Shown here: positions 1 to 64,000 of the stretch, in pieces
Position numbering within the stretch: position 1 is the first letter of the stretch
How the letters are laid out: each line of letters starts with the position of its first letter
From: Amycolatopsis umgeniensis
GTDB lineage: Bacteria > Actinomycetota > Actinomycetes > Mycobacteriales > Pseudonocardiaceae
NCBI RefSeq assembly: GCF_014205155.1
Contig: NZ_JACHMX010000001.1
Location: 3,224,001 to 3,288,000, forward strand
Direction of reading: 5' to 3'
Length of the DNA stretch: 64,000 bases
Position numbers and translations under genes: made by a program
Notes under the pieces: model-generated
The model's database searches: none
Seen by the model: the letters and a program-made list of their open reading frames with translations, nothing else
Told to the model about the DNA's origin: nothing

Positions 1-937
1 CGCGCAGGGCGGGCCGTTCGGACTCGCACCGGCTCTCCGCCCGGGGACAGCGCGGATGGAACGGACAACCGGACGGGACGTTCAACAGGCTCGGCGGCAG
101 GCCCTTGATGGTCTCCAGCGTCTGCCCCTTGAGGTCGAGCCGCGGCAGCGAGGCCATCAGCGCCTCGGTGTAGGGATGCCCCGGCGAGCGGAACAACTCG
201 GCGACGTCGGCCTGTTCGACGATCCGGCCCGCGTACATCACCGCGATCCGGTCGGCGACCTCGGCGACCACCGCGAGATCATGGGTGATCAGGATCAGCC
301 CCATCCGCCGCTCGGCCTGGATCTCCGCCAGCAGGTCCATGATCTGGGCCTGCACGGTGACGTCGAGCGCGGTCGTCGGCTCGTCGGCGATCAGCAGATC
401 CGGGTCGAGCGCGAGCGACATGGCGATCATCGCGCGCTGCCGCATCCCGCCGGAGAACTGGTGCGGGTACTCGCGGATCCGCCGGGCGGCGGCCGGGATA
501 CGCACGATGTCGAGCAGTTCGATCGCCCGTTTACGAGCATCCTTTTTGGACATACCGAGCCGGACCCGCAGCTGCTCCTCGATCTGGAACCCCACGGTGA
601 AAACGGGATTCAGCGCGGAGAGCGCGTCCTGGAAGATCATCGCGATCTCCCCGCCCCGCACCTCCCGCCGCCGTTCCTCGGTGGCGGTGAGCAGATCCTC
701 GCCGCGGTAGCGGACGGCGCCACCGGTGACGACGGCGGGCGGACTGTCGAGGATTCCCATCACCGTCTGGGCGGTCACGCTCTTGCCCGAGCCCGATTCT
801 CCCAGCACGGCAAGGGTTTCCCCGGCGTGCACGGAGTAGTCGACCCCGTTGAGCACGGTCGCGACACCGTCCGAGGTCCGGAACTCGACGTGGAGGTCTT
901 CCACTTCCAGCAGTAGTTCGTCGGTCACGGCGATCAC
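1..937 (-). CDS. Peptide ABC transporter ATPase (OppD/DppD type), 3' end beyond window
   Basis: ATPase subunit of an oligopeptide/dipeptide importer, energising uptake through the two permeases encoded just upstream. The translated frame shows Walker A GESGSGKS (about residues 46-53), the ABC signature FSGGMRQR and Walker B LLIADEPT. It ends in the Cys-containing C-terminal extension typical of the oligopeptide ATPase family (CPFHPRCP). About 312 residues are visible and the stop lies left of base 1. The GTG at 937 overlaps the TGA of the preceding permease gene by four bases; an in-frame GTG at 928 is an alternative start. A second ATPase (OppF type) would be expected beyond the window. Transported peptide unknown. 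Confidence 0.93.
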   Translation of the reverse strand, partial: MIAVTDELLLEVEDLHVEFRTSDGVATVLNGVDYSVHAGETLAVLGESGSGKSVTAQTVMGILDSPPAVVTGGAVRYRGEDLLTATEERRREVRGGEIAMIFQDALSALNPVFTVGFQIEEQLRVRLGMSKKDARKRAIELLDIVRIPAAARRIREYPHQFSGGMRQRAMIAMSLALDPDLLIADEPTTALDVTVQAQIMDLLAEIQAERRMGLILITHDLAVVAEVADRIAVMYAGRIVEQADVAELFRSPGHPYTEALMASLPRLDLKGQTLETIKGLPPSLLNVPSGCPFHPRCPRAESRCESERPALR

Positions 938-1887
938 CGGGCCTTCGGGTCGAGGGCGTCGCGGATCCCGTCACCGAGCATGACGAACGCGAGCACGGTG
1001 ATGGTGACGAACCCGGCCGGGAACAACAGCATGTGCGGATTCACCCGGAAGTAGTCCCGTGCGTCGCTGATCATCACGCCCCACGAAACGACCGGTGGCC
1101 GCACGCCGACGCCGAGGTAGGCCAACGTCGCCTCCGCGCCGATGAACGCGCCGAGCGCGATGGTCCCGTAGACCAGCACCGGGGCGACCGTGTTGGGCAG
1201 CAGGTGCCGGAACACGATGCGCGGGGTGCTGGCGCCGAGCCCGCGCGCGGCCTTGACGTAGTCGAGCTGCTTGGCCACCAGCGTCGCCGACCGCATGATG
1301 CGCATCGCCACCGGCCAGCTCAGCGCCGCGATCGAAACGACCACCTGCACGATGATGGTGACCGCGCCGGGGTTCGTACCGGGGGCGTTGAACGTCGTCA
1401 GGATGACGATGGCGCCGAGCACGAACGGCAGTGCCGCGAAGATGTCGCCGATCCGGGAGAACAGGCTGTCGACGAGGCGGCCGTAGTACCCGGCGATGAT
1501 CCCGACGATCGAGCCGATCAGGATCGTCAGCACCGTCGCGAAGACACCGACGAGCAGCGACGCCCGCGCGCCGTGGATGGTCCGCGCGTAGACGTCGTAA
1601 CCCTGGTTGTCGTAACCGAACCAGGCGTCCGCGGACGGTCCTTCGTTGGCGTGGGTCAGATCGCTGAACCCGGCCGGACGGGAGCTGAACAGGTCGGGCG
1701 CGATCGCGACGAGCACCACGAACACGATGATGACGGCGGAAATGAGGAAGGATGGCCTGCGGCGCAACGTCCGCCAGGCGTCGCCGCCGAGACTGCGCGG
1801 CTTGTGCGCCACCGCGGAATCATCGGCGACGCCTGCGGCCGCGACGTCCACAGAGGACACACCACCGGCCACGTTCGGGTCAGTCAT
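934..1887 (-). CDS. Peptide ABC transporter permease (OppC/DppC type)
   Basis: Inner-membrane permease of the same peptide importer (317 aa). The N-terminal cytoplasmic stretch is followed by a first membrane helix and the family's long extracytoplasmic loop (SADAWFGYDNQGYDVYAR). The EAA loop that contacts the ATPase is present (DYVKAARGLGAS... LLPN). I start at the ATG at 1887, which overlaps the end of the upstream permease gene by 8 bases. A longer frame to 1914 would add nine unlikely residues. It is the second permease of a co-transcribed SBP-permease-permease-ATPase unit. Confidence 0.93.
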   Translation of the reverse strand: MTDPNVAGGVSSVDVAAAGVADDSAVAHKPRSLGGDAWRTLRRRPSFLISAVIIVFVVLVAIAPDLFSSRPAGFSDLTHANEGPSADAWFGYDNQGYDVYARTIHGARASLLVGVFATVLTILIGSIVGIIAGYYGRLVDSLFSRIGDIFAALPFVLGAIVILTTFNAPGTNPGAVTIIVQVVVSIAALSWPVAMRIMRSATLVAKQLDYVKAARGLGASTPRIVFRHLLPNTVAPVLVYGTIALGAFIGAEATLAYLGVGVRPPVVSWGVMISDARDYFRVNPHMLLFPAGFVTITVLAFVMLGDGIRDALDPKAR

Positions 1888-2806
1888 AACGGATCCTCGG
1901 GTCGAGAACGGCATAGAGCAGGTCGACGGTGAGACTCACCAGCAGGTAGACCATCACCAGCAGGACGACGACGCCGGTGACGGTGGCGCCCTCCCGGTTC
2001 TGGATACCGCGGAAGATGAGCCCGCCGATGCCGTTGATGTTGAACACGCCTTCGGTGACGATGGCCCCGCCCATGAGCGCGCCGATGTCGGTGCCGATGA
2101 AGGTCAGCACCGGGATCACCGAGTTCCGGAGCAGGTGGACGCCGACGACGCGGCTGCGTGGCTGTCCTTTCGCGACGGCCGTGCGGACGTAGTCGGCGTG
2201 CCGGTTCTCCGCGATACTCGTCCTGGTCAGCCGGGCGATGTACGCCATGGACAGGCTTCCCAGCGCGATTCCGGGCACGATGAGTTCGCCGACCGTGGCG
2301 TCCTCGGAGACGCTCGCGTCGATGATGCCCAGTTCCGAACCCAGGATGATCTGCAGCACGATCGCGGTGACGAACACCGGGACCGAGATCAGGAACGTGG
2401 TGGACATCAGCACGAGGTTGTCGAGGAAACCCTTGCCGCGCAGGCCGGTCAGGATGCCGGCGGACAACCCGATGATCGCCTCGATGGCCACCGCGATGAG
2501 CGCGAGCCGGACGGTCACCGGATAGGCGTTCCCGATCAGCTCGCCGACCGAGACACCGTTGAAGGTCTCGCCCCAGTCGCCGGTGAACAGGTTCCCGAGG
2601 TATTTGAAGTACTGGACGAAGATCGAATCGTCGAGGTTGAACTTCGCGGTCATCATCTCGACGTAGGCGGGCGGGCAGGCGACCTGACCGCATTTGCCCG
2701 CGAACGGGTCGCCGGGCACCGCCCACACGAGGGCGTAGATGAGGAAAGTGGTGCCGAAGAAGACCGGGATGAGCTGGAGCAGTCGTCGGAGGATGTACTG
2801 GGACAT
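1880..2806 (-). CDS. Peptide ABC transporter permease (OppB/DppB type)
   Basis: First permease of the importer (308 aa). The start MSQYILRRLLQLIPVFFGTT is the classic OppB/DppB N-terminus: one helix, then a large periplasmic-side loop before the remaining helices. The EAA motif is DYVRTAVAKGQPRSRVVGVH with a following LLRN. It lies 93 bases downstream of the binding-protein gene, with a strong hairpin in between, and overlaps the next permease gene. The loop contains a Cys pair (GKCGQVACPP), possibly a disulfide. Confidence 0.94.
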   Translation of the reverse strand: MSQYILRRLLQLIPVFFGTTFLIYALVWAVPGDPFAGKCGQVACPPAYVEMMTAKFNLDDSIFVQYFKYLGNLFTGDWGETFNGVSVGELIGNAYPVTVRLALIAVAIEAIIGLSAGILTGLRGKGFLDNLVLMSTTFLISVPVFVTAIVLQIILGSELGIIDASVSEDATVGELIVPGIALGSLSMAYIARLTRTSIAENRHADYVRTAVAKGQPRSRVVGVHLLRNSVIPVLTFIGTDIGALMGGAIVTEGVFNINGIGGLIFRGIQNREGATVTGVVVLLVMVYLLVSLTVDLLYAVLDPRIRYD

Positions 2807-2854
2807 GGGCGTGCCGTCCTGGGGATCGCGTGGTGGGAGCTGGGGATTCGGCCC

Positions 2855-2883
2855 GCCGGGAGTGGTGATCCGCCACTCCCGGC
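2855..2883 (-). other. Hairpin between binding-protein and permease genes
   Basis: Perfect 11-bp arms (2855-2865 and 2873-2883; GCCGGGAGTGG and its complement) with a 7-base loop, immediately after the stop of the binding-protein gene. In ABC import operons such intercistronic hairpins commonly lower downstream expression or stabilise the upstream mRNA, giving excess binding protein. That role is inferred here. Confidence 0.7.
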
Positions 2884-2899
2884 AGGCACGACCACGCGG

Positions 2900-4516
2900 T
2901 TACTTCGCGGCGACCTCGATGGACGAGTAGTCCGCGAGACGGCCGAAGTCGAGCTTCGCGACCTTCAGCCGGTTCGACTTGCCACCGACACCCTTCTCTT
3001 CCCACACGGGGATCTGCGGCAGATCCTTCGCGATCAGGTCCTCCGCCTGCTGGTACAGCTTGATCGCGGCCGCCTTGTCGGCGGTCTGGTCCGCCTGCTG
3101 CAGGAGCGCGTCGACGGCGGGGCTGTTGTACGTCGAGTCGTTCGACGAACCGGTGCTCTTGTAGCGCGGGTTCAGGTAGTTCTCGATCGACGGGTAGTCG
3201 GCCGACCAGTCGGAGCGGCCCATCCCGGTCAGCTGCCTGCCGTTGACGATGCTGCGCCACTGGCCGAAGTCGGTCGCCGGCACGAAGTCGCATTCGACGC
3301 CGAGCGCGTTCTTGATACTGTTGCACGCCGCGACCAGCGGTTCCTTACGGCCGCCGTCGGCGTTCGACGCGATGGTCAGCTTGCCGGTGTAGCCGGACTT
3401 CGCCCAGAACTCCTTGGCCTTCACCGGATCGAACTTGCAGAACTCGCAGACGCCGGGCCGGTAGCCCTCGATCCCGCGCGACACGTAGCCGTCGGCGGGC
3501 GAGTAGGTGTCGTTCATGACCGTCTTGACGATCTGCTCGCGGTCGATGGCCAGCGAGATCGCCTTGCGCAGGTCCAGGTTGTTGTAACCCGGGACGTAGT
3601 ACGGGATGGCGAGCGCGCTGATGCCGAGCAGGTTCCCTTCGACCAGACGCTCACCGAGGTCGGTCTTGTACTTCCCGCCGGCCTTCGCCGCGGGCGGGAG
3701 CGCCTCCATGAAGTCGAGGCGGTTGCTCAACAGGTCCTGGTACGCGGTTTCCTGGCTGGTGTAGATGCGGACTTCCAGGTCCTTGAACTTGACCTTGTCC
3801 TCGCCCTGGTACTCGTCGTACCGCGTGAGCTTCATGTTCTGGTTCGGCGTGCGCGAAACGAACTTCAGCGGTCCGTTTCCGATCGGGGCCTTGGCGAAGG
3901 CCTCCGGGTCGGCGAAGAACTTGTCCGGCAGCGGCGCGAAGGCGAGGTAGCCGATCTTGGTGGCGAACACCGAGAACGGGCCCTTCAGGGTCACCTGGAA
4001 CTCGTGGTCGCCCACGACCTTGAGCCCGGACATCTCCTTGACGGCCGGTTCCTTCACGCTGATCTCGTCGTAGCCCTGGATCTGCTCGAAGAAGGACGCG
4101 TTCTGCATGCCGTTCTTGCCGTTCGCGCTGTAGTTCCACGCGTCGACGAAGTTCTTGGCCTTGACCTCGGTCCCGTCGTGGAACTTCCAGCCCTTTTTGA
4201 TCTTGATGTCGAAGACCTTCGAATCGGTCGTGGTGATCGATTCGGCCATCAGGTTGTACGGCTCGGCGGTGTCGGATTTGTAGCCGATCAGCGCCGAGAA
4301 AACCGGCTTCAGAGCCTTGGACCCACCGAGTTCGTTGGTGTTGGCGGGAATCAGCGTGTTCTCCGGCTCGGTGCCGTAGACCGAAACCGCCGCGTTGGCG
4401 TCGGCGGCGCCGGATCCCTTGTCTTCCTTGGACCCACCACCTCCACAGGCCGTCAGCAGCAGGGCCGCCGTGGCCACCACCGCCGTCGCTCCCCAGAACC
4501 CGCGTGAAGCCCGCAT
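2900..4516 (-). CDS. Peptide ABC transporter substrate-binding lipoprotein (SBP_bac_5)
   Basis: Extracellular lipid-anchored binding protein that captures peptides for the permeases encoded downstream (538 aa). The signal peptide MRASRGFWGATAVVATAALL leads to the lipobox LLTAC with the acylated Cys at residue 24, followed by a Gly/Ser linker. The body shows family-5 features, such as WKFHDGTEVKAKNFVDAW and the NLDLRKAISLAIDREQIV segment. The ATG at 4516 has a strong GGAGGGG Shine-Dalgarno a few bases upstream; an 18-residue longer frame has none. First gene of the operon, so the promoter should lie in 4517-4773. Ligand not predictable. Confidence 0.94.
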   Translation of the reverse strand: MRASRGFWGATAVVATAALLLTACGGGGSKEDKGSGAADANAAVSVYGTEPENTLIPANTNELGGSKALKPVFSALIGYKSDTAEPYNLMAESITTTDSKVFDIKIKKGWKFHDGTEVKAKNFVDAWNYSANGKNGMQNASFFEQIQGYDEISVKEPAVKEMSGLKVVGDHEFQVTLKGPFSVFATKIGYLAFAPLPDKFFADPEAFAKAPIGNGPLKFVSRTPNQNMKLTRYDEYQGEDKVKFKDLEVRIYTSQETAYQDLLSNRLDFMEALPPAAKAGGKYKTDLGERLVEGNLLGISALAIPYYVPGYNNLDLRKAISLAIDREQIVKTVMNDTYSPADGYVSRGIEGYRPGVCEFCKFDPVKAKEFWAKSGYTGKLTIASNADGGRKEPLVAACNSIKNALGVECDFVPATDFGQWRSIVNGRQLTGMGRSDWSADYPSIENYLNPRYKSTGSSNDSTYNSPAVDALLQQADQTADKAAAIKLYQQAEDLIAKDLPQIPVWEEKGVGGKSNRLKVAKLDFGRLADYSSIEVAAK

Positions 4517-4773
4517 GTCCCCTCCAACTCTCGTCGTCGGATAGTCCGGCGAGCGCTGGTCGCGCCCCACCGCCCAGAAGGTGAGACGACGCTATGGGAC
4601 AGGTGAAGCCGATCACAGTGCGTTGGTGTTGCAAATGTGTGACGGTCTCCCGGACCACCCGGTTAGAGCACAACCTTGGTAGGAACGGCCCTGGGCCGAA
4701 TGGTCTAATCCGGACTGGAGGTCACCACTTGATCACCGAAAGAAATGGCTTCACGTAAGAGAAAACCCGGCGA
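4517..4773 (-). promoter_or_regulatory. Promoter region of the peptide transporter operon
   Basis: A 257-base gap between the binding-protein start and the end of ppx. It must carry the operon promoter. I see no convincing -35/-10 pair or operator, and only weak candidates near the run around 4628-4640. No ORF in it looks real. Confidence 0.4.
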
Positions 4774-5727
4774 TCAGGCGAGAGACAGGGCAATCCCGTC
4801 GAGGATGTCGTGCTCGGAGATCACCAGTTCGCCGGGACCACAGCGCGTGGCGAACTGCTCGGCCAGCACCTGCACGATCACCGAGCCGCCGCCGATCACG
4901 TCGACCCGGCCGGGGTGGATCACCGGGTTCGCGGCGCGGGTCGCGTGGTCGGCCGTGAGGAGCGACTGCGCGACGCTGTCGATGTCCGCGCGGGAGAGCT
5001 TGGAGAGGTGGGTGCGCTCCGAGTCGTACTCCGAAAGCCCCTGCGCCACGGCCGTCAGGGTCGTGACCGTCCCCGCGACACCGATCCAGGTCTTGGCGGT
5101 GGACACGTCCACGACGTCGAAGGCCTCGGTGAGCACCTTGGCGGCCAGCTCACGGGCTTCGGCGATCTCGTCGGCTGTCGGCGGGTCGGATTTCAGCGCG
5201 CGTTCGGTGATCCGCACGCAGCCGATGTCGACCGACTTGGCCGCGATGACCTCGGCCTTGCGGCCGTCCCAGGTGCCGACCACGAGTTCGGTCGAGCCGC
5301 CGCCGACGTCGACCACCACGAAGGGGCCGTCTTCGGGATCCTGCTCGCCGACGGCGCCGGTGAAGGAGAGCCGGGCCTCTTCGTCACCGCTGATCACTTC
5401 GGCCTCTGTCCCGAGCACCTCGCGCGTCATCGCGAAGAACTCGTCGCGGTTGCTCGCGTCGCGGGTCGCCGAAGTCGCGACCATGCGGACCTTCTCCACA
5501 CCCTTGCGCCGCGCGGCGATCGTGTAGTCGGCCAGCGCCTTGCGGGTGCGCTCGAGCGCCTCGGGGGCGAGCTTGCCGGTGGCGTCCACACCCTGGCCGA
5601 GCCGGACGATCCGCATCTCGCGGTGCAGGTCGCGCAGGTCGACCGTCCCGTCGTGGCGGGGGGTCAGCTCGGCGACGAGCAGACGGATGGAGTTGGTCCC
5701 ACAGTCGATCGCGGCAACACGAGGCAT
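4774..5727 (-). CDS. ppx: Exopolyphosphatase / guanosine pentaphosphate phosphohydrolase
   Basis: Ppx/GppA family (317 aa), ASKHA fold. It hydrolyses terminal phosphate of polyphosphate and/or pppGpp in the cytoplasm. The phosphate-1 motif AAIDCGTNSIRLLVAEL is at the N-terminus, and the phosphate-2 motif VVVDVGGGSTEL is near residue 140. It is the short form lacking the C-terminal HD-like domains of E. coli PPX. The position after eno, the ftsB-like gene and DUF501 matches M. tuberculosis ppx2 (Rv1026). Which substrate dominates cannot be told from sequence. Confidence 0.92.
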   Translation of the reverse strand: MPRVAAIDCGTNSIRLLVAELTPRHDGTVDLRDLHREMRIVRLGQGVDATGKLAPEALERTRKALADYTIAARRKGVEKVRMVATSATRDASNRDEFFAMTREVLGTEAEVISGDEEARLSFTGAVGEQDPEDGPFVVVDVGGGSTELVVGTWDGRKAEVIAAKSVDIGCVRITERALKSDPPTADEIAEARELAAKVLTEAFDVVDVSTAKTWIGVAGTVTTLTAVAQGLSEYDSERTHLSKLSRADIDSVAQSLLTADHATRAANPVIHPGRVDVIGGGSVIVQVLAEQFATRCGPGELVISEHDILDGIALSLA

Positions 5728-5803
5728 ACCCCGGAGATTACAGCGGAGCGAAGCTTCTCCGTTGAGGGCGGTGGCGGGGGCATGGATGGATAGACAATGC
5801 CGA

Positions 5804-6961
5804 TCAGGTGGGTTTAGTGCTGTTGCTCGTCGATGACACCGTCGTGGTCGTCGTGGTCGTCGTCGGTGAGGAACAGGTCGTCGGCGGCGACGGAGTCGGA
5901 GTCGTGGTCGTCGGGCTCGTTGTCGGACTCGGGGTCGTCTCCGTCACGGTGACCGTCGGACAGCGCGGCAACGGCGTGCTCGTCGGCGGCGTCGACGAAG
6001 ACGACGAAGTGCTCGTCCCCGGCAAAGGCGTCGAAGGCGGCGTCACCGAACCGGGCGGCGTCGACGGCACCGGAGGCGGCGGCACCGAGGCGGGCGGCGG
6101 GGCGGCCCCGGCGTTCGGCGCGCCGATGGGCACCCTGCTGTCCGGTGTCGGCAGCACCCCCGTGCGGTAGGCCTCGGCCCAGATCAGCACGGTGTTCACG
6201 TACGTGTCGGAGTTGTTGTAGCGGAAGACGGCCGCGCGCAACTGGTCCGGTTTGGACAGATCGAGCCCGCCGGAGCACAGGTACCGGCCGGTACCCAGCG
6301 CCGCGTCGAAGATGTTGTTCGGATTGGACTCGCCGTCGCCGTTTCCGTCGGAGGCGTAGCCCGCCCAGGTCGACGGGATGAACTGCGTCGGGCCGACGGC
6401 GCGGTCCCACACCGTGTCGCCGTCGTACTTGCCGCCGTCGGTGTCCGGGATGGCCGCGAACGGGCCGGCGCCGTTGAGCTGCGGGCCGAGGATCGGTTCG
6501 AGCGTGTTGCCCTTGGCGTCGACGTAGCCGCCGCGCGCGTGGTTGGACTCGATGCGGCCGATGCTCGCGATCAGCGCCCAGTCGATGTGACAGCCGGGCT
6601 GTTCGGCGATGAGGATGTCGGCGGCGTTGCGGTACGCGGCGAGCGCGGTGACCGGGATGCCGAGCGGTCCGTTGGGGAGTTCGTCCGCGGGGAGCGGGAG
6701 CGGGGTCGGCGCGTCCGGCAGGCTGCCGTCGACGCCGATCTGCCGGACCAGGGGGTTCTTCGGGTCATACCCGCCGACGAGGGCGACGTTGTCGGAATGG
6801 ATCGTGCTCGCCGTCGCGGCCCAGCTGCCGGCACCGACGACCGCGGCACCGGCCGGAACGATGGCGAGGACACCTCCGGTCACCGCGGCGATCGTGCGGT
6901 GCCGGAGACAGAGTCTCCGGACATGACCGGTCACCGCGCCTGGCACGTGCCTCACGCGCAT
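5804..6961 (-). CDS. Secreted lytic transglycosylase-like protein with Thr/Pro/Ser tail
   Basis: Likely peptidoglycan lytic transglycosylase (385 aa). Residues about 22-50 form a signal/anchor helix. The MltB-like catalytic region runs about 95-280: CHIDWALIASIGRIESNH carries the probable catalytic Glu, followed by AVGPTQFIPSTWAGYASDGNGDG and a RYLCSGG segment. The last ~90 residues are almost entirely Ser/Thr/Pro (TTTTPTPSPP type), a low-complexity wall-spanning tail that may be glycosylated. A shorter relative is encoded at 12180-12887. The 184-base upstream region (6962-7145) has several short inverted repeats that I could not assign. Confidence 0.85.
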   Translation of the reverse strand: MRVRHVPGAVTGHVRRLCLRHRTIAAVTGGVLAIVPAGAAVVGAGSWAATASTIHSDNVALVGGYDPKNPLVRQIGVDGSLPDAPTPLPLPADELPNGPLGIPVTALAAYRNAADILIAEQPGCHIDWALIASIGRIESNHARGGYVDAKGNTLEPILGPQLNGAGPFAAIPDTDGGKYDGDTVWDRAVGPTQFIPSTWAGYASDGNGDGESNPNNIFDAALGTGRYLCSGGLDLSKPDQLRAAVFRYNNSDTYVNTVLIWAEAYRTGVLPTPDSRVPIGAPNAGAAPPPASVPPPPVPSTPPGSVTPPSTPLPGTSTSSSSSTPPTSTPLPRCPTVTVTETTPSPTTSPTTTTPTPSPPTTCSSPTTTTTTTTVSSTSNSTKPT

Positions 6962-7145
6962 ACCTCAGAACCCTCCCCGGCGGATCGCGATCCGGCGATC
7001 CGGTACTTGCCCACCCCGACGACCACAACTGGTGCCCAGCCTGCCGCATGCGGTGACCGGTTTCACCCCATAGGGGAGGACCAGTTGGTCGACAACGGGT
7101 GAATTAACCCACCTGGAGGAACTATCTGTACACCGGGGGCGGGTG

Positions 7146-7655
7146 TTACCCCTGGCAGTCGCCCGAGGGCCACCCGTTCGACTTGAGCAGCGCGAGGGTC
7201 TCGTCCCCGAACGGGTTCACCCCGGGGCCGACGGCGAGCGTATGCGCCAAGTGGACGTGCAGGCATTTGACGCGTCCGGGCATCCCGCCCGCGCTGACCT
7301 CGTGGCCGAGCGAGTCGATGGCGTCGCGTTCGGCGAGGTAGCTCTCGTGGGTCCGCTGGTAGGTGGCCGCCAGCTCGGGGTCCTCCGCGAGCCGGTCGGT
7401 CATCTCCTTCATCAGCCCGGACGCCTCGAGCGTGCCGACCATCGAGGTCAGCTTCGGGCAGGTCAAGTAGTAGAGCGTCGGGAAGGGGGTGCCGTCGTCG
7501 AGGCGGGGGCTGGTCTGCACGACCGACGGGTGGCCGCTCGGGCAGCGCGCGGCGACGGCGCGCAGCGCACGGGGTGCCCGGCCGAGCTGTTCCGCGATGA
7601 TCTCGCGGTCGGCGTCGGTCACAGGCTCGTATGAAGACTTTTCCGTGCTGTTCAC
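7146..7655 (-). CDS. DUF501 family protein
   Basis: Cytoplasmic protein of unknown function (169 aa from the GTG at 7655). It matches the DUF501 pattern: a D-R-E-I-I-A-x-Q-L-G-R-A-P-R N-terminus, Cys/His-rich blocks ARCPSGHPSVVQT and YYLTCPKL, and the C-terminal KCLHVHLAHTLA. The conserved Cys/His residues hint at metal binding, but this is unproven. It sits between ftsB-like and ppx, as in mycobacteria (Rv1025). The frame extends to 7733, but the extra residues read through the intergenic hairpin, so I chose the internal GTG, although it has no good Shine-Dalgarno. Confidence 0.82.
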   Translation of the reverse strand: MNSTEKSSYEPVTDADREIIAEQLGRAPRALRAVAARCPSGHPSVVQTSPRLDDGTPFPTLYYLTCPKLTSMVGTLEASGLMKEMTDRLAEDPELAATYQRTHESYLAERDAIDSLGHEVSAGGMPGRVKCLHVHLAHTLAVGPGVNPFGDETLALLKSNGWPSGDCQG

Positions 7656-7678
7656 GCCCACAAGGTTAACGGGGGGCC

Positions 7679-7721
7679 GAAGGGAGCTTTCCTCGCATAG
7701 GACGTGGTGAAAGCTCCCTTC
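7679..7721. repeat. Intergenic hairpin, AAGG..CTTT family
   Basis: Perfect 13-bp arms (7679-7691 GAAGGGAGCTTTC; 7709-7721 its complement) with a 17-base loop, in the 94-base gap between ftsB-like and DUF501. Each arm is itself partly palindromic (GAA...TTC). It may act as terminator or attenuator between the two genes. It resembles the elements near 16.5, 40.0 and 60.6 kb. Confidence 0.65.
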
Positions 7722-7749
7722 ACCGCGTCGCATGCGGCGATGGTCCCCT

Positions 7750-8292
7750 TCAGCCGCCCGCGACCTGATCCCACAGCTTCTCGTACCAGGAGCCCGCGGG
7801 CACCGGCTGCTGACCTTGCGGCTCTCCCTGCTCGGGCGCCTTGTCCTCGGGCAGCTGCACGATGTACGGCGTCTCGCCGGGCTTGACGAAACCGAAGCGT
7901 TTACGCGCCTCCGCCTCGATCTGCGCGGGGTCGCTCAGCTCGGCCTTGCGGCCTTCCAGCTGGGCGACGCCCCGCTGCAGCTCGGACTGCAACTGCTGCT
8001 GCTCGGTCACCTCGGACTTCTGGCTGAGGTACGTGCGCAGCGGGACGGCGATGGTGAACGCGAGCGCGCACACCACGATCGCCACCACAGCGGCCCGGCG
8101 GGTGGTGGACATGCCGAGCACCTTCGCGGCACCCGATGCCCGTTTCGCCGCCAGGCTGCGGCGCAGCCGGGTTCGGGCGCGGACCTCCGTCGTCGTCGTG
8201 CGACGGGCGCGCTCGGGACGGCGGCCCCTGCCGGAGCCACCTCCGTCCGCGCGCCCGTTACGACGGGTCCGCGCCCTCCCCCGGTCCGCCAT
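7750..8292 (-). CDS. ftsB: FtsB/DivIC septum-formation initiator protein
   Basis: Bitopic division protein (180 aa). An Arg/Gly/Ala-rich basic cytoplasmic tail (1-65) is followed by one membrane helix about 66-88 (RRAAVVAIVVCALAFTIAVPL). A short extracytoplasmic coiled coil follows (QKSEVTEQQQLQSELQRGVAQLEG) and then the family segment AEARKRFGFVKPGETPYIV. FtsB/DivIC bridges FtsL and FtsQ in the divisome. The gene follows eno by six bases, so it is probably co-transcribed, as in M. tuberculosis (Rv1023-Rv1024). Confidence 0.9.
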   Translation of the reverse strand: MADRGRARTRRNGRADGGGSGRGRRPERARRTTTTEVRARTRLRRSLAAKRASGAAKVLGMSTTRRAAVVAIVVCALAFTIAVPLRTYLSQKSEVTEQQQLQSELQRGVAQLEGRKAELSDPAQIEAEARKRFGFVKPGETPYIVQLPEDKAPEQGEPQGQQPVPAGSWYEKLWDQVAGG

Positions 8293-8298
8293 CGCTGG

Positions 8299-9630
<1,332 letters not shown>

Positions 9631-9689
9631 CTAGCCGTCGGCGTCGTTCACCCGTTGGAGGCACGCGCCACATCGCACGGCGCCAGTAC

Positions 9690-10166
9690 CTATTCGGTGG
9701 GTGGTTCACCTGCGCGGACTTCCCGCCAGCCCGACGGGAGCTCGACGGTGTCGGAGAACTGCTGCCAGAAAGTCCAGCTGTTGCCGCCGATGTCGGAGAC
9801 GGTGAACACGCGGGCGCCGTAGGGCTGATCCTGCGGCGCGTCGAGGTCGGCGTCTTCGCCCAGGGCGGCGCGCACCCGCTCGTACTGCGCGTCGGCGTCG
9901 GGGACGTAAACGATGTTCAGCTGGCCGACAGGGCCGTCGACGCCCTTGGCCGCCCAGTATTCGGGACCGACCCCGGCCAGCTGGATCTTCGCCGGGCCCG
10001 CGCACAACGTGGCCTGGAACACCTCGCCGGAGGCGTCGGCGAACCGTACCTCCTCGGTGAACCCGAACACTCTGACCAGCCACGCGACCGCTTCGGTCGC
10101 GTCGGCGTAGTAGAGGTACGGCGCGAGACCGAGGTATTCGGGCCTGTCCTCTTCGGCACTGCTCAT
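9690..10166 (-). CDS. VOC-family (glyoxalase/bleomycin-resistance-like) protein
   Basis: Small metal-dependent vicinal-oxygen-chelate protein (158 aa). It has paired beta-alpha-beta modules: LAPYLYYADATEAVAWLVRVFGFTEEVRF and later VYVPDADAQYERVRAALGE, then the terminal YGARVFTVSDIGGNSWTFWQ with the usual C-terminal VOC pattern. No enzymatic role can be assigned. An in-frame ATG at 10184 is preceded by AGGAG at a long 11-base spacing and is an alternative start. It is divergent from the TPR gene at 10239. Confidence 0.82.
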   Translation of the reverse strand: MSSAEEDRPEYLGLAPYLYYADATEAVAWLVRVFGFTEEVRFADASGEVFQATLCAGPAKIQLAGVGPEYWAAKGVDGPVGQLNIVYVPDADAQYERVRAALGEDADLDAPQDQPYGARVFTVSDIGGNSWTFWQQFSDTVELPSGWREVRAGEPPTE

Positions 10167-10238
10167 GGCAAGACAGTCCACCATGACCGTTTCAGCTCCT
10201 CGTGGACGGCCCTGCCCAGGGGTATCGTGGAGCGGACC

Positions 10239-10652
10239 ATGATGGATGCCGAACCCGCCCCAGAACCCGGTCCGGACTCGTCCGGCGAATCGCGGTTCCG
10301 TGCCTTCCGACAGGCGGAGGCCCTGGTCGAAAGCCGCAGGCCGCTCGACGCCCTCAAGGCCCTCCAGCCGTTGCTGGAGGAGGAAACCGACAAGCCGAGC
10401 GTGCAGTTGCTGGCGGGCCGCGCGTACTTCCACTCCGCACAGTTGCGGCGGGCCGAGCGGGCCTTCACCCGGGTGCTGGAACTGGACCCCACCGATCATT
10501 ACGCGCGGTTCGTACTCGGGCGCACCCTCCAGCGCCTCGGACGGCTGACCGAGGCGCTCGCGCAGATGCGGATCGCGTCGGCGATGCATCCGATCCCGGA
10601 ATACCTGGAAGCGATCAGCGAGGTCAGCGCGCGGATCGCGTTGCGCGACTGA
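10239..10652 (+). CDS. Small tetratricopeptide-repeat protein
   Basis: 137-residue cytoplasmic protein made of TPR-like helical pairs. AYFHSAQLRRAERAFTRVLELDPTDHYARF is a clear TPR unit with the A-x-x-x-[F/Y] and DP spacing, flanked by ALVESRRPLDALKALQPLLEE and TLQRLGRLTEALAQM. It is likely a protein-interaction scaffold with unknown partner. Two consecutive ATG codons (10239, 10242) follow GTGGAG at suitable spacing. It is divergent from the VOC gene, so the 72-base gap holds both promoters. Confidence 0.8.
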   Translation: MMDAEPAPEPGPDSSGESRFRAFRQAEALVESRRPLDALKALQPLLEEETDKPSVQLLAGRAYFHSAQLRRAERAFTRVLELDPTDHYARFVLGRTLQRLGRLTEALAQMRIASAMHPIPEYLEAISEVSARIALRD

Positions 10653-10662
10653 CCCCGGGGCC

Positions 10663-11232
10663 TCAGGTGGACTTGGCCCGCAGGTGGGCCCGCTCGCCCT
10701 GTTTGCCGAACAGCACCAGCAGCTCCACCGGCCCCGGCCCCGCGCTCCCGAACCAATGCGGCACCCGCGTGTCGAACTCGGCCGCCTCGCCGGGCCCCAT
10801 CGTGAAGTCGCGATCGCCGAGCACCGCCCGCAACCGTCCACTGAGGACGTACATCCACTCGTAGCCCTCGTGCGTCCGTTGCACCGGTTCGATGTTCTCG
10901 ACGGGGATCAGCAGTTTGAACGCCTGCGGCTGACCCGGCTGCGCGCTCAGCGACCAGGCGGTGAACCTGCCGAACTTCCGCGGTTTCATCCGGATCCGGG
11001 GATCGGACGGCTCGGGTTCGCCGACCAGTTCGTCGAGCGGGACCTTGTGTGCCTCCGACAGCGTCAGCAGCAGCTCCAGCGTGGCCTTCCGGGTGCCCGA
11101 TTCGAGCCGCGAGAGCGTACTGGCGGAGATCCCCGTCGCCTCCGAGAGCGCGGAGAGGGTGGTGCCGCGTTCCTTGCGGAGCTGCTTGAGCCTCGGGCCG
11201 ACCTCGGCGAGCCGCCGTTCGATGTCCTCCAT
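10663..11232 (-). CDS. XRE-family regulator with C-terminal cupin domain
   Basis: DNA-binding regulator (189 aa). The HTH spans about residues 12-66 (LKQLRKERGTTLSALSEATGISASTLSRLESG). A cupin_2 sensor domain follows at about 100-185 (HEGYEWMYVLSGRLRAVLGDRDFTMGPGEAAEFDTRVPHWF), containing the His/Glu pattern of a small-ligand or metal-binding barrel. It is divergent from the thioredoxin reductase-like gene, with repeated TTTGCCA half-sites in the shared promoter gap. That suggests it controls both genes. The ligand is unknown. Confidence 0.88.
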   Translation of the reverse strand: MEDIERRLAEVGPRLKQLRKERGTTLSALSEATGISASTLSRLESGTRKATLELLLTLSEAHKVPLDELVGEPEPSDPRIRMKPRKFGRFTAWSLSAQPGQPQAFKLLIPVENIEPVQRTHEGYEWMYVLSGRLRAVLGDRDFTMGPGEAAEFDTRVPHWFGSAGPGPVELLVLFGKQGERAHLRAKST

Positions 11233-11241
11233 GTCTCCAGT

Positions 11242-11268
11242 TTGCCAAACCGGCAATGAACTTTGCCA
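11242..11268. promoter_or_regulatory. Candidate operator in XRE-cupin/reductase promoter gap
   Basis: Inverted repeat TTGCC-AAACC-GGCAA at 11242-11256, plus another TTTGCCA copy at 11262-11268 in direct orientation, 21 bases (two helical turns) from the first. It lies between the two divergent genes, as expected for autoregulation by the XRE-cupin protein. No binding data. Confidence 0.5.
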
Positions 11269-11298
11269 GATCTCGGCCGGAGACGGATGCTCGGCCGT

Positions 11299-12207
11299 AT
11301 GAACAGCGAATTCGACGTGGTGATCATCGGCGGTGGTGTCGCGGGCCTGAGCGCGGCGTTGGTACTGGGCAGGGCGCGGCGCAAGGTCGCTGTGATCGAC
11401 GGTGGCACGCCGCGCAACGCCCCGGCCGCGCACGCGCAGGGTTTCCTGACCAGGGACGGCATCCCGCCCCGAGAACTCTTGGCGATAGGCCGTGACGAGG
11501 TGCGCGGATACGGCGTGGAGATCATCGAGGACGTCGTCCACCGGCTGCGGCACGACAAAGCGGTGGAACTGGCGAGCGGCCGGGTCGTCAGCGGGCGCCG
11601 GATCGTGATGACCACCGGGCTGGCCGACGAACTGCCCGACGTCCCCGGCGTCGCGGAGCGTTTCGGCGCCGACGTGCTGCACTGCCCGTACTGCCACGGC
11701 TGGGAAGTGCGCGATCAGCGCTTCGGCGTGCTCGCCACCTCCGAGAAGTCGGTCCACCAGGCGCTGATCGTCTGGCAGTGGAGCAAGGACCTGACGTTCT
11801 TCACGCACACACAGCAGATCTCGGCCGAGGACCGGGAGAAGCTGACCGGGCTGGGCATCCGGATCGTCGACGGGAAGGTGTCCGAACTCGCCGTCGAAGA
11901 CGACCGTCTGACCGGGGTCCGGCTCGTGGACGGCGAACTCGTCGAACGCGACGTCGTGTTCGTCGGCCCGAAGTTCGTCCCGCACGACAGGCTTCTCACC
12001 CAGATCGGCTGTTCGCGCACCGAAGACGGTTTCGTCGCGGTGGATGCGCAGGGCAGGACGGACGTGGACGGGGTATGGGCGGCGGGCAACGTCGTCGATC
12101 CGATGGCGCAACTGGTCGTCGCGGCCGGCGACGCCTACCGGATGGCGTCGGCGCTCAACTTCGATCTGGTGCTCGAGGATCAGGGCGCGACGCTGGCGTC
12201 CGCGTAG
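11299..12207 (+). CDS. Thioredoxin reductase-like FAD/NAD(P)H oxidoreductase
   Basis: Two-dinucleotide-fold flavoprotein (302 aa). The FAD-binding EFDVVIIGGGVAGLSAALVLGRARRKVAVID is at the N-terminus. The redox-active disulfide is CPYC in VLHCPYCHGWEV, and the C-terminal FAD motif is DGVWAAGNVVDP. No thioredoxin gene is adjacent, so it may be a stand-alone TrxR-like enzyme of the type used in small-molecule disulfide formation, or a general reductase. An in-frame ATG at 11287 has GGAG four bases upstream and could be the real start. It converges on, and overlaps by 28 bases, the next gene. Confidence 0.88.
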   Translation: MNSEFDVVIIGGGVAGLSAALVLGRARRKVAVIDGGTPRNAPAAHAQGFLTRDGIPPRELLAIGRDEVRGYGVEIIEDVVHRLRHDKAVELASGRVVSGRRIVMTTGLADELPDVPGVAERFGADVLHCPYCHGWEVRDQRFGVLATSEKSVHQALIVWQWSKDLTFFTHTQQISAEDREKLTGLGIRIVDGKVSELAVEDDRLTGVRLVDGELVERDVVFVGPKFVPHDRLLTQIGCSRTEDGFVAVDAQGRTDVDGVWAAGNVVDPMAQLVVAAGDAYRMASALNFDLVLEDQGATLASA

Positions 12208-12887
12208 GCGTCGGCCGCGCTGAAGACTTCCTGGGCGTAGGGAACGGCGGGGTCGAACGTCCGGATCGACTTCCACCAGCCCGCCGGGGTGGCGACGTCG
12301 TCACCAGCGGCGCACAGGTAACGCGCGGTGGCGAAAGCGGCGTCGTCGAGGTCCTTCGGATCCGGCTGCTTCCCGTCGCTTCTGGCCCGGACGGCCTGCT
12401 TGGCCCACACGTCGGGCGGGAGCGTGATCGGGCCGGGCCTGCCCTGCGCCGCTTCGACATGGGCGATGCCGGCGAGCGTCGCCCACGAGAGGTGACAGCC
12501 CGGCTTCTGCCGCCGGAGCCACATCTCGGCCCGGCCGTAGGCGGACAGATCGGTGGCGGCGAGCCGGGTCTTCCCGGCCACCCGGTGCGCCCAGGTCTCG
12601 AGTTCGGCCGCGTCGGAAACGGTGGGCCGGTCGGGCGGCGCGGCAAGCCCCGCTCGCGGCGTCGCCACCCCCGGCTGCGGCTTCTGATCGGGAACCGGGA
12701 GCGCGGCCTGCGGTTCCGCGGGCGGTGGCGGCTCCTCCCCGCCCGGCCGGTGCACACCGACGGTCATGATCAGCACCACGCCGGTGAGCACGAGCCCGCC
12801 CGCGAAAGCGAGCCTGGGGACGTACGGCGGCAGAGGGCGCGCTGGATGCTCCGGGGCGTCGATGCTCGACTGGGTGGTTTCGGCCAC
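12180..12887 (-). CDS. Membrane-anchored lytic transglycosylase-like protein (LpqU-like)
   Basis: 235-residue exported protein. A cytoplasmic Pro-rich N-terminus is followed by one membrane helix about 26-46 (RLAFAGGLVLTGVVLIMTVGV) and a Pro-rich linker. The catalytic-like segment CHLSWATLAGIAHVEAAQG follows; its Glu aligns with the Glu in GRIESNH of the larger relative at 5804-6961. The later ATARYLCAAG motif is also shared. It lacks the AVGPTQFIPSTW substrate-groove motif, so activity is less certain. It overlaps tail-to-tail with the reductase gene. Confidence 0.75.
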   Translation of the reverse strand: MAETTQSSIDAPEHPARPLPPYVPRLAFAGGLVLTGVVLIMTVGVHRPGGEEPPPPAEPQAALPVPDQKPQPGVATPRAGLAAPPDRPTVSDAAELETWAHRVAGKTRLAATDLSAYGRAEMWLRRQKPGCHLSWATLAGIAHVEAAQGRPGPITLPPDVWAKQAVRARSDGKQPDPKDLDDAAFATARYLCAAGDDVATPAGWWKSIRTFDPAVPYAQEVFSAADAYADASVAP

Positions 12888-13093
12888 CCGGTCAGGTTAC
12901 TTCGCCACGCTGTCGGGGGATGACCCATTCGGATGAGCAGGCCAGCAGACGGTAAATCGGCGAGCGTGGCGCTGATTCGTTATGTGATCTGCGTAGTGCG
13001 CGCTGACCTGCGGATGCTCTCCGGGCGCCCGTCCGATCAAGGTCTGTTCAAGTGTTTCGTCCGCATTCGCCGCCACCCCGCTGAGCTGGACTT

Positions 13094-13112
13094 TCAGGCA
13101 AGGCTTACCTAA
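13094..13112 (+). promoter_or_regulatory. IdeR/DmdR-type iron box upstream of efeUOB
   Basis: TCAGGCAAGGCTTACCTAA matches 15 of 19 positions of the IdeR/DmdR consensus as I know it (TTAGGTTAGGCTAACCTAA). It ends 38 bases before the efeU start. Iron-replete repression of the operon by an IdeR/DmdR-type regulator is expected. Confidence 0.75.
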
Positions 13113-13150
13113 AACCATGAGGTTCAGTCAGGACGACCAGGGAGAACGAC

Positions 13151-13993
13151 GTGTGGTTCGCGAGTGCGCTCATCGGCCTGCGTGAAGGCCTCGAAGCGGC
13201 ACTCGTCGTCAGCATCCTCGTCGCGTTCCTGGTCAAGACCGAACGACGGCACGCGCTGCGCTGGGTGTGGCTCGGTGTCGGTGTCGCGGTCCTGCTGTCG
13301 GTCGGGGTCGGCGCGATCCTCACCTACTCCACCGCCCAGTTGTCCTTCGAGCAGCAGGAACTGCTCGGCGGCACCCTGTCGATCGTCGCGGTCGGATTCG
13401 TGACGGCGATGATCTTCTGGATGCGCAAGGCGTCGAGGACGATCGCTGCCGAGCTGCGCGGGAAGCTGGACGAAGCGCTCGACGTGGGCCCTGTCGCCGT
13501 CCTCGTCCTGTCTTTCTTCGCCGTCGGCCGCGAAGGCCTGGAGACGGCGGTGTTCTTCTACTCCACCGTGCAGACCGCCCAGGGCGGCACGACCGAACCG
13601 CTGATCGGTTTCACCGCGGGCATTCTCACCGCGATCGTGCTGGCGTACCTGATCTACCGCGGCGCCGTCCGGTTCGACCTCGGCAAGTTCTTCACGATCA
13701 CCGGTGTCCTGCTGGTGTTCGTCGCGGCGGGCGTACTCGGCTACGGCCTGCACGACCTGCAGGAAGCCGCCTTCCTGCCCGGTTTGACCACGCTCGCGTT
13801 CGACGCGTCGGCCGTGCTGCCCGAGACCAGCTGGTACGGCGCGCTGCTCAAGGGGATCTTCAACTATTCGCAGCAGACGACGGTCCTGCAGGCCGTCGCG
13901 TGGGTCGCGTACGTGGCGATCGTGCTGCCGCTGTTCCTCAGGCCCAAGAAGAAGGTCGTGACGGCTCCCGTCGCGGCCGCGATCAAGGAGTGA
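13151..13993 (+). CDS. efeU: Ferrous iron permease EfeU (FTR1 family)
   Basis: Seven-helix membrane permease (280 aa) of the Efe iron-uptake system. Both REGLE motifs that carry iron through the membrane are intact: R11-E15 (LIGLREGLEAALVVSI) and R127-E131 (FFAVGREGLETAVFF). The start is GTG, with GGAG six bases upstream. It is the first gene of efeUOB, and its stop abuts the efeO Shine-Dalgarno. It is regulated through the iron box 38 bases upstream. Confidence 0.96.
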   Translation: MWFASALIGLREGLEAALVVSILVAFLVKTERRHALRWVWLGVGVAVLLSVGVGAILTYSTAQLSFEQQELLGGTLSIVAVGFVTAMIFWMRKASRTIAAELRGKLDEALDVGPVAVLVLSFFAVGREGLETAVFFYSTVQTAQGGTTEPLIGFTAGILTAIVLAYLIYRGAVRFDLGKFFTITGVLLVFVAAGVLGYGLHDLQEAAFLPGLTTLAFDASAVLPETSWYGALLKGIFNYSQQTTVLQAVAWVAYVAIVLPLFLRPKKKVVTAPVAAAIKE

Positions 13994-13998
13994 CCACC

Positions 13999-15129
13999 GT
14001 GTCCCGTCGATTCCCGCTCGCCGCTCTCGCCGGCGTCGGCGCCCTGGTGCTCACCGCCTGCGGTGGTGGCGAAGAAACCCCCGCCGCGGCAGGCGGCCCG
14101 ATCAAGGTCGAAGCCTCGGACAGCGCGTGCGCCGTTTCGGTGACCAACGCGAACGCGGGCAACGTGACCTTCGAGATCACCAACAAGGGCAGCAAGGTCA
14201 CCGAGTTCTACCTCTACGCCGAGGGCGACCGGATCATGGGCGAGGTCGAGAACATCGCGCCCGGGCTGAACCGGCGTCTCATCGTCGAGGTCGCCGAAGC
14301 GGGCAAGTATCAGACGGCGTGCAAGCCGGGGATGACCGGCGCGGGCATCCGGGGCGACTTCACCGTCACCGGCGGCGGAGCGAAGCAGACCGACCCGAAC
14401 TCGCAGAAGGCCCAGGCGGTCAAGAGCTACGCGGAGTACGTCGCGAACAACACCAAGGCGCTCGACGAGGAGACCACCAAGTTCGTCGCGCTGGTGAAGG
14501 CGAACAAGGTCGACGAGGCGAAGGCCGCGTACGCCCGCACTCGCGTCTACTTCGAGCGGATCGAGCCGGTGGCCGAGAAGTTCGGCGACCTCGACCCGAA
14601 GATCGACGCGCGCGAGGCCGATCTCGAACCCGGCCAGAAGTTCACCGGGTTCCACCGGCTGGAGAAGGACCTCTGGGTGACCGGGCTCCAGCCCGACGCG
14701 CCCCAGATCGCCGACCAGCTGCTCGCCGACGTCAAGGAACTGGTCACCAAGTCGGCCGCGATCGAGCTGAACGCACTCGATCTGGCCAACGGCGCCAAGG
14801 AACTGCTCGACGAGATCGCCACCGGCAAGATCACCGGCGAGGAAGAGGCGTTCTCGCACACCGACCTCTCGGACTTCCAGGGCAACCTCGACGGTTCGAA
14901 GGCAGCGATCGCCTCGCTGCGCCCGCTGCTGCAGGCGAAGGACCCAGCGCTGGTGTCCACTTTGGACAAGGAGTTCGGCAACGTTCAGGCACTGCTGGAC
15001 AAGCAGCGCGAAGGCGACGGCTTCAAGCTGTACACCACGCTGAGCCAGGACCAGATCAAGGAATTCGCGTCGGCGGTGGACGCGCTGAGCGAACCGCTGA
15101 GCAAGGTCGCGGAGGTCGCGTCGCAATGA
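13999..15129 (+). CDS. efeO: Iron-uptake lipoprotein EfeO
   Basis: Periplasm-side iron-binding component (376 aa). The lipobox VLTAC puts the acylated Cys at residue 21. A cupredoxin-like domain covers about 30-120 (CAVSVTNANAGNVTFEITNKGSKVTEFY). An M75/imelysin-type domain follows, with its HxxE motif in GFHRLEKDLW and EEEAFSHTDLSDFQGNLDG. The GTG at 13999 lies eight bases after AAGGAG; a GTG at 13990 overlapping the efeU stop is less likely. Its stop overlaps the efeB start. Confidence 0.95.
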   Translation: MSRRFPLAALAGVGALVLTACGGGEETPAAAGGPIKVEASDSACAVSVTNANAGNVTFEITNKGSKVTEFYLYAEGDRIMGEVENIAPGLNRRLIVEVAEAGKYQTACKPGMTGAGIRGDFTVTGGGAKQTDPNSQKAQAVKSYAEYVANNTKALDEETTKFVALVKANKVDEAKAAYARTRVYFERIEPVAEKFGDLDPKIDAREADLEPGQKFTGFHRLEKDLWVTGLQPDAPQIADQLLADVKELVTKSAAIELNALDLANGAKELLDEIATGKITGEEEAFSHTDLSDFQGNLDGSKAAIASLRPLLQAKDPALVSTLDKEFGNVQALLDKQREGDGFKLYTTLSQDQIKEFASAVDALSEPLSKVAEVASQ

Positions 15130-16391
15130 CCGGGACGGAGCACACCCCAGTCTCCCGCCGGAAGCTGTTCGGCATGGCGGGAGCGGGTGCCGCTCTCGTA
15201 GGAACCGGCGCCGCGGCCGGGATCGGCGCGAACCGGCTGCTCGGCGGGGACAGCCCGGCGCAGGCCGCGCAAAACGTCGTCGAGTTCCACGGCGAGCACC
15301 AGGCCGGGATCGTGACACCGGTGCAGGAGAACCTGCACTTCGTCTCGCTGGACGTCACGACGAAGGATCGCGAAAAACTGGTCAAGCTGCTGCGCACGTG
15401 GACGGACGCGGCCCGGCGGATGACCGCGGGCCAGGAGGTCGGCACGGGCGGCGCCGTCGGTGGCGCCGCCGCCGCCCCGCCGAGCGACACCGGCGAGGCG
15501 CTCGACCTGGCGGCGTCGTCGCTGACGCTGACCATCGGTTTCGGTCCCTCGCTGTTCGACGACCGGTTCGGGCTCGCCTCGAAACGCCCGGCCGCGCTGA
15601 TCGATCTCCCCCTGTTCCCGGCGGACAAACTCGACCCGGCGCGCGGCGGCGGCGACATCTGTATCCAGGCTTGCGCCGACGATCCGCAGGTCGCGGTGCA
15701 CGCGATCCGGAACCTGGTGCGGCTGGGCTTCGGTGTCACCGCGGTGCGCTGGTCGCAACTCGGGTTCGGCCGCAGTTCGTCGACGTCGCGGGCGCAGTCC
15801 ACGCCGCGGAACCTGTTCGGGTTCAAGGACGGGACGCGCAACGTCAAGGCCGAGGAGGCCGACGTCCTGCGCGATCAGGTGTGGGCGACGGCCGAAGACG
15901 GGCAGCCGTGGATGGCGGGCGGATCGTTCCTGGTGGCCCGCCGGATCCGGATGCACATCGAGACCTGGGACAGGGAATCGTTGCAGGGTCAGGAAGGCAT
16001 CGTCGGCCGGTCGAAGGGCGCGGGCGCGCCGCTCGGCCAGGCCGCCGAGTTCGACGAACCCGATTTCCACGTCGGCGGCGCCGGCGGCGAGAAGCTGATC
16101 CCGGAGGACTCGCACGTCCGGCTCGCCTCGCACGAGAACCTGAACGGGGCGCGGATCCTGCGGCGCGGCTACAACTTCGTCGACGGTTCCGACGGTGTCG
16201 GGCACCTCGACGCGGGGCTGTTCTTCCTCGCGTTCAACCGGGACACGCGCAAGCAGTTCGTGCCGATGCAGCAGGCGCTGTCGTCGAAGGACGCGATGAT
16301 GGAGTACCTGCAGCACACCGGATCCGCCCATTTCGCCGTGCCACCGGGCGTACGCGAAGGCGGATTCTGGGGCGAGGGCCTGTTCGCTTGA
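15126..16391 (+). CDS. efeB: Tat-exported Dyp-type haem peroxidase EfeB
   Basis: Deferrochelatase/peroxidase (421 aa) thought to act with EfeUO in iron acquisition from ferrous iron or haem. The Tat signal SRRKLFG is at residues 10-16, with a hydrophobic stretch ending around AQA. Dyp landmarks are the distal GFKDGTRN (GxxDG) and the C-terminal ENLNGARILRRGYNF region holding the proximal His. The ATG overlaps the efeO stop as ATGA, so translation is coupled. Folding with cofactor before Tat export is the family's known behaviour. Confidence 0.95.
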   Translation: MTGTEHTPVSRRKLFGMAGAGAALVGTGAAAGIGANRLLGGDSPAQAAQNVVEFHGEHQAGIVTPVQENLHFVSLDVTTKDREKLVKLLRTWTDAARRMTAGQEVGTGGAVGGAAAAPPSDTGEALDLAASSLTLTIGFGPSLFDDRFGLASKRPAALIDLPLFPADKLDPARGGGDICIQACADDPQVAVHAIRNLVRLGFGVTAVRWSQLGFGRSSSTSRAQSTPRNLFGFKDGTRNVKAEEADVLRDQVWATAEDGQPWMAGGSFLVARRIRMHIETWDRESLQGQEGIVGRSKGAGAPLGQAAEFDEPDFHVGGAGGEKLIPEDSHVRLASHENLNGARILRRGYNFVDGSDGVGHLDAGLFFLAFNRDTRKQFVPMQQALSSKDAMMEYLQHTGSAHFAVPPGVREGGFWGEGLFA

Positions 16392-16454
16392 CCTCCAGTC
16401 ACGCGAAGGTGGGAGCGGGCTCGACACTCGGTGTCGGTGTCGGGACGTCGGTGT

Positions 16455-16515
16455 CGGTGTCGCGAAAGCCACTTTCGGGACGTCTGATGTCGCGAAAGTG
16501 GCTTTCGCGACACCG
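16455..16515. repeat. Long nested hairpin, copy 1 (GCGAAAGCCACTTTC type)
   Basis: 23-bp perfect arms (16455-16477 and 16493-16515) around a 15-base loop. Each arm is itself a small palindrome: CGAAAG-CCA-CTTTCG on the left and CGCGAAAG-TGG-CTTTCGCG on the right. It can fold as one long stem or two short ones. The first element after efeB. Confidence 0.8.
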
Positions 16516-16587
16516 GGGTGATGGTGAAGCGGGACGCGACTTACCACTCACGACCACCTCGACCCGACACGCGAAGCCACAGGCAGA

Positions 16588-16642
16588 CGTTGCGAAAGCC
16601 ACTTTCACAACCTTCACCGTTGCGAAAGTGGCTTTCGCAACG
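16588..16642. repeat. Long nested hairpin, copy 2 (GCGAAAGCCACTTTC type)
   Basis: 19-bp perfect arms (16588-16606 and 16624-16642) around a 17-base loop. It shares the core GCGAAAGCCACTTTC with copy 1, but the outer arm bases differ compensatorily (CGTT/AACG instead of CGGTGTC/GACACCG). This shows that structure, not just sequence, is kept. Confidence 0.8.
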
Positions 16643-16740
16643 CAGGGAACCGTCGGGCCGCCCGATCCGACACCGGACGAAGACCTCACTCAAGAAACAC
16701 ACGCCGGCACAACGTTGACCCCCAACGGTTTTCCAGACTC

Positions 16741-16771
16741 TTGACCTCTAGTTAAGTCGAGGTCGCAGACT
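16741..16771 (+). promoter_or_regulatory. MerR/SoxR-type promoter with overlapping operator
   Basis: The -35 TTGACC (16741-16746) and -10-like CAGACT (16766-16771) are separated by 19 bases, the over-long spacing used by MerR-family activators. Between them is the dyad ACCTCTAGTTAAGTCGAGGT (16744-16763), close to the SoxR box pattern CCTCAAGTTAACTTGAGG. The expected transcription start falls on the ATG at 16778. Confidence 0.65.
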
Positions 16772-16777
16772 GGTCCC

Positions 16778-17188
16778 ATGTTCAGTGAAGCGGAACTCGA
16801 CTACCTCGCCACCCAAGGACTCGGGCGGCTCGCGACGGCTCAGCCGGACGGGACGCTACAGGTCAGCCCGGTCGGCTACGCCTACAACACCGAGACCAAG
16901 ACGATCGACATCACCGGCTACGAACTGGCGAAGAGCAAGAAGTTCCGGAACGTGGCCGCCAACGGGCAGGCCGCGTTCGTGGTGGACGACATGCCGTCGT
17001 ACGACCCGCCGAGGATCCGCTGCCTCGAGATCCGGGGCCGGGCCGAGGCGCTGACCGGCGCCCGCACGCCGGACGGCCATCTCGACGGCGCGGTGATCCG
17101 GATCCACCCTTCGCGGATCATCAGCCTCGGCGTCGACGACCCGGACCACGACCCGCTCGATCTCGTTCCGCACAACCGGAACGTCTGA
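16778..17188 (+). CDS. PPOX-class (pyridoxamine-oxidase-like, possibly F420-dependent) oxidoreductase
   Basis: 136-residue split-barrel flavin/F420 protein. It starts FSEAELDYLATQGLGRLATAQPDGTLQVSPVGYAY, the usual PPOX/F420 opening. KSKKFRNVAANGQAAFVVDD and IRCLEIRGRAEALTG follow as typical strands. The substrate cannot be predicted. The ATG lies seven bases after the -10 element with no Shine-Dalgarno, so the mRNA is probably leaderless. The operator suggests induction by a MerR/SoxR-type regulator, i.e. a redox or xenobiotic response. It converges with the membrane-protein operon. Confidence 0.85.
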   Translation: MFSEAELDYLATQGLGRLATAQPDGTLQVSPVGYAYNTETKTIDITGYELAKSKKFRNVAANGQAAFVVDDMPSYDPPRIRCLEIRGRAEALTGARTPDGHLDGAVIRIHPSRIISLGVDDPDHDPLDLVPHNRNV

Positions 17189-17192
17189 CGGT

Positions 17193-17229
17193 GAAAGGGG
17201 CGTTCCCGATTCCCGGGAACGCCCCTTTC
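17193..17229. terminator. Bidirectional hairpin terminator
   Basis: 16-bp perfect arms (17193-17208 and 17214-17229, GAAAGGGGCGTTCCCG and complement) with a 5-base loop. It sits in the 53-base gap between two convergent genes. There is no U-tract, as is usual for high-GC actinobacteria. Confidence 0.85.
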
Positions 17230-17241
17230 GTCGCGACACGG

Positions 17242-17814
17242 TCAGCGACGGTTACCGAAGACCGCGTAGGTCCCGAGGCCCGCCACGCCGAGCACCACGG
17301 CGGTCCACGTGGCCGCGGCCACGTCGGTGGGCTGGAAGAGCCAGGTGATCACCAGGTGCGTGGTGTCCGTGCCCGACGTGGTGGCCCACACCACGAACGA
17401 GAAGACGAACACGAACAGCGGCAACGTCCACCCGAAGGCCCCGCCGAACAGGACCGCGGCGATCCCGACGAGACCGAGCAGGCCGCCCGCGTTCCGCAGG
17501 ATGATCTCCACCGGGACCCGATCCGCCTCCCACAGCCGCGGCAGCAGCACGGCACCGACGGCGAGGCCGCCGATCAGCAGGAGATGCAGGCCGCGACGAG
17601 GCACCCAGCGGATCGCGGCGGTCCGGTCGAGATCGACGTCCTGCCCGCTGAGGCCGATGGCGGTCACCGCGATCGCCACCAGAAGCGCCAGGGAGACCGG
17701 GATCATCGACCAGCGGTCCCGTGCCAGGAACCAGATCACCGCCATGCTCACCGCCAGCGCCGCGGACGACGCGGGCAAGGCACGCGAGCGGGCGTACAGC
17801 ACCGCCCATCTCAT
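17242..17814 (-). CDS. Small multi-span membrane protein of the sigma/ABC operon
   Basis: 190-residue hydrophobic protein with about five or six helices (e.g. LPASSAALAVSMAVIWFLA, SLALLVAIAVTAIGL, HLLLIGGLAVGAVLL). I recognise no family. Its start overlaps the end of the larger membrane protein by four bases, so it is the last member of a translationally coupled five-gene set. By context it is an accessory or permease subunit of the ABC transporter encoded upstream. Confidence 0.75.
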   Translation of the reverse strand: MRWAVLYARSRALPASSAALAVSMAVIWFLARDRWSMIPVSLALLVAIAVTAIGLSGQDVDLDRTAAIRWVPRRGLHLLLIGGLAVGAVLLPRLWEADRVPVEIILRNAGGLLGLVGIAAVLFGGAFGWTLPLFVFVFSFVVWATTSGTDTTHLVITWLFQPTDVAAATWTAVVLGVAGLGTYAVFGNRR

Positions 17815-19181
17815 CGCGCACCGCCGAGCAGGATGTCCAGCTGGTTACCCCGGCAGGTCAGGCCCGCCTGCCGCACCGCGATGATCCGCTCTCGCTGCAC
17901 TTCGGCCGGAAGGGCGCGGAATACCTCCTGTTTCCGGAAAACCTCGTTCTTCACCTCGTCGAGCCAGTAACCGTTGAGCACCTTCCACTCACCGAGGAAC
18001 CAGCTCGACGTGATCGATCGCGCGGTGAGTTCGTCCATAAAGGACTTGTCGACGCCGTGGAGGGAGTAGCAGGTCGGCGTCCCGGCGCCGGCGACCAGTG
18101 CTCGCGTCCGATCGTCCGGGTTCAAGAGCGAACGGACCGACCAATCCAGCAGATCCACGGAGACGGTGTCGGCGGCACGCGGCGGCACCTCGTCGTAGCC
18201 CAGCCGCCGGTCCTGCACCGCGACCTTGACCGGCGCGTCCGGCAACGTTCCCAGCAGCCGCAAAGCTTCCTTACCGGGCCCGGCGAACCGGGGAAGTTCG
18301 TACTCCATCGCACGGGGGACACAGACCGGGCCGTCGCAGACCATCGCCGTCGCGCTCGGGTCGGCGACCTTGGCTTCGGCTGTGCTGCCGGGAAGAACAG
18401 GCAAGGCGATCGCGATCGCCACCAGCGCGGGGACGACGGCGAGTGCCTTCGCCCGCGCGGACCGCACCGCCAGCAGGAGGAAGCCGGTCGCCGCCAGTCC
18501 GGCGAGCCAGACCCCTTGGCCGAGATCCATCCAGCCCGAGGTTGTCCTGAACGGATCGTCGACGACGTCCATCGCGGGAGCGAGCAAGGTGGCCCGGAAC
18601 GGGACGACCCCGGAGATCACGCTGCCCTCCGACCCGCTGATCTGGGCCACGATCATGACCACGAGGGCGGCAACGGCCACCGCGGGCGCCGTCAGCGGAT
18701 GCGGCAGCAACCGGCCGATGCCGAGCCCGAGCCAGGCACCCGCGAGCATCGCGAGCACGCCGACCACGACGATCGGCAGCCAGCCGAAGCTGAAGAACCC
18801 GTCGTTGAAGACGGCCTGGACGGCACCGGCGGCGAAAACCAGCAGATAGCCCAGCACCAGCAGGCCGCCCAGCGCGCCGGCCAGTTTCGCCGCCCGCTGC
18901 CATCCGGGGCGCGGCATGGTGGTCATGAGTTCGGCCGTACCGGACCGGCTGTCCCGCATGCCCTGGATGACACCGGCTCCGACCGCGATCGGCCACAGGA
19001 ACACGAGCAGGAACCGGCTCCACTGCGCGGCGAGCCCCCAGTGCTCGTCCCAGGCGAGCGGTGTCCGTGTCCACGGACCACTGAACGAGTACAGGAAGCC
19101 GAACGCGACGACCAGGATTGCGAGCATGGCCCAAGGGGCGATGGAACGGCGGAGTTCGATCCGCAGAATCCGCGTGTTCAC
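17811..19181 (-). CDS. ABC-2-like membrane subunit with C-terminal soluble domain
   Basis: 456-residue membrane protein. The N-terminal ~250 residues carry about six helices typical of ABC-2 exporters (APWAMLAILVVAFGFLYSF, VFLWPIAVGAGVIQGMRDSRSGTAELM, LGGLLVLGYLLVFAAGAVQAVF and others). The last ~190 residues are soluble, starting near a Cys pair CDGPVC and ending GLTCRGNQLDILLGG; the topology is not obvious. It overlaps by four bases both the upstream ATPase gene and the downstream small membrane gene. The role is probably the transmembrane half of the ATPase at 19178, with unknown cargo. Confidence 0.8.
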   Translation of the reverse strand: MNTRILRIELRRSIAPWAMLAILVVAFGFLYSFSGPWTRTPLAWDEHWGLAAQWSRFLLVFLWPIAVGAGVIQGMRDSRSGTAELMTTMPRPGWQRAAKLAGALGGLLVLGYLLVFAAGAVQAVFNDGFFSFGWLPIVVVGVLAMLAGAWLGLGIGRLLPHPLTAPAVAVAALVVMIVAQISGSEGSVISGVVPFRATLLAPAMDVVDDPFRTTSGWMDLGQGVWLAGLAATGFLLLAVRSARAKALAVVPALVAIAIALPVLPGSTAEAKVADPSATAMVCDGPVCVPRAMEYELPRFAGPGKEALRLLGTLPDAPVKVAVQDRRLGYDEVPPRAADTVSVDLLDWSVRSLLNPDDRTRALVAGAGTPTCYSLHGVDKSFMDELTARSITSSWFLGEWKVLNGYWLDEVKNEVFRKQEVFRALPAEVQRERIIAVRQAGLTCRGNQLDILLGGAR

Positions 19182-19984
19182 CAGTTCCCCTTCCCCGGCT
19201 CGTGCCCGAGCAGCGCCGAATAGCCGCGCTCGATCGGGCTGTCGCCGACGTACTCCGCGGTCCCGGCGGCGGCCATTTCATCCGGGGTCCCTTGGAAGAC
19301 GAGTTTGCCGCTTTCGAAAAGGACGACGTCAGTGCACGCGGTGGCGACGTCCTCGACGAGGTGCGTCGAGACGACGACGCAGGCGTCACGCCCCATTTCC
19401 TGCATGAGCTCCCGGAAACGCACGCGCTGCGCCGGGTCGAGTCCGGCGGTCGGCTCGTCCAGCAGGAGGACGTCCGGATCGTTCACGATCGCCTGCGCGA
19501 TCCCGACCCGCCGCACCATCCCACCGGAGAGCGTCTTCATCTTGTCGTCCGCGCGGTCGGCGAGGCCGACCCGTTCGATCGAGCGCTGCACCGCTCCCGG
19601 GATGTCCTCTTTGGACATTTCCTTGAGCCACGCGATGTACTCGACGAATTCGCGGACGGTGAAACGCTTGTAGTAGCCGAAGTTCTGCGGCAGATAGCCG
19701 ATACGGCGGCGCAGGCGGCGCTGATCGGTGAGCCCTCCGACGGACTCACCGAGCAGCGCCAGCCTCCCCTCCGCTGGCCGGAGCACCGTCGCCAGTGCCC
19801 GGATCAACGTGGTCTTCCCCGCCCCGTTCGGGCCGAGCAGACCGTGCACCCCCGTGCCGAGTTCCAGATCCAGCCCGTTCACGGCGAACTTGCGTTTGCC
19901 GACCCGGACTTTCAGGCCCTCCGCTTTGATCTGCCACGCGTAGGTCGTCGGCGCGACCTCCGCGGCCCCGACAGCTCGCATCAT
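19178..19984 (-). CDS. ABC transporter ATP-binding protein (ABC-2 exporter type)
   Basis: 268-residue ATPase. Walker A GPNGAGKTT is at about 52-60, followed by the Q-loop in IGYLPQNFGYYKRFTV. The signature is TLSGGMVRRVGIAQAI and Walker B is VLLLDEPTAGLDP, with the H-loop in VVVSTHLVEDV. It falls in the group that pairs with ABC-2 permeases, often exporters or envelope-stress transporters. It lies 15 bases after the anti-sigma gene and overlaps the permease gene. Confidence 0.93.
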   Translation of the reverse strand: MMRAVGAAEVAPTTYAWQIKAEGLKVRVGKRKFAVNGLDLELGTGVHGLLGPNGAGKTTLIRALATVLRPAEGRLALLGESVGGLTDQRRLRRRIGYLPQNFGYYKRFTVREFVEYIAWLKEMSKEDIPGAVQRSIERVGLADRADDKMKTLSGGMVRRVGIAQAIVNDPDVLLLDEPTAGLDPAQRVRFRELMQEMGRDACVVVSTHLVEDVATACTDVVLFESGKLVFQGTPDEMAAAGTAEYVGDSPIERGYSALLGHEPGKGNW

Positions 19985-19999
19985 GTTCTCCCCTTCGTT

Positions 20000-20812
20000 C
20001 TATCGTTCGGTTCCGCTGAGCAGGCCGAAGGAGCTCCGCCGGAGCACCACCACGACCGCGGTCAGCGCGAAGATCACGCCCCACACCGGAAGCAAGTGGG
20101 GATCGAGTGCGGTGGCCTGCCCTTGCGAAGCCACCGCGGGCGCCAGGACCACCGCCATCCAGACGCCTGCCAGGACATACGCCGCCCGGGTCACGCCGAT
20201 CAGCCCGCCGAGCGCGAGCGTCCCGGTGGTGAAAGCCAGGCTCGGCAAGAGAGCGAGCCCGAATCCGCCGCTCGCGGCCCAGCTCGCGAGAGCCTGTATC
20301 GGCAGCACGACGGCGAGGACCGCCGTCGTGCGGCGCAGCACCAGGTAGAACCCGCCCCTCGGCGCGGAAGTGACGAGTTCGTAAGCGGGATCGAGGCCCT
20401 TGGACCAGGACACCGCGACCCCGAGCACCGGCAGGACCGGTGAGAAGAGCTGGACGAACGAGTAGCGCCCGCTCCAGACGAAGCCGACCCCGTCCAGCAG
20501 GAAGCCGATCGCCGGGATCAGGATGATCATCACCAGCCAAGGCAGCATCACCGGTGTCACCCAGGTGTGCAGCCGCCCGGCCCACCGGCTTCGCGACCGC
20601 CCCGGCCCCGCTTCGGCCAGTTTCGGGCCCAGCCCCGCCCAGACGTCGTCCACCAGCGCCGACACCGTCGGCAGGCTGATCGCGGACAGCCTCCCCCGGC
20701 ATTCCGCGCAGGACTCGAGATGGGCTTCGATCGCCCAGACCTCGTCGCCTGCCAATCCGTCCCCGCGGACGTAACCGGCGAGAAGCTGTCCGGACACGTG
20801 TTCCTTGTTCAC
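20000..20812 (-). CDS. Membrane anti-sigma factor with zf-HC2 domain and multiple helices
   Basis: 270-residue protein. The N-terminal zinc-finger HC2 anti-sigma domain carries the H31-x3-C35-x2-C38 motif (EAHLESCAECRG). After a basic linker come about six membrane helices (WVTPVMLPWLVMIILIPAIGFLL, LFSPVLPVLGVAVSW, etc.), many more than the single span of usual anti-sigma factors. Its GTG overlaps the sigma-factor stop as GTGA, the standard sigma/anti-sigma coupling. The membrane part resembles an ABC-2-type module and may sense or join the transporter. Confidence 0.87.
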   Translation of the reverse strand: MNKEHVSGQLLAGYVRGDGLAGDEVWAIEAHLESCAECRGRLSAISLPTVSALVDDVWAGLGPKLAEAGPGRSRSRWAGRLHTWVTPVMLPWLVMIILIPAIGFLLDGVGFVWSGRYSFVQLFSPVLPVLGVAVSWSKGLDPAYELVTSAPRGGFYLVLRRTTAVLAVVLPIQALASWAASGGFGLALLPSLAFTTGTLALGGLIGVTRAAYVLAGVWMAVVLAPAVASQGQATALDPHLLPVWGVIFALTAVVVVLRRSSFGLLSGTER

Positions 20813-21351
20813 GACAGCGCCTCCCGCATCGCGATCCGAGCCCGCCTGGCGCGGGTTTTGACGGTTCCTTCCGGCACGCCGAGCAGGACCGCGGTCTCCC
20901 GGACGGTCAGCCCGTCGAGCACCATGGCCTGCAAGACCTGACGTAGTTCGGGAGCGAGCCGTCGCAGCGCGTCGCCGACGTGGTCGCCGACCGCACCGGC
21001 CAGCGCCTCGTCTTCGGCGGCGGGCGCGACGGCCGCCTCCGCGACCGGCAGTGGCAGCGCGTGCTTCGCCCGGCGGCGGAAAGCGTCGACGAGCCGCCTC
21101 GCGGCGATCGTCCACAGCCAGCCGACGGCGCTCCCACCGACGGCCGAACCGGCGAACGCCCCGGCCGCGCGCCAAACCGCGAGATAGGTCTCCTGCATCA
21201 CCTCGGCGACGATCTGCTCGTCGGCGCAGCGACGGCGCAGGCGTACGGCCAGCCACGGCGACGTGCGGCGGTAGAGCTCCTCGAACGCCGCGCGGTCACC
21301 TTTGGCCGTGCGGCGGACGAGCTGCTCTTCGTCCGGTTCCGTTCCCTTCAC
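20809..21351 (-). CDS. ECF-type RNA polymerase sigma factor
   Basis: Alternative sigma factor (180 aa). Region 2 is QLVRRTAKGDRAAFEELYRRTSPWLAVRLRRRC...AEVMQETYLAVWRAAGAF. Region 4 is LRRLAPELRQVLQAMVLDGLTVRETAVLLGVPEGTVKTRARRARIAM. A Pro/Ala-rich linker joins them. It is controlled by the overlapping zf-HC2 anti-sigma gene. The start is uncertain: GTG at 21351 or TTG at 21360, neither with a clear Shine-Dalgarno. It probably transcribes its own operon, including the ABC genes. Confidence 0.92.
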   Translation of the reverse strand: MKGTEPDEEQLVRRTAKGDRAAFEELYRRTSPWLAVRLRRRCADEQIVAEVMQETYLAVWRAAGAFAGSAVGGSAVGWLWTIAARRLVDAFRRRAKHALPLPVAEAAVAPAAEDEALAGAVGDHVGDALRRLAPELRQVLQAMVLDGLTVRETAVLLGVPEGTVKTRARRARIAMREALS

Positions 21352-21405
21352 ACCCGGCAAGACGTCGAGATCACGGAAACGGTTCTCACCCGATTGTGTC
21401 CCGCG

Positions 21406-21822
21406 TCACAGCGGCTGCGCGGCCTCGGCCGCTTTGTCGTCGAACGCGGAGCGCGCGGCGAAGATCTGGTCGACGTTTTCGACGGCCCATTCGGCGACGG
21501 CGTTCGTCAGCTTGCCGACGTCGACACCGAGCGGCGTGAGCCCGTACTCGACCCGCGGCGGGACGGTCGGATAGACGTCCCTCCGGATCAACCCGTCCCG
21601 TTCCAGGGCGCGGAGTGTCTGGGTCAGCATCTTCTGCGTGATCCCGTCGAGCAAACGGCGAAGTTCGCTGAACCGCATCGGCCGCTCGTAGCGCCGGATC
21701 GCACCGAGGACGTAGAGGGCCCACTTGTTCGCGAGCACCTCGATGACCGTCCTGGACGGGCAGTCGCGGCCGTGGACCGCCACCCATTCCTCGAATATCC
21801 GCCGCTCATCGAAGGTACCCAT
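21406..21822 (-). CDS. HxlR-family winged-helix regulator
   Basis: 138-residue HxlR/MarR-like regulator. CPSRTVIEVLANKWALYVLGAIRRYERPMRFSELRRLLDGITQKMLTQTLRALERDGLIRRDVYPTVPPRVEYGLTPLG is the diagnostic winged helix, with the Cys near the N-terminus often used for redox or electrophile sensing. I start at the ATG at 21822 (AGG six bases upstream); a longer frame reaches 21891 but would cover the whole promoter gap. It is divergent from the quinone oxidoreductase gene it probably controls. Confidence 0.9.
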   Translation of the reverse strand: MGTFDERRIFEEWVAVHGRDCPSRTVIEVLANKWALYVLGAIRRYERPMRFSELRRLLDGITQKMLTQTLRALERDGLIRRDVYPTVPPRVEYGLTPLGVDVGKLTNAVAEWAVENVDQIFAARSAFDDKAAEAAQPL

Positions 21823-21867
21823 GAGGTACCTAGATACCAGTGCAGTGCCTACTTCACAACGGGTACC
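21814..21867. promoter_or_regulatory. GGTACC repeats in HxlR/oxidoreductase promoter gap
   Basis: The palindrome GGTACC occurs at 21814-21819, 21825-21830 and 21862-21867, with a related TAGATACC between. The repeats surround the HxlR start and the divergent promoter, so they are candidate HxlR-binding half-sites. Function is inferred from position only. Confidence 0.4.
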
Positions 21868-21889
21868 GAGCACCGACATGCTCGTTTCC

Positions 21890-22804
21890 ATGCGAAAGAT
21901 CCAGCAAGTCTTCTTCGGCGGACCCGACGTTCTCCACCTCGCCGAATCGGAAAAGCCCGTTCCGGGCGAGGGTCAGGTCCTCGTGCGCGTCCACGCCGCC
22001 GGGGTGAATCCGGCGGATTGGAAGATCCGGAACGGGCTGGTCGGCGGCGACCTGCCGCTGACCGTGGGACTCGATTTCTCGGGCGTGGTCGACTCGGCCG
22101 GAACGCGGTTCCAGCCTGGAGACGAGATCTACGGCGTCACGTTCCCGCCGAACGGCTCGTACGCCGAGTACGTCGCGGTCAGCGAGGGCGCGCTCGCGCT
22201 GAAACCGAAAAGTCTCGATCACGTCCACGCCGCCGCGCTCCCGATCGCGGCGCTGACAGCGTGGCAACCGTTCACCGAGGTGTTCCCGGTCGGCCCCGGC
22301 CACCGGGTGCTCGTCCACGCCGCGGCGGGCGGGGTCGGACATCTCGCCGTGCAGATCGCCAAGGCCAAGGGCGCGTACGTCATCGGCACCGCGCGCGAGG
22401 CCAAGCACGACTTCCTCCGGGACCTCGGCGCTGACGAACTCATCGACTACACGACCTGCGATTTCGCGAAATCGCAGGTCATCGACGTCGTACTGGACCC
22501 GGTCTCCGGCGAGTACGGCCCTCGGTCACTGGACACGCTCAAACCGGGCGGTTCCCTGATCGACATCGTCGGGCACGGCCCGGACCGGACGGAGGTCCGG
22601 CGGAAGGCCGAAGAACTCGGTCTCCGATTCGCCGAGTTCTACGTCGCCCCGTCCGGAACGGACCTGGCGGAAATCGCGACTTTGGCCGACGCCGGTTCAC
22701 TGCGGGTCTCGATCGCCGAAGTCCTCCCGCTCGAACAGGCGGCGAAGGCGCACGAACTGAGCGAATCAGGACGCGTCCAGGGCAAGCTCGTGCTGACGAT
22801 CTAG
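21890..22804 (+). CDS. Zinc-free quinone-oxidoreductase-type MDR dehydrogenase
   Basis: NADP-dependent MDR reductase (304 aa). The GroES-like N-terminus (VLVRVHAAGVNPADWKIRNGL) lacks catalytic zinc ligands. A Rossmann motif VLVHAAAGGVGHLAVQIAKAKGAYVIGTA and the C-terminal GRVQGKLVL of the quinone reductase group follow. It likely reduces quinones or enones. Start is ATG 21890, with ATG 21878 as alternative. It pairs with the divergent HxlR gene, a common electrophile-response arrangement. Its TAG shares the CTAG with the stop of mazG on the other strand. Confidence 0.88.
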   Translation: MRKIQQVFFGGPDVLHLAESEKPVPGEGQVLVRVHAAGVNPADWKIRNGLVGGDLPLTVGLDFSGVVDSAGTRFQPGDEIYGVTFPPNGSYAEYVAVSEGALALKPKSLDHVHAAALPIAALTAWQPFTEVFPVGPGHRVLVHAAAGGVGHLAVQIAKAKGAYVIGTAREAKHDFLRDLGADELIDYTTCDFAKSQVIDVVLDPVSGEYGPRSLDTLKPGGSLIDIVGHGPDRTEVRRKAEELGLRFAEFYVAPSGTDLAEIATLADAGSLRVSIAEVLPLEQAAKAHELSESGRVQGKLVLTI

Positions 22805-23721
22805 TTCGGCCAGAACTTGCGCCAGCCGTCGGCCTCGAGTGTCCTCGGCTCGAGGCCGGCGTCTCGGGCGGCCTGTTCGGCATCGCGGATGTCTCGCGCG
22901 AACTGCTTCGCGACGGCACGGAGCTCACCTTCGGGGTCGACTCCGGCCCGGCGAGCGGTCGCGGCGACCCGGAACAACTGAGCCGCCGCTTCGGAACCTT
23001 CCGGGAACAGGTCGAGCGGGATCCCGGCCCGGCCGCTGCGCTGTCCGAGCTTCCCGGCCAGCGCCACGGCGGGCTGGCCGAGCGCGACGCCATCCACAAT
23101 GGACTGGCGACTCTTCTCGGCCTGTTTCAGTTCTTCCCACTTGAGGTTCTGGTGGTCGACGGTCTCGACGCGCGGAGCGTCGGTGAAGACGTGGGGGTGC
23201 CGCCCGACGAGCTTCGTGACCAGATCGGACGCGACCTCGTCGATCCCGAACGGATCGGCCTCGTCCTCGACGGTGACACGCGCGTGGAACAGCACCTGGA
23301 GCAGGACGTCACCGAGCTCCTCGCGCAGGGCTTCCCGGTCGCCTTCCTCGATCGCGTCGAGCAGCTCGTAGGTCTCCTCGACCAGGTACTGGCGCAGCGA
23401 CTCGTGGGTCTGGACGGCGTCCCACGGGCATCCGCCCGGCGAGCGGAGGCGGTCCATCACCTCGGCGGCCTCGACCAGCGGCGGAACGGGCGCTTCGAAC
23501 ACCCGCGCACCCGACCTGATCAGCGCCGCGGCCTTCGGTTCCCGGCGCGAACCCGCGATGAGCACGAGAGCGCGCACCTGTGCGTCACCGAGCGCGGGGA
23601 CACCGAAAACGCCGGGATCGACGTCCGAAGCCGCGTACACGGCATCGCTGGTTCGCAAGATCGGCAGTGCCGCGGCGGGCAGTGTCGCCCCGCGGGCGAT
23701 CACGACGACGGCAGCGGTCAC
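22801..23721 (-). CDS. mazG: MazG nucleoside triphosphate pyrophosphohydrolase
   Basis: House-cleaning NTP pyrophosphatase (306 aa). The N-terminal ~90 residues are a non-catalytic extension found in actinobacterial MazG. The MazG domain begins at LRSPGGCPWDAVQTHESLRQYLVEETYELLDAIEEGD and continues EELGDVLLQVLFHARV with the Glu/Asp metal ligands in place (EExxE and ExxD). The GTG at 23721 overlaps the stop of the SurA-like lipoprotein gene. The mfd-lipoprotein-mazG order fits the mycobacterial locus. Confidence 0.94.
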   Translation of the reverse strand: MTAAVVVIARGATLPAAALPILRTSDAVYAASDVDPGVFGVPALGDAQVRALVLIAGSRREPKAAALIRSGARVFEAPVPPLVEAAEVMDRLRSPGGCPWDAVQTHESLRQYLVEETYELLDAIEEGDREALREELGDVLLQVLFHARVTVEDEADPFGIDEVASDLVTKLVGRHPHVFTDAPRVETVDHQNLKWEELKQAEKSRQSIVDGVALGQPAVALAGKLGQRSGRAGIPLDLFPEGSEAAAQLFRVAATARRAGVDPEGELRAVAKQFARDIRDAEQAARDAGLEPRTLEADGWRKFWPN

Positions 23722-24722
23722 GGGTTTTGCGGGGTGGCGCCGTGCACAGGCAGCACGATGCCCTTTTTCGAAGCTTCGTTGGGCGCGAGGTCCATGCCCA
23801 CAACATCCCACACGCCGTAGCGCGGGTTGACCTTGAGGTCGACCTGGTCGAGGTACGGCTGGAGGAGCCGGATGCCGACGTTGGCCAGCTGCTGGGCGCT
23901 GGGCTGGGCGGCCTGATCCGACGCGACGGGCTTGTCGGCGGCCCTCTCACGCACCACGACGACGACCCACAACGGCTGCTGCGGCGTCGGCTGGAACGCG
24001 GCGACCGTGTTGGGTTCGAGGCCGAACAGAACGGTGGCCGCGGTCGCGGGCGACTGCATCGCCGGCAGCTTCTGGCCGGTGCCTGCCTGTGTGTCCGACG
24101 TCTGCTGGTCCTGCGCGATCAGCTCGGCGGCCGCGTTCGGCGAGGCGGCGAACTTCCGGGCCTTCTCGATCGCCTCATCACGCAGCTTGTCCGCGTCGGA
24201 ACCGGTGGCGTCGGTCGAGGAGACCGAGCTGAAATCGAAAGTGACGGTGAGCTTGTCCAGGTACTTCATCGCGAGCTGGGTCTGCAGCGCCGCGTCGACC
24301 AGTGACTCACGGTGGTCCCGCACGCGCGCGACGAGCTGCTGCACGCTGATCGCGGGATCGTTCTGCTGCTTGGCCTCCATCGGCGTCGCCAGCGGATCGT
24401 TCTGCAACGCGGCCACGACGAGGGACTCGTCGACCCGGACGCCTTCGCGCTGAGCGGCACGCTCGGTGAGGTCGTGAAGGATCTCCTGGCGCACGATCTC
24501 TCGGCCGACGAGATCGAGCTTGTGCTCCTTCGCGAGCTGCTGCCCGTACGGATGCTCACGGACGGCCTTGTCGATCAACTGCTGCACGCGATCGACCGAA
24601 ACGGACTTGCCGCCGACGATCACCGCCGCACCGACCTGTCCTGGTCCGGCGTTGCATCCGGCGAGAAGGAGAGAACCGGCAAGAACCCCGACCAGCGCGC
24701 GACGGCGCCCCATGATCCGCAT
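23718..24722 (-). CDS. SurA-N-terminal-like lipoprotein
   Basis: 334-residue exported lipoprotein. MRIMGRRRALVGVLAGSLLLAGC has its lipobox Cys at residue 23. The following segment (AAVIVGGKSVSVDRVQQLIDKAVREH...VRQEILHDLTERAAQREGVRVDE) has the helical layout of SurA/PrsA N-terminal chaperone domains. I see no clear parvulin active domain, so a chaperone rather than an isomerase role is likelier. It is co-transcribed with mazG (4-base overlap) and lies 62 bases from the mfd stop. Confidence 0.8.
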   Translation of the reverse strand: MRIMGRRRALVGVLAGSLLLAGCNAGPGQVGAAVIVGGKSVSVDRVQQLIDKAVREHPYGQQLAKEHKLDLVGREIVRQEILHDLTERAAQREGVRVDESLVVAALQNDPLATPMEAKQQNDPAISVQQLVARVRDHRESLVDAALQTQLAMKYLDKLTVTFDFSSVSSTDATGSDADKLRDEAIEKARKFAASPNAAAELIAQDQQTSDTQAGTGQKLPAMQSPATAATVLFGLEPNTVAAFQPTPQQPLWVVVVVRERAADKPVASDQAAQPSAQQLANVGIRLLQPYLDQVDLKVNPRYGVWDVVGMDLAPNEASKKGIVLPVHGATPQNP

Positions 24723-24784
24723 CACAGCGCCTACCCTCTCACACCGGCTCTGCCGTGAGAACCAGGTCGTAAGTCGCGATTCGC

Positions 24785-28354
<3,570 letters not shown>

Positions 28355-28395
28355 CGTCCCAGCCTACGTGGGGGCACCGACAGTCCGCCGCGCGA

Positions 28396-29310
28396 TTACC
28401 TGGGCAGGGCTTCGACCACCTTCGGAAGCTGCTCGTCGAACTCCGCCGGTTCCTGCGTCGCGATCCGGATCAGGACGTGTTCGGCGCCCGCGTCCTCGTA
28501 TTCGCGAAGCCTCGCCGCGACCTCTTCACGACTGCCCGCGATCTGCACTTGGATCTTCTCGACGAAGTCCAGCGGAACTCCGTAATTGCGCTGCGCGTAG
28601 TCCTCCAGCCGCTCGCGTGCCCGGATCGGGTCGTCCTCGATGAGCACTGTCGCGAACAACGCGGGCGTCACAGGGCGTACGGCTGCTTCGCGGATCTTCG
28701 CGAGGCCATCGGCGTAGTCCGAGACGTCGGGCGGATACGGCAGCCAACCGTCGTAAAGCCGTCCGGCGCGCTCCAGCGCTCCCGGCGTGAACGCGGCCAG
28801 CCACACCGGCGGACCACCGGGAGTGTGCGGCTCCGGGTACTCCGGAAGGGTGTCGTAATCCAGCACTTCGCCGTGGAACGGGCCGCTCTTCCCGCTCCAC
28901 ACGTGCCGCCACAGCGCGACGATGTCGTCGAGCCGGGCGCGGCGGCGTTCCCAGGGGACACGGGTGAAGGCGAATTCGGGTTCGCTGCGGCCCGCGAATC
29001 CCGCACCGACGCCGAGCGTGATCCGGCCCTGGCTGAGCAGGTCGAGCGAAAGGATCGTGTTCGCGGAAAGGAGCGGATCCCGCAGTGCCGGGAGCAGCGC
29101 GGCGGTGCCGAGGGTGACCCGTTCGGTTCTGGCGGCGAAAGCGCCGAGCAACGTCAAGGGGTCGATGGGCGCCTTCGCGAGGGTGTCGCCGACCCAGACC
29201 GAATCGAGGCCGAGGCGTTCGGCTTCGACCGCGACGGCGACCATTTCCGGCGCGGTGCGCCCGGCGTCGAGGATGGACCGATAAGTGGGGACGACCAGAC
29301 CGAATTTCAT
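28396..29310 (-). CDS. LLM-class (luciferase-like) F420/flavin oxidoreductase
   Basis: TIM-barrel monooxygenase-like enzyme (304 aa). It opens MKFGLVVPTYRSILDAGRTAPEMVAVAVEAERLGLDSVWVGDTL and has PLTLLGAFAARTERVTLGTAAL plus ITLGVGAGFAGRSEPEF, the cofactor-loop landmarks of F420-type LLM proteins. The substrate is unknown. It is divergent from an XRE regulator 77 bases away, with GGAAT/ATTCC repeats between, so it may be that regulator's target. Confidence 0.88.
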   Translation of the reverse strand: MKFGLVVPTYRSILDAGRTAPEMVAVAVEAERLGLDSVWVGDTLAKAPIDPLTLLGAFAARTERVTLGTAALLPALRDPLLSANTILSLDLLSQGRITLGVGAGFAGRSEPEFAFTRVPWERRRARLDDIVALWRHVWSGKSGPFHGEVLDYDTLPEYPEPHTPGGPPVWLAAFTPGALERAGRLYDGWLPYPPDVSDYADGLAKIREAAVRPVTPALFATVLIEDDPIRARERLEDYAQRNYGVPLDFVEKIQVQIAGSREEVAARLREYEDAGAEHVLIRIATQEPAEFDEQLPKVVEALPR

Positions 29311-29332
29311 GCCACGAGCATCTCCGCGCCGG

Positions 29333-29360
29333 GGAATCGTCTCAATTCCTTCGAGGGAAT
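29333..29360. promoter_or_regulatory. GGAAT/ATTCC inverted repeats in divergent promoter gap
   Basis: GGAAT (29333-29337), ATTCC (29345-29349) and GGAAT (29356-29360) alternate in orientation with 7- and 6-base gaps, between the LLM oxidoreductase and the XRE regulator. A possible regulator operator. Confidence 0.35.
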
Positions 29361-29387
29361 AGCGGTGTCACCGGCGCCTCGGCCAAG

Positions 29388-30161
29388 ATGACGACCATGG
29401 TTTCCGGATTCGGCCCCGCGCTGCGGGGCTGGCGCGAGCGGCGGCGGCTGTCCCAGCTGGAACTGGCATTACGGGCCGGAACCACGCAACGGCACGTGAG
29501 TTTCCTGGAAGGCGGCCGGTCGATCCCCGGCCGCGGTCTGGTGCTGCGCGTCGCCGAATCGCTCGAACTCCCCCTGCGGGAACGCAACGGCCTGCTGCTG
29601 GCGGCCGGGTTCGCCCCGGGCTTCCCCGAAACGGCGCTGGACGACCCCCGGCTGCTGCCGGTCCTCGACGGCATGAGGCGGTTGCTCGACGGCCATCGGC
29701 CGTATCCGGCCATCGTGGTCGACCGCTACGGCGTGCTCGTCGCCCGCAACGACGCGCTCGACCTGCTCTTCGAGGACGTCGCACCGGAACTGCTGGAAGA
29801 ACCGGTCAACACCCTGCGGCTCGCCCTGCATCCGAAGGGGATGGCGCCGCGCGTACGGAACCTCGCGGACTGGGCACGGCACATCCTGGAACGGCTGACG
29901 CAGGAGATCGCGCACGCGCCCGACGAGCGGCTCACCGCATTGCTGGCCGAACTCGAAAGTTACGTTCCGGAGCCGGGGCCGCCCGGCCCGGACCATCTCG
30001 GGTTCGCCGTCCCGATGCGGCTGTCCACTTCGGCGGGCGAACTGCGGTTGATCACGGCCATCACGACGTTCGCGACCGCCGCCGACGTGACGGTGTCGGA
30101 ACTGAAACTGGAGACGTTCCTGCCCGCCGACGCCGAAACCGCCGCGATCCTCACCGGATGA
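29388..30161 (+). CDS. XRE-family regulator with MmyB-like ligand domain
   Basis: 257-residue regulator. The HTH is at about 10-65 (LRGWRERRRLSQLELALRAGTTQRHVSFLEGGRSIPGRGLVLRVAESLELPLRERNGLLLAAG). A C-terminal MmyB-type PAS-like ligand-binding domain follows (YPAIVVDRYGVLVARNDALDLLF...LHPKGMAPRVRNLADWARHILERL). These regulators often sit beside oxidoreductases and sense small lipophilic molecules. The start could be ATG 29388 or 29397. Confidence 0.9.
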   Translation: MTTMVSGFGPALRGWRERRRLSQLELALRAGTTQRHVSFLEGGRSIPGRGLVLRVAESLELPLRERNGLLLAAGFAPGFPETALDDPRLLPVLDGMRRLLDGHRPYPAIVVDRYGVLVARNDALDLLFEDVAPELLEEPVNTLRLALHPKGMAPRVRNLADWARHILERLTQEIAHAPDERLTALLAELESYVPEPGPPGPDHLGFAVPMRLSTSAGELRLITAITTFATAADVTVSELKLETFLPADAETAAILTG

Positions 30162-30208
30162 CCGGTTCGTTCCTCGCGGGCGATTGGCGACGATGGCATG
30201 CTGATGCC

Positions 30209-31393
30209 ATGCGCACTACCACCGTCGCCGCGTTCGCCTCACTGTTCTTGCTGGTCACAGCCTGTTCGGGGGCGTCGAGCGAAACGGTGCAGAGCGCGCC
30301 GCCGGTCACCTCGAAGCCCTCTGTGACGAAACTGAAGGTCGAGCAGGTGACAGCCGGGCTCGAACACGGCTGGGACGTCGGCTTCCTGCCGGACGGGAAG
30401 ATCCTCGTCACCCAGCGCCCCGGGAAGCTGGCCCTGGTCGAGGGCGGCACGAAACGCGACGTCACGGCCGACTTCTCCGACGTCCACGTGCGCGGCGAGG
30501 GCGGCTTGATGGGGATGGTGATCAGCAAGGACTTCGCGACTTCGCGCGAGTTCATCACCTGCCAGACCCACAAAGAAGGCGACAAGGCCGTCGACATCCG
30601 GCTGGTCACCTGGCGGCTTTCCGAGGACGGCGCGAGCGCCTCGAAGGTCAAGGACCTGCTGACCGGATTGCCGGTCAACTCCAGCGGCAGGCACTCAGGA
30701 TGCCGTCCCGCGTTCGGCGCGGACGGCGCGCTGCTCGTCGGCACCGGCGACACCGCCCGCCCGCAGCACCCGCAGGACCGCAAGAGTCTGGGCGGCAAGG
30801 TGCTGCGCGTCGACGCGAAGACCGGGAACCCGTTGCCGGACAACCCGTTCATCTCGTCGGCGGACCCGAACGAACAGCGCGTGTTCACCTACGGGCACCG
30901 CAACGTCCAGGGCGTCACGGTCCGGCCGGGCACCGGGCAGGTGTTCACCGCCGAGCACGGTCCGACCATCGACGACGAGGTCAACCTGGAACGCGCCGGA
31001 AGCAACTACGGCTGGGATCCGTCCAAGGGCGGTACCGAAACCCAGTACGACGAAGGCGTCCCGATGACCGACACGCAACGGTTCCCGGACGCCGTCAGTC
31101 CTTTGTGGACGACCGGCGAGATCACCGAAGCGATCTGTGGCGCCGAGTTCCTCACCGGATCGCAGTGGGGCGCGCTCGAAGGCTCCCTCGCCGTGACGGC
31201 GTTGAAGGGGCAGAAGTTGCTGCTGTTCCGCCTCGACGAAGCGGGCAAGGTCACCGAAGTGACCCTGCCCCCGGAGTTCGACGACAAGTTCGGCAGGCTG
31301 CGCGCCGTCCGCAGCGCACCGGACGGCGCCCTCTACGTCACGACATCGGAAGGCGAGGACGACAAACTGCTGCGCGTCACCCCCGGTACCTAG
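30209..31393 (+). CDS. PQQ-type sorbosone/glucose dehydrogenase-like lipoprotein
   Basis: Exported beta-propeller protein of the GSDH/sorbosone family (394 aa from ATG 30209). The lipobox LLVTAC gives Cys19. Propeller landmarks include GLEHGWDVGFLPDGKILVTQRPGKL, VRGEGGLMGMVIS, HSGCRPAFGADGALLVGTGD, YGHRNVQGVTV and EHGPTIDDEVNLERAGSNYGW. Soluble aldose dehydrogenases of this family use PQQ and calcium, but many actinobacterial members are uncharacterised. An earlier frame to 30158 would bury the signal peptide. Its stop shares CTAG with the convergent SDR gene. Confidence 0.88.
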   Translation: MRTTTVAAFASLFLLVTACSGASSETVQSAPPVTSKPSVTKLKVEQVTAGLEHGWDVGFLPDGKILVTQRPGKLALVEGGTKRDVTADFSDVHVRGEGGLMGMVISKDFATSREFITCQTHKEGDKAVDIRLVTWRLSEDGASASKVKDLLTGLPVNSSGRHSGCRPAFGADGALLVGTGDTARPQHPQDRKSLGGKVLRVDAKTGNPLPDNPFISSADPNEQRVFTYGHRNVQGVTVRPGTGQVFTAEHGPTIDDEVNLERAGSNYGWDPSKGGTETQYDEGVPMTDTQRFPDAVSPLWTTGEITEAICGAEFLTGSQWGALEGSLAVTALKGQKLLLFRLDEAGKVTEVTLPPEFDDKFGRLRAVRSAPDGALYVTTSEGEDDKLLRVTPGT

Positions 31394-32115
31394 CTCCCGA
31401 AGTACGCGCCGCCGTTGACGTGGACGACCTGGCCGGTGACGTGCCGCGCGGCCGGACTCGCCAAGAACGCCACCACTTCGGCGACGTCCTCGGGTGCACC
31501 GGCGCGTTTCGTCAGCGTGTTGTCGACGAGCCAGGCCCTGCGCTCGTCGCTGAGCTTGCCGTTGAAGAACTCGGTGTCCCCGACCAGTCCGGGCGCGACG
31601 ACGTTCGCGGTGATCCCCCGCGGCCCGAATTCCCTTGCCACATCGACGTTCCACGCTTCCAGCGCGGCCTTGGCGGCACCGTAGGAACCGGCTCCGGAGT
31701 GCGCGGCGATGGAGCCGATGGTGACGATCCGCGCGCCGTCGGCGAGCCTGTCCCGCAAGGCGCGGGTGACCAGGACGGCACTGAACACGTTCGCGTCCAG
31801 ATTGGCCTGCCAGTTCGCGGCGAAGGCCTTCAGGTCTCCGGCGGGCCCGTTGCGGAAATCGGTGTTCCCGCCCGCGTTGTTGACCAGGACGTCGACGCGC
31901 TCCGGCAGCTCGGCCAGCGCCCGTTCCACCGCGTCCGGGTCGGCCGCGTCGAACGGGACCGGGTTCGCGCCGAGCAACGTGGCGGCCTCGCCGAGGACCT
32001 GCTCGCGGCGGCCGGTGATCGTCACCCGCTCGCCCAGCGCGGCGAACGCCGCCGCGACCGCGTAGCCGATTCCCGTTCCACCACCGGTGATCACGACTTC
32101 TCTCTGTGTCCCCAT
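31390..32115 (-). CDS. Short-chain dehydrogenase/reductase
   Basis: Classical SDR (241 aa). The cofactor motif TGGGTGIG is at about 10-17, and VLVNNAGGN and the Ser in TIGSIAAHSG precede the catalytic Tyr/Lys in YGAAK. C-terminal features are PARHVTGQVVHVNGGAYFGS. It may be 3-oxoacyl-ACP-reductase-like, with no specific substrate evident. It is divergent from the isochorismatase-like gene, only 32 bases away. Confidence 0.92.
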   Translation of the reverse strand: MGTQREVVITGGGTGIGYAVAAAFAALGERVTITGRREQVLGEAATLLGANPVPFDAADPDAVERALAELPERVDVLVNNAGGNTDFRNGPAGDLKAFAANWQANLDANVFSAVLVTRALRDRLADGARIVTIGSIAAHSGAGSYGAAKAALEAWNVDVAREFGPRGITANVVAPGLVGDTEFFNGKLSDERRAWLVDNTLTKRAGAPEDVAEVVAFLASPAARHVTGQVVHVNGGAYFGS

Positions 32116-32147
32116 GCCTCCAGCATAGGGACAACTAAGCTCCCGGC

Positions 32148-32669
32148 ATGACGAAGATCGACCCGGCGACGACAGCGCTCGTCTTGATCGACCTCCAGAC
32201 GCGGATCGTCGCGTTGGAGACTGTCCCGCTCGAAGGCACCGAAGTCGTTTCGAACGCCGTTCTGCTGCGTGACGCCTTCAGCGCGGCCGGCTCGCCGGTC
32301 ATCCACGTGCGGGCACACCGGCCGTACGTCAAGGAGCAGCCGCCCGGCAGTGAACTGGTCGCCGAACTGACGCCTCGCGAGGGCGAGCATCTGATCACCA
32401 AGCACACGATCGGCGCGTTCTACGCCACCGGACTCGACGAACTCCTGCGCGGGCTGGGCGTGAAGACGCTGGTGCTCGGCGGGATCGCCACGGAGTACGG
32501 CGTCGAATCGACACTGCGTGCCGCGACCGACCACGGCTACGAGACCATCGCCGTTTCGGACGCGATGGCCGGGATCGCCGCGATCTCCCACGAATCGGCG
32601 ATCACGAAGGTGTTCCCGAGGCTGGGTGAAGTCCTCACGACCGCCGAGACCGCCGCGGCGCTGGGCTGA
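32148..32669 (+). CDS. Isochorismatase-family protein lacking the catalytic cysteine
   Basis: 173-residue alpha/beta protein. The Asp in ALVLIDLQTRIV and the Lys in LITKHTIGAF fit the family triad. However, the segment usually T-x-x-C-V-x-x-T reads TEYGVEST, so Gly replaces the nucleophilic Cys. That pattern is known from true isochorismatases (PhzD, EntB), which cleave a vinyl ether by acid catalysis, unlike Cys-dependent nicotinamidases. A non-amidase activity is therefore likelier. The NUDIX gene follows three bases later. Confidence 0.88.
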   Translation: MTKIDPATTALVLIDLQTRIVALETVPLEGTEVVSNAVLLRDAFSAAGSPVIHVRAHRPYVKEQPPGSELVAELTPREGEHLITKHTIGAFYATGLDELLRGLGVKTLVLGGIATEYGVESTLRAATDHGYETIAVSDAMAGIAAISHESAITKVFPRLGEVLTTAETAAALG

Positions 32670-32672
32670 ACC

Positions 32673-33065
32673 ATGATCGACAAGATCGCGTGGCTCCACC
32701 TGGTCGACGGCCGGGTCCTGTGCGCCCGCTCGCGCGGCAAGTCCCTGTTCTACCTACCCGGCGGCAAACGAGAACCCGGCGAAACCGACACGGAGACCCT
32801 CGTCCGCGAAATTCGCGAGGAACTGGCCGTCGAGATCGCCCCGGCGAGCGCCCGGCCCGCCGGGACCTTCGAAGCGCAGGCCGACGGGCACGCGCAGGAT
32901 GTGCTGGTCCGGACGACCGCCTACACCGCCGAGTACACCGGGACGCTCACGGCCAGCAGCGAAATCGACGAGATCGCCTGGCTCGGTCACGTAGACAGGG
33001 ACCGGGTCTCCACGGCTGGCAAGATCATCTTCGACCACCTGCGGGAGACCGGCCTCCTGCGCTGA
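32673..33065 (+). CDS. NUDIX hydrolase
   Basis: 130-residue NDP-X pyrophosphohydrolase. The Nudix box is GGKREPGETDTETLVREIREELAV (shown in part: PGGKREPGETDTETLVREI, residues about 30-52), with REIREEL supplying the metal-binding Glu residues. The usual last Gly is Ala. The start ATG is three bases after the isochorismatase-like stop, so the two are co-translated. The substrate (nucleotide sugar, oxidised nucleotide or dinucleotide) cannot be predicted. Confidence 0.92.
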   Translation: MIDKIAWLHLVDGRVLCARSRGKSLFYLPGGKREPGETDTETLVREIREELAVEIAPASARPAGTFEAQADGHAQDVLVRTTAYTAEYTGTLTASSEIDEIAWLGHVDRDRVSTAGKIIFDHLRETGLLR

Positions 33066-33068
33066 CGA

Positions 33069-33707
33069 CTACTTCTTGAGGTCGTCCAGGCACAGCACCC
33101 GCGACTGCGGGAGTGTTCCGCCCGAACGCTGCCACTGGATCTTCTCGTCGGTCGACGGCACCTGGGTGCACACCGTGCTGCCGTCGACCAGGAAGGTCGC
33201 GCTCTTTTCGATGGCGAGGACCTTGTACCGCGCTGTCGCGCAGTCCTCCTTCGTGAGCTTCTTCGCGTCGACCACGCCGTCGGGGAGGCAGTCGCCGACG
33301 GCCGGCGCCCGCTCGCCCGGGTTCTTCAGGTCTTCCAGGCAGAGCAGGGTGCCGTCATTGGCGCCCTTCTTTCCCTGGAAGAAGTACGCGTCGGTCGTCG
33401 GGTAGTCGTCGCATTCGGTTCCACCCGAGAGCTTGAGTCCGATTTCTGACTTGTTCTCCTGTTTTCCGACGACCTTGAAGTTCGCGTCGGGTGTCCCGCA
33501 GTCGGCGTTCTTGACGCTGTCCGCGTTGTCGATGTTGCCCTTGAGGCAGGCGCCGACCTCGGTGCTCGAAGCCGTGAACGGATTCGCGACGAAGAACGCG
33601 ATCACCGCGACGACGGCGAAGATGCCCAGCCGGATGACCGGCTTCAGCCACGTTCTCTTCTTCTGCGGAGCGATCTGTTCCACGGCGGGCGCAGGGTAGT
33701 TTTCCAT
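33069..33707 (-). CDS. Membrane-anchored protein with duplicated four-Cys domain (LppU-like)
   Basis: 212-residue exported protein. A short cytoplasmic Pro-rich start and basic KKRTWLKP are followed by a helix at about 24-44 (VIRLGIFAVVAVIAFFVANPF). The outer part holds two copies of one module: VGACLKG...NADCGTPDANFKVVGK...GGTECDDYP...GTLLCLEDLKN and VGDCLPDG...KEDCATARYKVLAI...GSTVCTQVP...SRVLCLDDLKK. Each has four Cys at matching positions, suggesting two disulfides per module. The arrangement resembles LppU/SCO3897-type proteins of unknown function. Confidence 0.8.
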   Translation of the reverse strand: MENYPAPAVEQIAPQKKRTWLKPVIRLGIFAVVAVIAFFVANPFTASSTEVGACLKGNIDNADSVKNADCGTPDANFKVVGKQENKSEIGLKLSGGTECDDYPTTDAYFFQGKKGANDGTLLCLEDLKNPGERAPAVGDCLPDGVVDAKKLTKEDCATARYKVLAIEKSATFLVDGSTVCTQVPSTDEKIQWQRSGGTLPQSRVLCLDDLKK

Positions 33708-33788
33708 GGTGTTCCCCCAGCTTGATGATCTCTATGGGGGACCTAGCGCTCACCGGCCGGGAAACGTTACTGCCACGCGACGCAGATC

Positions 33789-34457
33789 TCAGCGCAGCCG
33801 CAGCTTCGGCTTGTGTTCCAAATTGGACAGACCGTTCCAGGCCAGGTTGACCAGATGCGCGGCGACCTCGTCGCGCTTCGGTTTCCGGGCGTCGAGCCAC
33901 CATTGCCCGGTCAAGGCGACCATCCCGACGAGCGCCTGCGCGTACAGCGCGGCCAGCTTCTCGTCGTAGCCCCGCGCGGCGAACTGCTGCGCGAGGATGT
34001 GCTCGACCTGGCTGGCGATGTCGTTCAGCACCGTGGAGAACGTGCCCGTCGAACTCGCGACCGGCGAATCCCGCACGAGGATGCGGAAGCCGTCGTGTGA
34101 GTCTTCGACGTAGGAAAGCAGCGCGATCGCCGCCTGTTCGAGCATCACCCTCGGGTGTCCACCGTGGAGGGTGGAGACCATCCTGTCGAGCAGCAGCTGC
34201 GTTTCACGGTCGACGACGACGGCGTAGATGCCTTCCTTGCCGCCGAAGTGCTCGTACACCACCGGCTTGGAGACGTTCGCGCGATGCGCGATCTCCTCGA
34301 TGGAAGTGCCCTCGAAACCCTTCTCCGCGAACAGGGCTCTGGCGACGTTGAGCAGTTGCTGCCTGCGCTCGGTCCCCGTCATCCGCACCCGGGCCACCGG
34401 AGCGACAGGACGTGCTCCGGTGACCGCTTCACGTTTGGTTCGCCGTCTCCCCGCCAT
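33789..34457 (-). CDS. TetR/AcrR-family regulator, downstream of the desaturase
   Basis: 222-residue regulator. The HTH is RRQQLLNVARALFAEKGFEGTSIEEIAHRANVSKPVVYEHFGGKEGIYAVVVD. The ligand domain is all-helical, and the basic N-terminus is longer than usual. It lies 23 bases downstream of the acyl-CoA desaturase on the same strand, so it is likely co-transcribed and may regulate fatty-acid desaturation through the palindrome at 35496. A TetR gene near tRNA-Gln/glmU and mfd also occurs in M. tuberculosis (Rv1019). Confidence 0.9.
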   Translation of the reverse strand: MAGRRRTKREAVTGARPVAPVARVRMTGTERRQQLLNVARALFAEKGFEGTSIEEIAHRANVSKPVVYEHFGGKEGIYAVVVDRETQLLLDRMVSTLHGGHPRVMLEQAAIALLSYVEDSHDGFRILVRDSPVASSTGTFSTVLNDIASQVEHILAQQFAARGYDEKLAALYAQALVGMVALTGQWWLDARKPKRDEVAAHLVNLAWNGLSNLEHKPKLRLR

Positions 34458-34480
34458 TGAAGAAGACTAACGTGACCTCG

Positions 34481-35431
34481 CTATTTGCTTTCGGCGGCGA
34501 TGCGCGCGAGGCGCTGCGGGGTCGGCCAGCGCACGTCGTGGGCCCAGCCGAACTTCTCGAAGATCCAAATGAGACGCGCGGAAATGTCGATCTGGCCGCG
34601 CTGCACGCCGTGCCGGGCCGAGGTCGGATCCGCGTGGTGCAGGTTGTGCCAAGACTCGCCGAACGAGAAGATCGCCAGCGGCCAGAAGTTGGCCGACTTG
34701 TCGCGGGCGGCGAACGGGCGCTCGCCGATCATGTGGCAGACCGAGTTGACCGACCAGGTCACGTGGTGCAGCACGCAGACACGCACCAGACCGGCCCAGA
34801 AGAACGCGGTCACCGCGCCCCAGAACGACCAGGTGATCAGTCCGCCGAGCACCGCGGGCATGACCAGCGTGAGCAGGCTCCACAGCCAGAACAGGTCGTC
34901 GACCTTCTTGATGGCCGGGTCCTTCACCAGATCCGGCGCGAAACGCTCCGCGTTGGTCTGGTCGCGCTCGAACAGCCAGCCCATGTGCGCGTGCCAGAAA
35001 CCCTTGGCGATGGCGAGCGGCGTGGTGCCGAACAGCCACGGCGAATGCGGGTCGCCGTCGCGGTCGGAGAACGCGTGGTGACGGCGGTGGTCGGCGACCC
35101 AGGTGATCACGGGGCCCTGGACGGCCATGCTGCCGGCGATCGCCATCGCGACGCGCAGCCACGGCTTGGCCTTGAACGAGCCGTGCGTGAAGTAGCGGTG
35201 ATAGGAGACGGTGATACCGAGGCCGCTGATCGCGTAGAAGACGACGAACAGAGCGACGTCGACCCAGGTCAGTCCCCAGCCCCAGGCGAACGGGACGGCC
35301 ACGAGCAACGCGGCGAGCGGGAAGACGACCCCGAGGTAGACCGAGAGCTGCACGCCGCCCGATCGCTGACCTTCGATTACCGGCTTGGGGCCCTTCGCGG
35401 GCTTCTGGGAACGGTCGAGGGTAGCCGTCAT
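34481..35431 (-). CDS. Acyl-CoA desaturase (membrane di-iron)
   Basis: Integral-membrane stearoyl-CoA-type desaturase (316 aa). All three His boxes are present: HRYFTH (residues 78-83), HRRHH (115-119) and HNLHH near residue 265. They are set between about four helices. It introduces a cis double bond into acyl chains and needs an electron donor, which is not encoded nearby. A near-perfect palindrome 65-77 bases upstream of the start and the co-oriented TetR gene suggest lipid-responsive control. Confidence 0.95.
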   Translation of the reverse strand: MTATLDRSQKPAKGPKPVIEGQRSGGVQLSVYLGVVFPLAALLVAVPFAWGWGLTWVDVALFVVFYAISGLGITVSYHRYFTHGSFKAKPWLRVAMAIAGSMAVQGPVITWVADHRRHHAFSDRDGDPHSPWLFGTTPLAIAKGFWHAHMGWLFERDQTNAERFAPDLVKDPAIKKVDDLFWLWSLLTLVMPAVLGGLITWSFWGAVTAFFWAGLVRVCVLHHVTWSVNSVCHMIGERPFAARDKSANFWPLAIFSFGESWHNLHHADPTSARHGVQRGQIDISARLIWIFEKFGWAHDVRWPTPQRLARIAAESK

Positions 35432-35495
35432 GCAGTCACTTCTTTTCTACGCGCGACCCTTGAGGGTTTCCCTAAGGGTGACCTTACCTACGATG

Positions 35496-35508
35496 CCGTA
35501 AGTTACGG
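35496..35508. promoter_or_regulatory. Palindrome upstream of desaturase-tetR
   Basis: CCGTAA-G-TTACGG is a perfect 6-bp dyad with a one-base centre, located 65-77 bases before the desaturase ATG. It is a plausible operator for the TetR protein of the same operon. Confidence 0.5.
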
Positions 35509-35605
35509 TACAGGAGGTTTCGTCCCCTGTGGAGTGCCCGCGACCGTGAGGCAACCCCCGGGCGCACGTGGACGTCTCCGGCATGGCTATCCTGACCAGG
35601 ATCGA

Positions 35606-35677
35606 TCCGCCGTAGTGTAATCGGCAGCACTTCAGATTTTGGTTCTGACAGTTCAGGTTCGAATCCTGGCGGCGGAG
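35606..35677 (+). tRNA. trnQ: tRNA-Gln (anticodon TTG)
   Basis: 72-base cloverleaf. The acceptor stem TCCGCCG (35606-35612) pairs with CGGCGGA (35670-35676), and base G35677 is the discriminator. The anticodon stem TCAGA/TCTGA encloses loop TTTTGGT with anticodon TTG at 35639-35641. The T arm carries GGTTCGAATCC. No CCA is encoded. It decodes CAA, and CAG by wobble. The tRNA-Gln-glmU neighbourhood is shared with mycobacteria. Confidence 0.97.
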
Positions 35678-35720
35678 CAGACGAACAGATGACCAGCGGC
35701 GTTTTCAACGGTGGGGGTGT

Positions 35721-37469
35721 GTGCGGCTGACCGAGGACGCGACGACCAGTAGCAGGCGGCCGGCGCTTGCGGAGATGTCCGACGCCTGGCTCTACGGTCG
35801 CGCGCGCGAACTCGGCGCGGCCATACAGCGCGTCAGCTTCGCCGAGCAGCTGGACATCATCACCAGTCTCGACGAACTCCTCGACGAGACGCAGCGCCGA
35901 GGCGAACCACTGTTGGTCGCCCAATTGCTGCGCTATTCCGCGATGGCGAGGCTGGTCACCCGCGGTCTCGCCGCCGAGGCCGAACCCAGGCTCGACGAGA
36001 TGCTCGCGCACACCAGACGGCACGGTCTCGCGCTGATGCGGGCCGACGCGCACGCCATGCGCGGCCGCCGCCTGGTCATCGCCAAACAAGAGGACGCCGC
36101 CCTCACCGAAATCGCCAGGGCGCTGGCCATCCTCGACGACTCCGCGGTCCCGGACCGCCAGGTCGGCAGGCGCAACTGGGATCGGATGCTGTCCACGACG
36201 CTGGTGGACTGCTGGCTGGTGCTGAACCAGCTGGGCGTCTACGAGGCGGCCGAGGAGGCCATCGCCCGCGCCGCGCAAGCGATCCGTGACAGCGCGAGCC
36301 CGCACGAGATCGCGCTCCAGCTGATCAACCGGGTCAAGATGCTGCTCGGCTGGGGCCTGCGGCTCGAACGCATCGAGCGGTACGACGAGGGGGCGGACAA
36401 GTTCCGCACCGCGGCGTCGATGGCGCAGGCCGCCGAAGGCCCGTTCACCGAGTCGCTGTTCCCGCGCAAGGCCGGGGTGCCCGCGATCGACCAGGTCGGC
36501 GTGCTCGCCGCGGCGGCCGCGCTGGCGTCGCCCGATTCGTCCCACATCGAGCGGCTGGACTCGCTGCTGCATCCGGAACTGGTGTTCCCGCACGAACGCG
36601 AGATCATCGCCATCGCGCTGGCCCGCTGCCTGGACAACGCCGCCCGCCGCGAGGACGCGCTGCAGATCCTCAAAGAGGTTCGCGAGGACAACGAGGAAAG
36701 CTCGCTGCCGTCGATGCGGTTGAACCTCGCCCGCGAGCTGGCCAGGCTCGACACCACCCCGGATTACGCGTCCGGCGCGAGCCAGTCGTTGATCGACTAC
36801 GCGACCATCCTGGAAACGGAGATGTGGTCGCTGCGGGAATCGCAGATCGCCACGCTCAACGCGCGCCGGGAGCACGAACGGCTGTCCGCCGAACACGGCG
36901 CGATCACCCAGCAGGCCCTGCAGGACCCGCTCACCGGACTGCCGAACCGGCGCGCGCTCGACGAAAAGCTGCGTTCGCTGGCGTCGTCCGCGGACGCCCA
37001 GCCGCTCGCGGTCGCGCTGGTCGACCTCGACGGTTTCAAGGACGTCAACGACAAGCAGTCGCACGCCGAGGGTGACAACGTGCTCCGTGTCATCGCGAGC
37101 ACGCTGCGCGACGCCCTGCGCGGCGACGACGTCGTCGCGCGATACGGCGGAGACGAGTTCATCGTGCTTCTACCTGGGGCTCCGGCGTCCGCGGCGAAGC
37201 AGGCGCTGGGTCGTTCTGTGAATGCCGTCGCATCTCTGCCGCACCACCTTTCGCACGGTGTCACCCTCTCCGTCGGCCTTGTCTCGCTCCGCCCGCAGGA
37301 GCGCGCGGAACAGGTCCTGGCACGCGCCGACGCGGCCATGTACCAGGCGAAACGTGGCGGCGGGAACCAGGTTTCGTCGGTGAACTCGATGGCCATCGAT
37401 CCGGTCACCGGATGGCCCGGTGAGGATGCTCCGACCGACCCCGCGTGGGACGCCGAGCAGCCCACGTAG
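35721..37469 (+). CDS. Diguanylate cyclase (GGDEF) with TPR-like N-terminal region
   Basis: 582-residue cytoplasmic protein. The first ~390 residues are helical and TPR-like, with no membrane helix, followed by a helix with a coiled-coil look (ESQIATLNARREHERLSAEHGAI). The C-terminal GGDEF domain is complete: DPLTGLPNRRALDEKL, ARYGGDEFIVLLPG with intact GGDEF, and an inhibitory I-site RGDD exactly five residues before it. It should make cyclic di-GMP with product inhibition. The start is GTG at 35721, 43 bases after the tRNA. Confidence 0.93.
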   Translation: MRLTEDATTSSRRPALAEMSDAWLYGRARELGAAIQRVSFAEQLDIITSLDELLDETQRRGEPLLVAQLLRYSAMARLVTRGLAAEAEPRLDEMLAHTRRHGLALMRADAHAMRGRRLVIAKQEDAALTEIARALAILDDSAVPDRQVGRRNWDRMLSTTLVDCWLVLNQLGVYEAAEEAIARAAQAIRDSASPHEIALQLINRVKMLLGWGLRLERIERYDEGADKFRTAASMAQAAEGPFTESLFPRKAGVPAIDQVGVLAAAAALASPDSSHIERLDSLLHPELVFPHEREIIAIALARCLDNAARREDALQILKEVREDNEESSLPSMRLNLARELARLDTTPDYASGASQSLIDYATILETEMWSLRESQIATLNARREHERLSAEHGAITQQALQDPLTGLPNRRALDEKLRSLASSADAQPLAVALVDLDGFKDVNDKQSHAEGDNVLRVIASTLRDALRGDDVVARYGGDEFIVLLPGAPASAAKQALGRSVNAVASLPHHLSHGVTLSVGLVSLRPQERAEQVLARADAAMYQAKRGGGNQVSSVNSMAIDPVTGWPGEDAPTDPAWDAEQPT

Positions 37470-37513
37470 GATCAATGCCCGACAACCACCGTTGGTGAAA
37501 TGTTGGGAGTGCC

Positions 37514-39001
37514 GTGACCGGCCCGCTGAGCACGTTGATCCTCGCCGCGGGTGAGGGCACCCGTATGCGCTCGTCCACCCCGAAGGTGCTGCACCCGATC
37601 GCCGGCCGCTCTCTGGTCGAGCACGCCGTGCGGGCCGCCGCGGGACTGAGCCCGGAACACCTGGTCGTGGTCATCGGCCACGGTCGTGACTCGGTCGGCG
37701 CTCAGCTGGCGAAGGTCGGCGAGGCGCTCGGCCGCGAGGTCGTCACGGCGGTCCAGGAGGAGCAGAAGGGCACCGGGCACGCCGTCTCGTGCGCGCTCTC
37801 GGCGCTGCCGGGCGGGCTGACGGGCACCGTCGTCGTCAGCTACGGCGACGTCCCGCTGCTCGACACCGAAACGCTCGCTTCCCTGGTCGCCGAGCACACG
37901 TCCACCGGAAACGCGGTCACCGTGCTCACCGCGGTCGTCGAGAACCCGACCGGGTACGGCCGGATCATCCGCGACGGGAACGGCGTCGTCACCTCGATCG
38001 TCGAGCAGAAGGACGCCACCCCCGAGCAGCACGAAATCGCCGAAATCAACTCCGGCGTCTACGCGTTCGACGCTTCGGTCCTCGTCGACGGGCTTTCGAA
38101 GCTTTCGACCGACAACGCGCAAGGCGAGCTCTACCTCACCGACGTCCTCGGCATCGCCCGCGGCGACGGCAAGGGCGTCGGCGCGCTGGTGATCGACGAC
38201 CCGTGGGTGACCGAAGGCGTCAACGACCGCGTGCAGCTCTCCGTCCTCGGCGCTGAGCTGAACCGCCGGATCGTCCGCGGCTGGCAGCGGGCGGGCGTCA
38301 CCGTCGTCGACCCGTCGAACACCTGGATCGACGCGGGCGTGACCTTGTCGCGCGACGTCGTCATCGAGCCCGGTGTGCAGTTGAAGGGTTCGACTTCGGT
38401 CGGCGAGGGCGCGCGGATCGGCCCGGACAGCACCCTGGAGAACGTCTCCGTCGGCGCGGACGCGTCGGTGGTGCGGACGCACGGTTCCGATTCGGAATTG
38501 GGCGACGGCGTGAAGGTCGGCCCGTTCACCTACCTGCGTCCCGGCACCAAGCTGGGGATCAAGGGCAAACTCGGCGCTTTCGTCGAGACGAAGAACGCGG
38601 ACATCGGCGCCGGGACGAAGGTTCCGCACCTTACCTACGTCGGCGACGCGACCATCGGCGAGAACAGCAACATCGGGTGTTCCAGCGTTTTCGTCAATTA
38701 CGACGGCGTGAACAAGCACCACACCACGATCGGCTCCCATGTACGGCTCGGCGCGGACAACACGTTCGTCGCCCCGGTGACCATCGGCGATGGCGCCTAC
38801 AGTGGGGCGGGCACCGTGATCAGGCAAGACGTGCCCCCGGGCGCGCTCGCCGTGTCCACCGGGCCGCAGCGCAACATCGAAGACTGGGTGACCCGGCGCA
38901 GGCCGGGCACACCCGCGGCGGAAGCAGCTTCCGCCGCGAAGCAGGACACCACCGCCGTGTCCGATTCAAATAAGGGAAACGACGGGGAGTCGCCAGCATG
39001 A
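37514..39001 (+). CDS. glmU: Bifunctional UDP-GlcNAc pyrophosphorylase / glucosamine-1-P acetyltransferase
   Basis: Makes UDP-N-acetylglucosamine for peptidoglycan (495 aa). The N-terminal uridylyltransferase signature is [23 protein letters not shown]. The C-terminal left-handed beta-helix is built of hexapeptides (e.g. [18 protein letters not shown]) and ends with the acetyl-CoA region [16 protein letters not shown] and [10 protein letters not shown]. The GTG start is preceded by GGGAGT. Its stop overlaps the prs start as ATGA. Confidence 0.97.
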
Positions 39002-39978
39002 GTTCGAAGTCCGGCACACCGAAGAAGAACCTGATGCTCTTCTCCGGGCGCGCACACCCGGAGCTCGCCGAAGAGGTGGCCAAACACCTCAACGTGACGG
39101 TCGTCCCGCAGACCGCGCACAACTTCGCCAACGGCGAGATCTTCGTCCGGTTCAACGAATCGGTGCGCGGGACCGACGCGTTCGTGATCCAGAGCCACCC
39201 GGCGCCCATCAACGAGTGGGTGATGGAGCAGCTGATCATGGTGGACGCCCTCAAGCGGGCGAGCGCCAAGCGGATCACCGTGATCATGCCGTTCTACCCC
39301 TACGCGCGGCAGGACAAGAAGCACAAGGGCCGCGAGCCGATCTCCGCGCGCCTGATCGCGGACCTGTTCAAGACCGCCGGCGCCGACCGGATCATGACGG
39401 TCGACCTGCACACCGCGCAGATCCAGGGCTTCTTCGACGGCCCGGTCGACCACCTGCTCGCGCAGAACGTGCTGGCCGCGCACATCAACAAGACCTACCA
39501 GGACGAGAACATCACCGTCGTCTCCCCGGACTCGGGCCGGGTGCGGCTCGCGGAGAAGTGGGCGGCCCAGCTGGGTGACCGGCCGATCGCCTTCATCCAC
39601 AAGACCCGCGACCCCGACAAGCCGAACCAGGCCGTCGCCAACCGCGTCGTCGGCAAGGTCCGCGGTCAGCTGTGCGTGCTGATCGACGACATGATCGACA
39701 CCGGCGGCACGATCGTGAAGGCCACTGAAGCCCTGCTCGATGAAGGCGCGTCCGACGTCGTCATCGCCTCGACCCACGGCATCCTGTCCGACCCCGCCAC
39801 CGAGCGGCTGTCGAACTGCAAGGCGCGCGAGGTGATCGTCACCAACACGCTGCCGATCCCCGAGGAGAAGCGGTTCCCGGGCCTGACCGTGCTGTCCATC
39901 GCGCCGCTGCTGGCGCAGGCGATCCAGCAGGTCTTCGAAGACGGGTCGGTCACGTCCCTCTTCGACGGCAACGCCTGA
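38998..39978 (+). CDS. prs: Ribose-phosphate pyrophosphokinase
   Basis: PRPP synthase (326 aa). The N-terminus is [19 protein letters not shown]. The ATP-binding [15 protein letters not shown] and flexible loop [16 protein letters not shown] are present. The PRPP-binding loop is [18 protein letters not shown] feeds nucleotide, His and Trp synthesis and, in actinobacteria, arabinan precursors. Translation is coupled to glmU by a 4-base overlap. The transcript ends at the hairpin at 39988-40037. Confidence 0.97.
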
Positions 39979-39987
39979 TCTCAGCGA

Positions 39988-40037
39988 AGCAAGGGACCTT
40001 TGCTCTCACCGGTGCGTGAGAGCAAAGGTCCCTTGCT
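39988..40037 (+). terminator. Long hairpin terminator after prs
   Basis: 22-bp perfect arms (39988-40009 and 40016-40037) with a 6-base loop, ten bases after the prs stop. It is followed by a short T-run (TTTT around 40041). The left arm contains GCAAGGGACCTTTGC, itself almost palindromic, linking it to the other AAGG..CTTT hairpins. Confidence 0.88.
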
Positions 40038-40100
40038 GCGTTTTCGGCTCCTCGCGAAACACCGAGCGCCGGGCCGCCGGGCGTGGCTAAGTTTCCGTTC

Positions 40101-40976
40101 ATGGGCAAATTCAAGTTCGGTGTGAACCTGTGGGGTGCCGAGGACCGCGCGGACTGGGTCGCGAAATGCCTCCGCGCCGAGGCCCTCGGATTCGACGTCA
40201 TCTCCGTGCCCGACCACCTCGGCCCAGGACGGAACGCGCCCTTTCCGGCCCTGACCATGGCCGCCGCGGTGACCCAGCGACCACGTGTCGGCACTCTCGT
40301 CTCCAACGTGCCCTTCTACAACCTCGCGCTCTTCGCGCGCGAAGTCGCCACGACGGCGAAGATGACGGGCGACCGGCTGGACCTCGGCCTCGGCTCCGGG
40401 CACATGAAATCGGAATTCGACGACGCCGGCCTGCCGTGGACCCCGGCCAAGGAGCGCATCGCGCATCTGGCCAAGAGCCTTGACCACCTGCGCGGACACT
40501 TCGATGACGAAGGGATCACGCCCCCTCCGCTGCTCATCGCGGGCAACAGCGACGGCGTACTCTCCCTCGCCGCCCGCGAAGCCGACATCGCCGGCTTCGC
40601 GGGCCTTCGTCAAGCACCGGGGAAGCCGCCGGGCACCTTCCAGCTCGACGACGCCGAGCGCATGGACGAACGCGTCGCCTTCTTCCGCTCGCACGCGAAC
40701 GGCCGGGATCCCGAACTGAACATGCTCGTCCAGCAGGTCGTCGTCACGGAAGACCGACGCGCGGCCGCCGAGTCCTGGCGCGAAGAGGTTCAAGACCAGG
40801 ACGGCCTCGACGTCGAGACCCTGCTCGAAACTCCGCAATTGCTGTTCGGGACCGTCGACGAGATCGTCCGGCAGCTCGAGGAACGCCGCGAACGGTACGG
40901 CTTCTCCTACATCACGGTGTTCCAGCCGATGCTGGAAACGTTCGCTCCGGTCGTGAAGGAACTGTCCGGTCAGTAA
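40101..40976 (+). CDS. LLM-class F420-dependent oxidoreductase
   Basis: 291-residue luciferase-like TIM barrel. It opens MGKFKFGVNLWGAEDRADWVAKCLRAEALGFDVISVPDHLG, with LALFAREVATTAKMTGDRLDLGLGSGHMKSEFDDAGLPW and PPLLIAGNSDGVLSLAAREADI. This is a layout I associate with the F420-type TIGR03621 group. The ATG at 40101 is preferred over GTG 40083. The substrate is unknown. It converges on, and overlaps by seven bases, the NAD(P)-binding protein gene. Confidence 0.85.
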   Translation: MGKFKFGVNLWGAEDRADWVAKCLRAEALGFDVISVPDHLGPGRNAPFPALTMAAAVTQRPRVGTLVSNVPFYNLALFAREVATTAKMTGDRLDLGLGSGHMKSEFDDAGLPWTPAKERIAHLAKSLDHLRGHFDDEGITPPPLLIAGNSDGVLSLAAREADIAGFAGLRQAPGKPPGTFQLDDAERMDERVAFFRSHANGRDPELNMLVQQVVVTEDRRAAAESWREEVQDQDGLDVETLLETPQLLFGTVDEIVRQLEERRERYGFSYITVFQPMLETFAPVVKELSGQ

Positions 40977-41587
40977 GCGACGCAGAAACGCTGGCGGCGG
41001 CGCTCCGGCTTGTCGATCTCGTCGACGAACGCGATCGCGTAGTCGGCGCCGCTGATCTTCGACCCACCGTTTTCGTCCGTCAGGAGCACGTCACCGCCGA
41101 GCCTGAAGTCACCGGTCCGCTCACCCTCGGCCCACGCGCCGAACTCGGCGGCCGGGCTGACGTAGAACCAGTCGATGTCCTCGGGGAGCTTCCGGAACGC
41201 TTCCAGCACCTCGGCGTGCGCCCCCGCTTCGCCCTTGTACTCGTCCGGGAACTCGGGGGTGTCGATCAGCCGCGGGCCGCCCTCGGCCACGTGCAGGCTG
41301 CCGGCCCCGCCGACCACACCGATCCGCGCGCCGTTGTCCTTCGCGACCTGAGCGATCGAGGGCACCGCATCGAGCAGACCGCCCTGCCCGTGAACCGCGA
41401 TCACCAGGACGTCGGCACCCTTGGCGACGTCAGCGAGGAAGGCCTCGTCGTACAGCGACCCCGCACGGGCTCCCTCGCCTTCGGCGTTCCTCGACACCGC
41501 CACGACCTCGTGGCCGCGGCCGCGCGCTTCCGCGGTGATCTTCCCGCCCGCGTACCCGGTCCCACCGAACACAACCAACTTCGCCAT
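40970..41587 (-). CDS. NAD(P)-binding oxidoreductase (NmrA/SDR-like)
   Basis: 205-residue Rossmann protein. MAKLVVFGGTGYAGGKITAEARGRGHEVVAVSRN contains GxxGxxG. Later motifs are VLVIAVHGQGG, RIGVVGGAGSLHV and DWFYVSPAAEFG. It belongs to the small atypical SDR/NADH-flavin-reductase-like group; the substrate is unknown. The ATG at 41587 has GGGAG six bases upstream; nine extra N-terminal codons in the longer frame are rejected. Confidence 0.87.
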   Translation of the reverse strand: MAKLVVFGGTGYAGGKITAEARGRGHEVVAVSRNAEGEGARAGSLYDEAFLADVAKGADVLVIAVHGQGGLLDAVPSIAQVAKDNGARIGVVGGAGSLHVAEGGPRLIDTPEFPDEYKGEAGAHAEVLEAFRKLPEDIDWFYVSPAAEFGAWAEGERTGDFRLGGDVLLTDENGGSKISGADYAIAFVDEIDKPERRRQRFCVAY

Positions 41588-41682
41588 CACGTTCTCCCTT
41601 TTCATCGGCGACAACGCCGATGCTAAGAACGTGTGATCGACTACTTCAACGTATGTAACACACCCGTGGGTGAGTGTGCAGG

Positions 41683-42804
41683 TCAGCCACCCAGCGTGGC
41701 GAACTCGGACTTGAGCTTTTCGCGCACGCCGTTCACGTCGACCGGAACCCGGACCTCGCCGCGGGGCGTCGGCTTCGCCTGCACCTGATAGCTGGCGTTC
41801 CGATTCGGCAGCTTGAACTTGACCTCGCAGGACATGCTCGTCGTCGTGTCCGGCGCCGCGTTGGCGTCCGCCGTGCAGGTCTGCGCGCCGAGTGACTGGG
41901 CGGTGAATTCGACGGTCAGCGTCAGGTGCACTGGCGTTCCGCTCGCGCCGCCGATGACGGTGTTGGCCACGTCGATGGTCGCCCGGCAGGTCCCGACGAA
42001 GTCCGTGCAGTCCAGTTTGTCGTCGACCACGCTGACGCTGACCTGGATGAGCGCGTCGAACGGCTGCCCGACCCCGCCGACAGCGCCGTCCAGATCGGTC
42101 TGGAGCTTCTTGAGCGCGTCCCCGGTGAGCGGCTCGACCCGCATCTCGGCACCGAGCGTCTTGCCGCCCGCCCCGTCGATGAGGGAAGGCGCGAAACTGA
42201 TCACGCGGTGCGGCGCCGCGGTGGTCACCCTTAGCGTCCCGAGCCCGCTCCCGACGTCGTAGACCTCGGTCCCGTCGGGCAACTTGGACCGAACCGGATC
42301 GGTCAGCCGGTTCATCGCGGACACCGCGGTCCGGAGTGTCGACGCGGCCTTGCGCGGGTTGAGCACCTCGACGGCGTTCACCGGCAGATCGGAACTGTCG
42401 GTGCGGACCCAGTTGGTGCCGTACTGGTCGCTGTTGCCGAGCCCGTGCGCCTTCCAGTACTCCGGCGTCGCCGAGAGGTACAGCTGCTTGTCGGCCGAGA
42501 CGACCTGGATGGTCTGGCCGTCGACCGGCAGCGCGCCTTGCGCACTGCCGTTGCGGGTGATCCGGAACTGCAGTTCGGCCGGCTTGCCCGAAGCATCCTT
42601 GATTGTCGACTTGTAGACGACCGCTGGAGCCTGTTCCAGGGCCTTCAGCGCACTTTCGACGGCGCCTCGCTGCTCATTGCGCCGATCCACCCGCTGCTGC
42701 TCGGCGGGCGAGATCCCCGCCGCCCCGTCGATCGCGACATCACAACCGGCCACGAGGCAGCACAAGGCGGCGATCGCACCGATCCTCAACCGTCGTGCCG
42801 ACAT
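41683..42804 (-). CDS. Lipoprotein of unknown function (LppX/LprG-like layout)
   Basis: 373-residue exported lipoprotein. The lipobox LVAGC gives Cys21. A middle segment (ALPVDGQTIQVVSADKQLYLSATPEYWKAHGL...NWVRTDSSDLPV) recalls the curved-sheet lipoproteins LppX/LprG of mycobacteria. The C-terminal part (DKLDCTDFVGTCRATIDV, AQTCTADANAAPDTTTSMSCEVKF) has four Cys, probably forming disulfides. It lies between prs and rplY, where M. tuberculosis has the lipoprotein gene lpqT, though I see no clear homology. Confidence 0.75.
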   Translation of the reverse strand: MSARRLRIGAIAALCCLVAGCDVAIDGAAGISPAEQQRVDRRNEQRGAVESALKALEQAPAVVYKSTIKDASGKPAELQFRITRNGSAQGALPVDGQTIQVVSADKQLYLSATPEYWKAHGLGNSDQYGTNWVRTDSSDLPVNAVEVLNPRKAASTLRTAVSAMNRLTDPVRSKLPDGTEVYDVGSGLGTLRVTTAAPHRVISFAPSLIDGAGGKTLGAEMRVEPLTGDALKKLQTDLDGAVGGVGQPFDALIQVSVSVVDDKLDCTDFVGTCRATIDVANTVIGGASGTPVHLTLTVEFTAQSLGAQTCTADANAAPDTTTSMSCEVKFKLPNRNASYQVQAKPTPRGEVRVPVDVNGVREKLKSEFATLGG

Positions 42805-43144
42805 TCCGCCCCCTGTGTCTCGTATGCGAGGAGATCACACCTTAGAAAAGGGGTCGCGCACCACCGCATCCGCGGGTTCCCGAAGCAGCTGTCACCGACT
42901 TGTCACCTGAACGAGCCACCCGGCGGGACCCCCGCACGACCGCTTGGTCTACACTTTCCCGGTCTCGGCGAGGCGGGTTCCGTGAGCACCTGGTGCCCGA
43001 CGTGATCGACGCGGCGGCTTGAGTGGCCACACGCGGTCGAGCACGCCTGTGGAATTCGCCGCCGAACACCAGAACCGCCCCGAACCATCCCCACCTCAGC
43101 ATGCTTTCGCTGTACATGTTGGTGAATTGAAGGAGTGCTACACC
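42805..43144. promoter_or_regulatory. 340-base divergent promoter region, lipoprotein/rplY
   Basis: No real gene seen. It carries promoters for the lipoprotein (minus) and rplY (plus). A TACACT at 42950-42955 is a plausible -10 for rplY, implying a leader of nearly 190 bases. The leader includes AAGGAG ahead of the rplY GTG. I see no recognisable riboswitch. Confidence 0.45.
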
Positions 43145-43756
43145 GTGTCCGAGGTACGTCTGTCCGTCGAGCCCCGCACCGAATTCGGCAAGGGTGCCGC
43201 GCGTCGCACGCGTCGCGCCGGCAAGATCCCCGCGGTGCTGTACGGGCACGGCTCGGACCCGCGCCACTACGCCCTGCCCGCCCTCGAGTTCGCCCGCGTC
43301 GTGCGTGAGAACGGCAGCAACGCCGTTATCACCCTCGACCTCGAGGGCAAGAGCGAGCTGGCGCTGACGAAGACCATCGTCGTCCACCCGCTGAAGAACT
43401 ACATCGAGCACGTCGACCTGCTGGTCGTCATCCGCGGCGAGAAGGTCACCGTCGACGTCCCGGTCGTCGTCACCGGCACCGCGGGCCCGGGCACCCTGGT
43501 CACCACCGACCTCGACTCCCTCACCATCGAGGTCGAGGCGCTGCACATCCCCGAGCAGGTCGAGCTCTCGGTCGAGGGCGTCGCCGCCGGCACCCAGATC
43601 CTCGCTTCACAGGTCACCCTGCCGAAGGGCGCCAACCTGGTCACCGACCCCGAGGCCCTGGTCGTCGCCGTCAACGAGGCGCCGTCCGAGGCCGCGCTCG
43701 AGGGTGACGAGGCCGCTGGCGAGGCGGAGGAGACTCCCGCCGAGGCCGCCGAATAA
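43145..43756 (+). CDS. rplY: 50S ribosomal protein L25/CTC
   Basis: Binds 5S rRNA (203 aa, long two-domain CTC form). The N-terminal L25 domain is [30 protein letters not shown]. The C-terminal TL5-like domain is [43 protein letters not shown]. The tail is acidic ([18 protein letters not shown]). The start is GTG 43145 with AAGGAG about ten bases upstream. It is followed ten bases later by pth, as in mycobacteria (Rv1015c-Rv1014c). Confidence 0.96.
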
Positions 43757-43766
43757 AGTCACTCGT

Positions 43767-44363
43767 GTGACCGAAGCAGTACTTCCCGGGGCCGGCGAGC
43801 AGATCCTGCTCGCCGGCCTCGGCAATCCCGGCCCTCAGTACGCGGGCAACAGGCATAACGTCGGCTTCATGGTGCTCGACGAACTCGCCGGCCGCGTCGG
43901 AGGCAAGTTCAAGGCTCACAAGAGCGGCGCCGAAATCCTCGAAGGCAGACTCTCCGGGCAACGAGTGGTCCTGGCCAAGCCGCGCTCGTACATGAACCTC
44001 TCGGGCGGCCCTGTCGTGGGCGCGGCCCGGTTCTACAAGATCCCCCCGGCCGGTGTCGTGGTCGTCCACGACGAGCTGGACGTGGACTTCGGCGCCCTCA
44101 AGATGAAACTGGGCGGCGGTGACAACGGCCACAACGGTCTCCGCTCGATCACCAAATCTCTCGGCACCAAGGACTACTACCGCGTCCGGTTCGGCGTCGG
44201 ACGTCCTCCAGGACGGCAAGATCCGGCGGATTTCGTGCTGAAGGACTTCTCGACGGTCGAACGCAAAGAACTCGCTTTCGAGATCGATCGTTGCGCGGAC
44301 GCAGTTGAAGCGCTTATCAGCACCGGCCTCGTCGCAGCTCAGAACACCTTCCACGCTGGGTGA
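43767..44363 (+). CDS. pth: Peptidyl-tRNA hydrolase
   Basis: Recycles peptidyl-tRNAs released from stalled ribosomes (198 aa). The active-site His is in [38 protein letters not shown], the Asp in [31 protein letters not shown] and the C-terminal [10 protein letters not shown] all match. The start is GTG 43767. Co-transcribed with rplY. Confidence 0.97.
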
Positions 44364-44478
44364 ACCCGCTCACATGGCAGCGCGTTACAACCCGTCACTC
44401 GAAGGCGTTTCACCACGCCCCTGATCGAGTCGTGGAATAGCGCGGGCTCTTCCGGGGAACTCTCAAACCCGTTAGGAC

Positions 44479-44499
44479 GGAATGCGGAGATCGCATTCC
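44479..44499 (+). other. Leader hairpin before DivIVA-domain genes
   Basis: GGAATGCG-gagat-CGCATTCC, an 8-bp stem ending 23 bases before the ATG. The GGAGAG Shine-Dalgarno lies just downstream, so the stem may influence translation. Confidence 0.45.
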
Positions 44500-44522
44500 C
44501 CACCGAAACCGGAGAGAGTTTC

Positions 44523-44882
44523 ATGTCGTTTACGGCCGAAGACATCACCGGCGCCACTTTCCCGAATGCCCCGATCGGGCGGCGCGGATACGCCAAGCAC
44601 GAGGTCGACGCGTTCCTGGAACGGATCGCGGACACGATCTCGGACCGGGACGACCTGACGGCGGCCGAGGTCCACCACGTCATGTTCTCGCGTCCGCTGA
44701 TCGGGAAGCGCGGCTACGACGAACGCGAAGTCGACGATTTCCTCGACAAGGTCGAGGGGCAACTCGCCCACCGGACCGGCCAGCAGGTGCTCGCGGTGCC
44801 CGGCGCGCGTGAAGAGGACCAGACGACCGCCGAACGCGCCGTTCCGGACCGGGGTCCCGTCGAGTTCCTGCGGGAGCGCTAG
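44523..44882 (+). CDS. Tandem DivIVA-module protein 1, no coiled coil
   Basis: 119-residue protein containing two copies of the Wag31/DivIVA N-terminal module: [24 protein letters not shown] (about 12-35) and [29 protein letters not shown] (about 50-78). In Wag31 this segment binds membrane and starts a long coiled coil. Here there is no coiled coil, only a short polar tail. It is likely a pole/septum or curved-membrane-associated accessory protein. It overlaps the next gene by one base. Confidence 0.85.
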
Positions 44883-45211
44883 TGCCCGTCACCGCGTTCG
44901 AGGCCAGAACCCGGCAGTTCGACCGGGCGCCGATCGGCGCTCGCGGCTACTACGAACCCGCGGTCGACGCCTTCCTCGAGCGGGTCGCGGCGACGCTCGA
45001 CGGCGACGACGACCTGTCGGTTTCGGACGTCCACAACGTGGCGTTCGCCAAAGCACCGCTCTCGAAACGAGGCTACGACCCGACAGCGGTCGATGCCTTC
45101 CTACGGGATGTCGAAGGCACGCTGGCCGGGCTCTCCCAGTCCGCCAGCTACTACATCGCTCCGGCGCTGGAACACACCCACACCCGTAAACCGCCCTGGC
45201 GGCGCCGCTGA
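44882..45211 (+). CDS. Tandem DivIVA-module protein 2, no coiled coil
   Basis: 109-residue paralogue of the preceding gene, again with two modules: QFDRAPIGARGYYEPAVDAFLERVAA and VHNVAFAKAPLSKRGYDPTAVDAFLRDVEG. DVHNVAF is a near match to the Wag31 N-terminus. The tail ends KPPWRRR, basic and Trp-containing, suited to lipid contact. The GTG start shares its G with the previous TAG, so the two are made together and may form a complex. Confidence 0.83.
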   Translation: MPVTAFEARTRQFDRAPIGARGYYEPAVDAFLERVAATLDGDDDLSVSDVHNVAFAKAPLSKRGYDPTAVDAFLRDVEGTLAGLSQSASYYIAPALEHTHTRKPPWRRR

Positions 45212-45229
45212 CCCACGGGAGATGCTGCA

Positions 45230-45268
45230 AGAGGGCTGGGCCCGCGATGTTCGCGGGCCCAGCCCTCT
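45230..45268. terminator. Bidirectional hairpin terminator
   Basis: 18-bp perfect arms (45230-45247 and 45251-45268) around a 3-base loop, between the DivIVA-module operon and the convergent acyl-AMP ligase gene. Confidence 0.88.
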
Positions 45269-45272
45269 CGTG

Positions 45273-46964
45273 TCAGCTGGTCGTCGCGTTCTTGGCGATC
45301 TTGTCCGCGAACTGAGTGGCCGTCGCGGCCCGCTTCACCTTGCCCGAGGGCGTCTTGGGCAGGCTTCCCGCCGGAAGCACCACAACCGCGAAGGGCCGCA
45401 TGTCGACAGCGCCGCGTACCTTGGCCGCGACCTCCTTCGCCAGCGCCTTCTCGGTGTCCGGATCCCCGGCGAGTTTCGATTCGACGACCACGGCGAACCG
45501 CTCCCGGCGGCTGCCCGCGTCGATCCGCACGGCTACGGCGTTCCCTGCCCGAACCCCTTCGACCGACGTCGCCGCCCGTTCGATATCGGTCGGGTACAGG
45601 TTCCGGCCGCCCATGATGATGACGTCCTTGCGACGGCCGCAGATCACGATCATGCCGTCCACCAGGTAACCGAGGTCGCCGGTGAGCAGCCAGCCGTTCT
45701 CGTCCTGCGTCGCGAGCGGACCTTCCATGGTCAGATACCCCGGCGTCACGGCCTCGCCGCGCAGGCGGATCTCCCCGACCTGACGCTCTCCGAGCACAGT
45801 GCCCGCGTCGTCGACGATCTCGGCCTCGAGACCGTCGAGCGGCGGCCCGAGTATTGCGAAGGAGCGGACTTCATCGGTGCCGCGCCGTGGGTCGTCCTCG
45901 GGCACCGGCACCGCACGGTTATCCGCTTCGAGCGCGTCGGCTTCGACGATGTCCAAGGTCAGCCCGGTGAACAGCGGCGCGAACGACACCGCGAGAGTCG
46001 CTTCCGCCATGCCGTACGCCGGGAAAACGCATTCGGCGGGCATCTTGAACCGCGCCCCAGCCTCGATGAACGTCTGCACGGCGGTTTCGTCGATCGGCTC
46101 AGCGCCGTTCAGCGCGATCCGAAGCTTCGAAAGATCGTACGCGTCGTCTTCGTCGACGCGAGCCATCCGCCTGCCCACGATCGCGTACGCGAAGTTCGGC
46201 GCGGCCGTGGTCGTCCCGTTGTACTTGCTGATCAGCTGCGGCCAGATCAACGGTCCGGACAGGAACTCGAGCGGCGTGATCTTGACCAGCTCGACGCCGA
46301 ACGTCATCGGGACCGTCAGGAAGCCGACCATCCCCATGTCGTGGAAGGTGGGCAGCCACGAAACCATCACGTCGACGTCGAAATCGAACTCGGCGCGATC
46401 GACCATCGCCTTGACGTTCGAGTACAGGTTTCCGTAGGTGATCTGAACGGCTTTCGGATCGGCCGTCGATCCACTGGTGAGTTGCAGGAGGGCGGTGTCG
46501 GACTCGGCCGTCGGCACGGGTTCGGCCAGCGGCTCGGCTTCGAGCAGCTCGGTGATCACCTGGAAGGCGATGCCGTGCTCGGTCAGCACCGGCGCCAGCT
46601 GGTCGAACGGCTCACCGAGCAGGACCAGACCGGATCCGATCATCCGCAGCACGCGAACGGTGTCCTCGGCCCACTCGGCGAGGTCGGTGCGCTGGGTGGG
46701 CTGATGCAGCATCGTCACGCTGCCGCCGGCGAGCCATACCGCCTGCACCGTCGGCGCGATCAGCGACGGCGCCGCGGCCAGCACCGCCACCGCCTTCCCC
46801 GGCTCGAGCCCGGCCGTGACCAGGCCTCCCGCGACCCGTTTGGCCTGCTCGTGAATCTCGGCCCAGGTACGCCGAACCGGCTCCTTGGGCTCCCCGGTGA
46901 CCATTCCCCGCTGCTGACCTCGTCCCGCCGCGGTGGCGACGAGCGTGTCCACGAACCGACTCAT
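45273..46964 (-). CDS. Fatty acyl-AMP/acyl-CoA ligase (Pks16/FadD-like)
   Basis: Adenylate-forming enzyme (563 aa). The core motif TALLQLTSGSTADPKAVQITYGN binds ATP, LTGDLGYLVDGMIVICGRRKDVIIMGGRNLYPTDIE contains the hinge, and a catalytic Lys is expected near the C-terminal LPKTPSGKVKR. The overall sequence (SWLPTFHDMGMVGFLTVPM) is FAAL-like. It sits between pth and ispE, where M. tuberculosis has pks16 (Rv1013). It activates a fatty or similar acid, with the acceptor unknown. Start ATG 46964; GTG 46973 possible. Confidence 0.88.
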   Translation of the reverse strand: MSRFVDTLVATAAGRGQQRGMVTGEPKEPVRRTWAEIHEQAKRVAGGLVTAGLEPGKAVAVLAAAPSLIAPTVQAVWLAGGSVTMLHQPTQRTDLAEWAEDTVRVLRMIGSGLVLLGEPFDQLAPVLTEHGIAFQVITELLEAEPLAEPVPTAESDTALLQLTSGSTADPKAVQITYGNLYSNVKAMVDRAEFDFDVDVMVSWLPTFHDMGMVGFLTVPMTFGVELVKITPLEFLSGPLIWPQLISKYNGTTTAAPNFAYAIVGRRMARVDEDDAYDLSKLRIALNGAEPIDETAVQTFIEAGARFKMPAECVFPAYGMAEATLAVSFAPLFTGLTLDIVEADALEADNRAVPVPEDDPRRGTDEVRSFAILGPPLDGLEAEIVDDAGTVLGERQVGEIRLRGEAVTPGYLTMEGPLATQDENGWLLTGDLGYLVDGMIVICGRRKDVIIMGGRNLYPTDIERAATSVEGVRAGNAVAVRIDAGSRRERFAVVVESKLAGDPDTEKALAKEVAAKVRGAVDMRPFAVVVLPAGSLPKTPSGKVKRAATATQFADKIAKNATTS

Positions 46965-47015
46965 GCGCGTCACAGTACTGTCCGCCCTGGAACGCCCGCT
47001 CGCCGTCGAGTGAAC

Positions 47016-48788
47016 TCACTCGATCGCTTCGGAGGTCTCGAGCCATTGGGCCTCGACCTCCTCCTTCTCCGTTTCGACGGCCTTCAGTTCAGTATTGAGC
47101 TCGATGAGCTTCGTCGGATCGGTCGCCGCGGCGAGCAGCGCCGTATGGAGCTTCTCTTCCTTCGCGTGCAGCTGGTCGAGCTTGCGCTCGAGGCGGGACA
47201 GTTCCTTCTGTGCCGCCCGCTGTTCCGCGGCGCTCTTCTTGGGCGCGGAAGCCGGCCCGTTACCCGACTTCCTGTCGCCTCCGGCCTTCTCCAGGCTCTT
47301 GGTACGCCGATCCAGGTACTCCTCGATCCCGCCCGGCAGATGGGTCACCTGCCCGTCCCCGAACAGGGCGACGATCGTGTCGCAAACGCGTTCCACCAAG
47401 TACCGGTCGTGCGAAACGACGACGAGACTGCCCGGCCAGGAATCGAGCAGGTCTTCCAGCTGCTGCAAAGTGTCGATGTCAAGATCGTTCGTCGGTTCGT
47501 CGAGCAGCAGCACGTTGGGCTCAGCCATCAGAAGCCGGCACAGCTGCAGGCGACGCCGTTCACCACCGGAAAGGTCTTCGACCGGGGTCCACTGCCTCGA
47601 CGCGGGGAACCCCAGCTTCTCGGCCAGCTGCGAAGCGGAAAGTTCCTGCTTGCCGAACACGACCCTGCCTGAGATCTCTTCGATCGCCTGCAGGACGCGC
47701 AGATCACCAGGCAGGTCGTCGAGCTCCTGCCGGAGGTGGGCGAGGCTGACCGTCTTCCCCTGGATGCGGCGACCCGTCTCGGGATCCTTGTCCCCGCCGA
47801 GCAGCTTGAGCAGCGTCGTCTTGCCCGACCCGTTGACCCCGACCAGTCCGATCCGGTCACCGGGCCCGATCCGCCAAGTGACGTGATCGAGCAGGGTGCG
47901 GTCGCCGACGGTCAAGGTGGCGTCCTCGACCTCGAGGACGGTCTTCCCCAGCCGTCGACGGGCGAACGCCTGCAGTTCGACCGAATCGCGCGGCTCCGGC
48001 ACGTCGGAGATCAGCGCCTCCGCCGCCTCGACGCGGTAACGCGGCTTCGAGGTCCTGGCCTGCGGACCGCGCCGCAGCCACGCGAGTTCCTTACGCGCCA
48101 GGTTCTGGCGCTTTTCCTCGGCTGTCGCCGCCAGCCTCGCCCGCTCAGCGCGCGCGAAGATCCAGTCCGCGTATCCACCTTCGTACTGCTCGACGCGACC
48201 GTTGGTGACCTCCCAGGTCACACTCGCGACAGTGTCGAGGAACCACCGGTCGTGGGTGACGACCACGACCGCGATCCTGCGGTTGAGCAGGTGATCCGCG
48301 AGCCAGCGCACACCTTCGACGTCAAGATGGTTGGTCGGCTCGTCGAGGACCACGAGATCCAGTTCGCCCGTGAGAGCCGCTGCCAACGCAACGCGGCGGC
48401 GCTCGCCACCGGACAGATTCGCCGTCGGCTTTTCGACACCGAGGGCGGTGATCCCCAGTCCGTCCATAATGGACCTGACTCGCGCGTCAGCGGCCCACTC
48501 GTGCTCCGCGCCGTAGCGCTCCAGCACGACGTCGCCGACCGTACTGCCGACGGGGAGTTCGGTCCGCTGAGTGACCACGGCCATCCGCAGTCCGCGGACT
48601 TGACTCACCCGCCCCGTGTCCGGCTCGCTGATCCCCGCGAGGACTTCCAGCAGCGTCGTCTTCCCGCCCCCGTTGAGACCGACGACGCCGATGCGCTGCC
48701 CCTCCGCGACACCGAGCGAAACACCGTCGAGCAGCGGGCGCACCCCGAAGGACTTGCTCACCGACTCCAGGTTGACCAAGTTGGCCAT
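47016..48788 (-). CDS. ABC-F family ATPase (duplicated, translation factor or antibiotic-resistance type)
   Basis: 590-residue soluble protein with two ATPase domains and no membrane segment. Walker A sites are GLNGGGKTT and GVNGSGKTT. Signatures are LSGGERRRVALAAAL and LSGGERRRLQLCRLL, with Walker B VVLDEPTNHLDVEGV and LLLDEPTNDLDID. The linker between domains is short to moderate, and a C-terminal coiled coil is present (LSRLERKLDQLHAKEEKL...). ABC-F proteins act on the ribosomal E site, but ribosome target or drug protection cannot be told here. Confidence 0.94.
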   Translation of the reverse strand: MANLVNLESVSKSFGVRPLLDGVSLGVAEGQRIGVVGLNGGGKTTLLEVLAGISEPDTGRVSQVRGLRMAVVTQRTELPVGSTVGDVVLERYGAEHEWAADARVRSIMDGLGITALGVEKPTANLSGGERRRVALAAALTGELDLVVLDEPTNHLDVEGVRWLADHLLNRRIAVVVVTHDRWFLDTVASVTWEVTNGRVEQYEGGYADWIFARAERARLAATAEEKRQNLARKELAWLRRGPQARTSKPRYRVEAAEALISDVPEPRDSVELQAFARRRLGKTVLEVEDATLTVGDRTLLDHVTWRIGPGDRIGLVGVNGSGKTTLLKLLGGDKDPETGRRIQGKTVSLAHLRQELDDLPGDLRVLQAIEEISGRVVFGKQELSASQLAEKLGFPASRQWTPVEDLSGGERRRLQLCRLLMAEPNVLLLDEPTNDLDIDTLQQLEDLLDSWPGSLVVVSHDRYLVERVCDTIVALFGDGQVTHLPGGIEEYLDRRTKSLEKAGGDRKSGNGPASAPKKSAAEQRAAQKELSRLERKLDQLHAKEEKLHTALLAAATDPTKLIELNTELKAVETEKEEVEAQWLETSEAIE

Positions 48789-48855
48789 GCCTCAGCCGAT
48801 CCTTTCCAAAAAGCTTGCACCACAACGAATTAGTCGATGTCCATTTCGGACACCC

Positions 48856-49821
48856 TCACGCGTGCACCCGGGGCGGCGCCGGTCGCGGCGCGTCGTCCCC
48901 GCCCACCAGCCTGGCTCCGGGAACCGGCCCGTGCGCGACACGCACCGTGCGACAGACACCCGCACCGGACAGCTCCGCGGCGACCTCGACGGCCGACTGG
49001 GCATCCGCGCACAGAAAAGCGCAGGTCGGCCCGGACCCGGAAACGGTGCCGGCGAGCGCACCCGCGTTGACCCCCGCCCGCAATGTCCGGCGCAGTCCGG
49101 GACGCAACGAAACCGCGGCGGCCTGCAGGTCATTGCCGAGTAGCAACGCCAGCTGGCGCGGGTCACCGGACGCCAGTGCCTCGACCACCGGGGTGTGCGA
49201 ACCGATCCGCGGCGGGCTGCCCTCTTCCCGCAGCCTGTCCAGTTCACCGAACACCCGCGGGGTCGAAAGACCACGCTGGTCGAACGCCAGGACCCAGTGA
49301 AACGTATGCCTCGACAAGACCGGGACCAGCTGCTCGCCCCGGCCGGTGCCCAACGCGGTCCCGCCGTAAAGCGCGAACGGAACATCACTGCCGAGCTTGG
49401 CGGCGATACCCGCCAGTTCGTCTCGAGAGATCTCGAGCTTCCACAGCGACGCGAGCCCCACCAGGGTCGCGGCCGCGTCAGCACTGCCTCCTGCCATCCC
49501 GCCCGCTACCGGGATGCCTTTGCGAAGCACGACCCGGACTTTCGATTCGCCGTCCGCCTTGCCGACGTGGGCCGCCAGGGCCTGCGCCGCCTTCCAGGCG
49601 AGGTTGTTGGCCCCTGTGGGTACGGAACCTTCACCCTCGCCATAGACCTCGACGCCGGGGTCCTCGGTGACCGCGACGGTCACCTCGTCGGTCAGTGAAA
49701 GCGCCTGGAACACGGTCACCAACTCGTGGTAGCCGTCCGGGCGTACGTCACCGACCGCCAGGTGCAGGTTGACCTTGGCGGGAACCCTGACGGTGACTGG
49801 GGGCGGTACGACGGCGAGCAC
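48856..49821 (-). CDS. ispE: 4-diphosphocytidyl-2-C-methyl-D-erythritol kinase
   Basis: GHMP kinase of the MEP isoprenoid pathway (321 aa). The N-terminus is [31 protein letters not shown]. The ATP loop is [17 protein letters not shown]. The C-terminal [12 protein letters not shown] motif is also present. The start is a GTG. It supplies isoprenoids for undecaprenyl and menaquinone. The rsmA-ispE neighbourhood is conserved in actinobacteria, here with a MetN-like gene inserted between. Confidence 0.96.
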
Positions 49822-49891
49822 GCCTCAAGCCTACGTGCCCGCTCCACTTGTGCTGCCACCAGGAGAAAGAGAACAGGACGAGTCAGACGCA

Positions 49892-49931
49892 AACGGGCCG
49901 CCCTGGACGAATTCGTCCGGAGCGGCCCGTT
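49892..49931 (-). terminator. Hairpin between ispE and the MetN-like gene
   Basis: A 40-base hairpin. The outer 10-bp arms AACGGGCCGC/GCGGCCCGTT enclose an inner GGACGAATTCGTCC palindrome with one mismatch between. It lies ten bases after the stop of the MetN-like gene on the minus strand and probably separates it from ispE. Confidence 0.78.
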
Positions 49932-49941
49932 CGTGGAGGAA

Positions 49942-50964
49942 TCAAGCAGCGACGCCCTGCGGTCCACGGACCGGGTGGGTCACGTGGCCGCCACGTTCGG
50001 CGATCCAGGCGAGTGCGGCATCCGCGCGCTCACCGCGCACGCCGAGACGGAATCGGCCGACGGGCGTGTCGCCGATCCGGGTCAGGCCGCCTCCGATGGT
50101 GGCGAGCTCGACGTCGAAACGACCGGCCGCTTCAGGAAGTAGCGCACCGACCGACGCGAACCCGACGAGCACGACGTCCACCGCGCGATCGTACTTCGAG
50201 GCCTGTGCCCGTCCGGTCTCGATCGAGGGCAGCAGCGCCTGCGCGGTCCGGCTGTTCGGGTCCGAGACCAGGTCGAGCACGGTTCCGCGTTCGATGATCG
50301 CCCCGGCCTCCAGGAACGCGACGTCGTCGCAGACACGGCGGACCACGCCGGCGTCAGGAGTGGTGAGCAGCACGGTGACCCCGAGTTCGGCACGCGCACG
50401 GTCGAGCACGGTCAGGACCGCGCCGGACTCCTCGGGCTGCACACCCGCTGTCGGGTCGTCGGCCAGCAGCACGGACGGTCCAGCGGCCAGCGCCTTGGCG
50501 ATGGCGACCCGGCGCAGCTGCCCCTCGGACAGCTCACCCGGCCGCTGCCCGGCTCGAGGCGTGAGCCCGACCAGATCGAGCAGGTTGCCGACCCGGTTGC
50601 GACGCTGCGGCCCGTCGAGGCCGAGTTGTTCGAGAGGAGACGCGATATTGCCGGCGATGGTGCGCTCGGCGAGCAACTCCGGCTTGGTGCTCACGACACC
50701 GACCTGCCGGCGGATTTCCCGCAGACGGCGTCCGTCCAGGGTCCCGGTGTTGAGGCCGTCTAGGCGGACGACGCCCCGGTCAGGACGCTCCTGAAGCCCG
50801 ATGCAACGAGCGAGGGTCGACTTGCCGGAGCCGGCCGGACCGACGACTCCGAACAGGGAGCCGGCTTGGATGTCCACGCTGACATCGCGCAGGGCGACGA
50901 CGGGATTTCCGTTGAGGGGAAAGGACTTGGACAAGTTTTCGACAGTGATCACGAAGGGCTCCAT
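49942..50964 (-). CDS. MetN-like methionine ABC transporter ATPase with NIL domain, no permease nearby
   Basis: 340-residue ATPase. Walker A is GPAGSGKST, signature GELSEGQLRRVAIAKAL (Ser-Glu instead of Ser-Gly-Gly) and Walker B VLLADDPT (Asp-Asp instead of Asp-Glu). A C-terminal NIL-like regulatory domain follows (YDRAVDVVLVGFASVGALLPEAAGRFDVELATIGGGLTRIGDTPVG). The start MEPFVITVENLSKSF at 50964 is chosen. No metI or metQ is adjacent. The altered Walker B and signature could reduce ATPase activity. A SAM-type riboswitch lies in the leader, so it belongs to the methionine regulon. Confidence 0.85.
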   Translation of the reverse strand: MEPFVITVENLSKSFPLNGNPVVALRDVSVDIQAGSLFGVVGPAGSGKSTLARCIGLQERPDRGVVRLDGLNTGTLDGRRLREIRRQVGVVSTKPELLAERTIAGNIASPLEQLGLDGPQRRNRVGNLLDLVGLTPRAGQRPGELSEGQLRRVAIAKALAAGPSVLLADDPTAGVQPEESGAVLTVLDRARAELGVTVLLTTPDAGVVRRVCDDVAFLEAGAIIERGTVLDLVSDPNSRTAQALLPSIETGRAQASKYDRAVDVVLVGFASVGALLPEAAGRFDVELATIGGGLTRIGDTPVGRFRLGVRGERADAALAWIAERGGHVTHPVRGPQGVAA

Positions 50965-51162
50965 GCAAATGGGGCGCTGCTTCTTTCGAGCGCGCCAACC
51001 GTCACCGAGTGCCCGTCCAGAGCGGACGGGTTTCAGAGGTAAGGGAAAAGACTCAGGCAGTAACGGTTGAGCGTCGACACGCACTTACCGTGCGGCGACC
51101 TTCGTCGACTACACGTCGCCTGGTCAGCAGGAGCGGGTGGGTGACCCTGTTCATTAGGCACA

Positions 51163-51255
51163 GCCTCCATCGGTCCTGGCGGTAGCACCTGCCCTGTGGA
51201 GGGTGGTTGCTGCGACTTCGGCGAGCCAGGTCTCTCAGTCGCTCGGGATGGCTCA
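51163..51255 (-). ncRNA. SAM riboswitch (SAM-I/SAM-IV superfamily) upstream of the MetN-like gene
   Basis: Read on the minus strand, it has the S-box landmarks: ACTGAGAGACCTGGCTCG with a closing GCGAC/GTCGC stem (P2), AGCAACC, and AGGTGCTA-CC-GCCAGGA, closed by a terminal CCATC/GATGG stem (P1; 51247-51251 with 51167-51171). There is no obvious P4 stem, which fits the SAM-I/IV or SAM-IV variants of actinobacteria. About 200 bases of leader separate it from the ATG at 50964, with a possible GGCGAC/GTCGCC stem in between. Confidence 0.88.
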
Positions 51256-51562
51256 CTGAGTAAAACCGATCCCACTGGATGAAAGCAAGCACGTAGGCGC
51301 AGATCACACGTCTGGTCGCGTCCATCATACAGGAACTGCGGTCCATATTATGAGAAGACTGCAGCTGGTCTCTCGCCGAAACAGGGCCGCTGCCTGCTAA
51401 GACGGGGCGAGGCCGGTACAGATCGAGAAGAGGATTTATGCGTCCGTGCTGACCTTGACCAACTCGCTTCCGGGCGGCCCCGGTCACACCTGCGACAGGT
51501 GGAAAACCGTTCCCTGACGCGGCGCCATGCCACCCTGCGAGACGGTCATGGCCGCCCGATGA
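51256..51562 (-). promoter_or_regulatory. Upstream leader/promoter of the riboswitch-controlled gene
   Basis: No convincing gene; a 144-aa frame across 51053-51487 runs through the riboswitch and is rejected. On the minus strand a TATGAT-like -10 near 51325 is a possible promoter. The rest of the gap to the rsmA stop shows nothing I can name. Confidence 0.4.
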
Positions 51563-52402
51563 TCAGTCGGTCGCCGCGGCGATCCGGGCGAACTGATGAA
51601 CGTCCAACTGCTCTCCGCGAGTCTTGGGGTCGATTCCCGCCTTCTCAAGCAACTCCCCCGCGCGTTCGGCGGAGCCGGCCCAGGAGGCCAATGCCGCGCG
51701 CAAAGTCTTCCGCCGCTGCGAGAAGGCGGCATCGACCACCGCGAACAACCGCTCCCGGCTCACCGACGACACCACGTCGTCGCCCCGTTCGAAAGCGACC
51801 AGCGCGGAGTCCACATTCGGAACCGGCCAGAACACCGCGCGGGGCACGGCGGCGACCTTGCGCGCCTTGCCGTACCACGCGAGCTTGACGCTGGGCACGC
51901 CGTAGGTCCGGCTTCCCGGGCCGGCCGCCATCCGGTCCGCGACCTCGGTCTGGACCATTACGAGACCGCTGGTCAGCGACGGCAGTTCGGCGAGCAGGTG
52001 GAGCACGACGGGAACGGCGACGTTGTACGGGAGGTTCGCGACGAGCGCCGTCGGACGTTGCGGCAGGTCGTCCGCCGTGATCCGCAGAGCGTCCGCTCCG
52101 ACGACCGAAAGCCTTTCCGCCCCGCCTCGTTCGGCCACGGTTTCCGGCAAGCGGCCGGCCAGCACGGGGTCGATCTCGACCGCGACGACCTCGGCACCGG
52201 TCGCGAGCAGTCCGAGCGTCAGAGAGCCGAGCCCCGGCCCGACTTCCAGCACGACATCACCTTCGCCGACCCCGGAGATGTCGACGATCCGGCGCACCGT
52301 GTTGGGGTCGTGCACGAAGTTCTGGCCGAGCTTCTTGGTCGGCCGTACGTCCAGCTCGGCCGCCAGCGCCCTGATCTCCGCAGGCCCGAGCAGTTCAGTC
52401 AC
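51563..52402 (-). CDS. rsmA: 16S rRNA dimethyladenosine transferase
   Basis: KsgA/RsmA, dimethylating A1518/A1519 of 16S rRNA (279 aa). [18 protein letters not shown] is the family N-terminus. SAM motif I is [17 protein letters not shown], and the catalytic motif is NLPY in [14 protein letters not shown]. The C-terminal [14 protein letters not shown] is standard. It belongs with rpfB in the conserved tatD-rpfB-ksgA-ispE run, here interrupted on the other strand by the DUF222 gene. Confidence 0.97.
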
Positions 52403-52592
52403 CCGACGATCGTAGCCAGCCCCGGCGGGCGGCTCCGAGCGCCCGACCCGCCCGCATCATCCTTACGGAGTTTCCGAACCGACACGCATCCCACTCAAGA
52501 GTGATCGGTGCAGTTTCACGCCCTCGGAGGGTGATCATCATCCACCCGATCGATACCGTGCATTCGTTCGACTCTGGCCCGACAATCGAGGG

Positions 52593-53579
52593 ATGACCAG
52601 CACAAACACTTCCAAGACCTTCCCGCTCAATCTGCCGGAAGGTGACCCCGAGCTGCTTCTCGACGAGTTGCAGACACGGCTACGCGAAGGGCGCCGCCTC
52701 TTCGCCGAAGTCGGCCAGATCCTGGCCGAAATCGAGTCACGCGGTGTCCGAGAGCTCTATGGGTACAACTCGCTCGCCGTCTTCTACGAACATGTGGCCC
52801 GGGTCCCCCGAGCCGAGGCGCAGAAGGTGACAGGGCGAGCTCTAGCCCTCAACTCGAGACGGACGCGCGACGGGACCTCGACTCCGCCCGTCGCGCCTTT
52901 GACCGGAGCCGCGGCCGCCACCGGCGCACTGGCCGAGGGTGGCATCGACAGGATCGTCAAGGTCATGCGGAGGCTGCCAGAGCACGTCACCGCGAGCGCC
53001 CGGTTCGATGCCGAGAAGGTCCTGGTCGATCTTGCGGGCGTCGCGAGACCACGCGACGTCACGATCGCCGGAACCGACCTGCTCGCCCATCTCGATCCGG
53101 AGGGAAACGGCTCCAAGGACCCCGCCCCGAAAACTCCTCGAAGCGAATTCTGGTTGCGGCAGAAACGCACCGGCCGGTGGGACATGCGCGGCGACCTCGA
53201 TCCCGAGACCGGCGCCCGCCTGAACGCACTTCTCGTGCCTCTGTCGCATCCGGCCCCGAACCCAGAACCCGACGACCGCACCCCGGCGGAGAGACGCGGT
53301 GACGCTTTCGCGGAGATAGTCGATCTCGCGGAAGGCGGCCCGGAGATTCCTTTGCCGCGGCGGAACTCTGAGCAGGTCGACGAGCGGCCGAAGCCCACGA
53401 AGCCTGTCGAGAAACCTGAAAGTTCTCGGGACGTGGCCCACATAAGGCCTCCCCGCTGGTGGGCACGGCTGTCGAGACCGAGAACCGGTGTGAAAACCCC
53501 ACTTGAGGTGGACGACCGGACGGTTGTTCAACTCCCCGACGAGCGCACCGCGCCGCCACCGGAGCCCAAAACGGCCTGA
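52593..53579 (+). CDS. DUF222 (13E12-type) protein without HNH nuclease domain
   Basis: 328-residue protein. LLLDELQTRLREGRRLFAEVGQILAEIESRGVRELYGYNSLAVFYEHVARVPRAEAQKVTGRALAL matches the start of DUF222, as does GDLDPETGARLNALLVPL. DUF222 proteins normally end in an HNH endonuclease. Here the C-terminal third is a Pro/Arg-rich, low-complexity tail with no HNH motif. Mycobacterial 13E12 elements of this family are repetitive. It faces opposite to the surrounding rsmA and rpfB genes, which suggests insertion. Function unknown. Confidence 0.82.
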   Translation: MTSTNTSKTFPLNLPEGDPELLLDELQTRLREGRRLFAEVGQILAEIESRGVRELYGYNSLAVFYEHVARVPRAEAQKVTGRALALNSRRTRDGTSTPPVAPLTGAAAATGALAEGGIDRIVKVMRRLPEHVTASARFDAEKVLVDLAGVARPRDVTIAGTDLLAHLDPEGNGSKDPAPKTPRSEFWLRQKRTGRWDMRGDLDPETGARLNALLVPLSHPAPNPEPDDRTPAERRGDAFAEIVDLAEGGPEIPLPRRNSEQVDERPKPTKPVEKPESSRDVAHIRPPRWWARLSRPRTGVKTPLEVDDRTVVQLPDERTAPPPEPKTA

Positions 53580-53641
53580 GGGCCACCATGCGGGGCGAAA
53601 CCCACACGATGACCCTCAGGGGAAAGAGAACGTTCTGGCTG

Positions 53642-55099
53642 TCAGGCCTTCTTACCGCAGTGCGGCCAGGCGCCGTAGCCACCGCGGTCGTCGCGGACCT
53701 TCTCGGCGACGGCGATCTGCTGGGCCTTGCTGGCCTGGTGCGGGTACGAGGCGTACTGCGAGCCACCGTAGGCGTCCCAGGTGCTCTTGTTGAACTGCAG
53801 GCCACCGTAGTAGCCGTTGCCGGTGTTGGCGGCCCAGTTGCCGGTCGACTCGCACTGCGCGATGCGATCCCAGGCGCCGGCGTCGCCGATGACCGGGTCA
53901 GCGGGCTTCTTCGTGCCGACCTTGACGATCTTGGGCTTGGCCTCGGTGATGACCTCTTCCGAGACCTTCTCGCGGCCGACCTCTTTGCCGTTGCGCTTGG
54001 TGACCTTGTAGGTCACGGTCTTCTGGCCCGGGGTCCCCGGGTCTTCGACCTTGGTCTTGCCCTTTTCGAGCTCCGGGTCGTCGACCTTCTGCTCAGGCGG
54101 AGCGATTTCCTCGTTCTGCTTGACCATGGTGACGCCGGTCCGGCTGATGTGGACCTCGGCACCGTCGGTCAGCTTGACGTCGAGACCGCCGACGGCCTCG
54201 TCCTCCGGACCAAGGGTCATTCGCATCTCACCAAGGAACTCCTTGGTGGTGACCGAGTTGGTCTGAACCTTGCGAGGTTCGTTCTCACCGTCATAGACCA
54301 TGACGTTCTTGAGGGTCTTGACCTCGACGGTGGCGCCCTCGAGCGGGAGTTCGCCGTTCTGGGGGAGCGAGGTCCAGGTACCGGACTTCGCGAGATCGGA
54401 ACGGCCGAGCTGGTTCAGGGCTTCGCTCAGGTTGGTCGCCCGGACCCAGGACTCCTGCTGCGGTGCGCCGTCGACGATCAGGTTCAGCTTGCGGCCGCGC
54501 TCCAGCTTGATGACGCCGCCGTCGCCGACCTCGGCCTGAGGCGAGGGCGAAAGCGAGTCGTGTGCGCCGACGGAAAGGCCGGCGTCTTCGAGGACCTCGC
54601 CGACCGTGTCGCCGAAGCTGTGAACGGTCTGCTGCTTGCCGTCGACGTCGAGCGTGACGCTCTTGTTCATCGCCATCGCGGCCGCGCCGCCACCACCGAG
54701 GGTGAGCAGCACCGCCATGACGGTTCCCTTGAGGAACCGCTTCTTCCAAACGCGGGTCGCGCTGGAGATGACCTCGTCCTTGGTCGCGGCCTTCATCGGC
54801 GCGCCCGCGGTGCGGTCCTCGGCCATCTCGTCCGGAATGACGATCGGCGGGAGCATGGTGGTCTCGGCGGAGATGAGGCGGATCAGCTCGTCGACGTCGA
54901 CGTCGATCTCGGCCATCAAGGTCTCGGCGTCGGGGCCGAGCGCTGCCAGGACGTCCTGGTGCGTGATGCGCGGATCGTCGGAGTAGTCCAGCTCGCCGTA
55001 CTGAGTGTCGCGGTCGAGCACGGCAACCGAACCGGCGGAAGCGAAGGTGTTCGTCTCTGCGCCGAGGCGCGAGCCATCCTGCCTACTGCTACCAGTCAC
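53642..55099 (-). CDS. rpfB: Resuscitation-promoting factor RpfB
   Basis: Membrane-anchored peptidoglycan hydrolase (485 aa) that helps exit from dormancy. A cytoplasmic acidic N-terminus precedes one helix near residues 142-162 ([21 protein letters not shown]). Three DUF348 repeats follow ([38 protein letters not shown]...; [17 protein letters not shown]), then a G5 domain ([19 protein letters not shown]). The Rpf lysozyme-like domain has the catalytic Glu in [27 protein letters not shown]. The start is GTG 55099. Domain order matches M. tuberculosis RpfB. Confidence 0.97.
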
Positions 55100-55434
55100 T
55101 GGGTCGTTCCCTTTCCCAAGACGTCGAGGAGCTCGACAACCGCTCCACAACGTCCTTCGTCTCGATGCGCACTTCGGCACACCTCTAGAAGTCCGACACC
55201 CGCAGTCAGCGCCATCGTCACGGTTCCAGGCCGTACCGCTCCCGGTTCCGCTTCCCCGACGTGCACTGACGTGACTGTGGGCGTAACAGCCGGAAACCGC
55301 ATGAGCGGGTACCGACCGGCACGATCACGGGACAGTAACGAACCTCGACGGGTTGCGCAAACACCCCCCGGAGTGTCGTGACGTTGGTCACTCATCAGAG
55401 TGGACCATTGCTGATCACTAATGTCGCAATCCGT
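55100..55434 (-). promoter_or_regulatory. 335-base rpfB leader/promoter region
   Basis: Between rpfB and the tatD stop. It contains a G.U-tolerant hairpin ACACTCC/GGGGTGT at 55361-55376 that may end the tatD transcript. Otherwise I see no ORF and no recognisable riboswitch; the GGGGTGAA core of the c-di-AMP riboswitch, which precedes some rpf genes, is absent. Confidence 0.45.
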
Positions 55435-56271
55435 TCAACTGGGGGTGACTGTCGGCAAACGGAAGACCCGCTCAGCGGTCACTCGGACCGATTCGGCCAC
55501 CTCGTGCACCGCCTCGCCCCTGAACGAGGCGAGGTGGCGAACGGTGTAGGCGGCGCAGTAGGGCTCGTTCGGTCGCCCACGGAACGGATGCGGGGTCAAG
55601 AACGGCGCGTCCGTTTCGACGAGGTACTGGCCCGCAGGAACGATGCGCGCCGCCTCATGCAGCCCGCGCGCGTTCCGGAAGCTGACCGTTCCCGCGAAGG
55701 AAAGGACATAACCCGCGTCGATGCACCGTCGCGCGATGTGCTCGTCCCCGGAGAAACAGTGGAAGACGACCTGCTCGGGCGCCCCCTCCTCCTCGAGGAT
55801 CCTGAGGACGTCGTCGTGCGCGTCTCGATCATGGATCATCAGCGGCTTGTTGATCCGCTTGGCGAGATCGATGTGCCACCGGAAGGCGTCCTGCTGGGCA
55901 TCGTGGGGCGAGTAGTCCCAGTAGTAGTCGAGGCCGGTCTCCCCGACCGCGACCACTCTGGACTCCTTGGCGAGACTCTCCACTTCGGATTTCTCGGCCT
56001 CGCCGAAATCCTTGGTACGCGTGGGATGGATCGCGACGGCGGCCCAAACCCGTGAGTCCCAAGTGGACGCTTGCGCGGCCCAGCGAGCGGCGGCGAGATC
56101 GTCCGCGACGGTGATCACCCGCGAGACACCGGCGCGTTCGGCGCGATCGATCATGGCTGTCACATCAGCCGCGGTGACCGCGCCGCACGCGTCGAGGTGG
56201 GTATGCGCGTCCACCACCGAAACCGGCAACCTGTCCGGAATCGGCGGCAGTTCCTTCTTCTCCGCACCCAT
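55435..56271 (-). CDS. tatD: TatD-family metal-dependent hydrolase/DNase
   Basis: TIM-barrel amidohydrolase (278 aa). The metal ligands appear in VDAHTHLD (HxH), in AVGETGLDYYWD and in IHDRDAHDDVLRILEEEGAPEQVVFHCFSGD, with LVETDAPFLTPHPFRGRPNEP at the end. TatD proteins are 3'-5' DNases or editing enzymes. It lies nine bases after metG on the minus strand, so it is likely co-transcribed, as in many actinobacteria. Confidence 0.96.
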   Translation of the reverse strand: MGAEKKELPPIPDRLPVSVVDAHTHLDACGAVTAADVTAMIDRAERAGVSRVITVADDLAAARWAAQASTWDSRVWAAVAIHPTRTKDFGEAEKSEVESLAKESRVVAVGETGLDYYWDYSPHDAQQDAFRWHIDLAKRINKPLMIHDRDAHDDVLRILEEEGAPEQVVFHCFSGDEHIARRCIDAGYVLSFAGTVSFRNARGLHEAARIVPAGQYLVETDAPFLTPHPFRGRPNEPYCAAYTVRHLASFRGEAVHEVAESVRVTAERVFRLPTVTPS

Positions 56272-56280
56272 GTCAGCTGA

Positions 56281-58074
56281 TCATTTCGAGATCGGCGCCC
56301 ATTCGGGACCTGTCTCGCCCAGTTCCGGGTCCAGCTTGGCGAACAGCGGTGTCGGCTTCTCCAGCGGCTTGCCGACCTCGATCGGCACGGACTTCCAGCG
56401 TGCCTGTTCGGTCTTGTAGTCCCCGGTGATGATGGGGTTGATGCGGCCGGGGATGTCGAGATCTTCGACTTCCTGGAGTTCCGGCTGGGCCGCCCAGACA
56501 CCGGAGCCGCCGAGCGCCTCGTGCACCTTCTGAGCCGAGTGGGGCAGGAAGGGGGTCAGCAGCGTGTTGGCGTCCGAGACGACCTGCAAGGCGGTGTGCA
56601 GGACGCTGTCGCGGCGAGCGGGGTCGTCCTTGAGTTTCCAGGGCTCCTGGTCCGACAGGTAGCGGTTCGCGGCGGTGACGACGCGCATGGCCTCGCTGGC
56701 CGCCGCCTTGAACCGGGACCGCTGGAGGTGGGCGCCGGCGGTGTCGAACGCCTTTCGGGAGAGCTCCTTGAGCTCCTCGTCGGCGGCCGTGGGGGCGTCC
56801 GGACGCGGAATGGCGCCGACGTTCTTGTGGGCCATGGAGATGGACCGGTTGACGAGGTTGCCCCACTCGTTGGCCAGCTCGAAGTTGGTCCGGCGGACGA
56901 ATTCGTCCCAGGTGAAGTCGGTGTCCTGGGTCTCGGGGCCCGCGACCGAGATGAAGTACCGGAGGGTGTCCGGGCCGAATTCACGCAGGAAGTCGTGCAC
57001 GTAGATGACCGTGCCGCGCGAGGTCGAGAACTTCGAGCCGCTCATCGTGAGGAACTCGCTGGAAACGATCTCGTCGGGCAGGTGCAGCTTGCCGTACTTG
57101 CCGGGCACGCCGCCTCGGTCACCCTCACCGTTGTGGCCGAACAGCAGCGCCGGCCAGATCTGGGCGTGGAAGGTGATGTTGTCCTTGCCCATGAAGTAAT
57201 AGGAGCGGGCTTCCGGGTTGCTCCACCACTCCTGCCAGGCGTCCGGGTTCCCGGATCGGCGCGCCCACTCGACGCTCGCGGAGAAGTAGCCGATGACCGC
57301 GTCGAACCAGACGTAGAAGCGCTTCATCGGCTGGTCGCGCCAGCCGTCGAGCGGGATCTTCACACCCCAGTCGAGATCGCGGGTGATCGGCCGCGGACGC
57401 ATGTCGTCGATCAGGTTCTTGGTGAAGTTGAGGACGTTCGGGCGCCAGTCGTTCTTGCTGGACAGCCATTTGCCCAGGGTCTCGACGAAGGCGGACAGGT
57501 CGAGGAAGTAGTGCTCGGTCTCGACGAACTTCGGTGTTTCACCGTTGATCCGGGACTTCGGGTTGATCAGCTCCGCGGCGTCGAGCTGATTGCCGCAGTT
57601 GTCGCACTGGTCGCCGCGCGCACCGTCGTAGCCACAGATCGGGCAGGTGCCCTCGATGTAGCGGTCGGGCAGGGTGCGACCGGTCGAAGGGCTGATCGCG
57701 CCTCGCGTGGTCTTGGGAACGACGTAGCCGTTGCGGTGCAGCGCGAGAAAGATCTGCTGCGTGACGTCGGCGTGGTTGCCCGTGGTGGTGCGGGTGAACA
57801 GGTCGTAGGTGAGACCGAGTCCCTGCAGGTCCTGGCCGATCTGACGGGTGTACTTGTCCGCCGTCTGTTGGGAGGTCAGGCCTTCGTTGTCCGCCTGGAC
57901 GGTGATCGGGGTGCCGTGTTCGTCGGTGCCGGACACCATGAGCACCCGGTTGCCGGCCATTCGCTGGTAGCGGGAGAAGACGTCGGACGGGACGCCGAAT
58001 CCGGACACGTGGCCGATGTGGCGGGGGCCGTTGGCGTAGGGCCAGGCCACCGCAGTCAACACTGGGGTGCTCAT
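56281..58074 (-). CDS. metG: Methionyl-tRNA synthetase
   Basis: Class I aminoacyl-tRNA synthetase (597 aa). The HIGH motif is in [15 protein letters not shown]. The zinc-binding insert has [18 protein letters not shown]. The KMSKS equivalent is KFSTS in [14 protein letters not shown]. The anticodon domain extends to the C-terminus; there is no C-terminal dimerisation domain, the usual short actinobacterial form. It is divergent from the PadR regulator. Confidence 0.97.
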
Positions 58075-58136
58075 GCTTGTTTAGCCTACGGACGTCGTCT
58101 AAGGCATTGTTGTCCGGGAGAGGATCGGAGGCCTCG

Positions 58137-58730
58137 GTGTCCGCCACGCGTCTGCTGGTGCTGGGTGTCGTGCGCATGTACGGGAGGGCACACGGCTACC
58201 AGGTCCGGCGCGAGCTCCTCTCGTGGGCGGCCGACAAGTGGGGCAACGTCCAGCCGGGGTCGATCTATCACGCGTTGAAGAAGATGACCGCCGAAGGGCT
58301 CCTGGAACAGGTCGCCGACATCGAAGCGGGCGGCGGACCCGACCGCGTCGCGTACGAGCTGACCGAAGACGGGGAGACCGAGTTCCTCGTACAGCTCGGC
58401 AGGGCGTTGTCGAGCGACGACGCGACCGGGTACACGCTGTCCGCGGCGGTCACGTTCATGCCGACTCTGCCGCGTGCACAAGTGCTGGCTCTGCTGAAAC
58501 AGCAGCTGGCGAACATGGAAGCGCACGCGCAGTCGACCCACTACGCCCGTGAACACGCCGTCGACCTGGGGAAACCGCCGCACGTCAGCGAGCTGTACCG
58601 CCTGTGGAGCGTGCACGCGGACGCGAACGTGACCTGGATGCGGGACCTGATCGGCCGTCTTGAAGCGGGCGAGTACGTGATGGCGGGCGAAGGCGACCAA
58701 GAAGCCGTGTTCGGCGCGCCGCCCAAGTAA
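58137..58730 (+). CDS. PadR-family regulator of the DrrAB-like exporter
   Basis: 197-residue regulator. The winged helix is LLVLGVVRMYGRAHGYQVRRELLSWAADKWGNVQPGSIYHALKKMTAEGLLEQV, and a C-terminal helical Vir-like dimerisation domain follows. The start is GTG 58137 with GGAGG six bases upstream. Its TAA stop lies inside a TCAAATTTGA operator, and a second operator precedes the ABC ATPase. It probably represses the downstream exporter and perhaps itself. Confidence 0.93.
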   Translation: MSATRLLVLGVVRMYGRAHGYQVRRELLSWAADKWGNVQPGSIYHALKKMTAEGLLEQVADIEAGGGPDRVAYELTEDGETEFLVQLGRALSSDDATGYTLSAAVTFMPTLPRAQVLALLKQQLANMEAHAQSTHYAREHAVDLGKPPHVSELYRLWSVHADANVTWMRDLIGRLEAGEYVMAGEGDQEAVFGAPPK

Positions 58731-58796
58731 TCAAATTTGACTATGAAACGACTACTAGGGCACAGTGCGTCCATCCAGCTAGTCAAATTTGACTAG
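58728..58796 (+). promoter_or_regulatory. Two PadR-type operators flanking the exporter promoter
   Basis: CTAGTCAAATTTGACTAG (58779-58796) is a perfect 18-bp palindrome. TAATCAAATTTGACTA (58728-58743) differs by one base from a palindrome. The centres are 52 bases apart, about five helical turns, which would allow loop formation. TTGACT in each could serve as a -35, so repressor binding would block the polymerase. Confidence 0.82.
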
Positions 58797-58818
58797 CCGG
58801 AGACCGGAAGGGGTAGAC

Positions 58819-59853
58819 ATGATCAAGGCACGCGGCCTTGAGCGGCGTTTCCGCCGCAAGGGCCGCAATGGGGGCGAGGTCCACGCGGTCAAGGGCGTCG
58901 ATCTCGACGTGTCGGCCGGGGAGCTGGTCGGCTTCCTCGGGCCGAACGGCGCGGGGAAGACCACGACCCTGCGCATGCTGACGACGCTCCTCAAGCCCAC
59001 CGCCGGCGAAGCCACTGTCGGCGGCTGTGACCTGCTCGCCGACCCACTGGGGGTGCGCCGGCGAATCGGGTACGTCGCTCAGGGCGGCGGCACGGCACCG
59101 GCGAGCAAGGTCGTCGAGGAGGTCGAGTTCCAGGGGCGGCTGTACCGGATGAGCAAGGCGGACGCGCTCGCGCGCGGAGCCACCCTCGCCGAGCAGCTGG
59201 ACCTCGCCGGACTGGACCAGCGGCAGACCGCGACGCTGTCGGGCGGGCAGCGCCGCCGTCTCGACATCGCGCTCGGGCTGATCCACTCGCCCGGTCTCGT
59301 GTTCCTCGACGAGCCGTCGACCGGGCTCGACCCGCAGAGCCGCGCGAACCTGTGGGAGCACATCCGCAGGCTGCGCGACGAGCAGGGAGTCACTGTCTTC
59401 TTGACCACGCACTACCTCGACGAGGCCGACGCGCTCTCAGACCGGCTGATCGTCATCGACGACGGGAAGATCGTCGCCGAGGGCACGCCGGATTCGCTGA
59501 AGGCGAGGGTTTCCGGCGACAGTGTCGTCATCGAGGTCACGCCGGAGTCGGCGGCGGAGTCGGCGGCGGAGTCGGCGGCGGAGGCCGCGGAGGTCGCGGG
59601 CCGTCTCGAAGGAGCACACGAGATGACCGTCACCGACGGCACAGTGCGTTTCCGGGTACCACGCGGGGACACCGCGATGCCCGAACTGCTGCGGGCACTG
59701 GACGCGCGTGGCATCACGATGACGTCCATGCAGGTGCACCGGCCGACACTCGACGACGTCTTCCTGACCCTGACGGGCCGAAGCCTGCGTGACGCCGAAG
59801 AGGGTGCGTCGGTCGAGGACGCTCCGGAAAAGGAGGCCACGCATGTTGCATGA
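58819..59853 (+). CDS. DrrA-like ABC exporter ATPase
   Basis: 344-residue ATPase of the drug-export group. Walker A is GPNGAGKTT, signature LSGGQRRRLDIALGL, Walker B LVFLDEPSTGLDP, and H-loop FLTTHYLDEADALSDRL. A C-terminal extension of about 100 residues like DrrA follows (THYLDEADAL... RPTLDDVFLTLTGRSLRD). Between them is a 3x ESAA repeat (see 59545-59580). The start ATG has GGAAGGGG upstream. It is under the PadR operators and overlaps its permease gene by 11 bases. Substrate unknown. Confidence 0.94.
   Translation: MIKARGLERRFRRKGRNGGEVHAVKGVDLDVSAGELVGFLGPNGAGKTTTLRMLTTLLKPTAGEATVGGCDLLADPLGVRRRIGYVAQGGGTAPASKVVEEVEFQGRLYRMSKADALARGATLAEQLDLAGLDQRQTATLSGGQRRRLDIALGLIHSPGLVFLDEPSTGLDPQSRANLWEHIRRLRDEQGVTVFLTTHYLDEADALSDRLIVIDDGKIVAEGTPDSLKARVSGDSVVIEVTPESAAESAAESAAEAAEVAGRLEGAHEMTVTDGTVRFRVPRGDTAMPELLRALDARGITMTSMQVHRPTLDDVFLTLTGRSLRDAEEGASVEDAPEKEATHVA
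59545..59580 (+). repeat. 12-base tandem repeat within the exporter ATPase
   Basis: Three exact copies of GAGTCGGCGGCG, coding ESAA each time, with a degenerate fourth copy just after. It extends the linker between ATPase and C-terminal domain. Copy number could vary by slippage without shifting frame. Confidence 0.85.
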
Positions 59854-60607
59854 CACCTGGTTGATCTTCCGCCGGGACATGCTGGCGGCGTTGCGCAACC
59901 CGACGTGGCTTGCAATCGGCATCATGCAGCCGCTCCTCTATTTATTCTTCTTCGGGCCGCTCCTGGTGAAGGCGCTCAACGCGCAAGGGCTGTCCGATGT
60001 GGACGGATGGATGATCTTCACCCCGGCGATCATCGCGCAGCTCGCGCTGTTCGGCAGTTCCTTCGTCGGGTTTGGCCTCCTCGCGGAATACCGCTCCGGC
60101 GTGGTCGAGCGGATGCGGGTCACGCCGGTGAGCCGGGTGGCGTTGTTGCTGGGCAAGGTGCTCGCCAACGCGCTGCAGACGGTCGTCCAGGCGTTGATCA
60201 TCATCGCGTTGGCGTATCTGGTCTTCGACTTGAACGCACCGTTCGGCGGCGTCGTGCTCAGCCTGGTGATCGTTTTCCTTCTGTCGATCACGTTGGCGTC
60301 GTGCTCCTACGCGCTGGCGCTGACCCTCAAGAGCGAAGACGCCTTCCCTGCTTTGCTCAACGCGGTTCTCATGCCGTTGCTGCTGCTGTCCGGAATCCTG
60401 ATCCCGATCACCGCGGGGTCGGCGCCGGAGTGGCTGTACACGATTTCCCGCATCAATCCGTTCCGGCATGTGGTGGATGTCGAGCGGAACAGTTTCCGCG
60501 GTGACTTCTCGATGGACGCGCTGTTCACCGGGAGCGTCGTGGTGCTGGTCATGGCCGTTCTGGCCATCTGGTGGGGCTCGCGTACGTTCCAACGCGAAAA
60601 CGCCTGA
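59843..60607 (+). CDS. DrrB-like ABC-2 permease
   Basis: 254-residue ABC-2 type permease with about six helices (IGIMQPLLYLFFFGPLLV, IFTPAIIAQLALFGSSFVGFGLL, ALLLGKVLANALQTVVQALIIIALAYLVF, VVLSLVIVFLLSITLASCSYALAL, etc.). ISRINPFRHVVDVERNSFRGDF is the ABC-2 signature region near the C-terminus. AAAGGAGG lies six bases before the ATG, a very strong start, so the permease is well translated although it overlaps the ATPase gene. It forms an exporter with the upstream ATPase. Confidence 0.92.
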   Translation: MLHDTWLIFRRDMLAALRNPTWLAIGIMQPLLYLFFFGPLLVKALNAQGLSDVDGWMIFTPAIIAQLALFGSSFVGFGLLAEYRSGVVERMRVTPVSRVALLLGKVLANALQTVVQALIIIALAYLVFDLNAPFGGVVLSLVIVFLLSITLASCSYALALTLKSEDAFPALLNAVLMPLLLLSGILIPITAGSAPEWLYTISRINPFRHVVDVERNSFRGDFSMDALFTGSVVVLVMAVLAIWWGSRTFQRENA

Positions 60608-60620
60608 GACACGCTGTACC

Positions 60621-60665
60621 GAAAGGTCACCTTGCGGCCGCTCCGCGGACGTAAGGTGACCTTTC
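60621..60665. repeat. Intergenic hairpin, AAGG..CTTT family
   Basis: Perfect 13-bp arms (60621-60633 GAAAGGTCACCTT and 60653-60665). Each arm includes AAGGT-C/G-ACCTT, a perfect small palindrome. It lies 13 bases after the exporter permease stop and 29 bases before the next start, so it probably acts as a terminator. Confidence 0.78.
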
Positions 60666-60694
60666 CGGCGTACTGGGGCAAAATTCGAGGACAG

Positions 60695-61315
60695 GTGACT
60701 TTGATCGATCCGGAAGGTGAGCACGGCGTCACCCTGTCCCATCGGGAGACCGTGACGGACTGGGCGGCGGTGCGTGGCGCCGACATCCGGTTCGCCTCGG
60801 TCACCGTCAGCGAGAACACCAACTGGCGTGACGTCGCCGCGGAACGCAATCTGGCCGGCGCGCAGCACGCCGGTATCCACACCGGCGCACGGCACTATGC
60901 GCGCCCCGGCGCGGTCCACGACCAGGCCGACCATTTCGTGCGGACCGCGAGCGCGCTCGGCGCCTTCGCGCCCGGCTCGCTCGCGCCGGCGCTTGAGGTG
61001 GAAGCGCCCAGCGTCGACGACAGGTTCATCAAGGCGTGGATCAAACACGTCAGGCACGCCGCGCGCATCGAGCGCGTTCTGGTGTACGCGGGGCTCGATT
61101 GCTGGACGGACCGTCTGCACCCGGACAAGTGGGCGGACAGCGAAGTGGTGCTGTGGCTGGTCCGGCACAACGAGATCCCGGGGCGTCCGGGGTGGTTCCA
61201 CTCGCGGCTGGGATTGCACCAGCACGGTTTCGGCACCGGACTGCCCGGTGTGGACGGACCGATCGCCCAAGACGCCGTGGTCTATCCCTTCGCGCTCTCG
61301 GACGTCCTTCTGTAG
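60695..61315 (+). CDS. GH25-like (lysozyme-fold) protein, apparently without signal peptide
   Basis: 206-residue protein resembling glycoside hydrolase 25. GVTLSHRETVTDWAAVRGADIRFASVTVSENTNWRDVAAERNLAGAQHAGIHTGARHYA follows the family pattern. The later Asp-x-Glu position reads ALEVE, and the usual Asp near the N-terminus (DVS) reads VTLS. Key acids are therefore changed, and catalysis is doubtful. There is no signal peptide with the GTG at 60695, whose GAGG is four bases upstream. It could be a degenerate or phage-derived lysozyme-like protein. Confidence 0.65.
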   Translation: MTLIDPEGEHGVTLSHRETVTDWAAVRGADIRFASVTVSENTNWRDVAAERNLAGAQHAGIHTGARHYARPGAVHDQADHFVRTASALGAFAPGSLAPALEVEAPSVDDRFIKAWIKHVRHAARIERVLVYAGLDCWTDRLHPDKWADSEVVLWLVRHNEIPGRPGWFHSRLGLHQHGFGTGLPGVDGPIAQDAVVYPFALSDVLL

Positions 61316-61424
61316 TGCTCACTCCGTGACGACGGGTGTGCATGATGTCACCACGTGGTCGCGGATCTCACTTTCCGGCCGACGCGGGTTGCGTTTCCGA
61401 CCGCCCGGGCGGAGACAATGTCGC

Positions 61425-62702
61425 GTGCGGTTGATGTGCCGGAGGCTGCGGACGGACGTCGGGCCCGAGTGGGCACTGGCGGCTCTCGGGGTACGCGCCG
61501 AGGCCCTGGGGCTTGCGCCCCCGGCGGCACTTTGCGGGGACTGGTTCTCTTCGCGCGCTGTCATCGCGCTGAGTGCTTCGCTGACTCCTGTCCGGGACGT
61601 TTCCGAGGCGTTCGCGATTCCCGCTCGGATGCCGGTCGTTCGTGAGGCGGTGCCCGGCGCTGTCGGGGGCGGGTGGTTCGGTTACCTGAGTTACGACCTG
61701 ACCGATCCTTCCGGCCGTTCCGGTGGTCTCCCGCCGGCTGTCTGGGGCTGGGTCGACAGGGTGCTGCGGCTGGACGCGGACGGCGCGTGGTGGTTCGAGG
61801 CGCTGGTTCCCGACGACGACCCGGATCCGGTCGGCGAAGTGTCCGCGGTGGAATCCTTGCTCGCCGAGCTCCCCGAAGCGACGACTTGGAGTTCCGGCCC
61901 GCTGTCCCGGCCGCTTCCGTCGGAGCACTACGACGCGGTGAAGGCGTGCGTGCACGCGATCGAAGCCGGCGAGTTGTTCCAAGCGAACATCTGCGCTCGC
62001 TTCAACGGGAAGTTCGACGGCGACCCGATCGCGCTGTTTTCCGAAGGTACGCGTCGCTTGGGGGCTCGCCGGTCGGCGTTCCTTGCCGGAGACTGGGGTT
62101 CGGTCGTGTCGTTCTCGCCTGAGCTTTTCCTTGCCAGGCAAGGGCAGCGTGTCCGGTCGACGCCGATCAAGGGCACCATGCCGCGGCGGGACGCCTCCGA
62201 CGAGCACCTCGCGCGGCGGCTGCGGGAATCCACCAAGGACGTCGCCGAGAACGTGATGATCACCGATCTCGTCCGCAACGACCTCGGCCGGGTGTGCGCC
62301 ACCGGCAGTGTGCGCGTCCCCGAACTGCTCGAGGTCCGGCCCGCGCCCGGGGTCTGGCATCTCGAGTCCACTGTGGAGGGACTACTCGCCGACGGGGTCG
62401 ACGACGCGGCTCTGCTCGCCGCCACGTTCCCACCGGGTTCGGTGACGGGCGCGCCGAAGATCCGCGCCCTCGACCTGATCGCGGAACTGGAGCCCACGGC
62501 ACGCGGTGTCTACACGGGTGCGATCGGGCTCGCGTCGCCGATCGCCGGGCTGGAACTGAACGTCGCGATCAGGACTTTCGAAATCCACGACGGCACGATC
62601 GCGCTGGGAGTCGGCGGCGGGATCACCGCCGACTCCGACAGCGAAGCGGAATGGCAGGAATGCCTGCACAAGTCCGCCCCGCTGGAGCGTCTGCTCGATT
62701 GA
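61425..62702 (+). CDS. pabB: Aminodeoxychorismate synthase component I
   Basis: Chorismate-binding enzyme for folate p-aminobenzoate (425 aa). Family motifs include GELFQANICARF, SFSPELFL, STPIKGTMPRR, DLVRNDLGRVC and PPGSVTGAPKIRA, with AIGLASPIAGLELNVAIRTFE near the end. An isochorismate or anthranilate role is less likely given the gene-order match to M. tuberculosis pabB (Rv1005c). Start GTG 61425 with GGAG ten bases upstream, or ATG 61434. pabA is not adjacent. Confidence 0.93.
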   Translation: MRLMCRRLRTDVGPEWALAALGVRAEALGLAPPAALCGDWFSSRAVIALSASLTPVRDVSEAFAIPARMPVVREAVPGAVGGGWFGYLSYDLTDPSGRSGGLPPAVWGWVDRVLRLDADGAWWFEALVPDDDPDPVGEVSAVESLLAELPEATTWSSGPLSRPLPSEHYDAVKACVHAIEAGELFQANICARFNGKFDGDPIALFSEGTRRLGARRSAFLAGDWGSVVSFSPELFLARQGQRVRSTPIKGTMPRRDASDEHLARRLRESTKDVAENVMITDLVRNDLGRVCATGSVRVPELLEVRPAPGVWHLESTVEGLLADGVDDAALLAATFPPGSVTGAPKIRALDLIAELEPTARGVYTGAIGLASPIAGLELNVAIRTFEIHDGTIALGVGGGITADSDSEAEWQECLHKSAPLERLLD

Positions 62703-62703
62703 G

Positions 62704-63663
62704 TTACTTGGCGGGGTCCAGAAGGAGCTTGCCCGCCGTACCGCGCGAGCGCAGGGCCTCGTGGGCTGCGCGCGCGTCGGAAAGCGCGTACTCCCCGCCG
62801 GCGACAGCGCGGACCTGACCGGCGAGCGCCATCGAGAAGAGCTCGTCGAGCGTGCGGCCGAAGACGTTCCCGGGGAGCTTGAAGGCGTGCGGCAGCCACA
62901 TCCCGGACACGGTGGTGCTGTGGCCGAGAAGGTTGCGGGCTTCGATCGGCTTCGGCTGCTCGCGGCTGGCCATGCCGTAGAACGCGAGGCGGCCGAACGG
63001 CGCGAGGGCCGCGATGCTCTGGTCCGTGACGGTGCCGCCGGTCATGTCGAGGACGATGTCGACGCGCTTACCACCGTTCGCCTCGCGAAGCGCATCGGTC
63101 ATGTTTTCGGCGCGCGAATCGATGGCGACGTCGGCACCGAGTTCGAGGGCGAGACTCCTCTTCTCGTCGCTGCTGGCGGTCGCGATGACCCGGCTCGCTC
63201 CCCAGGCCTTCGCGAGTTGGACGGCGATGGAGCCGACCCCGCCTGCCGCCGCGTGCACGACGACCGATTCGCCGGGCTCGAGGTGGGCGTTCTTGCGCAG
63301 CAGGAGCGAGGCGGTGGTGCCCTGGACGATGAAGGAGAGCGCGGTCAGGTCGTCGATGCCGTCGGGCACGCCGAAACTGGTGACCTCGTCCGCCACGGCG
63401 CGCTCGGCGTAGCCGCCACCGCCGTTGAGCAGCGAGACCACACGCCTGCCGTCCGCGGTGCGGCCGACGACCTCGCCGCCGGGCACGAGCGGGAGCTTGC
63501 TCGGCGCGAGGTAGGAGTTCTCGGCTTGATGCGTATCGGCGTAATTGACGCCGATACGGTCGACCTCGATGAGCAGCTGACCTGGGCCGGGGACGGGATC
63601 GGGCAGGTCGACGAGGTTGAGCACCTCGGGTCCGCCGAATTCGGTCACCTGTACTGCGCGCAT
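62704..63663 (-). CDS. NADPH:quinone oxidoreductase (MDR, zinc-free)
   Basis: 319-residue MDR reductase. VQVTEFGGPEVLNLVDLPDPVPGPGQLLIEVDRIGVNYADTHQ is the quinone-reductase N-terminus. The Rossmann motif is VVHAAAGGVGSIAVQLAKAWGASRVIATAS, with no catalytic zinc ligands. The ATG at 63663 is six bases after AGGAGG; the ATG at 63669 directly abuts the Shine-Dalgarno and is too close. It ends one base from pabB. It is divergent from a TetR gene with TGAGACA operators between. Confidence 0.92.
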   Translation of the reverse strand: MRAVQVTEFGGPEVLNLVDLPDPVPGPGQLLIEVDRIGVNYADTHQAENSYLAPSKLPLVPGGEVVGRTADGRRVVSLLNGGGGYAERAVADEVTSFGVPDGIDDLTALSFIVQGTTASLLLRKNAHLEPGESVVVHAAAGGVGSIAVQLAKAWGASRVIATASSDEKRSLALELGADVAIDSRAENMTDALREANGGKRVDIVLDMTGGTVTDQSIAALAPFGRLAFYGMASREQPKPIEARNLLGHSTTVSGMWLPHAFKLPGNVFGRTLDELFSMALAGQVRAVAGGEYALSDARAAHEALRSRGTAGKLLLDPAK

Positions 63664-63681
63664 CCGCATCCTCCTCGTCGA

Positions 63682-63709
63682 GATGAGACATTCTTACATA
63701 TGTCTCATC
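63682..63709. promoter_or_regulatory. TetR-type operator between quinone reductase and TetR gene
   Basis: Perfect 10-bp dyad GATGAGACAT / ATGTCTCATC (63682-63691 and 63700-63709) with an 8-base spacer. A further ATGAGACA is at 63711-63718 and a weaker TGTTTCACTCAT follows. It covers the divergent promoters. Confidence 0.7.
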
Positions 63710-63726
63710 CATGAGACACTGCGTGA

Positions 63727-64000
63727 TATGTTTCACTCATCGAAACCGCACTCGAACGCCAGCTGACCTCGCCGCGCCCGGACGCCCTGCGCGCGTTCAC
63801 GATCGCGCGCGCCTGGTTCCTCGACGGGCGCCGGGTGGACATGGGTGATCTCGCGGGCGAGCTGGGGATCAGCCGGGCCACGTTGCACCGTTGGGTCGGC
63901 GGCCGGGATCAGCTGCTCGGCGAGATCCTGTGGTCGATGACCGTGGAGGTCTTCGAAGCGCGGGCTTCCGGCAAGCTCGGACGCGGCTCGGAGGGGATCG
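63727..64000 (+). CDS. TetR-family regulator, cut by window end, no ordinary start codon
   Basis: The visible frame encodes a TetR-like HTH: ALRAFTIARAWFLDGRRVDMGDLAGELGISRATLHRWVGGRDQLLGEILWSM. The N-terminus resembles the QsdR-like subgroup, and the C-terminal ligand domain is beyond the window. An in-frame TGA at 63724 precedes it. There is no ATG, GTG or TTG in frame before the conserved region; the first is GTG near 63820, inside the HTH. The coordinates give the open frame, not a proven start. A CTG at 63763 is a possible non-canonical start. Confidence 0.72.

Follow-up and report, generated by a model that had tools for sequence, protein, structure and literature searches.

Palindromic hairpins between the genes of Amycolatopsis umgeniensis and its relatives are lineage-specific, vary in sequence between species and are in many cases multi-copy. 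They have a characteristic spacing, turn over at orthologous gene 3' ends, covary along the stem and at times carry an inverted centre, in a genus in which our search found no Y1 transposase. We regard it as reasonably probable that they are REPIN- and BIME-like gene-end hairpins without a known mover, which would act as terminators or barriers, spread, and be kept by template switching.

Hairpins of the window

The window is the whole 64,000-nucleotide stretch of DNA that was analysed. All six inverted repeats of the preliminary description are present in it, and are given here with the block that contains two of them.

7679–7721, unstranded: 13-17-13 nested hairpin (GAAGGGAGCTTTC / GAAAGCTCCCTTC) with imperfect arm palindromes, between two minus-strand genes
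16387–16399, unstranded: left-hand copy of the direct repeat (13 bp, CTTGACCTCCAGT) on either side of the inserted block
16447–16644, unstranded: composite A-linker-B unit, with both-spanning matches elsewhere
16455–16515, unstranded: type A nested hairpin (GTGTCGCGAAAGCCACTTTCG...), of the half-site family of 385
16588–16642, unstranded: type B nested hairpin (GTTGCGAAAGCCACTTTC...)
16740–16752, unstranded: right-hand copy of the 13-bp repeat, CTTGACCTCTAGT, with one mismatch
17193–17229, unstranded: plain, non-nested hairpin with convergent genes on either side; related or unrelated hairpins in orthologues
39988–40037, unstranded: nested hairpin AGCAAGGGACCTTTGCT...AGCAAAGGTCCCTTGCT with arms spaced by 33 bp instead of 30 bp
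60621–60665, unstranded: nested hairpin AAGGTCACCTT...AAGGTGACCTT, 30-bp spacing; identical in G019 and G030, and with a single change in G095

The repeats had been called perfect; they are near-perfect and not all perfect, the arms of five being 80 to 96% complementary over the scan's own extents. Nested, near-palindromic arms, previously assigned to most of them, occur in five of the six, the exception being the plain hairpin at 17193–17229. The proposal of one family is too simple, as the six elements comprise several sequence families and one plain hairpin. At 7679–7721 the 13-bp arms are exact reverse complements (the element is absent from the 25 inverted-repeat pairs listed, of 59), and the element extends to the right into a degenerate 13-17-13-17-13 array whose third unit ends at about 7751. 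With 4 of 6 arm pairs, its nesting is imperfect, which keeps it under the cut-off of the 54-element scan described below. At the orthologous place G095 has a similar element, and G019 and G030 have none. The 39988 hairpin begins 9 bp past the stop codon of a ribose-phosphate pyrophosphokinase gene and lies outside the 30-bp rule, its arms being separated by 33 bp in this genome and by 40 bp in 16 aligned relatives. A perfect, non-nested 18-bp hairpin at 45230–45268 was missing from the earlier list.

The nested layout and its 30-bp spacing

Scans of the kind proposed in the preliminary description place the nested layout far above chance. Across 464 kb, mutually inverted AAG..CTT palindromes form 31 pairs, of which 28 have a 30-bp centre spacing, and none in any of five dinucleotide shuffles; the peak at 30.0 bp persists without the AAG..CTT assumption (89 versus a median of 34). 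Over 864 kb, 54 mutually inverted 13-bp palindrome pairs are spaced by 30 bp, and no other distance between 16 and 70 bp has more than nine. Among the nested forms the commonest spans 43 bp and consists of a 13-bp palindrome, a 17-bp palindromic spacer and an inverted 13-bp copy. The 17-bp gap, with unrelated spacers and in several genera, is found in 817 of 898 hits over 14 genomes picked for having earlier hits, 464 of them from one genome. Like element 39988, genome G032 departs from the rule (gap 17 in 20 of 39), which counts against our preferred reading, and three Micromonospora-like genomes have gap 18 in 39 of 49 hits. Arrays of palindromes at 30 and 60 bp are found among 120 loci, which were chosen for a 30-bp pair and so favour that distance.

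Nested arms occur in 53 of 131 intergenic hairpins, against 9.1 expected and a maximum of 17 in 200 shuffles. With one hairpin per family, single-linkage clustering gives 5 nested of 32 versus 1.8 expected (shuffle maximum 5); as it lumped 94 of the 131 hairpins, centre-aligned clustering at two cut-offs was used, giving 14 of 67 versus 4.7 expected at 70% and 10 of 56 versus 3.8 at 60%. At the 70% cut-off (864 kb), 57 of the 67 families are single-copy, and nesting is seen in 11 of these and in 3 of the 10 multi-copy families, which hold 74 of the 131 hairpins. Nesting is above chance yet not general among intergenic hairpins, and the spacing counts and shuffles reject a chance origin of the layout.

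Families and their spread across genomes

The family of the 16455 and 16588 elements counts 385 half-sites in the own 9.2-Mb genome at no more than one mismatch (reversed control, 1), which bears out the suggestion of a dispersed element for some of the six. Half-sites of this family occur in 13 of 35 same-genus relatives, ten of which have at least 66, and the GAAGG form of the layout occurs 166 times in the own genome (control, 0). This form is seen in 53 of the 80 genus genomes, counting the own one; the layout recurs with other sequences in these genomes, and also in other actinobacteria (at least 120 loci, 80 of them with names). Between the consensus sequences of types A and B all four quarter-arms differ in matching fashion, which argues for nesting in these two families. 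Among open-access papers on the sequences, on Amycolatopsis palindromes and on actinobacterial REPs, no title or abstract opening describes the elements.

Position and turnover at gene ends

In the 864 kb, 33 of the 54 elements lie between convergent genes, 17 between tandem genes, 1 between divergent genes and 3 inside gene calls, the calls being those of a home-made predictor. The position check therefore puts 33 of 51 intergenic copies in convergent gaps and 1 in a divergent gap, while the 109.5 kb of intergenic sequence on offer includes 20.3 kb of convergent and 29.7 kb of divergent gaps. Of the convergent gaps, 49 of 75 contain a strong hairpin of whatever kind, as do 43 of the 275 tandem and 8 of the 132 divergent ones; one shuffle per gap yields 0 in each class. 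A stable hairpin soon past the stop codon, as in canonical terminators, is present. The median distance to the nearest 3' end is 39.5 bp for nested (n=36) versus 14.0 bp for plain hairpins (n=87), the nested figure speaking against our reading. No U-tract follows the 13-17-13 elements, a further point against it: over the first six bases past 100 element edges T frequency lies between 0.01 and 0.14 (intergenic, 0.18), and it reaches 0.41 and 0.32 no earlier than +7 and +8.

Orthologous gene ends mostly retain a hairpin, frequently of unrelated sequence. A hairpin exceeds 20 shuffles in 22 of 23 resolved gaps orthologous to 17193 (own included) and in 27 of 30 orthologous to 39988, the latter with several unrelated sequences. 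In 12 of 22 convergent orthologous comparisons a nested hairpin is exchanged for an unrelated plain one. Ten nested comparisons (4 convergent, 4 tandem, 2 divergent) find no strong hairpin in the other genome, which weighs against our explanation. The elements are probably bidirectional terminators or 3'-end barriers. The earlier suggestion of structured terminators special to the lineage agrees in position and turnover with lineage-peculiar gene-end hairpins, and it holds together with that of a dispersed element, so that the preliminary reading is supported in part.

The whole stem as the probable maintained unit

Each element had been said to form one long stem or two short hairpins. The long stem stands, with folding energies of -24.5 to -52.5 kcal/mol for the whole stems of the six, whereas the two-hairpin alternative is energetically weak, lone 17-nt arms reaching -1.5 to -5.3. 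The covariance check, run at 17193, finds 7 of 18 pairs changed on both sides among 15 sequences; with the pairing slid, the count falls to 0 or 1. Two changes in the arms at 39988 leave the long stem paired and make the arm palindromes weaker. Both covariation and energy favour the long stem as the unit that is maintained; nested arms as the maintained structure are disfavoured by the 39988 changes and the folding energies.

The hairpin centre is inverted in place in 8 of 71 informative comparisons, at four orthologous loci, and the 39988 centre in 2 of 17 informative species. A simple forward-only null, which leaves out conversion from other copies, gives 0 centre inversions in 200 rounds. 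In-place inversion is what template switching predicts, and template switching may be its cause; conversion by another copy could also be the source, which tells against our explanation. The footprints expected of template switching include fully inverted loops and multiple compensatory changes, according to the available portion of PMC8794818, which deals with rRNA and microRNA loci and finds compensatory change plus loop inversion extremely rare. Our cases resemble these in compensatory stem changes and inverted loops, and differ in lying at gene-end hairpins.

The inserted block and the search for a mover

The A-B block of the window is missing from 17 of 17 readable relatives, and 12 relatives have a 33–34 bp gap where it sits. 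It is flanked by one imperfect 13-bp direct repeat, and its ends do not match the palindrome ends: the boundaries lie 55 bp ahead of A and 97 bp past B, with no clean boundary at the palindromes, contrary to our explanation. MITEs, by comparison, have defined ends and a target-site duplication. Among the first 30 matches listed, composites spanning both A and B occur at 15 other places. The Y1 transposase (RAYT, PF01797) scored in 0 of 80 genus genomes and, by the same search, in 5 of 14 control genomes, and RAYT mobilisation within the genus is rejected. No autonomous parent with type A ends 1–3 kb apart was seen by eye in about 100 of the 385 places, which is no proof.

Discussion

In REPINs, an inverted pair of short palindromes and a spacer form one hairpin, the doublet being the high-copy, extragenic unit (PMC3116915, as far as available). 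The Amycolatopsis elements are likewise high-copy extragenic inverted doublets; however, their spacing is usually 30 bp rather than 71 or 110 bp, they are strongly biased to convergent gaps whereas REPIN doublets are random in extragenic space (same source), and no Y1/RAYT gene was found in the 80 genus genomes. REPs have a tag, GTAG or CGTC, at one palindrome end (PMC3733652, available text); read by eye and uncounted, GTAG stands beside the palindrome of CCTAC..GTAGG members, and several other subfamilies do not show it there. BIMEs are mosaics of different palindromic modules with linkers (PMC2817692, available text). The A-linker-B composites and 30-bp arrays are mosaics in this sense, but the sequences differ and no RAYT was found in the genus. 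BIMEs bind gyrase, IHF or DNA polymerase I. Bidirectional intrinsic terminators share strong hairpins near stop codons, mostly convergent, with short A/T stretches closing the stem; unlike them, the Amycolatopsis elements are without a U-tract, and 74 of 131 hairpins fall in multi-copy families. In Streptomyces, only 4 to 6.6% of 3' ends meet canonical criteria and A-rich tracts are virtually absent (PMC12207403, available text).

Could the elements be mobile units of a non-autonomous kind (REPIN or MITE), devoid of any function for the cell and best tolerated downstream of genes? The A-B block absent from all 17 readable relatives, its imperfect 13-bp direct repeat and the composite copies agree with this, which is a lesser but real prospect; the missing Y1 transposase (0 of 80 genomes, in a search covering Y1 only among transposase families) and the hairpin mostly retained at two orthologous 3' ends while its sequence shifts speak against it. 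Replication template switching alone, with palindromes perfected and multiplied by mutation and no selection, would account for the centre inversions at four loci, inverted loops and compensatory changes being among its expected footprints (PMC8794818, available portion), but leaves unexplained how a single sequence reached hundreds of places and why divergent gaps have almost none; we consider it improbable.

The palindromes might instead be DNA sites of a dimeric protein (nucleoid, gyrase-like or recombinase) reading two palindromes about three helical turns apart. The spacing, exact despite unrelated spacers and across genera, and the 30- and 60-bp arrays would suit such a protein, which we nevertheless find unlikely given the unrelated plain hairpins that take the place of nested ones in 12 of 22 convergent comparisons, the stem-preserving arm changes at 39988 that weaken the arm palindromes, and gap 18 in 39 of 49 hits of the three Micromonospora-like genomes. 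Ordinary unrelated terminators that look nested by chance are the least credible alternative: 17193 and 45230 are plain and 57 of 67 families single-copy, 11 of these nested (70% clustering), but the fixed 30-bp spacing, the hundreds of near-identical copies and 53 nested of 131 versus 9.1 expected oppose this, and genome-wide counts already refute it for the nested families.

In our preferred explanation of mobile gene-end hairpins, lineage-specific palindromes, many of them multi-copy, sit at the 3' ends of genes, and each would act as a single long RNA hairpin readable off both strands, which would end transcription or block 3' decay, chiefly between convergent genes. Copies would move to new gene ends and displace older hairpins by a route other than a Y1/RAYT transposase. 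Replication template switching across a hairpin would copy one arm onto the other, partly keeping arm complementarity, and could also invert the centre. More tentatively, Pseudonocardiaceae may possess mobile terminators, in which a REPIN-like 43-bp unit without Y1 transposase, recognised by its 30-bp architecture and not by sequence, invades gene ends and replaces the resident terminator, its pairing kept by template switching, such that sequence turns over in the genus and function stays.

REPINs were described via their link to a Y1 transposase, and here an abundant look-alike exists in a genus without any found, so there must be some other spreading route. Should the elements be terminators, they would provide a naturally occurring set in which one terminator has been exchanged for another at a given gene end, and this in bacteria whose relatives have 3' ends that for the most part match no canonical model. 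With centres inverted in place, the origin and upkeep of long perfect stems become directly testable on many hairpins.

Architecture of the nested elements

The own genome is a single contig of 9,225,930 bases, in which the window lies at 3224001-3288000. As the preliminary description had proposed for most of the six inverted repeats, named here by their window start positions, near-palindromic nested arms are present in five, whose arms are reverse complements or nearly so; the sixth (17193-17229), which had been grouped with them, is a plain stem. A distance of 30 bp separates the arm centres of 7679, 16455 (type A), 16588 (type B) and 60621. Element 39988 is nested like the others without sharing this spacing, its arm centres being 33 bp apart in the window copy and 40 bp apart in 16 aligned relatives. 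The general unit is P(13)-S(17)-P'(13), i.e., a 13-bp palindrome, a 17-bp spacer that is itself often palindromic, and an inverted copy. The claim that the nested layout is repeated is borne out by a scan of the 864 kb surrounding the window: the 30-bp spacing gives 54 units, and each of the other spacings between 16 and 70 gives 0 to 9. A handful of the 54 seem not to be related, and 7679 falls under the scan threshold.

Other features of the window are as follows.
45230-45268, convergent gap: plain non-nested hairpin, perfect 18 bp, absent from the preliminary list
51164-51254, minus strand: SAM riboswitch (Rfam gathering score)
35606-35677, plus strand: tRNA (Rfam gathering score)
58728-58743 and 58780-58795: near-identical short palindromes TAATCAAATTTGACTA and TAGTCAAATTTGACTA, operator-like, upstream of the gene called at 58819

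Position relative to genes

By uncurated gene calls from a self-trained model (764 genes, 85% coding in the 864 kb), 33 of the 54 units stand between convergent, 17 between tandem and one between divergent genes, with the remaining three falling within called genes; of the intergenic bases available, 18.5% belong to convergent and 27.1% to divergent gaps. When hairpins of any kind, nested or not, are counted per gap (stem score of at least 13, gaps of 20 to 700 bp), convergent gaps have them in 49 of 75 cases, tandem gaps in 43 of 275 and divergent gaps in 8 of 132, and one shuffle per gap gives no hairpin in any gap class. The 13-17-13 kind accounts for 37 of 131 hairpins. Clustering at 70% sorts the 131 into 67 families, ten of them multi-copy and together holding 74 members. 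A second dispersed family of the own genome, the non-nested GTCCTCTGGATGCGGTAGTT..AACTACCGCATCCAGAGGAC, forms clusters of 12 and 3 members in the same 864 kb.

Turnover at orthologous gene ends

In comparisons of orthologous convergent gaps with three relatives, the hairpins are similar in 29, unrelated but present in both genomes in 9, and found in one genome only in 7; neither genome has one in 18. Where such a comparison involves a nested element (n = 22), the partner is an unrelated plain hairpin in 12, a similar plain hairpin in 2, a similar nested hairpin in 4 and none in 4, and a nested element also stands against no hairpin in four tandem and two divergent comparisons. At the place of 17193, 30 loci were examined, 23 with a resolved short gap and 7 with an unresolved or long one; a hairpin above 20 shuffles is present in 22 of the 23 (own included), the lone miss containing an N. 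At the place of 39988, 27 of 30 loci have a hairpin. The orthologous hairpins at these two places range from clear relatives to wholly different sequences. This persistence of a hairpin while its sequence varies looks like a function that is kept with the sequence left free, and such a pattern, seen by comparing genomes, is our main ground for inferring a gene-end role. In three 39988 orthologues from other genomes of the genus (L280, L281 and L285), the gene-end hairpin is of the GTCGTGAGTG..CACTCACGAC kind, and a hairpin resembling it lies within the A-B linker of the locus L294.

Which structure is maintained

Among 15 sequences of 17193, 7 of 18 stem pairs are altered on both sides (slid controls, 0 or 1). 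In 39988, such double-sided changes affect 3 of the 26 pairs of the whole stem (0 or 1 when slid) and 0 of the 14 nested-arm pairs; two compensated arm changes leave the whole stem intact, turn one 5' arm pair each into G-U and break the 3' arm pair. Folding energies are -24.5 to -52.5 kcal/mol for whole stems and -1.5 to -5.3 kcal/mol for single arms. Types A and B nevertheless carry matching differences in all four quarter-arms, which counts against the whole stem as the sole maintained unit. In addition, nesting exceeds chance between families, in line with the earlier suggestion that it goes beyond what a plain terminator requires: 14 of 67 families are nested versus 4.7 expected (0 of 300 shuffles that high), and 10 of 56 versus 3.8 under looser clustering (2 of 300 shuffles that high). 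Thus, despite the covariation and energy of the whole stem, the nested arms are genuine, and in part unexplained.

Inverted centres

Because the hairpins are nearly symmetric, an inverted centre is visible only in the loop and mismatches. Similar hairpins were compared 87 times across 33 orthologous loci; the orientation is the same in 63 comparisons, uninformative in 16 and inverted in 8. Each inverted case is supported by at least three letters; the eight are confined to four loci, three of them of the AGCAAGGGACCTTTGCT family, and the comparisons share genomes. A simple substitution-only null produces 0 inversions in 200 rounds. At the place of 39988, a 15-base centre is inverted in 2 of 17 informative species, the window copy being uninformative. 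Inspected by eye, no informative copies besides these two have all four outer spacer pairs Watson-Crick; the outer spacer is paired with one G-U in L264, L266 and L269 (loci in other genomes) and fully paired in the own copy. An inverted centre with perfect outer pairing is the combination predicted by template switching; an excerpt of PMC8794818 regards compensatory change with loop inversion as the strongest possible support for that mechanism, and reports that rRNA genes show it extremely rarely. Inverted centres could also arise through conversion from a second, oppositely oriented copy elsewhere in the genome.

Spread of the half-site and of the layout

The half-site GCGAAAGTGGCTTTCGC, of the family to which types A and B belong, has 385 copies at up to one mismatch in the own genome (192 forward, 193 reverse), versus 0 and 1 matches for the reversed control. 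The family occurs in 15 of 60 genomes (own included), namely the own genome, 13 of 35 same-genus relatives (66 to 458 sites in ten, 4 to 7 in three) and one outsider, whose single match is one mismatched site; the family thus belongs to some members of the genus.

Of the 80 genus genomes, the own one among them, 53 have the layout GAAGGNNNCCTTC-N17-GAAGGNNNCCTTC, at 1 to 464 sites each (controls 0), with centres and spacers that vary between species. Order-wide, it is present in 25 of 298 genomes: ten of the same genus, eight from elsewhere in the family (two of these have just one match, which looks coding) and seven of one other family. With the gap freed to 4-32 in 14 chosen genomes, 817 of 898 matches (464 from one genome) fall at gap 17. 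Exceptions are the genome G032, where gap 17 accounts for 20 of 39 matches, and three other-family genomes (G166, G253 and G107), whose 49 matches divide into 10 at gap 17 and 39 at gap 18 (31-bp spacing). These three have the same GAAGG..CCTTC palindromes, often with a TTAAC..GTTAA spacer; the spacer is TTATC..GATAA at a named Micromonospora locus (L155).

Carriers among the layout matches listed include A. orientalis, A. keratiniphila, A. decaplanina, A. roodepoortensis and others within Amycolatopsis, and, further afield, Actinophytocola, Kutzneria, Lentzea, Prauserella, Saccharomonospora and Micromonospora, all of which, Micromonospora excepted, we take to be Pseudonocardiaceae. Type A and B elements are found in A. 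roodepoortensis loci L119, L123 and L159. Together, these Amycolatopsis carriers suggest that the own genome too belongs to this genus. Three Actinophytocola algeriensis loci (L115, L136 and L177) contain runs of the palindrome-spacer unit with a 30-bp period.

The A-B block

The block carrying types A and B (16400-16739) is missing from 17 of 17 relatives with a readable gap, 12 with a gap of 33-34 bp and five more distant ones with 128 to 1190 bp and no exact half-sites; 12 further loci are unreadable. It lies between 13-bp direct repeats with one mismatch (16387-16399; the right copy begins at 16740). The block reaches 55 bp before A and 97 bp past B and therefore does not end at the palindromes. 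Among the first 30 matches listed, those covering both A and B fall at 15 further places; in the sequence examined, 23 A-B pairs have linkers of 40 to 170 bp, and a single A-A pair is separated by 179 bp. The block parts the gene at 16778 from a Dyp-type peroxidase gene, with about 34 bp between the two in 12 relatives. Adjoining it, upstream of the gene at 16778, is a palindromic TTGACCTC..GAGGTC site (16387-16399, 16740-16764), a candidate operator with one half duplicated.

Relation to known systems

Like a REPIN, a REP doublet forming a hairpin, the element works as a doublet; unlike in classical REP systems, no Y1 transposase (RAYT), the mover there, was detected in any of the 80 genus genomes by a search that covered Y1 only and was positive in 5 of 14 controls. 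Searches of an open-access collection for the element sequences returned one chance string in each of two papers, and those on palindromic repeats in these bacteria gave no description by title or abstract start; the main text of PMC3733652 contains neither actinobacteria nor any of five related genus names.

No U-tract follows the 13-17-13 elements. Part of PMC12207403 states that just 4 to 6.6% of mapped Streptomyces 3' ends meet canonical hairpin criteria, and part of PMC8355165 that nearly 90% of such structures in M. tuberculosis have no U trail or a mixed U/A trail. Given these figures, a hairpin without a U-tract could, by analogy, terminate transcription, hinder 3' decay or insulate against collision. 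Judged from sequence, a role in termination is plausible; the description that fits the elements best is that of REPIN/BIME-like hairpins at gene ends, with no known mover.
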